This document shows, in pieces, positions 1 through 34,312 of a stretch of 34,312 nt of DNA (positions within the stretch are counted from its first letter, which is position 1; every line of letters begins with the position of its first letter). The DNA lies in contig JAPPMR010000785.1 of assembly GCA_028818995.1 (NCBI GenBank), positions 1 through 34,312 on the forward strand. Reading direction: 5' to 3'. The DNA comes from Candidatus Poribacteria bacterium (lineage in GTDB: Bacteria; Poribacteria; WGA-4E; WGA-3G). The translations under genes and the position numbers were made by a program. Under the pieces are notes generated by a model. The model ran no database searches and had not been told where the DNA came from. It saw only the letters and a list, made by a program, of their open reading frames with translations.

Positions 1-540
1 GGTTTTCATGTCTAAAGTTCTCAAGAAAGGTTTCGTGTAAAATCCGGTTCGGTTAGAAACCGCAATTATTTATCCATGACGGTAGGTTCGGTTTCATGAA
101 GATTAAATAAATATTTCGGTAATTTCTTTAGTCCCGTATGAAGTTTAATTATTAAATCGGTCATCCCAATTCCCCAGGCCCGGTAGGTGCGGTTTCTAAC
201 CGCACCGGACTTCGCCAATAAATTACCCAATTTATTTTTTAATCTTCATCTAACCGAACCTGTGTAAATCGTTCGGTTACAAACCCGCAATTATTTATCC
301 ATGACGGTAGGTTCGGTTTGTAACCGAACCTGTGTAAATCGTTCGGTTACAAACCGCACCTACCGGGGAGTAAATCGTTCGGTTACAAACCGCACCTACC
401 GGGGAGTAAATCGTTCGGTTACAAACCGAACCTGTGTAAATCGTTCGGTTACAAACCGAACCTGTGTAAATCGTTCGGTTACAAACCGCACCTACCGGGG
501 AGTAAATCGTTCGGTTACAAACCGAACCTACCAGGGAATG
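1..540. repeat. Palindromic repeat array, ggttcggtt(t/a)(g/c)aaacc family
   Basis: From about 261 to 540 there is a near-tandem array built from two unit types of about 30 and 36 bp. Each contains the palindromic core CGGTTACAAACCG with short arms ending in GAACC or GCACC. Looser copies fill 40-260, including ggtgcggtttctaaccgcacc near 185-206. The block from cgcaattatttatccatgac into the next core occurs at about 61-94 and again at about 286-320. There are no unique spacers, so this is not CRISPR. The same core recurs at 33710-34100. Because unit lengths are multiples of three, both strands stay open across the array, but the resulting peptides are pure repeat translation. Confidence 0.85.
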
Positions 541-592
541 TGTAAACTGAAGATCACTCCAACAATGCGATATATCCTTGTATATAAAATAA

Positions 593-620
593 AACAAGGA
601 CATCCGAAAATGTCCTTGTT
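593..620 (-). terminator. Rho-independent terminator of the lamin-tail gene
   Basis: A perfect 11-bp stem (AACAAGGACAT / ATGTCCTTGTT, loop of six bases) is followed on the minus strand by a T-rich run (TTTTATTTTATA). It lies about 180 bp past the stop of the minus-strand gene ending at 797. Two further hairpins lie between stop and terminator: GGTTAAAT/ATTTAACC at 773-796, directly after the stop, and CAATAAGG/CCTTATTG at 733-760. Confidence 0.75.
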
Positions 621-796
621 CAATGAGATAGGTTAGGTTAGATATCTCTCATCCCATGTTGAGGAGTCTGAGACAACCCGGAAAAAATCGCCTCAGTCTC
701 CAAAATGGGAATCGTTTAGTTAGATTTTCCTGCAATAAGGTTTCTGCAGTTTCCTTATTGTGAGGAGAAATTGGTTAAATATCCCTGAATTTAACC

Positions 797-3700
797 CTAT
801 TGTGAAGCTTGTTTTAGCTCACTCCACGTCGTTGTAAGTTTGCCATCCGCTGAGATCAAGCCTTTGAGCTTGGTTATCGCAAGCACTTGATGCTCACCAG
901 CGAAAGATACATCTTCAATCTGGTAGTAGTACACGACACCGGGCTTAGCAGTTGGGTCAACCCAATTATAGGATGACTTTTCACCTGTGGTGCCTGCACC
1001 TTGAATCAGTTCGGTGTTAACCTGCTTGTATTCACCTTTCCGAGTTTCACTACGGAGGATATTAAATCCAGCGTTGTCAAGTTCGGATTCGGTTGTCCAG
1101 CGGACGATGACTTTGCCGTCTTCAAGTGCCGGACGGAAGAAGGACAATTCAACAGGCAGGATTTGACCGCCTCTGTCTGCGGGTGTTCCCCAGTCGGATT
1201 CATCACCATACCACGTATGGCGGACATACCTCTGTACTGTATCAGCGGCATGCACCCAACTATATTTCATGTCAATACCTTTCATCCGTGCGACACCGAC
1301 GCCTTCTGTGCCACCAAGCGGTTTCACCATGCCTGTGCCATCACGAGCGGTACCGTTATCAAAGATACGGATAATGGAAGTTCGATCTCCATCTGGGGTC
1401 ATACCCATTTCGAATTTCATTTTCCCGTTGTCTTTAGGTTCATCGTTCGTTCGGGGGTTACCGTCAAGGTTACCGACAACATCTGAAATCGTATAGTAGC
1501 TGCCGCCAACTCTCAGACTTTTTGTAGGATCATCAGCAATTGCCTTTTGATCAGCTTTGCTCAAGTCAAGTGCTGAACCGTCAATCAGTGTGATATGGAA
1601 TGCCTCTTGATCAAGGATCGGGTCAAACCGACTGCTCATATTAAATTCATTCTTTTGATGCTTATAGACATTATACACACGGGTTGGCGGGAACACGGCA
1701 GACGACGGTAAACTATCACTACCGATATCACGTGCTGATCCTGAAACAACTAAGATCGTTTGTTCCGAAAGGATCGTCTTAACGGAACCACCACCTAAGT
1801 TAATCGTTCTGATAGGATCACGTGGATTTTCAATAATCAGTCTCCAGCCACCTAAACCAACAGGATGCGGTGAAGGATTATAGATTTCAATCCACTGCGG
1901 TAGTGTTGTACGTGCGTCTTCTGGACCTTGATACAACATAATTTCGCTGATAACAAGTTTGTCCATCGCGAGATCACTTACTCTGCCTTTCCGTGCACCG
2001 TTGTCATAACCGGGTGTTCCACCGTGCATGGCGGAATTGGACGCTTGGCGTTTGTAGCCGATACCGGTATAACCAGCATGTTGGTAAGCAACTTGACCTT
2101 CGTTTCTGTCATTATGCGTTGTACCAACACCTGCAAGACCGTTTCTACCATTGCGCGCACGATAGTGAACAGTGTTGACTGAAAGTCTGTTCCTATCACT
2201 GATTAAAGCACCAGTCCTCTGCTCTTTCAGCGGCCATAGATCCGTTTTAGAAACAGCATTCGTATAGCCGTTTTTGGTCAAAGTACCAGCATATCCAGCA
2301 ATGTCATTGATTAGGTCGAGGTCGGCTGCACCTAATTCGGAACGACCTTCACCCCCATGACCGTGGTTGTTGTTGTGAGGTTTACCTTTATCAGGTCTAC
2401 GCACGATTAAGATAAAGTCAGTGGTATCAGGCAGACCAGTGACAAACTTATTATTCTTTCCACCAAAGGGAATAACCAAATAACGTCCTTCTTTGGATGT
2501 AGCGTTGATACCGATAGACGCCAAACCTGGGACCTGGTCTTCTGGATTTTTACCGATTTTCCAACCGACTGCCAGTGGATGATCAGGATCACCAAATGGA
2601 TCGGAGTCGACTAAGAGCAGAACACCGCCCGCAGGAATTACGGTATCATTGTTGTTCGGCAGGAAGATGAAGGGTTCATCTTTATCAACACCTGTCAATA
2701 TTGAAATCTGATAGTTATTCAGATTGATTGGACCATTAGAAACGTTCTTAAGCTCAATCCATTCATACTGGTTGTGCTCATCATCGCGGTTTGCAATCTC
2801 GTTGATGATGATAGGACTTGCGGGAACGTCTGTGCGTGTATCTCTTGTGGTTGCCCGCTCTGGACTAAATGTATTCACACGGCCGGGTGTGCCATGATTT
2901 TCATAAACGACGTTACCAAGTCCTACACCAAGAGGAACAGTTCTTCTTGCGTAAGGTGTAGTGGATGATGCCCAATGACCCCTGTTTCTACCGTCACGGC
3001 TGTTGGCAGAATTACCGTTAGCTGTTTTGGTATAACGTTTATTATGTTTACCCTGGTGCTGAGAGGTAAGGTTAAAGTCGCCCGTACGTGCCGCAGAAAC
3101 GAAGTTGGTGCCTGCGCCAGGGTTACCATTCTTACTCGGAAGAATCCAGTATCCCACCTGCGAACCATTTAAATCGTAGGTGTTACCAGGCCGATCATTG
3201 AAAACATTTGTTACAACATCAAGATAGGGCGCTGCAAGGTCACCATTGATACTGGTATCGTCTGCAATTGCTTTCGCACCCGTTTTCCAAGACAATGTGA
3301 CAGTAGCATCCGTGGTATTGAGGTTATGAAGTTCAATCCACTGATCAGCTTTTCGTGTGTCTGCGTTCCCCAATTTTGATTCGTCAATAGCCGACATGAT
3401 TTCACTGATACCGACTGTGCCAGGATTAAGTGCGACATAACCTTCAGCACTTGAATCTCCAGCCTGCTTCAGGATAAGCGCGCCGCCACCGTGAACTGCA
3501 CTTGTATCAAAAGTGTCATACAAATCTGGCATAGTCGGCCAAGCGACTAACATAATATTAGGATCATACGCTGTTAAGAGTGTTCCCACACCACTTGAAG
3601 TTGCTCTAACGACAACAACGAACTTTCCAGCTGGAATAGGGATTGCAGGACTCGCATTGGGATCAAGCATAGGACCTGCAGGAATTGTGTAAGTAACTGT

Positions 3701-5047
3701 GCCGGAACCACTATGGGCCCACGTAAGATCAACTGAGTAGTCACCTGCTCCCTGAGTAGCCGGTACCATGAGCATGCGTGTTGTACCAGTGCCAGCGAGG
3801 GTTGTAGTTCCATCCATTACAGTACCAGGATCTTTATCAAAGGTTATAGTGAGTGTAGCACCTGCCGTTGTACTTCCAAGAGCTTTAGTCGGAATCATCG
3901 CAGCTGTTGCAGGAACACCAGGTCTCGCTGCTATGGTAACTACAGGTGCGGTTCTGGTAGTCTCATTACCAGCCATATCCTTTACAGTAACAGTAATCGT
4001 AATCGGAGTAGGATCCCAAGTTGCTGTCGTTGTATTTGCCTTCGGTGTTATTGTTGCGGCATAAGTATTATCAGTACCAACAATTTTACCCTGGTTAGAG
4101 ACATCAGCACCTCTTGCCTTGGGTGTCACATCAAATTTCACACTCAAAGCCAAATCTGCTACACCTGCCGGAAAGTCTCCTGCTGGTGTGTCCATAATGC
4201 CGGCAACATTAATATCAAATGCTTCGCTTACAGATGATATATCTAAAACTCGGTTACTGTTAATACGAGTGAACGTTATATCTCCAATAGCCGGTGCGAC
4301 AGTGTCATATACGACCATAGCACTATTATTTACGGTACTAGCATCTGCAGTATATCGAAAGATACCAGCAGTAGTAGCGGTGGGGACAAGAGATATAGTT
4401 ACTACAGGCGAAGCTGGATCGGTAACACTAATAATCCGCATCTTTACGTCATAGGCATGGCGATGCTGTTCAATATCTGTAACCACCCCAGTGCCACCGG
4501 TAAACTGTATATCACTACCTCTGAGGCCATCTGGAGGACTACCATATTTACTAAGCATTGCCCCAACACTAAAGTTAATAGTAGCCCCAATTTCTGAGCC
4601 ACCATTAGTACTCTTTGATGCTGTGATACTCTCCAACTGTGGCTGTTTGATGTGTATTTGTGCCAGATCCTTACCATTCATAAGTGTAACACGCCGTGAA
4701 GCGAATTGTGGATCAGTATCATCAACGGTTACATCAGCATCTGCCGTTTGATTAGCAGTGGAAAGCGCTACATTAATATCAAATGTTCCTCCTGCAATTT
4801 TTTCAGGAGTTCCAACAGATGCAACATTTGAATCGCCCGGTGTAAGAGTGGGCACGAAAGTGGCATCAGGTATCGTAGCATATATAACCCTCACTATCCA
4901 CCCTGACTGAGTGCCATCCGTATTAGCGTCTAAATCCTCATCAGTCCATGTAGCACTCATTGTGTTTGCCATCGCAGGCACTGTCGCAAATGCGAATAGC
5001 AAAACTAAACATACTAAGGAAAATGTCGATTTATTTGACAATCGCAT
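797..5047 (-). CDS. Large secreted lamin-tail domain protein with FN3-like C-terminus
   Basis: This 1416-residue exported protein probably acts at the cell surface or outside the cell. Residues 1-27 form a signal peptide (KST, hydrophobic core, AMA-NT). Residues ~30-500 are Thr/Val/Ala-rich, like bacterial Ig-like beta-sandwich repeats. Three lamin-tail-like segments follow, each with the pattern (I)SEIM/NEI...QWIEL/YEWIEL/QWIEI, near residues 550, 750 and 1030. An FN3-like domain beginning ILPVELSFF starts near residue 1294. The protein ends in GKLTTTWSELKQ, a tail also found on the LamG protein at 20589-21353. The start is fixed by AAAGGAG upstream of ATG and by the signal peptide. No catalytic motif was recognised. 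Lamin-tail domains in bacterial exoproteins often accompany nucleases or adhesins, but no function can be assigned here. Confidence 0.88.
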   Translation of the reverse strand: MRLSNKSTFSLVCLVLLFAFATVPAMANTMSATWTDEDLDANTDGTQSGWIVRVIYATIPDATFVPTLTPGDSNVASVGTPEKIAGGTFDINVALSTANQTADADVTVDDTDPQFASRRVTLMNGKDLAQIHIKQPQLESITASKSTNGGSEIGATINFSVGAMLSKYGSPPDGLRGSDIQFTGGTGVVTDIEQHRHAYDVKMRIISVTDPASPVVTISLVPTATTAGIFRYTADASTVNNSAMVVYDTVAPAIGDITFTRINSNRVLDISSVSEAFDINVAGIMDTPAGDFPAGVADLALSVKFDVTPKARGADVSNQGKIVGTDNTYAATITPKANTTTATWDPTPITITVTVKDMAGNETTRTAPVVTIAARPGVPATAAMIPTKALGSTTAGATLTITFDKDPGTVMDGTTTLAGTGTTRMLMVPATQGAGDYSVDLTWAHSGSGTVTYTIPAGPMLDPNASPAIPIPAGKFVVVVRATSSGVGTLLTAYDPNIMLVAWPTMPDLYDTFDTSAVHGGGALILKQAGDSSAEGYVALNPGTVGISEIMSAIDESKLGNADTRKADQWIELHNLNTTDATVTLSWKTGAKAIADDTSINGDLAAPYLDVVTNVFNDRPGNTYDLNGSQVGYWILPSKNGNPGAGTNFVSAARTGDFNLTSQHQGKHNKRYTKTANGNSANSRDGRNRGHWASSTTPYARRTVPLGVGLGNVVYENHGTPGRVNTFSPERATTRDTRTDVPASPIIINEIANRDDEHNQYEWIELKNVSNGPINLNNYQISILTGVDKDEPFIFLPNNNDTVIPAGGVLLLVDSDPFGDPDHPLAVGWKIGKNPEDQVPGLASIGINATSKEGRYLVIPFGGKNNKFVTGLPDTTDFILIVRRPDKGKPHNNNHGHGGEGRSELGAADLDLINDIAGYAGTLTKNGYTNAVSKTDLWPLKEQRTGALISDRNRLSVNTVHYRARNGRNGLAGVGTTHNDRNEGQVAYQHAGYTGIGYKRQASNSAMHGGTPGYDNGARKGRVSDLAMDKLVISEIMLYQGPEDARTTLPQWIEIYNPSPHPVGLGGWRLIIENPRDPIRTINLGGGSVKTILSEQTILVVSGSARDIGSDSLPSSAVFPPTRVYNVYKHQKNEFNMSSRFDPILDQEAFHITLIDGSALDLSKADQKAIADDPTKSLRVGGSYYTISDVVGNLDGNPRTNDEPKDNGKMKFEMGMTPDGDRTSIIRIFDNGTARDGTGMVKPLGGTEGVGVARMKGIDMKYSWVHAADTVQRYVRHTWYGDESDWGTPADRGGQILPVELSFFRPALEDGKVIVRWTTESELDNAGFNILRSETRKGEYKQVNTELIQGAGTTGEKSSYNWVDPTAKPGVVYYYQIEDVSFAGEHQVLAITKLKGLISADGKLTTTWSELKQASQ

Positions 5048-5137
5048 TACTTATTTCTCCTTTAGAAATATTAAATTCAAGTTAAGATTCAGGGAATTAA
5101 ATCCTGTTAATCTAATCTTTCCAATTTTAAATTGTGT

Positions 5138-5160
5138 AAAAAAACAGGGATAACCTGTTT
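5138..5160 (-). terminator. Hairpin plus T-run in the lamin-tail gene leader
   Basis: On the minus strand the stem AAACAGG/CCTGTTT (loop of five bases) is followed by seven Ts. It sits about 90 nt before the start codon at 5047, so it is either an attenuator in the leader or the end of an upstream transcript. No upstream gene is visible. Confidence 0.6.
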
Positions 5161-5176
5161 ACCTAAAACTAACCAT

Positions 5177-5269
5177 TACCACATCGGCTCAAGGTTATAC
5201 CGTGTGGTATCTCTCTACGTAGACATCTTGCGGTTGCCGGTTATGGATGATGGCAACACTGCATCTGTC
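5177..5269 (-). promoter_or_regulatory. Structured 5' leader, candidate riboswitch or attenuator
   Basis: Two stable hairpins lie just ahead of the leader terminator. One is 5222-5269, with GTTGCC/GGCAAC inside GACA/TGTC. The other is 5177-5209, with TACCACA/TGTGGTA continued by CGG/CCG around one bulge. Aptamer-like folds, then a terminator, then a start codon, is the order seen in transcriptional riboswitches. The sequence does not match any riboswitch consensus that I can recall. Confidence 0.4.
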
Positions 5270-5389
5270 AACGATATTTAAATTATAAGACATAATATAA
5301 AATATTTTCAAGTTTTTTTTAAATATTATTGTCTTAATATGAAAAAGTAAACGGTATTAGTCCATTATCTGCAAAGCATCTACCGATGC

Positions 5390-5610
5390 CTAACTACAGA
5401 TTTTATCTATTATTCCGAAACACCCACGACCTAAAGGTAAGGGCTTGTGCTTCCTCACAGACAGCCGATCTGATCTACGTCTTCTGTCTGCTCCAATTTG
5501 AACTATATTGGCTTGATATGGACGCTATCCACCGACCTTCAAGGATTATTGCGATATGGAATTACACATTAATCCTTTCACTGGGCAGTCTGTGATGTCC
5601 TACACATATT
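5390..5610 (-). mobile_element. Decayed IS200/IS605-type (tnpB) element end
   Basis: At about 5421-5450 the plus strand has cacccacgacctaaaggt followed by an imperfect complement. It reads on the minus strand as a GGAAGC...CCTTTAGG...GTGGG hairpin, like the right end of tnpB elements. The adjoining ~150 bp has no open tnpB frame. No left end was identified. It fills the gap upstream of the lamin-tail leader. Confidence 0.4.
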
Positions 5611-5829
5611 ACATACTTGATAGTCAAATTTTAAAAAAAAAATGGTAATTCTTTATTTATTTTTGACTTAATATGAATTTGAAAAGTATTATACTACAAC
5701 AAAACGTTATAAGTCAAATAAAAAATACAAGAAAAATGCACGTTTTTGATTAAAATTGCATTTTTTTTCGGTTTTTTTGATGTTTTTTTTGGTTTTTGGG
5801 ATTTTTTTGGGTAGGGAACACAAATTCAT

Positions 5830-6235
5830 TTTCCGTGAGTTCCGTAGGAACGCTATGTTTATAGAAGTAAGGTAATAACACCTTCTTTAGTCCCGTATGA
5901 AGTTTAAATAAATATTTCGGTAAGGGGCGAGGTTAGGAAACCTCGCCAGCAGAGATGTACACCTGCTGCTGGCGAGGTTTCCTAACCTCGCTAAATTACC
6001 ATAAAGAAATAAACATATCGTCCCTAATTAAGATTAAGAAAATATTTAGGTAATTTCTTCAGTTCCGTAGGAACGCTATGTTTATAGAAAAAAGTTGTCC
6101 ACCCTTCTTCAGTTCCGTAGGAACGATATGTTTGTTGCCATGTGCTGCGAGGACATATCGTCCCTACGGGACTAAGAGACCTTGTCCGATCGTTTTCTAT
6201 AAACATTGCGTCCCTACGGGACTGAAGAGAGAAAA
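5830..6235. repeat. Cluster of (gt)tccgtaggaacgatatgtttatag repeats
   Basis: Copies of a short palindrome (TCCGTAGGAACG or TCCCGTAGGGACG) linked to atatgtttatagaaaa occur in both orientations, at about 5838, 6062, 6111, 6152 and 6190-6222. A different hairpin, GCGAGGTTAGGAAACCTCGC with a second inverted copy, lies at 5927-5990. The stretch 5620-5830 before it is A/T-rich, with long T and G+T runs, and shows no gene. Confidence 0.8.
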
Positions 6236-6421
6236 GATGTAGTCTTGTAGGTCGGGTAGAGCGAAGCGACACCCGACATGTTGACCATGAAACCCTAATA
6301 TTGTCGGGTGTCGCTTCGCTCTACCCGACCTACGAAATAAACTAACCTCGCCAAATTACCATAATGGCATTCCCCGGAGTTCCCTCCTACAAGAAAGAAA
6401 ATCGGGTTTCGACGAAGATTA
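6222..6421. repeat. Composite ~190-bp repeat, copy 1
   Basis: The block begins gaagagagaaaagatgtag. It contains the long inverted repeat gtcgggtagagcgaagcgac ... gtcgcttcgctctacccgac (about 6252-6329), then continues through aactaacctcgccaaattac and cattccccggagtt. Near-identical blocks occur at 7851-8050 and 8228-8410. It is 1628 bp from the matching point in copy 2, with the Rep-like gene and its tandem repeats in between. Confidence 0.85.
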
Positions 6422-6437
6422 AAATTACCATCAAACA

Positions 6438-6521
6438 TTACCGCGTCTGGTGCAGGTGTTACCGCGTCTGGTGCAGGTGTTACCGCGTCTGGTGCAGGTG
6501 TTACCGCGTCTGGTGCAGGTG
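6438..6521. repeat. Four perfect 21-bp tandem repeats, iteron-like
   Basis: Four head-to-tail copies of ttaccgcgtctggtgcaggt plus g occupy 6438-6458, 6459-6479, 6480-6500 and 6501-6521. They lie 160 bp beyond the stop of the minus-strand Rep-like gene. The second Rep-like gene also has 21-bp direct repeats just past its stop (25067-25129), so these are probably iterons. The repeat-encoded peptide on the minus strand (PAPDAVT) sits in a frame that also translates a REP-like repeat, so I do not call it a gene. Confidence 0.65.
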
Positions 6522-6680
6522 CGTCAATTTTGACACATTGCGATAAAGCCAGTATAGGTATGGATTCGGACGCAATTTGGCGCACCGAAAAAATACGTCT
6601 CCTTAAGTACTCTTAAAAGAATTTAAAAGAATCTAATATTAACCCAACACGTCGATTAATAAATTGAAGAAGAGGCGATT

Positions 6681-7493
6681 TTACTCAGTCTGGGCTTCCT
6701 CTTGAGAACAGCCCGGCAAATCAGGATCAGGTGAATCAACACCATCACCCCAAATAATGTCATGCCAAAGTTCATCGTGCGTTCTACTAACATTTAACAA
6801 AGCCGCCGCGTTGCGCTCAAACTCTGCAGCCCGCTGATGCCACACTTGGATAAATGGATATAAAACATAAGTAGACTGATGCGTACTTTGCGAAATCTTA
6901 TAGATCAAATTCGCATCTTTCAAACGCTTTAATCCTGATACGACAAGATGTTCTGACAAACTTGTCAACTTTATCATCCACTCCTGAGTCATCGTAACCT
7001 CTCCCTGTTTTGGTCCACTTCGCCAATCGCTATGACGATTTAGAGCCATCCAAAGAATAAAGTCCGAAGCGCGGATCTTACCATCTATCCAACAAGAGAT
7101 AGGAGATTCAGATATGATCTGTCCTTTAAACCCTCTACGAGGCGCCCAATAGCGCAAATCAAGTTCTCCAGCTTGTAGCCGGCTCGTATCTACATATTTG
7201 ACAATTTCATAAACGCTACCGCCTTTTCGCTTATACCATCCTAAAATGAAACCGACATCTTGATGATGCTTTCGGGCTTGATAAACAAAGCGTTCGGAAA
7301 ATTGAGTCTCTTGCACAATCTCATCAACCGATATAATATGGGATTTACCAGTATCATAGTTAGAACGGTAATGGAGATAATGCCACAAAGCAGCTTGCGC
7401 CCAAGTCATAGGTATCTCATCATTCCTAAAATAAAGTGTCCAGTGCATCGAACCTTCGCCAAACGGAACAGGATAAATAGGGAGGCTTTTCAT
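6681..7493 (-). CDS. Double-winged-helix Rep-like protein 1
   Basis: This 270-residue protein is probably DNA-binding and resembles the two-winged-helix layout of iteron-plasmid initiators; no family signature proves that. The first helix-turn-helix-like unit is near residues 30-80 (AALWHYLHYRSN ... VDEIVQETQFSERFVYQAR). The second is near residues 145-210 (FILWMALNRHSDW ... LSEHLVVSGLKRLKDANLI, ending TYVLYP). The second unit matches the protein at 23843-24868 (IIWMLLKINSDF ... YQLYP), so the two are paralogues. I start at the ATG at 7493, which fits that alignment; the open frame continues upstream to 7682. No strong ribosome binding site is visible. The C-terminus is acidic. The gene and its 21-bp repeats are bracketed by the composite repeats at 6222 and 7851. 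Confidence 0.55.
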   Translation of the reverse strand: MKSLPIYPVPFGEGSMHWTLYFRNDEIPMTWAQAALWHYLHYRSNYDTGKSHIISVDEIVQETQFSERFVYQARKHHQDVGFILGWYKRKGGSVYEIVKYVDTSRLQAGELDLRYWAPRRGFKGQIISESPISCWIDGKIRASDFILWMALNRHSDWRSGPKQGEVTMTQEWMIKLTSLSEHLVVSGLKRLKDANLIYKISQSTHQSTYVLYPFIQVWHQRAAEFERNAAALLNVSRTHDELWHDIIWGDGVDSPDPDLPGCSQEEAQTE

Positions 7494-7850
7494 ATTCAGT
7501 TTTATTTTCTTTCTCACACAAAACAGATAAAAACATAGCAAAATCTCTAACTGCCAGTGCGAATCGTAAACAATTCGGGTTTGAGAACTATAGTCATTTC
7601 CCATCAGAAACGACAGAGAGTTTCGAGAACCTAACCCAGTTGCCAGTTGGGGGTGGCGGGAGGAATTGGAGTTCCCCGGCAATCCGCCACCTAAGTTCTC
7701 AATAATAATTATACGCTATTTCTCATAAAAAAACAACGAAAATTATCTATTTGTGGGTTATTTAGTTTTCAAATTTTTCGATGCTTTTTTGCTATTCCGT
7801 TAATGTTATATATGGTAGTCTCTTGTCCGTGTTTTTAGTCCCGTAGGGAC

Positions 7851-8530
7851 TGAAGAGAGAAAAGATGTAGTCTTGTAGGTCGGGTAGAGCGAAGCGACAC
7901 CCGACATGTTGACCATGAAACCCTAATATTGTCGGGTGTCGCTTCGCTCTACCCGACCTACGAAATAAACTAACCTCGCCAAATTACCATAATGGCATTC
8001 CCCGGAGTTCTCTCCTATAAGAAAGAAAATCGGGCCTTGATGAAGATTAAATAATATTTCGGTAATTTCTTTAGTCCCGTAGGGACGATATGTTTATAGA
8101 AAAAATGTTACCCACCGTCTCTTGAGTTCCGTAGGAACGACATAAAGGAATACACATATCGTCCCTACGGGACTAAGAGGCGTTATTCAACGTTTTTCTA
8201 TAAACATATCGTCCCTACGGGACTGAAGTCTTGTAGGTCGGGTAGAGCGGAGCGACACCCGACATGTTGACCATGAAACCCTAATATTGTCGGGTGTCGC
8301 TTCGCTCTACCCGACCTACGAAATAAACTAACCTCGCCAAATTACCATAATGGCATTCCCCGGAGTTCTCTCCTATAAGAAAGAAAATCGGGCCTTGATG
8401 AAGATTAAATAATATTTCGGTAATTTCTTTAGTTCCGTAGGGACGATATGTTTATAGAAAATGTTGTCCACCCTTCTTGAGTTCCGTAGGAACGGCATAA
8501 AAAATAAATATATCGTCCCCGACAAATACC
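7851..8530. repeat. Tandem 358-bp repeat containing composite copies 2 and 3
   Basis: The gtaggtcgggtagagcg point occurs at 7875 and again at 8233, a period of 358 bp, and the similarity continues to about 8520. Each unit has the trcgggtgtcgcttcgctc inverted repeat, the cctcgccaaattaccataat segment, and copies of the tccgtaggaacgatatgttt repeat in both orientations. The left half matches 6222-6421. From 8527 to 8700 there are two copies of accaaacgcg(c/t)atttagcg and a degenerate gtaggtcgcaattcggagat REP-like unit. No gene was seen between 7700 and 8740. Confidence 0.8.
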
Positions 8531-8743
8531 AAACGCGCATTTAGCGTTGATTCCCTACGAGACATCACGAAAAAACTTGATAAAAACAAAAGTTTGTGAT
8601 AATATACCCACCAAATTTATGGCATGCCTTCTTGCGTAGGTCGCAATTCGGAGATCACTCCCGCTGCATACCAAACGCGTATTTAGCGTTGATTCACAGA
8701 AAATGTGTATCTTATTTTTAAAGTTCACTATATCAAAAAAAAC

Positions 8744-11700
8744 ATGATTTATTTTAAAGACTTAAAAGACGTTATCCAACTTTGCCACAAACGGCATAAA
8801 GCAACATTTCGCCAGCGGAGGTCATCGGTAAGGCCTGTTCTGTATAAAACAATGCCTTATAATGTGAAGGTTTATTGTGCGCGGAGATACCCCGTGATGC
8901 TTGATGATTTGGAATCCGCACACATCTCCTTTATGCCGATAGGGCGGTCTCCAGATAAAGACTACGGTCCACCGGATTTTGGGGGCGATCGATTCCTGAC
9001 AAGGCAAACAACACTCAGTTGGGAACTCAGACAGTGGCGCGCATCGTGGGGAATTCAGGTGTATACCGGCATCCCATCCGAACTTAATGGCGCACGATGG
9101 CACGACCTGCATATCACATATCAAGCAATATGTGATGCCCCGGATGCTGTGATGACCTGTATTGAAACACTTGTCAGTTTCATGGCAAACCCGCTGCTAA
9201 CGCTCACAAAGTCAGCTGGGCTACGTTTTACTTTCAGAGTCCTGGGTTACCTCCACCCAGACACGGCGGATGATAGATCGTACATCTATAAACATACACC
9301 GACACCGGAAAATCCCGGCCACCGAGATGTTTACCTTGAAATTTCTGGGGAAAACGGATACAGCCAGTGGGATTCTCAATACCAGATTCTATTCGGAGAC
9401 CTGTTAGACCCGCCTGTGATTGCCAAAGAGGTCCTTTTTGTTCCTATCAATCACCTCCGCTCGGCACTTCACATGCCAGCACCATTTGGAACGCCGGCAC
9501 CACTGGAAAAAAGAGAAGTAAGAACCGTTCCACGAATGATTCCTGCTGCTGTGCCACAATCTCTCAAATCAGATAATCTTGATCTCGCGAAAGAAGCATT
9601 TTTGAAACGCGGTTTCTCTTATCTGAAACGAGATGGCGATTTCCACCTTTGGATACATCCCAATAGAGACACTTGTGTAAAACTATGGGAAGATCAGGAG
9701 ATTGTATGGATACGAGCAAACACGCCTGATAGCGAACTGCCCACGAAAACCACGCCAATAACAGATATATGGGATGATACCGGTATTACACCGCCAATTT
9801 CAAACGCTGGGCTGCCAATGAAAAAAGAACTTATCTCAATACAAAAGGGTGAACGGAGTCCGTTAGCGATAAGACGTCCCCGTATCGCCCATCGCAAACA
9901 AGAGTCTGCGACAAAAGTTTACAAGACACCGAAAGAAAGAGCTGCGCAGATACGGTGTGCTTTTCAAAGTGACGCAAGGGTTCTGAGCATCACACCAGGG
10001 ACTATTCTCGACACAAATTATGGCGTAGAATTGCACCTTCTCGACGAGGGTTCTACCAGTTTAAACATACCGGACCCAGATTTAGCAGACGAGGCAGCCC
10101 AACGGTATCAGGAATTAGACCCCTCCTCTTTCGCGCGCTGGAGACCGAGGCGATACAACTGGGAGCAGGTAAAAGATATACCTGAAGATGTTCGGATGGC
10201 AAACCCGTTTCAAGGCGGTAATGTTTGTGAGGACCCCGAACGGTGCGACACACTTGCCGAAAAAGGGGGCGATCCACACGTAAGTATCTGTCCACAATGT
10301 CCCGTTTGGACAACGTGTCAGGAACGCGGGTTCTTATCACAATCACTCGCCTTACAATCCGCAAAAGTACAGGTATTGCCGTTCGCCCAACCGTTTCTCA
10401 ATCCACAGCACGCTGATACATTAGGACGAATTATCGAACCGGTAGACGAAACAGAACGTATCCATATCATTGATGAAAACAGTACAGAAGTAGAAAACCT
10501 ATTTATAAACTGCGAACTATCAACACACGTGTTAAAAGAATGGAGCGTGAATTGGGATGGCGATATTTTAGCGAGCTTTGCCAAAGCACTCCTAAATGCT
10601 ATAGAATCCTACGGCGGATCCGATGGAAATCCTATCACACGGATTCGCGCAGCGATGCAGGCGTTTGAACCGCACGAAGAAGCACTCATTCAGCAGATGT
10701 GCCACGTAAATCTGAAATGCAAGATTGTAACACGCGGTATCGTTGATCCGGAAACGGGAGAAGAACTGGCACGTTTTAGTATAGAGTTTGAAGGGGGTGT
10801 TTCTGTTTACATTCCTGTGGACAACGAAGCTGCCCAGAAACTAAAAGCAAAAGAGCTTCCTTTTTTTCAGCCGCGCACCTTTGCCCCTAACGAAACCACG
10901 AAAATCACAATGGAGATGAAGCAAGCCATCGAGTTGGGTATTTTGGACGTGGGAACAGTTGAAAACATTCAGGAATTCCCAACCGTCTGCCAAAATCCGA
11001 ACTGGACATCTTGGCATCAGCTGAAATGTTTCTTTACGCGTTACAAACGGGATGCTGATGCGCCGATGCGGTGTGATAGCCAAAAATTCACATTCTGGGT
11101 ACCGCCGATGCTCCATCCGAGCGTCAAACGCCTTTTGTTAATTTCCCCAACGCTTTCCGAGCAACATCTTCGCAGAACGTTTCCAGACGAAGAAATTGAA
11201 TTCACGCGTCTCGATCTTTCCGCTTGGGTAGCAAGTAACAAGGTCTTTCAGATCCGCACAAAGATCCCTCCACCCCAAACAATTTTAAACTACGAGAATA
11301 ATTGGGACTTGATGAGTCTGTCTAAGGTGGGTCTGTCTAAATTGGGAGAACGTTTTTTTCTCGCCATTCGTAATGAAATTGAAAAGGACCCAAAAACGAC
11401 GCATGCAATCATCACCTATGAAGGAATTCTCAAACATTTATCAGATTTAGCAGAAAAAGAAAATGTCTGCTTCGTTAAACACTTCAAAGACACATTTCGG
11501 CAGGAATCCATCTTTGAAGCACCACAAGTCTTATGGATTGTTGGTTCGCCACACTCGTCACAATTGACTATTTGGCAACGGACACAGATGTTATTTGGAA
11601 ATGACGATAACCCCCTCCACTATGGTCACAAAATAGATCCTCACTACTATAAAGACAAACGGATGCAGGACGTGTATCAACAGAGTGCTGCTGGGCAACT

Positions 11701-12178
11701 CACACAAATTATAGCGCGAGCAGGGCTGGACCGTTGGACTGACAAGACGTTCGTACTGCTCACGAGCCTACCGCTGCCCGGCATTACGGATAGACCCGAA
11801 ACACTCCTTTTTGATTGGATAGACTTTCAGCTCGCTGGCGGGTTAGATAAACTACCTGAAGTGATAGCGACACGTGAACGTTTTGAGACAGAACTCGCAA
11901 ATTTAACACCAGAATCCAAGACGGCAGACGTGATACGTCTCCTGGAATGCTCTCCAAGAACAGCAGGCCGTGTGTTGAATAGGATAAGAGGCGGTAACCG
12001 TATAACTATCCGGGAGCAGATACTCTTTCTACTGGCGACGGGTGAGAAAAAAACATCCTTACTCGTTGAAGCCATTGATAGTAACGCGCAAACAATAGGA
12101 AATGAACTTAGGAAACTTATGGATAAGGGTGAAATTGTCCGGGTGAGCTGGGGGCTGTATAAACTGCCAGACGATTGA
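8744..12178 (+). CDS. Large paralogue 1: putative degenerate Fe-S helicase-like protein
   Basis: This 1144-residue protein is one of three paralogues here and I do not recognise its family with certainty. Residues ~40-240 include WGIQVYTG, WHDLHITY and KSAGLRFTFR, a layout that might be primase-polymerase-like (weak). A Cys cluster starts at residue 495 (NVC ... ERC ... ICPQCPVWTTCQERGFLSQ). It is followed by a DEAH-like IHIIDE (D577), then LLLISPTLS (~796, compare SATL), QIIARAGL (~987, compare QxxGRxGR) and a C-terminal winged helix (~1060-1144). That order matches XPD/DinG helicases. The expected P-loop region, before the Cys cluster, has no GKT/S (SITPGTILDTNY). I chose ATG 8744 over the GTG at 8705 by alignment to the paralogues. 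It has no obvious ribosome binding site. Confidence 0.85.
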   Translation: MIYFKDLKDVIQLCHKRHKATFRQRRSSVRPVLYKTMPYNVKVYCARRYPVMLDDLESAHISFMPIGRSPDKDYGPPDFGGDRFLTRQTTLSWELRQWRASWGIQVYTGIPSELNGARWHDLHITYQAICDAPDAVMTCIETLVSFMANPLLTLTKSAGLRFTFRVLGYLHPDTADDRSYIYKHTPTPENPGHRDVYLEISGENGYSQWDSQYQILFGDLLDPPVIAKEVLFVPINHLRSALHMPAPFGTPAPLEKREVRTVPRMIPAAVPQSLKSDNLDLAKEAFLKRGFSYLKRDGDFHLWIHPNRDTCVKLWEDQEIVWIRANTPDSELPTKTTPITDIWDDTGITPPISNAGLPMKKELISIQKGERSPLAIRRPRIAHRKQESATKVYKTPKERAAQIRCAFQSDARVLSITPGTILDTNYGVELHLLDEGSTSLNIPDPDLADEAAQRYQELDPSSFARWRPRRYNWEQVKDIPEDVRMANPFQGGNVCEDPERCDTLAEKGGDPHVSICPQCPVWTTCQERGFLSQSLALQSAKVQVLPFAQPFLNPQHADTLGRIIEPVDETERIHIIDENSTEVENLFINCELSTHVLKEWSVNWDGDILASFAKALLNAIESYGGSDGNPITRIRAAMQAFEPHEEALIQQMCHVNLKCKIVTRGIVDPETGEELARFSIEFEGGVSVYIPVDNEAAQKLKAKELPFFQPRTFAPNETTKITMEMKQAIELGILDVGTVENIQEFPTVCQNPNWTSWHQLKCFFTRYKRDADAPMRCDSQKFTFWVPPMLHPSVKRLLLISPTLSEQHLRRTFPDEEIEFTRLDLSAWVASNKVFQIRTKIPPPQTILNYENNWDLMSLSKVGLSKLGERFFLAIRNEIEKDPKTTHAIITYEGILKHLSDLAEKENVCFVKHFKDTFRQESIFEAPQVLWIVGSPHSSQLTIWQRTQMLFGNDDNPLHYGHKIDPHYYKDKRMQDVYQQSAAGQLTQIIARAGLDRWTDKTFVLLTSLPLPGITDRPETLLFDWIDFQLAGGLDKLPEVIATRERFETELANLTPESKTADVIRLLECSPRTAGRVLNRIRGGNRITIREQILFLLATGEKKTSLLVEAIDSNAQTIGNELRKLMDKGEIVRVSWGLYKLPDD

Positions 12179-12186
12179 AAATTATA

Positions 12187-12330
12187 TGTAGGAGCGATCT
12201 CCGCATCGCGACCATTGGTATGATTGGCTTGTAGGAGCGATCTCCGCATCGCGACCATTGGTATGATTGTCGGGAATCGGAGTTCCCTCCTACAAAGAAA
12301 GATACATATTGTAGGAGAATCGCGACAGAT
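12187..12330. repeat. REP-like repeats, tgtaggagcgatctccgcat family
   Basis: Two direct copies with a 43-bp period begin at 12187 and 12230, directly after the stop of paralogue 1. Each has the palindromic GGAGCGATCTCCGCATCGCG core. Partial copies follow (gagttccctcctac at ~12281, ttgtaggagaatcgcgac at ~12310). The family recurs at 31359, 32034-32106 and 32506. The remaining 12330-12515 shows nothing certain. Confidence 0.8.
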
Positions 12331-12576
12331 TACCAGGAAACAATCAACCTTCAATTCGTTCCTTCTCTGCTTGGTACGCCGCAATGACAGGGGCGATCAA
12401 ATCAGCACAGAACTCTTCGCCAAGTATTATATTTATTTCTCCAGCGACTAACCCACCTACTGCGTAAGCATCCTTCACAAGCGTTCGCGAGTAACACGTT
12501 CCACGCACGCCGTTCTGACATACTCCCAAGTCTAAAGACTTGGGGTTCTTTCGCCTCTTGTAGAGGCGTTCTCTGC

Positions 12577-13731
12577 TCAGGCAGAGCGACAGAGGTGTTG
12601 ATTGTATCTCACACCCAAGGGGAATGCCAGCGTCCCGACTACTGGGTTATTTATCAACCCAGATACTTTGTTGAAAATGTTTATAGCACCGACACCATCT
12701 CTGTGGTATGTGAACTCACATTGTTTGCAGTGATAGTTGCGGTTGTTAGGTTTCTTTCTATGTCCACATTTTGGACAGGTTTGTGAGGTATATGCTTCAG
12801 ATGCAGAAACAACTTTGATACCTTTGAGTTCAGCCTTGTAGCCTATTTTCTGTGCTATTCGTGCGAAAGCCCACTGGTGAAGTTTCTGGTTAGACTTTTT
12901 AGAATACTTGATACTTTCACGGATGCCGTTTAGGTCGCCAATCACAATCGTATCCGCCTTCGCTCTTTGGCAGTCGGATATGAACCTTGAAGTGATTTTG
13001 TGTTCAGCATCCTTGATTTGTGCGTCAAGTTTGTCCAAAGTCCTACGTTTCGCTTCTTGAAGTCTATACCAGCGTTTAGATCGCTTCTTGCATCTATCCA
13101 TCTTAGCAGAGAAGTGCGCTTTTACTTTGTTTCTATACTGCAGGATAGACCGCAACTGGCGTCCGTTATAGATGGTAGTTCTTTTACCATTGAAACTCAC
13201 AATCGGGTGGATTTCACCCATATCCACAGAAACAGTGATACCTGTATCCTGTTTCGGAGGCACATCTACTTTATAGACAAGGGCGAAGTAGTAATGTCCG
13301 CGCTTGAAATACATCTCAACATAGTTCGGTTTTTCTCGCACATTCTCAAGTAGGACAGGCGTGCGTCCTTTGCCATTAGATAATATCAGGTGTCCATCTT
13401 TGATACGGATCGCTCCTGACTTCCAACACACCTTAAAAAACTTTCGTGTCCGCCTGGGTGGTTTCGCTTCGGTGTTAGACTTGCGAACTTCAAAGAAACT
13501 TTTGAGACTATCAAAATAGGCATCCGCACACGCCTGTATGGATTGAGAATGCAACGGATATGCCTTGTGACGCAGATACTTTTGCACCCAACCCTTAGAA
13601 AGCCAAAACCTTTTACGCTGAAAGGTTTTCCGAACAAGAGATACGACTTTAGAGTAGCAACGCCCAGACGCACGCGCAAGATCATCTAATTGAGATGTCC
13701 GTTTCTGTTTTCGTGTCTTGGTGATATACAT
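12577..13731 (-). CDS. tnpB: TnpB RNA-guided nuclease, Gly in place of RuvC-II Glu
   Basis: This is a 384-residue OrfB/TnpB protein of usual length. RuvC-I is SVDMGEIHP (D170). The zinc finger is C319/C322/C335/C338 (CPKCG ... CKQC), and RuvC-III is HRDGVGAINI (D345). At RuvC-II the protein has IVIGDLNGI, with Gly265 where canonical TnpBs have Glu. A Glu lies 47 residues later in SASEAYTSQTC (E312), the layout described for Fanzor proteins and some TnpBs with a rearranged catalytic Glu. Activity is therefore plausible but unproven. A conserved leader hairpin ends 37 nt before the start, with GAGGG as a possible ribosome binding site. TnpB cleaves the empty donor site using an omega RNA from the element's right end. 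Confidence 0.92.
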   Translation of the reverse strand: MYITKTRKQKRTSQLDDLARASGRCYSKVVSLVRKTFQRKRFWLSKGWVQKYLRHKAYPLHSQSIQACADAYFDSLKSFFEVRKSNTEAKPPRRTRKFFKVCWKSGAIRIKDGHLILSNGKGRTPVLLENVREKPNYVEMYFKRGHYYFALVYKVDVPPKQDTGITVSVDMGEIHPIVSFNGKRTTIYNGRQLRSILQYRNKVKAHFSAKMDRCKKRSKRWYRLQEAKRRTLDKLDAQIKDAEHKITSRFISDCQRAKADTIVIGDLNGIRESIKYSKKSNQKLHQWAFARIAQKIGYKAELKGIKVVSASEAYTSQTCPKCGHRKKPNNRNYHCKQCEFTYHRDGVGAINIFNKVSGLINNPVVGTLAFPLGVRYNQHLCRSA

Positions 13732-13768
13732 CGCTCTGCCCTCACATCGTTAGACCACTTTTGAATGG

Positions 13769-13807
13769 TGCGGTGGCACTCTCAAGCGAGAGGCAAAATC
13801 CACCGCA
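13769..13807 (-). promoter_or_regulatory. Conserved leader hairpin of tnpB element 1
   Basis: The outer stem is TGCGGTGG/CCACCGCA and the inner stem is CTCTC/GAGAG around a 4-nt loop. It is nearly identical to the hairpin at 14884-14922 of element 2 and lies at the same 37-nt distance from the start codon. Confidence 0.7.
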
Positions 13808-13820
13808 ACGATGTCTAAAG

Positions 13821-13849
13821 AGCCTATCACATTTCTTGAACAAAATCAA
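13821..13849 (-). promoter_or_regulatory. Promoter of tnpB element 1
   Basis: On the minus strand TTGATT, a 17-nt spacer and TAGGCT lie just upstream of the leader hairpin. The other elements have an equivalent TTGA(C/T)T-17-TAxxxT promoter in the same relative place. Confidence 0.5.
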
Positions 13850-14102
13850 GTTCTTTTGATAAATGGAGGCGTTATCGGTTTTTCATCCGCGTCTTGAAAG
13901 ACGGGGATAAAAAACCGAACGTTTGGTAATAAAAGAAAGAGAAGTCAAGACAAAAGTTGACATGCTCTCCATCCCTAAACAAATATTCAACAACTCAGCA
14001 CAAATTGGGCAGCACTAACAAAATTCTATCATTTATAACTGTTTTGAAATAAAAAACAATTATGAATCATTACAAGGTGGGTGTTGCGCCTTCATTAGAT
14101 TA

Positions 14103-14369
14103 TCAACTATCTGCCGCGTCTTCCTCAAAATGAACATATAGGGCATTAGCAGACAACCTACAGACACATATCCACTTCTCGTGATCCGTTATCGTGCTTT
14201 TAAGCGTCCCTGTCTCACCAATATACAACGGTTCACTGTTTCCATTCTCCGATCTGGCGAAAATGTAAACCGCTGCTGCCTCCGGGAATTCATCCCTCAG
14301 AGAAAAATACTTGAACGGATAATAATAACCAGATACGCCTAAAAAATAGACCTCTTTATTTTTTTTCAT
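14103..14369 (-). pseudogene. Small GIY-YIG domain protein, C-terminus frameshifted
   Basis: This 88-residue frame is a paralogue of 32124-32423. Both have GVSGY(Y/F)YPF, then AVYIF and PLYIG(E/Q)TGTLKSTI, the pattern of a GIY-YIG nuclease core. The intact copy ends HFEKDATVRKQIANDLIEMQ and then CPPCND. Here the frame stops early after HFEEDAADS, while codons for a matching ending (DNLMKAQHPPCND) continue in another frame at about 14055-14097. That indicates a recent indel. A good ribosome binding site (GGTGA) precedes the ATG. If functional, the family would nick or cut DNA, but this copy is probably inactive. Confidence 0.65.
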
Positions 14370-14841
14370 TTTTCACCTACCTATCAAATTTCCCTACCTA
14401 TCAAGTGGGAGACTATAACACATAATGCTTATCCTAAGGGGAGAGGTAGATAAGCAAATATGTATTATAGCCTTGTTAATGGCAGATATTTTATATCGCC
14501 TCTGCCGGGGGCGAGGTGTAAAAGTCTTACGTTATGATTATTTTCGTATTGACATTTTGCGTGTGGCGGTAATTAATGTTATTTTAGTTATAATAGGACA
14601 TTATATATTATTATCCAATAAATAGTGTATAAAGCCTATTTCAAACCCTAATAATACAGTATTTTTAAGTAAAATACAAGCAGAAATTGCGAATTTACTT
14701 GAAAATCGTTTAATACTTAGCCAATTTCTTGTGAGAAAAGTCCTCTTTTCAAATACCGTGCTTATCTACCTTCGGTGTCAAGACCCCGCTGCTTTAGCAC
14801 GGGGATGTAGACACCGCTAATATATTTCTTTATCATAAGTA

Positions 14842-14870
14842 TTGACTTTTTCGTGTATTTGTGGTATCTA
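14842..14870 (+). promoter_or_regulatory. Promoter of tnpB element 2
   Basis: TTGACT, a 17-nt spacer and TATCTA form a good sigma-70-like promoter 14 nt upstream of the leader hairpin. Confidence 0.6.
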
Positions 14871-14883
14871 TTCATATCATCGT

Positions 14884-14922
14884 TGCGGTGGATTCTACCT
14901 CTCGCTTGAGAGTGCCACCGCA
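14884..14922 (+). promoter_or_regulatory. Conserved leader hairpin of tnpB element 2
   Basis: The outer stem is TGCGGTGG/CCACCGCA and the inner stem is CTCTC/GAGAG with loop gctt. It lies 37 nt before the ATG. The same structure, inverted in the window, precedes tnpB of element 1. Confidence 0.7.
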
Positions 14923-14959
14923 CCATTTAGAAGTGGTGTCATGATGATAAGGAAATACG

Positions 14960-15532
14960 ATGAGAACCTACAAATACAAGCTACAACATCATAAAAGAAA
15001 TTGCTATTTGCAAAGGGACTTGTTCACTATTGCACATGTCCACAATCACTTTGTTGCGTTGTGGCAACGTCACTATAAGATATATGGACACTGTGAAGGT
15101 TACAAGCGACCGAGTGCGTATCGGATGATCAAACATTTGACAAAACTGAAGCGACTTGCTAAATACCGACATTGGACTATTCCATATTCTTGGTGTTTGC
15201 AAGAGTGCATACAACGCATTGATAGGGGTTGGCAAAACTTCTTTGAAGGCAGAGCGAAGCGTCCGCCCAAATTTAGAAGTCGGCATAAATACAAATCCAT
15301 GACCTTTGCTGGTAGTCAAGTGAAAATAGAGCCTATTGAGAAAGAAAAAGTCTGTCACGCCTGCGGACAAATCCAAATGTTCTTTGATTTGAGTATTCGC
15401 GATTGGTATTGCCATACCTGTAAAATCAATCATGACCGTGATATAAACGCAGCAATCAATATTCATAAGGTAGGGGCATCTACCTTTGGAGAAGAGGATG
15501 TTAGACTTGCTTCGGCAAGCAATCCTTGTTGA
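14960..15532 (+). CDS. Internally deleted TnpB (mini-TnpB)
   Basis: This is an in-frame 190-residue derivative of TnpB. Residues 1-120 match a TnpB N-terminal region (MRTYKYKLQHHKRN ... RAKRPPKFRSRHKYKSM). The chain then passes, near KIEPIEKEKV, directly into the zinc finger (CHACG ... CHTC) and RuvC-III (NHDRDINAAINI). RuvC-I Asp and the RuvC-II Glu region are absent, so it cannot be a RuvC nuclease. The missing part is roughly 200 residues. The frame and ribosome binding site (AAGGA, ~6 nt from ATG) are intact. It could be a simple deletion relic. It could also be a DNA- or omega-RNA-binding derivative, by analogy with nuclease-dead TnpB-derived repressors, though those usually keep near full length. 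Confidence 0.8.
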   Translation: MRTYKYKLQHHKRNCYLQRDLFTIAHVHNHFVALWQRHYKIYGHCEGYKRPSAYRMIKHLTKLKRLAKYRHWTIPYSWCLQECIQRIDRGWQNFFEGRAKRPPKFRSRHKYKSMTFAGSQVKIEPIEKEKVCHACGQIQMFFDLSIRDWYCHTCKINHDRDINAAINIHKVGASTFGEEDVRLASASNPC

Positions 15533-15761
15533 TACCACAATCTACCCTGTGGCATGGGGACTAAGAATCCCCCTGCTTTAGCGGGGGAGTATGTCAATTC
15601 AACATTTGACTTAAAACCAGATTTTTGATAATATTCACTACTAACCTAAATGAAACTGATAACAAACTACTTACTATAGTTATCGCTCTTCAGTGTCAAG
15701 ACCCCGTTGCTTTAGCACGGGGATGTAGACACTGCTAAAGACTTTTTCTATGAAAACAAAC

Positions 15762-15790
15762 TTGACTTTGTGAGCAAAATGTAGTATATT
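15762..15790 (+). promoter_or_regulatory. Promoter of tnpB element 3
   Basis: TTGACT, a 17-nt spacer and TATATT; equivalent in position to the promoters of the other tnpB elements. Confidence 0.6.
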
Positions 15791-15876
15791 GATTAGACCA
15801 GTTCAGTGGTAGGTTTTTGACGAGCCTACCACACCACGTCAAATGGGAACTGGATTCTTCTGAGAACTGGCATACC

Positions 15877-16984
15877 ATGTTAAAGACACATAAGATTGCT
15901 TTAGATCCGAATAATATTCAAATGCGTTGGTTTGCCCAACAATGCGGATATGCGCGTTTTGCCTACAATCATGCTTTGGCAGACTTTAGATCGGAGTTAG
16001 ACAAGGATAACTTCTTGTCTGTAGTCAAACTCAATAAAAGATTTAATGTAGCCAAGAAACAGTATGATTGGACAAAGGATATGGATCAAGTTGTTGCAAA
16101 CAAAAGTATCTTTGGGAATCTATCGTCTGCTATTGCGAATTGGGTATCTAAGCGTGCGAAGTTTCCTAAGTTCAAAAAGCGTGGCATTAGAGACAGTTTT
16201 ACAACGAATAATCAGTCTGTAGAAGTGAATGACAAGCGTATTAAGTTGCCCAAGATTGGTTGGATAAACATGTTTGAATCACTTCGTTTTGTGGGTAAGA
16301 TTATGAAGGTTACCGTCTCACGGACAGCCCATCGTTGGTTTGTATCTATTACAGTAGAGGTTGCAGAGGATACCGAAGCAGTTGATACCTCAACGCACCC
16401 TGCGATTGGTATTGATGTAGGTATAAACACATTAGCAACATGTTCAGATGGCAGTAAATATAAGAATCCGAGACCACTCAAACGCTATGAGAAAAAGTTA
16501 GCAAGAGAGCAACGCAGACTCTCTAAAAGAAAGTCGCAGTCTAACAACTGGTAAACAACTGCATAAAGTGCAAAGGATACACTATAAGATCGCATGTATA
16601 AGAGAAGATATACACCATAAGGTATCAACGGATCTTGTTTCACGTGCATCTGCTATCGGTATAGAAACACTCAAAATCACCAACCTGCTAAAGAATAAGA
16701 AAATAGCAAAAGCATTGTCAGATGCAGGATTAGGTAACTTTCTCACAATACTGAAAACAAAAGCAGAAACACTTGGCATACCTGTAACGGAAGCAGATAC
16801 ATTCTTTGCCAGTAGCAAGACCTGTAGCGGTTGTGGACATAAAAAGAAAAACTTAAGTCTTTCAGAAAGAACCTATCATTGCAGTCAATGTGGTATTTCT
16901 ATTGACAGAGATATAAATGCTGCAATCAATCTAAAACCGACTACGGCAGGGCATGCCGAAAGTCACGCCTGTGAAGTCAGCTAA
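15877..16984 (+). pseudogene. tnpB: TnpB with one frameshift
   Basis: Two frames together make one TnpB. The first part (15877-16554) runs from MLKTHKIALDPN through RuvC-I (IGIDVGINTLA) to SKRKSQSNNW and then a stop. The second (in another frame from about 16553 to 16984) continues GKQLHKVQRIHYKIACIR and carries RuvC-II (IGIETLKITNLL, canonical Glu), the zinc finger (CSGCG ... CSQCG) and RuvC-III (DRDINAAINL). A single indel near 16550 restores one frame, so the decay looks recent and all catalytic residues are still encoded. I start at ATG 15877, because the longer TTG start at 15817 adds non-homologous sequence. Confidence 0.85.
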
Positions 16985-17130
16985 GCCCTCAGTTCAGGAA
17001 GCAGTTTAGGAAAGAGGCACGAGACACGGAAGCAGGAAAAGCCACTTGGAAACAAATCACAATGTTTCCAGTGTAAGAGCTAAGAACCCCCGTTGCTTTA
17101 GCACGGGGAGTATGTCAGGGATGTGTACTG

Positions 17131-20100
17131 ATGACAACCGATGTCCTACAAGATATTATTTCACGTTGCCATCAACGGCACGAGAAGCCACTTAAGCAAC
17201 GGAAAACGGTATTAGCACCTCCGATTTACAAAGGGTATCCTTACCATTTCAAAGTCTATTGTGCACACAGATATCCTGTGATGCTTCAAGACTTAGAGAC
17301 GGCAGGCATTTCTTTTATGCCGATAGGGCAGGCTCCTGGAACCGACTGTCCCCCGCGTCAGTTTGGAGGGGAGCGGTTCTTGAAACGCCAACAGGCGGCA
17401 GACTGGGATGCCGTTCGATGGTACAAATCGTGGGGGATCCAAGTATATACGGGTATGCCTTCGGCGCGCGATGGTGCGCCATGGCATGACATAGATTTTA
17501 AATATGAGGCTATCTGTGCTGCACCTGATGCAGTTCTCGCTTGCGTTCAAGCACTTGTTAACAGCGTTGTGAACCCATTATTGACAATGTCAAAGTCTGG
17601 TGGGCTGCGCTTCTCTTGCAGGATACCGGAGTACCTACACCCGAACACCGAGCAGGCACGGTTGTATGTCCAGGAACAGACCCAAACAGTAGAGAATCCG
17701 AACCTACATGAAGCATATATTGAGATTTTGGGTGAGAAGGGATACAATCGCTGGGATGCACGCTATGAGATTCTGCTCGGAAATCTGTTAGATCCACCTA
17801 TAATTTCTAAAGAGGTTTTCTTTGCACCTATCGATGCACTTCGCGCTACTACGCTTCACAAACCTGTTCTCCAAAGCGTACAATACGAGGAGGATATCCC
17901 AGCCGCACCATACTTTCTCGAATCAGGTAAACTTGAACTTGCCAAAGAAGCATTCCTTAAGCACGGTTTTTCTTATGTGAGACAGGAGGATGGATTTCAT
18001 TACTGGCGCCGACGAGATGATGGAATTGGTAGCGCAGAAGTATCATTATGGGAGAGTGAAAGTGGCGTGTGGATACGTGCTTCCACGTCTGATGCCGGAC
18101 TACCCACAGAGGCAACACTCATAACAGATGTTTGGAACGATACCGGCATTCTGCCGCCGCTCCCTGCAACGGGGCTGCCTTTAGATGATAAAGTGCTTGC
18201 CGTGCAAGAAGGAAAACTCAGTCCACTGGCAATAAGACGTCCTAAGCCGATATTACGCAAGCCCGAACCTACCGAAAAGACTGATGAAACACACGAAGAG
18301 ATGGGTGTTCAGGGGCAGCGTGCTTTTGAGAGGAACGCGCGCGTTCTTGGGTTTATCCGCGGGACAGCCTCAGAGAAAGACCCTGAAGTAGAATCCCTTC
18401 TACGGAATAGCGAAGTCATCTATTTAAACGTGCCAAGTGGTAAACCCGCAGCATCAGCAGAACAATTTCTTCAAAAGCGAAATGTGGAATCGGCTGCATG
18501 GTGGCGGGATAGGATGTATCTATGGGATCAGGTGAAAGATATCCCCGTTGACGAGCGGATGGCAACTCCCTTTCAACGTGGAAATGTCTGCGAGGATGCT
18601 GAGCGGTGCGAGGCACTTGAGGAAAAAGGTGGGAATCCGAACGAAATTATCTGTCCACAGTGCCGCGTTTACACAGCATGTCAGGAACGTGGCTATTTAT
18701 CGCAATCCTCTACATTAGAAACTACGAAAGCAAAAATAATAGAAAAATATAGACTGTTTATGGATCCAGCATACACAAAAATAGCGGATCAACTTCTTGA
18801 AGCGCGCGATGGAACACAGTCACTCTGTATCAATAATATCAGGAGAGCGAATCAATTGTTTCCCAGATGCAAACTATCTAAAACGACATTGGAGGAATGG
18901 ATTATCAACTGGCAAGGCAGTGCCTTAGGAAACTTTGCGATGGCTTTGCTGAATGCGGTAGAAATCAGAGACAGATACCATGCCGACGCTATCAAACGTC
19001 TTCGAACAGTGATGCAGGTGTTTGAATGGTTGGAAGAAGAACTCATCCAACAGATGTGCCACGTTAATGTACGGGGCAAGGTGGTTGCACGAGAGGCAAT
19101 TGATGCAGAGACTGGAGAAAAATTAGCACATTGGACAATAGAATTTGAGCGGGGGATCTCTGCTTATATTCCTTTGGACGCTGCGGCTGCGGACAGGCTG
19201 GCGGCACAAGAGCTGCCTTTTTTCCAGCCCCCCACTTTTGTTCCTAACGAAGACATGAGATTTCCGATGTCAATAGCGGATGCTGTCAGGTTGGGTATCT
19301 TGGATGTGGCGACTGTTGAAAACATTCAGGAGTTCCCAACGGTTTGTCAGGATCCACATTGGACGTTTTGGCATCAACTCAAATGTTTCTTTGCACATTA
19401 CACGAGGGACGCTGATGCGCCGATGCAATGGGAGGACGAAGAACTGCGGTTCTCGATACCGCCGGTCCTTGATCCGCGCGTCAGGCTCCTTTTGGTCACT
19501 GCCCCAGTTCTCTACGGCAAACATCTACGTCGTGCATTTTTCGATGAGGAAGTTGAGGTCCTTCCGCCCCAATCGATGGCGTGGGCTCCCGGAAATCGCG
19601 TTTTTCAGATTCGCACCGGTATCTATCCATGGAAGACAATTTTAGACATTAGCAACACCTGGGACAGTCTCGGGGTGTCTGAAACAGGGCAGCACATTTT
19701 TTGGCGGATCCAAGCCGAAATTGAAAGAGACCCCAATATTAAGCACGGGATTATAGCCGATGTTCATGCAATTGAACAGTTGGAGGATATCGCGAAAAAT
19801 GAGAATGTCTGTTTCTTGACGAGTTTTGATGTAGTGGAAGGATTGGAGACCGCTTTTCAAGCGGCGCAAGTCTTATGGATAGTTGGCATACCAAGAGTGG
19901 GCCCCCGTTCCCTTTTAGAGCGCACGCGAATCCTATTTGGAAACGACGAAGAACCTCTTTCTTATGAAATGGAACTTGAGCTCTACCGTTACAAAGACGA
20001 ACGCGTCCAAAGCGTTTATGAAGTGGAGGTCTTCCGTATTTTCAGAGAGATTATAGAGTTAGCTCAGCTGAACCGTTTGGCAAACAAGAAAATTATGTTG

Positions 20101-20523
20101 ATTACAAGTTTGCAAGTTCCTGAAATAACAGACAGACCTGAAACTCTCTTTTTCGACTGGGCAGATTTTGATGTCGCCGGCGAGTTAGATAAACTGCCCG
20201 AAGTGATAGCGACACGTGAACGTTTTGAGTCAGAACGCGACAATCTGACACCAGAATCCAGCAGAAAAGAGGTAGAAGATGTTCTGGGATGTTCCTCAAG
20301 GCAGGCAAACCGAGTGTTGCAAAAGCTGAGAGGGGGGAAGACACGTGTTACTTTCCGCGCTCAAATTCTCACACTTCTCGCTGACGGAGAAAGAAAAACA
20401 CCGGAAATCGTGGAAGCAATTAAAGGACATCCAAAAGCAATAAATACAAAACTCACGCGTCTTGTAGACGCCGGTGAAATTGTAAAGATTAAACGAGGTT
20501 TGTATACACTGCCAGAGGCATAA
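17131..20523 (+). CDS. Large paralogue 2: putative degenerate Fe-S helicase-like protein
   Basis: This 1130-residue protein aligns end to end with those at 8744-12178 and 28083-31307. It keeps the N-terminal WGIQVYTG, WHDIDFKY and SKSGGLRFSCR segments and the Cys cluster from residue ~487 (NVCEDAERC ... IICPQCRVYTACQERGYLSQ). The C-terminal winged helix is also kept (VLGCSSRQANRVLQKLRGG ... LVDAGEIVKIKRGLYTLP). It is the most degenerate at the ATPase-like positions: the IIDE segment has become SLCINNIRR, and the QxxGRxGR-like segment is EIIELAQLNR. The P-loop region reads FIRGTASEKD, without GKT/S. The start has a weak upstream CAGGG. Element 3 ends 13 bp upstream, so the native promoter has probably been displaced. 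Function unknown; an enzymatically inactive nucleic-acid-binding role is one reading. Confidence 0.85.
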   Translation: MTTDVLQDIISRCHQRHEKPLKQRKTVLAPPIYKGYPYHFKVYCAHRYPVMLQDLETAGISFMPIGQAPGTDCPPRQFGGERFLKRQQAADWDAVRWYKSWGIQVYTGMPSARDGAPWHDIDFKYEAICAAPDAVLACVQALVNSVVNPLLTMSKSGGLRFSCRIPEYLHPNTEQARLYVQEQTQTVENPNLHEAYIEILGEKGYNRWDARYEILLGNLLDPPIISKEVFFAPIDALRATTLHKPVLQSVQYEEDIPAAPYFLESGKLELAKEAFLKHGFSYVRQEDGFHYWRRRDDGIGSAEVSLWESESGVWIRASTSDAGLPTEATLITDVWNDTGILPPLPATGLPLDDKVLAVQEGKLSPLAIRRPKPILRKPEPTEKTDETHEEMGVQGQRAFERNARVLGFIRGTASEKDPEVESLLRNSEVIYLNVPSGKPAASAEQFLQKRNVESAAWWRDRMYLWDQVKDIPVDERMATPFQRGNVCEDAERCEALEEKGGNPNEIICPQCRVYTACQERGYLSQSSTLETTKAKIIEKYRLFMDPAYTKIADQLLEARDGTQSLCINNIRRANQLFPRCKLSKTTLEEWIINWQGSALGNFAMALLNAVEIRDRYHADAIKRLRTVMQVFEWLEEELIQQMCHVNVRGKVVAREAIDAETGEKLAHWTIEFERGISAYIPLDAAAADRLAAQELPFFQPPTFVPNEDMRFPMSIADAVRLGILDVATVENIQEFPTVCQDPHWTFWHQLKCFFAHYTRDADAPMQWEDEELRFSIPPVLDPRVRLLLVTAPVLYGKHLRRAFFDEEVEVLPPQSMAWAPGNRVFQIRTGIYPWKTILDISNTWDSLGVSETGQHIFWRIQAEIERDPNIKHGIIADVHAIEQLEDIAKNENVCFLTSFDVVEGLETAFQAAQVLWIVGIPRVGPRSLLERTRILFGNDEEPLSYEMELELYRYKDERVQSVYEVEVFRIFREIIELAQLNRLANKKIMLITSLQVPEITDRPETLFFDWADFDVAGELDKLPEVIATRERFESERDNLTPESSRKEVEDVLGCSSRQANRVLQKLRGGKTRVTFRAQILTLLADGERKTPEIVEAIKGHPKAINTKLTRLVDAGEIVKIKRGLYTLPEA

Positions 20524-20546
20524 ATGGTGTTTTCTGTTTTAATGAG

Positions 20547-20580
20547 AACCCGCGTCAAGCTGGAAAACTTGGCGCGGGTT
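20547..20580. terminator. Hairpin between convergent genes
   Basis: A 13-bp stem (AACCCGCGTCAAG / CTTGGCGCGGGTT, one G-T pair, 8-nt loop) lies between the stops of paralogue 2 (20523) and the LamG gene (20589). It could serve as a shared terminator, although neither side has a strong T-run. Confidence 0.55.
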
Positions 20581-20588
20581 ATGTTACA

Positions 20589-21353
20589 TTACTGAGTTTT
20601 AAGTGTTGCCCAAGTCATAGCAAGTTTACCAGAGGCATAGACATCAGCTGCTGTCTCAGCATCCATTACGGAAGCAATCTCGTCCTCGCTAAGGTCACGA
20701 TTATAGAGACGCACTTCGTCAATCTTACCTTTAAACAGATACTCATGATTGGCGCGTTCATTCGCACCAGCACCGATGAGAAACTCCTGCTTTGTGTTGA
20801 GTACAGGCTCCGCGTCAACTTCTCCGACAAGTTCACCGTTTACATAGAACTTCTGTTTACCATCGGCATACGTGCCAGCCAGGTGATCCCATTTACCTAA
20901 ATTGATAGCAGGCCCTGTTATTGGACTCCATCTATTACCGACACCTGTCCAAAATTGCCATTTGTTGCCAGGTTCTGCATAGATAATATATCCGCTTACA
21001 GGTGGCTCATCACGAGACGAAATCACAGCACGATGTCCTGCGCTACCGGGTTCTACATTTGCCCATGCAGTCACAGTAAATGCTTCCGAATTCAAGTCTG
21101 CATGAAACTCAACACTCACCTCATCACCTGCTTGATCAAACTCAAGAGCGCCACCGAAGTATCCATCATTTGTCCACTGCGGATCGCCCATTAATTTACC
21201 ATTATGACCATTGCCTGTTAAATCTTCCGTTGTATCACCTTTACCTTCATTGAATCCCCAATACGCTATAAGCCCTTTCTCTACAGATAGGACTGGCAAT
21301 GTTATGAAAATTGATGAGAAAAGTAAAGTGATTATCAAAGTTACAGTTTTCAT
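20589..21353 (-). CDS. Secreted LamG-domain protein
   Basis: This 254-residue exported protein has a signal peptide (MKTVTLIITLLFSSIFITLP) and one LamG/concanavalin A-like jelly-roll domain at residues ~25-235. The domain shows GLIAYWGFNEG, LTGNGHNGKL, FTVTAWANVEPG, WDHLAGTYADG and FKGKIDEVRLYNRDLSEDEI. LamG domains bind carbohydrate or protein, and no catalytic site is seen. The C-terminus GKLAMTWATLKTQ matches the tail of the lamin-tail protein at 797-5047. The start is set by AAGGAG upstream of ATG 21353; the longer frame adds only six residues. A TATAAT-like -10 lies near 21427-21432 on the minus strand. The neighbours are not functionally linked. Confidence 0.92.
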   Translation of the reverse strand: MKTVTLIITLLFSSIFITLPVLSVEKGLIAYWGFNEGKGDTTEDLTGNGHNGKLMGDPQWTNDGYFGGALEFDQAGDEVSVEFHADLNSEAFTVTAWANVEPGSAGHRAVISSRDEPPVSGYIIYAEPGNKWQFWTGVGNRWSPITGPAINLGKWDHLAGTYADGKQKFYVNGELVGEVDAEPVLNTKQEFLIGAGANERANHEYLFKGKIDEVRLYNRDLSEDEIASVMDAETAADVYASGKLAMTWATLKTQ

Positions 21354-21535
21354 TTCTATCTCCTTATTCATTTTAGACTTTGACAGGGCGCTCTAATGAA
21401 CGCCACTATATTATTTACAATAGACATTATAACATATTAGTTACGATAAGTCGTGTTAATTTATAATTCACATAAAACGTAAATTGTCTATACACAACCG
21501 TAGACTATACGGTATTTTCTGAGATAAACAGCACT

Positions 21536-21600
21536 TTCATGGAAGCAATGCTTACATGAAAGTATTGATTACAAGTAGATAGCACTTACATGTAAGCAAA
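21536..21600. promoter_or_regulatory. TTACATGTAA palindrome region
   Basis: A perfect CTTACATGTAAG palindrome (21585-21596) and an imperfect copy (ttacatgaaa, 21552-21561) follow the block tttcatggaagcaatg. The same block and two perfect TTACATGTAA palindromes occur, inverted, at 27917-27970 beside parA. Candidate operator or partition-related site. Confidence 0.4.
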
Positions 21601-21602
21601 AT

Positions 21603-21975
21603 TTACCAAACGTTCGGTTTGAAAGCCCCGGCTTTCAAGGCGGGGATGAAAAACCGCCAAAAAACCTTGATTTTTTTCAAGATATATGATATTCTATTTC
21701 TATCACTTGGAACCGCGAAATAAATAGAACGCTAAACCAAAGTAGCAGGGGTTTCATTTTGGGGTATCAGTAATCCCTGTAGTCGGTCATTGGCTGGACC
21801 CGCAATCGTTGCTATTGTGTCGCCCGATGAAGTTGCTATACACGGAAAAGCCCGATGCAACTCTAAAAGTCGGTAAACTTGATAAATCAAGTAAGAGATG
21901 CCCACTTCTCCAGTACAGTTCAGAATTCAGAAGACCTAAATAACCCCAATCCTTTAGGTTTGGGAGCAGTCAGAA
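21603..21975 (+). mobile_element. Coding-less tnpB-element remnant (LE, promoter and RE kept)
   Basis: The left end (accaaacgttcggttt, then gccccggctttcaaggcggg, then gatgaaaaaccg) matches the left end of element 1. A promoter of the same type follows at 21667-21695. The right end has CCCCAATCC...AGGTTTGGG at ~21944-21964. The ~370-bp interior has no tnpB frame but keeps segments such as gatgaagttgctatacacgg and aaagcccgatgcaac, which look like an omega-RNA region. It lies between the palindromes at 21586 and the recombinase gene. Confidence 0.6.
21667..21695 (+). promoter_or_regulatory. Promoter retained in the tnpB-element remnant
   Basis: TTGATT, a 17-nt spacer and TATTCT, at the place corresponding to the tnpB promoters of elements 1-3. 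Confidence 0.45.
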
Positions 21976-22045
21976 ATGTGTATCTTAACTCTCACCGATA
22001 GCGTTATATAAACTTTTTTATCATACATAAGAAAGGACTTTGAGA

Positions 22046-23266
22046 ATGAGAGGTTTAATTTACAAAATAACCTGTCAACCCACTCGGCAATCCTATATAG
22101 GTAAAACACGTTCCACACAGCAGCAAAGATGGTACCAGCACTGTTCGGATGCTAAGCGCAATAGTGATAAGGATTTGCACCAAGCCATCCGTGAATATGG
22201 CAGCGATGCTTTTCAGGTCACTACCTTACAAGAATGGGACGACATCTCTGACGATGCGTTGCAAGCTGCAGAAACCTATTTCATCACGGAACATAATACT
22301 TTCCATAACGGGTATAATATGCAGGTCAAGGGGGAGCCGTCTTACACACCCGTTCCTATTGAAATGCACACACAGGTCAGCGAGCGTTTACAATCCGAAG
22401 TTAAACGTTTGATGTCTGCCTCTTTAAGCGATAACACGCAACGCGCATATCGGCATGCACTCCAAAGTTTGGATCAATACCTAAACGGACAGCGGCTTAC
22501 CGACAGCGAACTCACCGCTTATATCACACATCTCCACGATAACGGCAAATCCCCAGCCACCATCAGCCAAGTCGTTGCCGCAGTTAAGTGGCAACTGAAA
22601 AAAGACAACGAAACTATCCATTTACCTATAACCGATACAACGCTCGCAGGTATTCGGCGTGATGGAAAAGAGAGGGGACGCGGGCAGGTAGATGGGCTTA
22701 TTTGGCAAGATGTAGAAAGAATCTGTATAAAAGCAGAAACCGAAGACACACTCGCGGGCTTACGAGACGCTGCGATGATACGACTGATGAGTGATTGTTT
22801 GCTACGGATCAGTGAGGTTGTCACTGTTAATGTTGGTGATTTCAAAGATAAAACTTTGACGCTCCAAACCTCTAAATCTGACCAAGAAGGGCACGGCGAA
22901 ACATTATACGTTTGTGACTCTACACGGAAGATACTGAAGCAATATCAAGAAAGAGCAGGTATTACACACGGTGCTGTTTTCAGACACATCCGCCGCGGTG
23001 GACATATTCAGAAAAACAGGCTTCATGAACATTCTGCTCGGCGTATCATACAAAAACGTGCAAAAGATGCCGGTGTGGAAGGGTTTATCTCTGGGCATTC
23101 ACTACGTGTCGGCTCGGCTGTCTCGCTTGCGCAGGCGGGAGCGTCTATTGTGGATATGCAGGTGGCGGGCAGGTGGAAATCATCACAGATGCCGGCACAT
23201 TATGCTAAAGCCGAACTTGCAGAACGTGGCGCTATCGCAAGATTCAAGGATGGAAAAGTGCAATAG
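22046..23266 (+). CDS. GIY-YIG nuclease / tyrosine recombinase fusion
   Basis: This 406-residue protein joins two DNA-processing domains. Residues 1-95 are a GIY-YIG nuclease domain: GLIYKI, YIGKT (17-21), Arg28, Glu76 in ETYFI, and NGYN (88-91). Residues ~115-400 are a tyrosine recombinase. A SAM-like N-terminal DNA-binding region (~115-190) precedes a catalytic domain with R254 (LLRISE), K277, H351 and R354 (GHSLR), W377 in the place of the second His, and the nucleophile Y386 (MPAHYAK). All key residues of both domains appear present. It probably makes site-specific recombination events for the surrounding plasmid-like region. The GIY-YIG part could add target nicking or binding. ATG 22046 has AAAGGA 8 nt upstream and is preferred over the TTG two codons earlier. 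Confidence 0.9.
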   Translation: MRGLIYKITCQPTRQSYIGKTRSTQQQRWYQHCSDAKRNSDKDLHQAIREYGSDAFQVTTLQEWDDISDDALQAAETYFITEHNTFHNGYNMQVKGEPSYTPVPIEMHTQVSERLQSEVKRLMSASLSDNTQRAYRHALQSLDQYLNGQRLTDSELTAYITHLHDNGKSPATISQVVAAVKWQLKKDNETIHLPITDTTLAGIRRDGKERGRGQVDGLIWQDVERICIKAETEDTLAGLRDAAMIRLMSDCLLRISEVVTVNVGDFKDKTLTLQTSKSDQEGHGETLYVCDSTRKILKQYQERAGITHGAVFRHIRRGGHIQKNRLHEHSARRIIQKRAKDAGVEGFISGHSLRVGSAVSLAQAGASIVDMQVAGRWKSSQMPAHYAKAELAERGAIARFKDGKVQ

Positions 23267-23520
23267 ACTCCGTGATCAAGGAAAATGCTACAAAATATCT
23301 TGAAATTAGATCCAACTTTTAACGGATCAACACCCAACTTTTTCTGCAAACTTATTGTAAATATATTGGATATCTATTGTTTGGCAAACCACAAAAACTT
23401 CTTATCATCACACAGAACAAGATATAATATCAGCATAAAAACAAAACCTATCTCCAAATCGCGACTTTACCTTCAGAAAAAACCGAAAAATGAACGATTT
23501 TAGGGACACATTTCGTAATT

Positions 23521-23842
23521 TTGACAATCTTTTTACAGAATTATGCAAATTTGTGTAAATTTAAGTTGATTTAAAAGTGGAGTTAATAGTAAAATGAAAT
23601 TGTCAGGAGAGTTAAATAGATTATGTTTAAAAGCCGAAAAGACCCAAGGCTTTTAAACACAAACACCTCGGGTCCACCCTACAAAAGTAGTATTCGGCGC
23701 GATTTTTTGGCGACCAGCTCGAAAAATCGTTTACCTGCTAATAAGCAGGATGATAAGAGTATAACACATCATAAAATAAAAAACAAGTTTTTTATTATTT
23801 TTTATGAAAAAATACTCTTATTGCCTCAAAATAAGGTGTTTT
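23521..23842 (+). promoter_or_regulatory. Leader region of the Rep-like gene 2
   Basis: The 580-bp gap 23267-23842 has no convincing gene. It holds a possible TTGACA (23521-23526) with a poor -10. A TAAAAGCC/GGCTTTTA hairpin lies at ~23627-23655, a CGATTTTT/AAAAATCG hairpin at ~23699-23728, and an A/T-rich inverted repeat at ~23780-23800. An 80-codon frame at 23623-23865 has AGGAGAG 12 nt upstream but no recognisable similarity. It overlaps the start of the next gene, so I treat it as a possible leader peptide only. Confidence 0.35.
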
Positions 23843-24868
23843 ATGACTGTAAAAACGTTAAATAATGTAGATTTGGCTCAACCTAATCCGATATCTTCAG
23901 GCGTATACCCCGACATCTACGAAAACTGCCCAAATGATGAGCCGGTCGAGCCATCTCGTCCGTCCATCTTCGTAGAAACACAGGAAGATACGATGCAAGT
24001 TCCTTTTGGAACATTTAGTATGTTAGACGCTTTAATGGAAGGCACAGAAAAAGCGTTCGATACGGCGATCTATCAATGCTACAACGCGTTTTCTAATTGG
24101 GATTTAGGTTTATCTCATTCACTTTCAACCCGCCACGTTGGTAAGTTGTTTACGGTATCTCACCAATATGTGCAGCAAGCACTTTCGCGTTTGACTAACA
24201 AGAAATGGATGAAGCGTCTTTCCGGTAAATATAAGATCAGCAAGTTTGAGCTTAAGCATCATCTCTGTAATCACGAAGATATTCCGCATGATAAAGACGG
24301 TAGACCCACTAAGTGTGCGATGCCGCGTGGCTTTGGTGGTTTATTCGAGCGTATGATGTCTGGTGATGTTAGTTGGAAGTCGTTAATAATATGGATGCTG
24401 CTGAAGATTAATTCAGATTTTACGACAGGTATTACGGAACCTGTGGGCATAAAACAACTTTGTGAATGGACGCGGTTCGGCACAACGACGGTATCCGATT
24501 GTATTAAAGAACTTGAGTCTGCAGGTATGTTAGGGAAGTTGGAACGTCGCCCGCAAGAAGCACAGTCGTATCAATTGTATCCCAAGCCTTATGCCGAGCG
24601 TAGAGAGCGCACACCAGAGGCGGAGCGGACGTGGCGTGATATGCGTGTTGAAGGTAACTGGCGGTACAGTTTTAACGAGGAATGGCGTGTCAATGTTAAG
24701 ACTGCGGATATTCAGTATAGCCCGGACAAGAAGAAACCTTTTCGGAATGCATCTGACTACGAAAAGTTTCAGGTGATGCCCAAGAGTATAAGGAGGGATT
24801 TTGATTTAGCGGTTCGTATCCATTCGGATATGGCAGCCGCTCTCAATAAAAGTCCGTGTCCCACCTAA
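23843..24868 (+). CDS. Double-winged-helix Rep-like protein 2
   Basis: This 341-residue protein is a paralogue of 6681-7493. The first helix-turn-helix-like unit (~65-130) includes AIYQCYNAFSNW, TRHVGKLFTVSHQYVQQALS and RLSGKYKISKFEL. The second (~175-250) includes SLIIWMLLKINSDF, GIKQLCEWTRFGTTTVSDCI and KELESAGMLGKLE, ending YQLYPK. Two winged helices next to 21-bp direct repeats fit an iteron-binding initiator of the RepA/Rep_3 kind. The low similarity means the family is inferred, not proven. ATG 23843 is preceded by AAGGTG; the frame extends 13 codons further but with no ribosome binding site. A weak AGCCTA/TAGGCT hairpin follows the stop. The recombinase upstream and the beta-CASP and par genes downstream make it part of a plasmid-like block. 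Confidence 0.6.
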   Translation: MTVKTLNNVDLAQPNPISSGVYPDIYENCPNDEPVEPSRPSIFVETQEDTMQVPFGTFSMLDALMEGTEKAFDTAIYQCYNAFSNWDLGLSHSLSTRHVGKLFTVSHQYVQQALSRLTNKKWMKRLSGKYKISKFELKHHLCNHEDIPHDKDGRPTKCAMPRGFGGLFERMMSGDVSWKSLIIWMLLKINSDFTTGITEPVGIKQLCEWTRFGTTTVSDCIKELESAGMLGKLERRPQEAQSYQLYPKPYAERRERTPEAERTWRDMRVEGNWRYSFNEEWRVNVKTADIQYSPDKKKPFRNASDYEKFQVMPKSIRRDFDLAVRIHSDMAAALNKSPCPT

Positions 24869-25066
24869 AAAAGTAGAAATCAAAAAGTATTATTCAGCCT
24901 ATCCGATGTGGGTAGGCTATCGGTGTTGCAGAGATTGTTCTGTTTTTCGTTATTTTCAGGCGTTTTTCGGTAAAAATAAAGGGTTCATTGATTTTCGGTG
25001 AAAATATTGAGACCAAGTGTTAGAATTTTCCTGAAAAAGTGAACTTACACAAAATTTAACTTTTGT

Positions 25067-25129
25067 GAATTCCTGTGAGTTGTCACTGAATTCCTGTGAG
25101 TTGCCACTGAATTCCTGTAAATTGCCACC
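25067..25129. repeat. Three 21-bp iterons, candidate replication origin
   Basis: Direct repeats of gaattcctgtgagttg(c/t)cac plus t occupy 25067-25087 and 25088-25108. The third, slightly diverged (gaattcctgtaaattgccac plus c), occupies 25109-25129. They start 199 bp past the Rep-like gene stop. The flanks are A/T-rich, with caaaaatttttgag immediately after and more A/T-rich DNA to 25375, as expected of an iteron origin. No clear DnaA box was seen. Confidence 0.7.
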
Positions 25130-25375
25130 AAAAATTTTTGAGAGGTTGTAAAGCTTGTGTAGGCTTAGGTTTATGGGATTAGTGGAAATCGGTACCACTT
25201 TCTGTACGTACCAAATATAATTAACGTACCCATGCCAATTTTAATTTTAAAAAAAGAAGAGGCAATACTAACATCAATGCAAAAGAAAAAGTAAAAAGAA
25301 ATCATGTATAATATAAAAAGAACTTTAATTTCGAATCAAATACTACAGTATCTAAATTGACAGGAAAATCCTCTT

Positions 25376-26926
25376 ATGAACTATATATTTTTAGGCGGTG
25401 CCGGCGAAGTCGGCGCATCTTGTTTACTTATATCAGTTGCACACCGGCATATCTTGTTTGACTGCGGGATACGCGTCAATCAAACTGGGGCTGACGCACT
25501 GCCTGATATTGAACTACTTAAACAAAACGTGCCAACGCTTGACGCTATCTTCGTCTCACACGCACACGCTGATCATATCGGTGCGCTGCCACTCGCGCAC
25601 GCTGCATTTCCACAAACCCCTATCTATACGACAGAACCGACACAACGCATCTCCGCAATCATGCTCGCGAATGCCGTCCGCCTACAAGAAGGCGAACAGA
25701 ATGAAGATACAATCCCACTTTTCACGCAGGAAACTGTTGATGCAACTATCGCAAAAATGCAAACACTAAATATGAGCGAATGGATTGACTTATGGGACGG
25801 CTGGCGTGTCAAGATGGTGCGTTCTGGACACATACTGGGCGCGGTCAGTATCTTGCTTGAAACACCTGAAGGGACTTATCTATATGGTGGAGACATCTCT
25901 ACTTTTCATCAGAAAACTATTGACGGGCTTGCGCTTGAGGAAATTGCTGGCACACAACCCGATTTTATGTGGAGTGAAGCGACTTATGGAGACGGTAATC
26001 ACCCAGCACGCAGCAGTGAAGAAAAGAAACTTGCTGAGGCTGTCGCGACTGTCGTTGGAAACGGTGGCTCTGTCCTCATACCGAGTTTCGCCCTCGGACG
26101 CGCGCAGGAAATCATTTTGATACTCAGGGATGCAATGATTAGCAAAAACATTCCAGTGTTTCCCGTAGTAACTGACGGGCTTGTTAATTCTATCTGCTCG
26201 GTATATGAAACGCTTACGCCTTATCTGGGGGCAAAACTGCAAAAACACCTTGAAAACTCACAACAGCCTCTATTCTATTATAGAAACTTCCGAAGGGCAA
26301 GAATGGGGGAACAGGAAGCGATTTGTAAAAATGAGACACCCAAATGTATTATTGCAAGCTCCGGTATGCTCACCGGTGGTGCTTCGGTGACTTATGCAAA
26401 AGGGTTGGCTGCTAACGAAAAAAATGCTATCTTTTTGTCGGGGTATCAGGATGCGGAATCACCCGGTAGAAGACTACAGGAACTCGCACAAGGTAATACG
26501 CTCGCTTTTTCTGATGGCACAAATGTGGTTGTTAACTGTCAAGTAGAAAGATTTAAACTTTCTGCCCACAGTGATCAAGGGCAACTGCTTTCCGTCATCA
26601 AACAGGTGAAACCGAAAGCACTCGCGCTCGTTCACGGTGAAGAAAACGCTCTGTCTGCTATGCGGGAAAAGGTAGGAAAAAATTATCATGTAACCTGCCC
26701 TGTCAATGGGCAAATGTTAGATGCCACAGATAAGCCTGAGTGCGTTTCTCCAAAAATACAGGAACAACTTCGGAAAAAGGAAAGGGTAGACTTTGATGTG
26801 GAGATTACAGATACCGGCGTTGTGCTTGATGAGGATATACTCAGTTTAGATCGGTGGAAAGACTTTGCCGACGGGAAGCATACAGCAACGATAAAAGGGG
26901 AGCGACTCATTATTCGGAAAACATAG
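25376..26926 (+). CDS. Beta-CASP metallo-beta-lactamase RNA-processing nuclease
   Basis: This 516-residue protein is a zinc-dependent hydrolase of the CPSF73/RNase J-like superfamily, acting on RNA in characterised members. The metallo-beta-lactamase motifs are HAHADH (62-67), H152 (SGHILGA) and D173 (YGGDIS). The beta-CASP motifs are E201 (EATYGD, motif A), H398 (SAHSD, motif B) and H420 (LVHGE, motif C), plus the conserved ASSGMLTGG (327-335). All expected metal ligands are present. The C-terminal ~85 residues (after 430) are variable. CAGGAAAA upstream supports the start. It is encoded between the iterons and the convergent par operon, 25 bp from the RHH stop, which is unusual company for an RNA nuclease. 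Confidence 0.93.
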   Translation: MNYIFLGGAGEVGASCLLISVAHRHILFDCGIRVNQTGADALPDIELLKQNVPTLDAIFVSHAHADHIGALPLAHAAFPQTPIYTTEPTQRISAIMLANAVRLQEGEQNEDTIPLFTQETVDATIAKMQTLNMSEWIDLWDGWRVKMVRSGHILGAVSILLETPEGTYLYGGDISTFHQKTIDGLALEEIAGTQPDFMWSEATYGDGNHPARSSEEKKLAEAVATVVGNGGSVLIPSFALGRAQEIILILRDAMISKNIPVFPVVTDGLVNSICSVYETLTPYLGAKLQKHLENSQQPLFYYRNFRRARMGEQEAICKNETPKCIIASSGMLTGGASVTYAKGLAANEKNAIFLSGYQDAESPGRRLQELAQGNTLAFSDGTNVVVNCQVERFKLSAHSDQGQLLSVIKQVKPKALALVHGEENALSAMREKVGKNYHVTCPVNGQMLDATDKPECVSPKIQEQLRKKERVDFDVEITDTGVVLDEDILSLDRWKDFADGKHTATIKGERLIIRKT

Positions 26927-26951
26927 CAACTCGTCTATGGAGATTGCATCG

Positions 26952-27239
26952 TTACCCATTTTTCGCAATTGGGGGTTTGCCTTTTTGCTCAAATAGAGCA
27001 TTGAGAGCATCACCTAAAACATCTTGAAGGTTCTTGTCTTCCTCAGCTGCGATAACACGCAATTGACGATGCACCTCCGGCGCAAAATAACCTGAGATGT
27101 TCTTTTTACCAATACGCGATGCTGCAATTTTCTGATTAGCAGGTGCAGATTCGACGGTTTCAGGTGTGTCCGTTTCCTGCTGCTGTTCTTCGTTTTCTTT
27201 GAATACTTGTGCGAGATTCACTTTTTTATCTTTTGACAT
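26952..27239 (-). CDS. Ribbon-helix-helix ParA partner protein
   Basis: This 95-residue protein has a flexible, Glu/Gln-rich N-terminus (~1-40). A C-terminal ribbon-helix-helix-like segment follows (ISGYFAPEVHRQLRVIAAEE, then DKNLQDVLGDALNALFE). Small RHH proteins downstream of parA act as centromere-binding partners and autoregulators (ParG- or Omega-like). A strong AGGAGG precedes the ATG, which begins 9 nt past the parA stop, so the two genes form an operon. It could instead be an antitoxin-type RHH, but no toxin gene is adjacent. Confidence 0.75.
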   Translation of the reverse strand: MSKDKKVNLAQVFKENEEQQQETDTPETVESAPANQKIAASRIGKKNISGYFAPEVHRQLRVIAAEEDKNLQDVLGDALNALFEQKGKPPIAKNG

Positions 27240-27248
27240 ACTAACCTC

Positions 27249-27869
27249 CTATACGTCCAATTCGCTTGCCAAATATGTGTAGAATGCTTTTACCTCATCT
27301 GATGCTTTACCACTGGGTTCAAATTCCTGTACTGTGAGCCCCGCGTTGTAAGCGTGTACAAAAGCGATACGGTGTCCGAACCCACATGGCGCACACGGCA
27401 CGTTGTAGATACTAACTGCTTCTTCGGCTTGTTTCGTTAGGTCGCCGCGAGAAGGAATGCTGTTGAAAACGATACGAGCCGGCACTTTTGCCAGACGGAC
27501 GACATCTATTGTTGAACCAATTGCCTGTAAATCTATGAGTGCGGGTTTACACGGGATCACTGCCATGTCTGCAGCACGTGCTGCATCTAATGCGGATGCC
27601 TCAGTATGTGGGGCTGTGTCCAAAATGGCGAGTGTCGCACCATTCTCCGCTGCAAGTTGCAATATCTTTGGTAATCGTTCAGAGTGTGTAGAGATCACCG
27701 CTGGGGTGTCCTCTTTACGATTATCTCCCCATTTTGCAGCACTGGTTTGCGGGTCGAGATCAATCAGTGCTGTTGTATGTCCAGCGTTTTCCGCTGCGAT
27801 AGCAAGATTCGTCGCGATAGTAGTTTTTCCCGTCCCACCTTTGCGAGATAAGATAGCAACTGTTTTCAT
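27249..27869 (-). CDS. parA: ParA-family partition ATPase
   Basis: This 206-residue protein has a deviant Walker A motif KGGTGKTT (10-17), the A' motif LIDLDPQ (D37, D39) and a Walker B segment LAILDTAP (~81-88). The length and lack of an N-terminal helix-turn-helix fit the small type Ib ParA class, which pairs with an RHH partner such as the gene just downstream. ParA ATPases position plasmids by nucleoid-bound gradients. GGAGGG precedes the ATG. Two TTACATGTAA palindromes lie 48-82 bp upstream and may be the operator or centromere bound by the RHH protein. Confidence 0.93.
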   Translation of the reverse strand: MKTVAILSRKGGTGKTTIATNLAIAAENAGHTTALIDLDPQTSAAKWGDNRKEDTPAVISTHSERLPKILQLAAENGATLAILDTAPHTEASALDAARAADMAVIPCKPALIDLQAIGSTIDVVRLAKVPARIVFNSIPSRGDLTKQAEEAVSIYNVPCAPCGFGHRIAFVHAYNAGLTVQEFEPSGKASDEVKAFYTYLASELDV

Positions 27870-27916
27870 TCGTCCCTCCAGTTCACAGGTAAGATACGCT
27901 TATTTGTAGGACAAAG

Positions 27917-27951
27917 TTACATGTAATTTTGTAAGGTGAATTTACATGTAA
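27917..27951. promoter_or_regulatory. Paired TTACATGTAA palindromes upstream of parA
   Basis: Perfect palindromes occupy 27917-27926 and 27942-27951, 25 bp apart. RHH partners of ParA bind short repeats in this position, so a parS/operator role is inferred. They overlap the 3' end of the small gene at 27917-28033. Confidence 0.5.
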
Positions 27952-28033
27952 ACATTGCTTCCATGAAAAGTCCGACAGTCAAGGCAACAATTGCTAACAC
28001 ATATATGGATGTTATGATTCTTTTTTTCTTCAT
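27917..28033 (-). CDS. Small 38-residue membrane peptide
   Basis: The frame starts at ATG 28033 after a strong AAAGGAG with 6-nt spacing and encodes MKKKRIITSI followed by a hydrophobic stretch (YVLAIVALTVGLF). A single membrane segment with a basic N-terminus is predicted by eye. It lies between parA and paralogue 3, reading away from paralogue 3's 3' end. I recognise no family. The good start site is the main support. Confidence 0.45.
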   Translation of the reverse strand: MKKKRIITSIYVLAIVALTVGLFMEAMFTCKFTLQNYM

Positions 28034-28082
28034 GCCAATCTCCTTTATCAATATCTGCTGCAAATTGGGGATATAGTAGCGG

Positions 28083-31000
28083 CTACGGAAGTGCGTAGAC
28101 ACCCCGCCGCACCCTGATAATCTTACCTTCATCTAAAAGCCGCTTCAGCTCATTTCCGATCGCCTGAGGGCTGGCATCAATCGCTGAGACGAGTGATGAT
28201 GTTGTTTTCTCACGGCTGGAGGAGAGAAGAAAAAGGATCTGCTCTCGAAAAGTAACGCGAGGAATGTTGCCGCCCCGCAGCTTCTGCAACATACGGTTTG
28301 CTTGCCTTGAGGAGCATCCTAAAATACGTTCTACTTCTTCTCTACTGGATTCGGCTGTTAGGTTTTCACTCTCCGTCTCAAAACGTTCGCGTGTGCGTAT
28401 TGTTTCCTCAAGTTTATGTAACCCACCAGCGATTTCAAAGTCTTCCCAATCAAAAAGAGATGTTTCCGGTCTATCAGTAATGTTGGGTATTTCGAAGTTG
28501 TTGAGCAGCATCACCGTCTTACCGCTACTGCTGTTTAGTCCTGCCCATCCGACAATCTGTGTGAGTATCCCCACCACGTTTTGATCATAAACCTTTTGTA
28601 TCCGTTCGTCTTTATAGTTGTCATTCCATACATCTGCTTCGTAATTAAGCGGTTTTTCGTCATTTCCAAACAGCATTTGTGCATGGTGCCAAATTGCGTG
28701 TTGATGCCAATATGGTGTGCCGACAATCCATAAGACCTTTGCTGTTTCAATGTTTTTCTCTATCTTGGGTAACGCTTTAAAATTCGCTACGAAACAGACG
28801 TTCTGCATTGCTGCCAGGTCCGCCAATTTATTCTTAATTGAACCATTTGTGACAATTGCGTGTTTTATGCTTGGGTCCCTGTTAATTTCTGCATGGATAC
28901 CTAAAAAATAACGTTCGCCTAATTTAGACAATTCCCCAATGCGTGAGTTGTTATTGTAGTTTAGATATGGACGTAGCGAGTTGTTACTCGTGCGGAGCTG
29001 AAAGACCTTGTTACCCGACACCCATGCTGTCGGTTCAATACGAATGACATCCATTTCCTCATCCGGGAACGCCCTGTGAAGCTGCGGATCAGAAAGGAAT
29101 GTTGATATTAACAAAAGACGTTTGACATTTGGATGCAGCTTAGGCGGCATCCAAAACGTCAAAAATTCATCGTTTAACCGCATAGGCGCATCAACATTTC
29201 GCGGGTAATGCGCAAAGAAACGCTGCAACTGATGCCAATACGTCCAATCCGGATTCGGACAGACGGTGGGTAATAATTCTATTTTTTCTAAGGTTTCTGT
29301 GTTGTCGATAGCGTAACGTGCTAATTCCGTTTTTGTTTTGGTGTCCACAATTCTATGTGCCACAATTTTGCCTTGTACATTAATGTAACACATTTGCTGA
29401 ATAATCTCATCTGCGTGTTGTTGGAACGCTTCCACCACAGCACGAATCTGACCAATAGGATTATTATAAGGTTTGCGTTGCGTTTCAAGGGCGTTCATTA
29501 GTGCCACGGCAAAGTTGCCCAAAGCGCTTCCTTGCCAGTTGACGCTCCATTCCTCTATGACTTTTTTTGGAATCAGACATTCAAAAAATAGGTTTTCTAT
29601 TTCTGTTTTACGTTCATCAATGATACAGATACGTTCCGGTTCATTTGTGGATCCCAATATTTGTTGGACCAAGTGTGTGTGTCGTGGATCCAGAAACAGT
29701 TTCCCGACTGGTGTTATCTGTGCGTTTGCGCGTTGTAATGTGAGCGGTTGTGAAAGATAGCCTCGTTCTTGGCATGCAGTATAAACGGGACACTGTAGAC
29801 AGATAATCTTTCTCGGATTTCCACCTTTTTCCTGAACAGCACGAAATCGCTCAGGGTCCTCACACACATTACCATGTTGAAAAGGGTTTGCCATGCGGAT
29901 ATCCATCGGTATATCTTTTACCTGATCCCACCGGTATATTATTGACCGCCAACGTGCAACAGAAGTTAGTTTTTTTGATCGGTATCGTTCTTCTGTTGCA
30001 TCTGCTATTCTTCGACTGGGTATATTTAAGCAGGTGGGGCAATTGTGCAAAAGGTGCGTTTCTGTTTGGGTGTTCGTCAATATGCCTACTTCGGAAGTGG
30101 TGATTGCAAGAATCCGTGTCCCGCGCTTCAAGATATCTTGTAGCTGCGCTGAATGTTCTTTTGCTGTTTTATATACCTTTGGTGTTGTCTGCTGTTTGTG
30201 AAGTTTCGGCGGGGAACGTTTTATTGCCAACGGACTTAGAGTGCCATCCCGAATGGCGTTAACTTTTTCATTCACTGGCAATCCAGCATCAAGTGTTGGT
30301 GCCGAAATGCCTGTGTCGTTCCATATATCTGTTATCGGCACGGCTCTTGTAGGTAACTCGGTATTTGGTGTAGCCGCGCGAACCCATACAATGTTTTTGT
30401 CTTCCCACAGCGACGCGTCCACATCCTTATGCGTCCAGTAGTGAAAACCGTTTGCTTCTTGGTCATAAGTAAAACCGCGTTTCAAAAATGCTTTTTTCGC
30501 GAGATCAAGATTATCTGATCCGAGAGATGGTAAAATAACATTTTCAGTTTTTGTAACGTCTTTTGGTAACTTTTCTTGAGATGATTCAGATTCGTGAAGT
30601 GTAGCACGGAGGTTATTGATAGGTGCAAAAAGTACCTCTTTGATAATGACAGGCGGATCTAACAGGTTACCGAACAGAATCTCATACCGCATATCCCAGC
30701 GGCTGTACCCTTTGTCCCCATGTATTTTTAGGTAGATGTCACGGTGGGCTGTGGGTGTCTGCTTATAGATGAAAAATTTCGCTTCATCGGTGTTTGGATG
30801 CAGGTAATTCTGGATTCGGCAAGAGAACCGCAGTCCACCGGATTTTGTGACCGTCAACAATGGGGTTGCGGTTATGTTTAGGAGTGCTTCAATACACGTA
30901 GCAACTGCTTCCGGGGCAGCACAGATCGCTTGATATGTAAATTCGAGGTCGTGCCATTGCGCATCATCTCGTTCGGAGGGGACACCGGTATATATCTGTA

Positions 31001-31307
31001 TTCCCCATGAGGCGTGCCACTGTTTCAATCGCCAGTTTTGAGCAGTTTGCCGTTTCAAGAACCTGTCCCCGCCAAGATCGCGTGGGCCTTGGTCGTTTTC
31101 AGGTGCGTGTCCTATCGGCATAAAGGAGATTTCTGCATTTTCAAGTGCATCCAGTGTCATCGGATTGCTGCGCACACAATGCACCTTGATATGATAGGGA
31201 AAACTTTTATACAACGCAGGTGTAATCACTGTTTTGCGTTGGCGAAGTATGTCTTTTTCTGCATACCGTTTGTGACAACGTTCAAAAACATCTTCTAAAA
31301 CGTTCAT
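28083..31307 (-). CDS. Large paralogue 3: putative degenerate Fe-S helicase-like protein
   Basis: This 1074-residue protein is the third copy of the family. It keeps WGIQIYTG, WHDLEFTY and TKSGGLRFSCR. The Cys cluster lies near residue 482 (NVC ... IICLQCPVYTACQERGYLSQ), where the second Cys of the other copies is Phe (ERF), leaving four Cys. IIDE is kept (RICIIDER, ~562), as are LLLISTFLS, QIVGWAGL and the C-terminal winged helix (ILGCSSRQANRMLQKLRGG). About 50 residues are missing between ELARYAI and LLPTVCPNP relative to the others. The P-loop region (AITTSEVGIL) lacks GKT/S. I start at ATG 31307, which aligns with paralogue 2. The longer frame to 31442 translates a REP-like repeat (GRDSEIAP), so it is spurious. 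Confidence 0.85.
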   Translation of the reverse strand: MNVLEDVFERCHKRYAEKDILRQRKTVITPALYKSFPYHIKVHCVRSNPMTLDALENAEISFMPIGHAPENDQGPRDLGGDRFLKRQTAQNWRLKQWHASWGIQIYTGVPSERDDAQWHDLEFTYQAICAAPEAVATCIEALLNITATPLLTVTKSGGLRFSCRIQNYLHPNTDEAKFFIYKQTPTAHRDIYLKIHGDKGYSRWDMRYEILFGNLLDPPVIIKEVLFAPINNLRATLHESESSQEKLPKDVTKTENVILPSLGSDNLDLAKKAFLKRGFTYDQEANGFHYWTHKDVDASLWEDKNIVWVRAATPNTELPTRAVPITDIWNDTGISAPTLDAGLPVNEKVNAIRDGTLSPLAIKRSPPKLHKQQTTPKVYKTAKEHSAQLQDILKRGTRILAITTSEVGILTNTQTETHLLHNCPTCLNIPSRRIADATEERYRSKKLTSVARWRSIIYRWDQVKDIPMDIRMANPFQHGNVCEDPERFRAVQEKGGNPRKIICLQCPVYTACQERGYLSQPLTLQRANAQITPVGKLFLDPRHTHLVQQILGSTNEPERICIIDERKTEIENLFFECLIPKKVIEEWSVNWQGSALGNFAVALMNALETQRKPYNNPIGQIRAVVEAFQQHADEIIQQMCYINVQGKIVAHRIVDTKTKTELARYAIDNTETLEKIELLPTVCPNPDWTYWHQLQRFFAHYPRNVDAPMRLNDEFLTFWMPPKLHPNVKRLLLISTFLSDPQLHRAFPDEEMDVIRIEPTAWVSGNKVFQLRTSNNSLRPYLNYNNNSRIGELSKLGERYFLGIHAEINRDPSIKHAIVTNGSIKNKLADLAAMQNVCFVANFKALPKIEKNIETAKVLWIVGTPYWHQHAIWHHAQMLFGNDEKPLNYEADVWNDNYKDERIQKVYDQNVVGILTQIVGWAGLNSSSGKTVMLLNNFEIPNITDRPETSLFDWEDFEIAGGLHKLEETIRTRERFETESENLTAESSREEVERILGCSSRQANRMLQKLRGGNIPRVTFREQILFLLSSSREKTTSSLVSAIDASPQAIGNELKRLLDEGKIIRVRRGVYALP

Positions 31308-31354
31308 TATGGCGCGTCCTAACAATTGGTAAAAGATAGGTGCGAGTTTAACTT

Positions 31355-31390
31355 CTCTTGTAGGAGCGATCTCCGAATCGCGACCTACAA
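31355..31390. repeat. REP-like repeat, gtaggagcgatctccgaatc family
   Basis: A single copy, cttgtaggagcgatctccga followed by atcgcgacctac, lies just upstream of paralogue 3. It is the same family as 12187, 32034 and 32506. Confidence 0.75.
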
Positions 31391-31431
31391 TAATATGTTG
31401 ACAAACCACTAATACGAACGAGGCTTCCATA

Positions 31432-31581
31432 TTAGCTGTCAATGCACTTCGACACGGTAAAGGTATCTAAGATCGTATCGCAAACGACACCGGCAAACAT
31501 TATGACTACGAAATGAAAGATAATACCTAAACTGGTGAGTGAGACATTTGCTAAAAAATCGAGCATCTTTGCCCAGAACAT
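31432..31581 (-). CDS. Small 49-residue membrane peptide
   Basis: The frame from ATG 31581 has CGGAGA seven nt upstream and encodes MFWAKMLDFLANVSL followed by a hydrophobic stretch (SLGIIFHFVVIMFAGVV), ending CIDS. One membrane helix is likely at residues ~16-34. It precedes paralogue 3 on the same strand by 124 bp, with a REP-like repeat in between. No family recognised. Confidence 0.4.
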   Translation of the reverse strand: MFWAKMLDFLANVSLTSLGIIFHFVVIMFAGVVCDTILDTFTVSKCIDS

Positions 31582-31629
31582 AGGACATCTCCGTTGTGAA
31601 GTATAAGTTGAGAGTTATAGTAGAATCCG

Positions 31630-31790
31630 AAAATATGTTTACACGCCGAGATGGGATTTCACATAACCCCTTTGTTTTCACATAACCCCTTTGTAGGGGC
31701 TGGGTAACCCAGCCCTACAAATATGTTTACACGCCGAGATGGGATTTCACATAACCCCTTTGTAGGGGCTGGGTAACCCAGCCCCTACGA
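31630..31790. repeat. Duplicated gtaggggctgggtaacccag unit
   Basis: Two copies of a ~70-bp unit run aatatgtttacacgccgaga, tgggatttcacataacccct, then the hairpin GTAGGGGCTGGGT/ACCCAGCCCCTAC. A third partial copy (ttttcacataacccctttg) sits between them. From 31790 to 32033 I see only short hairpin-like pieces such as tttagcgtctccgcgcagga, which recurs in altered form near 32597. Confidence 0.8.
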
Positions 31791-32033
31791 TACCTGCCGC
31801 ATGTGCAAATAATTACGGATTTTACTATAATGCGCGGGTTTAGCGTCTCCGCGCAGGACGTGAAACGTTTTTTGTTGTGGATATTTCTACACGCCTCCAC
31901 GGGGCGAGGTCTAAAGGTCTAATTATCCGAGCCAGATAAGTAGGCAGATAATGTTTGAAGGGTGAGGACTTATTACCTGCCTACGATGTTATGTCCGCTA
32001 AGATTTCTGTTTCAGAATGCCGATTTTGATTCT

Positions 32034-32106
32034 CTTCTGTAGGAGCGACCTCCTGGTCGCGACCGTCCGTAATATGTCGCGAGCTGGAGCTCGCTCCTAC
32101 AGAAGA
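32034..32106. repeat. Inverted pair of REP-like repeats
   Basis: TCTTCTGTAGGAGCGA (32034-32049) and its exact reverse complement (32091-32106) enclose two inner hairpins (cctcctggtcgcgacc and tcgcgagctggagctcg). This is a complete clamp of two REP units of the gtaggagcga family. Confidence 0.85.
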
Positions 32107-32123
32107 GGGTATTGCATTATGAA

Positions 32124-32423
32124 TCAATCATTACAAGGCGGGCACTGCATTTCTATCAGATCGTTTGCTATCTGTTTTCGAACCGTTGCGTCCTTCTCGA
32201 AATGGACACACAACGCATTCACAAACAAACGGCTCACACAAGCCCACTTTGCGTGAGCACTGATAGTGCTTTTAAGGGTCCCTGTCTGTCCAATATAAAG
32301 TGGGTCGCACAATCCGTCCTCCGCTCTTGTGAAAATATAAACTGCCTCACCATCCGGTAAATCCGTCCCAATCGGATAAAGTGTAAATGGGTAAAAATAA
32401 CCTGAAACGCCAGCAAAGAACAT
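32124..32423 (-). CDS. Small GIY-YIG domain protein (intact)
   Basis: From ATG 32423 this is a 99-residue protein: MFFAGVSGYFYPF, then AVYIFTRAEDG ... PLYIGQTGTLKSTI (GIY-YIG-like core), AHAKW, and a C-terminus RKQIANDLIEMQ plus CPPCND. The distance from VYIF to LYIG and the final Asn-Asp-Leu-Ile segment with CN fit a minimal GIY-YIG nuclease fold. Its damaged paralogue is at 14103-14369. The frame runs upstream to 32534, but those codons translate a lysine-rich repeat and a REP unit (GDRSYRKG), so I exclude them. No strong ribosome binding site is seen, so the start is uncertain. Confidence 0.6.
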   Translation of the reverse strand: MFFAGVSGYFYPFTLYPIGTDLPDGEAVYIFTRAEDGLCDPLYIGQTGTLKSTISAHAKWACVSRLFVNALCVHFEKDATVRKQIANDLIEMQCPPCND

Positions 32424-32505
32424 CTTTTTGGTTTTTCGTTTTTCGCATTTTTGATTACCCACTTTCTTTTCTCTTCTCCCCTTTTTCTTTTCTCTTCTCC
32501 CCTTT

Positions 32506-32585
32506 CTGTAGGAGCGATCTCCGAATCGCGACACGTTCGCAGTTTATTTCGTAGGTCGGGTAGAGCGAAGCTACACCCGACATGA
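32506..32585. repeat. REP-like unit and half of the gtcgggtagagcgaag repeat
   Basis: ctgtaggagcgatctccgaa with its atcgcgac tail is followed by gtaggtcgggtagagcgaag ctacacccgac, a single hairpin form of the repeat at 6247, 7875 and 8233. Confidence 0.75.
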
Positions 32586-32632
32586 ATGCAGGAGATTTAA
32601 CGTCTCTCCCGCAGGACGCTGCTTTTACCAAA

Positions 32633-33298
32633 CTATTCGGTTTCAGCGTCTTTGTCTTTCAAAATACCGATATACAGAAGCGCAGCAAGCAGAGCGCCTA
32701 TAAATGGACCAACAAAATAAAGCCAGATGTTACCCCACTGGGCATGTTCAGCACCGGCTGCGATAGCAGGTCCCAACGTTCGTGCAGGATTGAGGGACGC
32801 ACGTGTCAGCGGTCCACCCATCAGGATGCAAAACACTAAAGTTAATCCGATGGCAAGTCCTGCAAAGTTCCCCGCTTTTCCGCTCACAGCAGTATTGAAA
32901 ATCGTATTGACGAGAAAAAATGTGAGTATGATTTCAACTATCAGTCCATTTAACGGCGTCACATTCGTGGCTAAAATAGTTACCCCCAAATCACCGTTTA
33001 CCGGTAACACACCTTTGAGAACATACGCCCCCAAAATACCACCTGCAAACTGCACAATCCAATATCCTATGGCTGCACCAAACCGAATTTCACCTGCTAC
33101 CAAGAGTCCGAACGTTACAGCAGGGTTGATGTGTGTGCCTGAGATATGTTGATATGCATACGCAAACGCCACAATAACCAACCCGTGGGCAAGTGCAACA
33201 CCGACTAAATTTGCTTGATTGATTGCCAACGCACCCGCACCGATAAAGATTAACGCGAAGGTACCGATAAATTCGACGACTAAATTCCGTATATTCAT
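32633..33298 (-). CDS. MIP-family channel (aquaporin)
   Basis: This 221-residue membrane channel has six predicted helices and two NPA boxes, HINPAVTFG (58-60) and SLNPARTLGPA (170-172). By alignment to AqpZ the aromatic/arginine filter positions read H38, I158, A167 and R173, rather than the F/H/T/R of water-specific AqpZ. H-I-A-R is the arrangement of some plant tonoplast proteins (TIP3/TIP4), so solutes beyond water are possible. The ATG at 33298 has AAGG close upstream and starts 7 nt after the stop of the small winged-helix-like gene, implying one operon. The longer frame to 33322 overlaps that gene and lacks support. Confidence 0.94.
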   Translation of the reverse strand: MNIRNLVVEFIGTFALIFIGAGALAINQANLVGVALAHGLVIVAFAYAYQHISGTHINPAVTFGLLVAGEIRFGAAIGYWIVQFAGGILGAYVLKGVLPVNGDLGVTILATNVTPLNGLIVEIILTFFLVNTIFNTAVSGKAGNFAGLAIGLTLVFCILMGGPLTRASLNPARTLGPAIAAGAEHAQWGNIWLYFVGPFIGALLAALLYIGILKDKDAETE

Positions 33299-33305
33299 AA
33301 TAACC

Positions 33306-33602
33306 TTAATTTTCGCCCCCAATTTGACGTTTCTGATATTCTACATCGGTGATACGCCAGTAAAGCTTCTTTAAAAAACCTTTTCGATTAACTCTCCCTG
33401 ATTTATATAATAAATTTAGAATCGCTTGCACAATCTCACAATGTAAGTCAGAATCTACTGGCAGTCCAAGTGCATGATGGATATCTGTGCTGTTTAACCA
33501 CGCCTTCTCACTGTCTAATCGGGTGAGATATAGCAGCTCCAATATGGCATCCTCAAGAAGATATAAGCCAATTTGGCCTTGTCTGCTTATTGCTTCGTGC
33601 AT
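33306..33602 (-). CDS. Small winged-helix-like protein, operon with the MIP channel
   Basis: This 98-residue protein has a helical pattern suggestive of a winged helix: LLEDAILELLYL, STDIHHALGLP, HCEIVQAILNLLYKSGRVNRKG and then YWRITDVEYQ. The spacing resembles transcriptional regulators or DNA-binding subunits, but no named family was recognised. The start at 33602 is supported by AGGGGAGA immediately upstream. The earlier ATG at 33641 lies in a dispersed repeat (ggcgcatttggcgttgattc, compare 8535 and 8676). Its stop is 7 nt before the channel gene, so it may regulate it. Confidence 0.7.
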   Translation of the reverse strand: MHEAISRQGQIGLYLLEDAILELLYLTRLDSEKAWLNSTDIHHALGLPVDSDLHCEIVQAILNLLYKSGRVNRKGFLKKLYWRITDVEYQKRQIGGEN

Positions 33603-33699
33603 TGTCTCCCCTGGTAAGTTTGGTTTTCCGACGAATGCCATAGGCGCATTTGGCGTTGATTCATCGCACCATAAGCGTCACTTTAAGAAAAGAATTATG

Positions 33700-34100
33700 C
33701 GCTGAATGCCCAGGCCGGTAGGTTCGGTTTCTAACCGAACCTTTGTATTCCCAGACCTGGTAGGTAGGTTCGGTTTGTAACCGAACCTTTATATTCCCAG
33801 ACCTGGTAGGTTCGGTTTGTAACCGAACCATAAGCGTCACTTTAGCGTGCATCCAGGCCCGGTAGGTTCGGTTTGTAACCGAACCGCATCGGATAGGGCA
33901 AGTCGCTATAAGGGTTTTTGATCCAAAATCGGTGCGGTTAGAAACCGCACCTACCAGGTCTGGCCCGGTAGGTTCGGTTTGTAACCGAACCGCATCGGAT
34001 AGGGCAAGTCGCTATAAGGGTTTTTGATCCAAAATCGGTGCGGTTAGAAACCGCACCTACCAGGTCTGGCCAGTAGGTTCGGTTTGTAACCGAACCGGAT
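33700..34100. repeat. Palindromic repeats with a 106-bp tandem repeat
   Basis: Palindromes of the ggttcggtt(t)gtaaccgaacc type occur at about 33719, 33769, 33809, 33864, 33970 and 34077. Two 106-bp units repeat exactly at 33858-33963 and 33964-34069. Each has a ggttcggtttgtaaccgaac palindrome, a cggatagggcaagtcgctat linker and a ggtgcggttagaaaccgcac palindrome. A third unit begins at 34070. The family is the same as at 1-540. Confidence 0.9.
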
Positions 34101-34151
34101 CCTACGCAGAAACCTCAAAGACTTCATAAACCGCTCAAGTCCCGTTTCCTA

Positions 34152-34312
34152 TCAGTATTCCATTTGAAATTTACATCGCCAATGCGGATAATCGCGAGGT
34201 GCCTCCACTATGCCGGCTCTCACTGGATTCGCATAACAGTAGCGGAGGGTATTATTCAATGCAGCGTCATCTCGAATACCCCAATCTGTATAACCTTTCT
34301 GCCAAAAGGCAC
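34152..34312 (-). CDS. REP-associated tyrosine (Y1) transposase, C-terminus only
   Basis: The minus strand carries an open frame running off the window edge: AFWQKGYTDWGIRDDAALNN ... LRYCYANPVRAGIVEAPRDY, then PHWRCKFQMEY and a stop. FWQKGY followed by an NPV(R/K)AG(I/L)VE segment and DYP is the C-terminal signature of IS200-like RAYT transposases (Y1_Tnp). The catalytic Tyr and HUH lie in the missing part. Such enzymes mobilise REP palindromes, and the gene stands ~55 bp from the repeat cluster at 33700-34100. Confidence 0.85.
   Translation of the reverse strand, partial: AFWQKGYTDWGIRDDAALNNTLRYCYANPVRAGIVEAPRDYPHWRCKFQMEY

Follow-up and report, generated by a model that had tools for sequence, protein, structure and literature searches.

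A multicopy protein family of sponge-dwelling Poribacteria probably derived from an Fe-S helicase and mostly lacking its ATPase site

The window, a 34,312-nucleotide contig of Candidatus Poribacteria (JAPPMR010000785.1), carries three intact genes for proteins of about 1100 residues. Copy A lies on the forward strand at 8744–12178 (1144 aa from a conserved start near 8744; the ORF opens at 8705), copy B on the forward strand at 17131–20523 (1130 aa), and copy C on the reverse strand at 28083–31307 (1074 aa from a conserved start at 31307; the ORF opens at 31442). As a sequence-only reading had claimed, they are full-length paralogues, collinear end to end, with protein identities of 50% (A–B), 54% (A–C), and 49% (B–C). 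The resemblance is more than chance, with 1370 homologues at E ≤ 1e-3. Each protein starts with an N-terminal domain (A, 8753–9517; B, 17137–17886; C, 30567–31307) and a linker (9518–9904; 17887–18267; 30189–30566), which are followed by a decayed RecA1 (9905–10183; 18268–18546; 29907–30188) and a Cys segment (10184–10342; 18547–18705; 29748–29906). The remainder is composed of a DE-box segment (10343–10558; 18706–18915; 29532–29747), an arch (10559–10993; 18916–19350; 29256–29531, shortened in copy C), RecA2 (10994–11863; 19351–20205; 28401–29255), and a C-terminal winged helix-turn-helix (wHTH; 11864–12169; 20206–20514; 28086–28400).

We then inspected the motifs. The octet equivalent to Walker A reads PGTILDTN in copy A (9995–10018), RGTASEKD in copy B (18358–18381), and SEVGILTN in copy C (30072–30095, reverse strand); the P-loop is lost in each, and the pattern [AG]x4GK[ST] occurs in none of the three proteins. 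The DE box is retained as IHIIDE in copy A (10460–10477) and as ICIIDE in copy C (29613–29630, reverse strand), and is lost in copy B, where the position reads LCINNI (18823–18840). All three share the cysteine cluster C-x20-C-x2-C-x5-C, formed by C508/C529/C532/C538 in A, C487/C508/C511/C517 in B, and C527/C548/C551/C557 in C; an extra cysteine within the x20 stretch is missing in copy C. Hence the sequence-only reading was right about the absent P-loop, the cluster, and the IIDE in two of three copies. The SATL-like LLLISPTLS and the QxxGRxGR-like QIIARAGL, which it had ascribed to each copy, are found in A and have diverged to LLLISTFLS and QIVGWAGL in C and to LLLVTAPVLY and EIIELAQL in B.

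Relatives with GKT/S at the aligned position, sought on the proposal of that reading, were found (P0123/L014, P0164, P0167, P0193, and others), some of them inside the same ~1130-aa family with the octets AEKGGGKS and AETGAGKT; P0167 is 53% identical to copy B. Their motifs are ordered as Walker A, C-x20-C-x2-C-x5-C, and a D-E/D-D box, which bears out the DinG-type order predicted earlier. A profile of 31 GK[STN] relatives matched the profile of E. coli DinG/YoaA with Prob 97.4 and E 9.2e-12 over 184 columns (hhalign), the alignment starting at Walker A, crossing the cluster, and reaching the DE box, and earlier P-loop-bearing profiles gave Prob 92.9, 83.8, and 96.1. The control profiles UvrD (Prob 6.6, 45 columns), DEAD-box (66, 47 columns), and other SF2 (3.1, 63 columns) matched only the P-loop end, and a reversed profile gave Prob 0.25. 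The P-loop-less profile by itself does not match DinG (Prob 2.3), so its link to DinG runs via the relatives: it aligns with the P-loop-bearing helicase region across 560 columns (Prob 100); that profile has 13 rows, of which 6 are narrow-family members. The DinG match extends over RecA1 and the cluster only, and the RecA2 assignment comes from short motifs not common to the P0123 branch; SAT and Q-x2-G-R-x-R are present in the P0164/P0228 branch of the P-loop-bearing relatives. Pfam gave sub-threshold DEAD matches in 3 of the 31 relatives scanned. Searching PDB sequences directly with A1 and A3 gave HTH proteins and chance-level matches, one of them to F-box DNA helicase 1 in the region of the P-loop (E 0.55). 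These profile and motif comparisons show a helicase origin at the sequence level, and the reading of the window proteins as decayed helicases largely holds. Through its P-loop-bearing relatives, the family shares motif order, the match through the cluster, and, in one branch, SAT and Q-x2-G-R-x-R with DinG/YoaA, SF2 helicases of the XPD/Rad3 Fe-S kind. Unlike DinG/YoaA, its proteins carry a wHTH at the C-terminus and, at the other end, a conserved N-terminal domain; the family is also multicopy, has its own cysteine spacing, and mostly reads without Walker A.

Five single-contig genomes provide 37 copies, of which six have GK[ST], four have GKN, 21 have lost the motif by substitution, and six by deletion. 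The DE box is kept in nine of the ten GK[STN] copies, including all four GKN copies, versus two of the 21 substituted ones. On the tree, decay of Walker A appears graded with several state changes. A P-loop need not mean activity, since the DE box persists in copies A and C, which have no P-loop, and five of six narrow-family GK[ST] database matches (P0167, P0169, P0173, P0177, and P0193) have lost the DE-box Glu. The four cysteines are present in 56 of the 56 rows that retain the Cys segment; the segment is deleted in the other 13 of 69 rows and is therefore dispensable in some copies. Eighteen short forms (773–1047 aa) are each one open frame, and their matched parts retain the N-terminal domain and RecA2–wHTH.

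We estimated selection on the copies, most of which have intact frames even when P-loop-less. Fifty pairs in which both copies lack Walker A gave a pooled dN/dS of 0.27, rising to 0.47 around Walker A and 0.45 around Walker B and falling to 0.14 in the Cys segment. The corresponding values for six K+/K+ pairs are 0.21, 0.28, 0.31, and 0.12. The N-terminal domain has 0.24. These estimates show purifying selection acting on copies without Walker A, and the Cys segment as the most constrained part of the family. The earlier description as an inactive helicase relic thus stands for the helicase origin, and "relic" needs qualifying because of the selection.

Were the copies neutral relics, that is, unselected decaying remains of a mobile primase-helicase, the graded decay and repeated deletions would be explained, together with at least 12 places with internal stops and the weaker constraint on copy A (omega 0.65, and 1.3 around Walker A). 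But G001 and the five single-contig genomes hold 42 intact narrow-family copies (≥700 aa) versus four broken or fragmentary loci, the pooled omega is near that of the K+ pairs, the 18 short forms are single open frames, and a related element carries near counterparts of A (82% protein identity) and C (96–98% DNA identity). We regard this explanation as highly improbable. Inactive subunits occur in other mixed motor complexes, and the P-loop-less copies could likewise join a P-loop-bearing paralogue that supplies the ATPase. Consistent with this, lost copies are accompanied by one or more GK[ST] copies in four of the five single-contig genomes, three of the six GK[ST] copies (L047:14657, L058:8128, and L068:4262) belong to tandem groups on one strand that also contain lost or GKN copies, and the GKN copies keep the DE box. 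Such an arrangement is nonetheless unlikely: G046 has no GK[ST] among its intact family members, the only intact GK[ST] copy of G001 is the distant relative L014, that of G082 has no Cys segment, and many lost copies are solitary.

The two ends of the protein suggest other readings. The N-terminal domain, earlier called possibly primase-like, aligns with Prim-Pol in the right register without a significant match (hhalign Prob 1.5–5.7, E 0.007–0.034), and a BT4734-like archaeo-eukaryotic primase (AEP) fold was rejected (Prob 0.2–0.5). Copies A–C each lack the full set of AEP motifs I (D-h-D/E), II (s-x-H), and III (h-D/E). Motif I is intact in B and C and reads D-x-H in A. Motif III is intact in A and B and has K in C. 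The His of motif II is replaced by Arg in 68 of the 69 rows, and the last row has a gap there. Some members have the recognised AEP-type domain PF08800 ahead of the same helicase half. The primase likeness is a lead only. That the copies are still active primases, which shed the helicase and leave unwinding to a host helicase, would fit the well-conserved, in-register N-terminal domain and the PF08800 members, but with the non-significant match and the altered motifs it appears very unlikely. At the other end, the wHTH of AbiEi antitoxins (PF13338) resembles the C-terminal wing of copies B and C. Of the winged helix previously seen in each copy, copy C scores above the Pfam AbiEi_4 cut-off of 25 bits (28.5), copy B just below (23.5), and copy A has only an ArsR-type HTH_5 match (E 0.055). 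One automatic annotation, on P0023, names an antitoxin of the type IV AbiE system. However, the match covers a wing of ~26 residues, the last few per cent of an 1100-aa protein, and a scan of the 15 further window ORFs found no AbiEii-like nucleotidyltransferase toxin. We thus rejected this identity, which has hardly any chance of being correct.

The family occurs in 48 of 84 Poribacteria genomes, all 48 within two genera of one family, with up to 12 copies each, and its members were found only in sponge-dwelling bacteria. The window is apparently a circular plasmid of ~34 kb. Its gene order is circularly permuted relative to the related molecule C20 of G001: window positions 4864–7761 span the end–start junction of C20, and C20 5541–5840 spans that of the window, whose ends have no exact overlap. 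On the reverse strand, an RHH antitoxin-like protein (26952–27239) and a ParA-type ATPase (27249–27869) form a partition-like pair at 26952–27869, which accompanies family genes also in C20 and C33 of G001. A 354-aa HTH protein (23804–24868, forward strand), weakly like phage helicase loaders or replication initiators (PHROG E 3e-4), is part of a recurring HTH-betaCASP-RHH-ParA block, and a 333-aa HTH protein (6681–7682, reverse strand) matches a PHROG DnaD-like helicase loader (E 6e-7). These genes on a circular-looking molecule support a replicon setting here. The ParA/RHH/HTH block was found in 3 of 38 compared stretches, and at the remaining, chromosomal loci a replicon role has no such support. 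One P-loop-bearing relative adjoins Dam methylase, repressor, and integrase genes. Profiles A3 and A2 found no relatives in viral_contigs, and plasmids and phages gave no relatives of P0123. Pairwise comparison of the 1.5-kb flanks of 46 copies yielded 124 matches upstream and 74 downstream; the longest 45 of each are mostly due to synteny, tandem copies, or scattered repeats, with no family-wide transposon-like end seen among them. The 5′ flank of copy L071 in G084 is matched in five other genomes, the matches starting at about the 5′ end of the gene. Its site is contiguous without the family gene in G080 and G083, with ~9.6 kb present in G081, and no clean insertion is shown because orthology does not extend to the far flank of L071. 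Gene conversion between paralogues is a possible cause of identity stopping at ORF ends. Of the earlier suggestion that the copies are selected or mobile, selection is thus supported, and mobility is only suggested.

With moderate confidence, we read the copies as selected derivatives of Fe-S helicases that lack the ATPase site and may serve as DNA-binding, possibly replication-related proteins. The ancestor would have been a multidomain replication-type protein. It would have begun with a domain possibly of the archaeo-eukaryotic primase type, continued with an SF2 helicase core like that of DinG/XPD, containing an Fe-S-type cysteine cluster, and ended in a winged helix. A comparable layout of primase-like domain, helicase, and winged helix occurs in AEP primase-helicase replication proteins of mobile elements (Prim-Pol, PrimQH, and BT4734-like; PMC5862659, in whose main text the terms DinG and XPD are absent). 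Distant family members share with these a Cys/His knuckle (by eye) and some the PF08800 N-terminus; the family's own N-terminal domain differs as set out above. In the P-loop-less proteins, unwinding would no longer be driven by ATP hydrolysis; they would bind DNA via the N-terminal domain, the Fe-S wedge, RecA2, and the winged helix. Speculatively, their targets might be related plasmids or integrative elements, at whose origins or forks they might serve as a non-catalytic initiator or loader platform or as a brake competing with P-loop-bearing copies. Non-catalytic DNA binding is the likely role, perhaps with control of the replication of related elements. A precedent is XPD in TFIIH, an Fe-S SF2 helicase whose helicase activity is reportedly dispensable for transcription; XPD retains its ATP site, which is gone from the family's gene. 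It is conceivable, and in our view quite unlikely, that the ATPase-dead proteins, multiplied on chromosomes as single-gene units, provide immunity or copy-number control. Bound at the origins or forks of related elements, both plasmids and integrative ones, they would block the active primase-helicase, and elements like the window plasmid would carry P-loop-less copies of their own in response.

The family is not covered by curated families beyond its C-terminal HTH, as scanned with Pfam, PADLOC, and PHROGs for the three window proteins and NCBIfam for copy B and seven relatives; the Pfam exceptions among scanned relatives are the sub-threshold DEAD matches and BT4734-like N-termini. No description of it was found in the literature searched, most of it without full text. 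In this family a helicase is seen shedding its motor through many intermediates, with the strongest constraint staying on its Fe-S segment, which makes it possible to ask directly what an Fe-S wedge does without ATP hydrolysis. As up to a dozen copies per genome are present in one sponge-symbiont family, a role at the level of the cell is likely.

The three paralogous genes of the window, copies A (8744-12178, + strand), B (17131-20523, + strand), and C (28083-31307, - strand), are intact ORFs whose products align end to end, with identities of 50% (A-B), 54% (A-C), and 49% (B-C). Each protein contains a C-x20-C-x2-C-x5-C cluster and a C-terminal winged helix (weak in copy A by Pfam), and Walker A is absent from all three. 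The DE box is retained in copies A and C despite the missing P-loop. The sequence-only reading of three full-length paralogues having a Cys cluster and a winged helix, two of them with a DEAH-like box and none with a recognizable P-loop, is therefore correct. The C-terminal HTH is the sole domain recognized by Pfam on copies A-C; PADLOC and PHROGs on the three copies, and NCBIfam on copy B only, gave no meaningful match beyond it. The arch segment of copy C is 68 codons (204 nt) shorter than that of its counterpart in G001, the nearest genome compared.

Homologues retaining GKT/S at the aligned position, for which the same reading proposed a search, do exist. A 1048-aa relative in G001 (L014:3333-6479) carries TPAQTGKTT, then four Cys, and then AIDEP, and shares its N-terminal ca. 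250 aa with the window family at 35-40%. Its 95 homologues and the 483 proteins found by a profile search (best 120 of 483 listed) form a continuum. Within the narrow family of ca. 1130-aa proteins, the aligned Walker A position reads AEKGGGKS or AETGAGKT, GKN, or nothing recognizable, depending on the copy; the database protein P0167, of the first kind, is 53% identical to copy B. The P0164/P0228 branch has a SAT motif (FMSATL) and Q-A-x-G-R-A-R; the corresponding places read NASD and Q-A-I-L-R-L-R in the P0123 branch. Pfam DEAD was hit at E<=1 in three of the 31 relatives scanned, and P0228 scores 25.3 bits, below the cut-off of 26. One P-loop-bearing relative (L078 9001-20939) lies amid a Dam methylase, a repressor, and a tyrosine integrase, an integrative-element-like setting; record titles give its contig a coverage of 136, and two further contigs in the bin 66-68. 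Another (L081 412-12090) adjoins a defence-like pair made up of a NACHT protein and a SIR2-like one.

A profile was built from 31 GK[STN]-bearing relatives, of which P0167 and P0193 belong to the narrow family. It matches a 17-member DinG profile (eight Poribacteria DinG, the E. coli proteins DinG and YoaA, and seven DinG-like sequences of the plasmid collection) with Prob 97.4 and E 9.2e-12; the 184 matched columns begin at Walker A, include the CPxYxxC cluster, which is aligned, and end at the DE box. The UvrD (6.6, 45 columns), DEAD-box (66, 47 columns), and other SF2 (3.1, 63 columns) controls align at the P-loop end only, and Prim-Pol, BT4734-like, and reversed profiles score 0.3, 0.35, and 0.25; no control alignment with the P-loop-bearing profiles crosses the Cys cluster. 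Smaller P-loop-bearing profiles gave Prob 92.9, 83.8 (narrow-family members absent), and 96.1 against the 17-member set. Against the first, Poribacteria-only DinG profile, smaller profiles gave 61.8 and 7.0, and the latter scored higher on UvrD (18.7) and DEAD-box (30.3). The P-loop-less profile alone does not match DinG (Prob 2.3), but its helicase region matches a P-loop-bearing profile, in which 6 of 13 rows are narrow-family members, with Prob 100 and E 4e-190 over 560 columns, and two P-loop-bearing profiles match each other with Prob 100 and E 8e-50. RecA2 is supported by motifs only. As the sequence-only reading suggested, the window family is very probably a decayed DinG/XPD-type helicase by ancestry.

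The N-terminal domain had been considered possibly primase-like. Prim-Pol is the sole tried profile that aligns in register over the whole domain, at GIQ-YTG, D-x-D, SGG-x-R, and LEI-x-G, but with Prob of only 1.5-5.7, and in 68 of 69 rows Arg replaces the His of motif II. P0140, which aligns to 70% of P0123 at 69% identity, has an N-terminal PF08800 BT4734-like domain (E 3e-9); PF08800 also precedes the same kind of helicase half in P0158 and, by the database's own annotation, in P0247 and P0260. PMC5862659 counts BT4734-like domains among the AEP families. Primase ancestry of the N-terminal domain is likely but unproven, and primase catalysis is doubtful.

For copy B (P0002), 7994 candidates were scored and 1370 homologues pass E<=1e-3; among the best 120 of 1370 listed, every one with an organism name is from Poribacteria. 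Family matches occur in 48 of 84 Poribacteria genomes, all from two genera (g1, g21) that belong to a single family. Scanning a contig collection with the wider profile A3 yielded 34 loci, each titled Poribacteria; viral contigs searched with profiles A3 and A2, and plasmid and phage collections searched with P0123, contained no relatives. Five single-contig genomes, treated as closed, together contain 37 copies that are 700 aa or longer (G080 12, G084 10, G083 9, G082 5, G046 1). Many copies are solitary, and some form tandem groups of 2-4 (L047, L058, L068, L075).

In the state table (69 rows: 46 from loci and the window, 23 database matches), Walker A in these five genomes is GK[ST] in 6 copies, GKN in 4, substituted in 21, and deleted with its segment in 6. 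Of the 10 GK[STN] copies there, 9 retain the DE box, versus 2 of the 21 substituted ones. Some P-loop-bearing copies may also be inactive, as the DE-box Glu is lost in five of six narrow-family GK[ST] database matches. On a quick 68-row tree of N-terminal and RecA2 columns, which carries long-branch warnings, the fewest changes, without direction, are 6 (strict GK[ST]) or 8 (GK[STN]) for P-loop state, 6 for Cys-segment presence, and 1 for P-loop deletion. Eighteen short forms (773-1047 aa) are single open frames whose matched parts retain the N-terminal ca. 250 aa and RecA2-wHTH.

Selection was estimated by NG86 for pairs with dS<1.2, which are not independent, and values are given without significance test. 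Fifty pairs of P-loop-less copies have a dN/dS of 0.27 overall (N-terminus 0.24, RecA1 0.47, Cys 0.14, DE-box segment 0.45, RecA2 0.26, wHTH 0.20), and six P-loop-bearing pairs 0.21 (RecA1 0.28, Cys 0.12, DE box 0.31). As single pairs with their G001 counterparts, copies C, B, and A give 0.24, 0.30, and 0.65, the last reaching 1.3 at RecA1. G001 and the five single-contig genomes contain 42 intact narrow-family copies versus four loci that are broken or reduced to fragments (L017, L067, L077, and, at G080:1437143, a remnant of 91 aa); stops lie inside at least 12 places among the family matches listed from all genomes. The dN/dS pattern and the excess of intact loci indicate that the motor segments are relaxed while the remainder of the protein is kept. 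The earlier suggestion of an inactive relic needs qualifying, since purifying selection acts on the copies.

That the copies are selected or mobile was also proposed; the first is supported by the overall ratio, and mobility is no more than suggested. Relatives at different sites share the ORF and little beyond. L052 and L071 have 94% DNA identity, even along the length (90-98% per 200 bases), over a stretch that opens 1 base upstream of the start codon and closes 14 bases downstream of the stop; a 247-bp repeat is shared as well. Sharing is likewise ORF-limited for L050/L054, for L066/L063, which have additional separate pieces of 90-290 bp in common, and for L013/L075, and 200-370 bp upstream are also shared for L055/L059 and L049/L069. 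In G080 and G083, the L071 site is contiguous and lacks the family gene; in G081 (L229 1205-10837), ca. 9.6 kb of other DNA lies there, which makes the site a possible insertion hot spot. L057 (G083, a 783-aa short form) and L064 (G084, a 1131-aa GKS form) share one chromosomal position, yet the tree does not place them as sisters. Gene-sized transfer and ectopic conversion are both possible routes of dispersal. Separately, a repeat of ca. 130 bp at L052 7699-7834 occurs at more than 15 places in G080 (90-97%) and in G082 (76-84%).

The window is probably, though not proven to be, a circular Poribacteria plasmid of ca. 34-37 kb. C20, a 36.6-kb contig of G001, has counterparts of all three copies and of the ParA, RHH, HTH, and beta-CASP genes, and the two gene orders are circularly permuted with respect to one another. 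The end-start junction of C20 is spanned by window 4864-7761, and the window's own by C20 5541-5840. The window ends have no exact terminal overlap; GGTAGGTTCGGTTTGTAACCGAACC-like hairpin repeat arrays (175-537 and 33710-34110) flank the presumed circle junction. Among the matches listed, the longest contig with a 90% relative of copy B is 37.9 kb. The HTH-betaCASP-RHH-ParA block is also beside the family gene at L015. The window further encodes a 408-aa protein (22040-23266) that combines a GIY-YIG nuclease domain with a tyrosine recombinase. Between copies A and B (12577-16984) lie TnpB (OrfB_IS605) genes, some whole and some broken. In 9 of 38 stretches, a c1-cluster gene (window 20589-21371, Laminin_G_3 by Pfam; also at L013, L047, L048, L051, L058, L065, and L068) adjoins a family gene or lies close to one, in varying orientation, possibly by chance.

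As the N-terminal domain, cluster, RecA2, and wHTH are kept while the ATP site is lost, binding without unwinding is suggested, and a non-catalytic DNA-binding role of the P-loop-less proteins is somewhat favoured. The main rival is that they assemble with a P-loop-bearing paralogue. We consider this improbable, yet worth some weight because three of the six GK[ST] copies have GKN or P-loop-less copies in tandem with them on the same strand. For the DNA-binding role, our preferred guess, prompted by the plasmid setting and by the L014 and L078 relatives beside Dam methylase, repressor, and integrase genes, is that the P-loop-less proteins might control the replication of related elements. It stays a tentative guess, as the ParA/RHH/HTH block was seen at only 3 of the 38 stretches compared.
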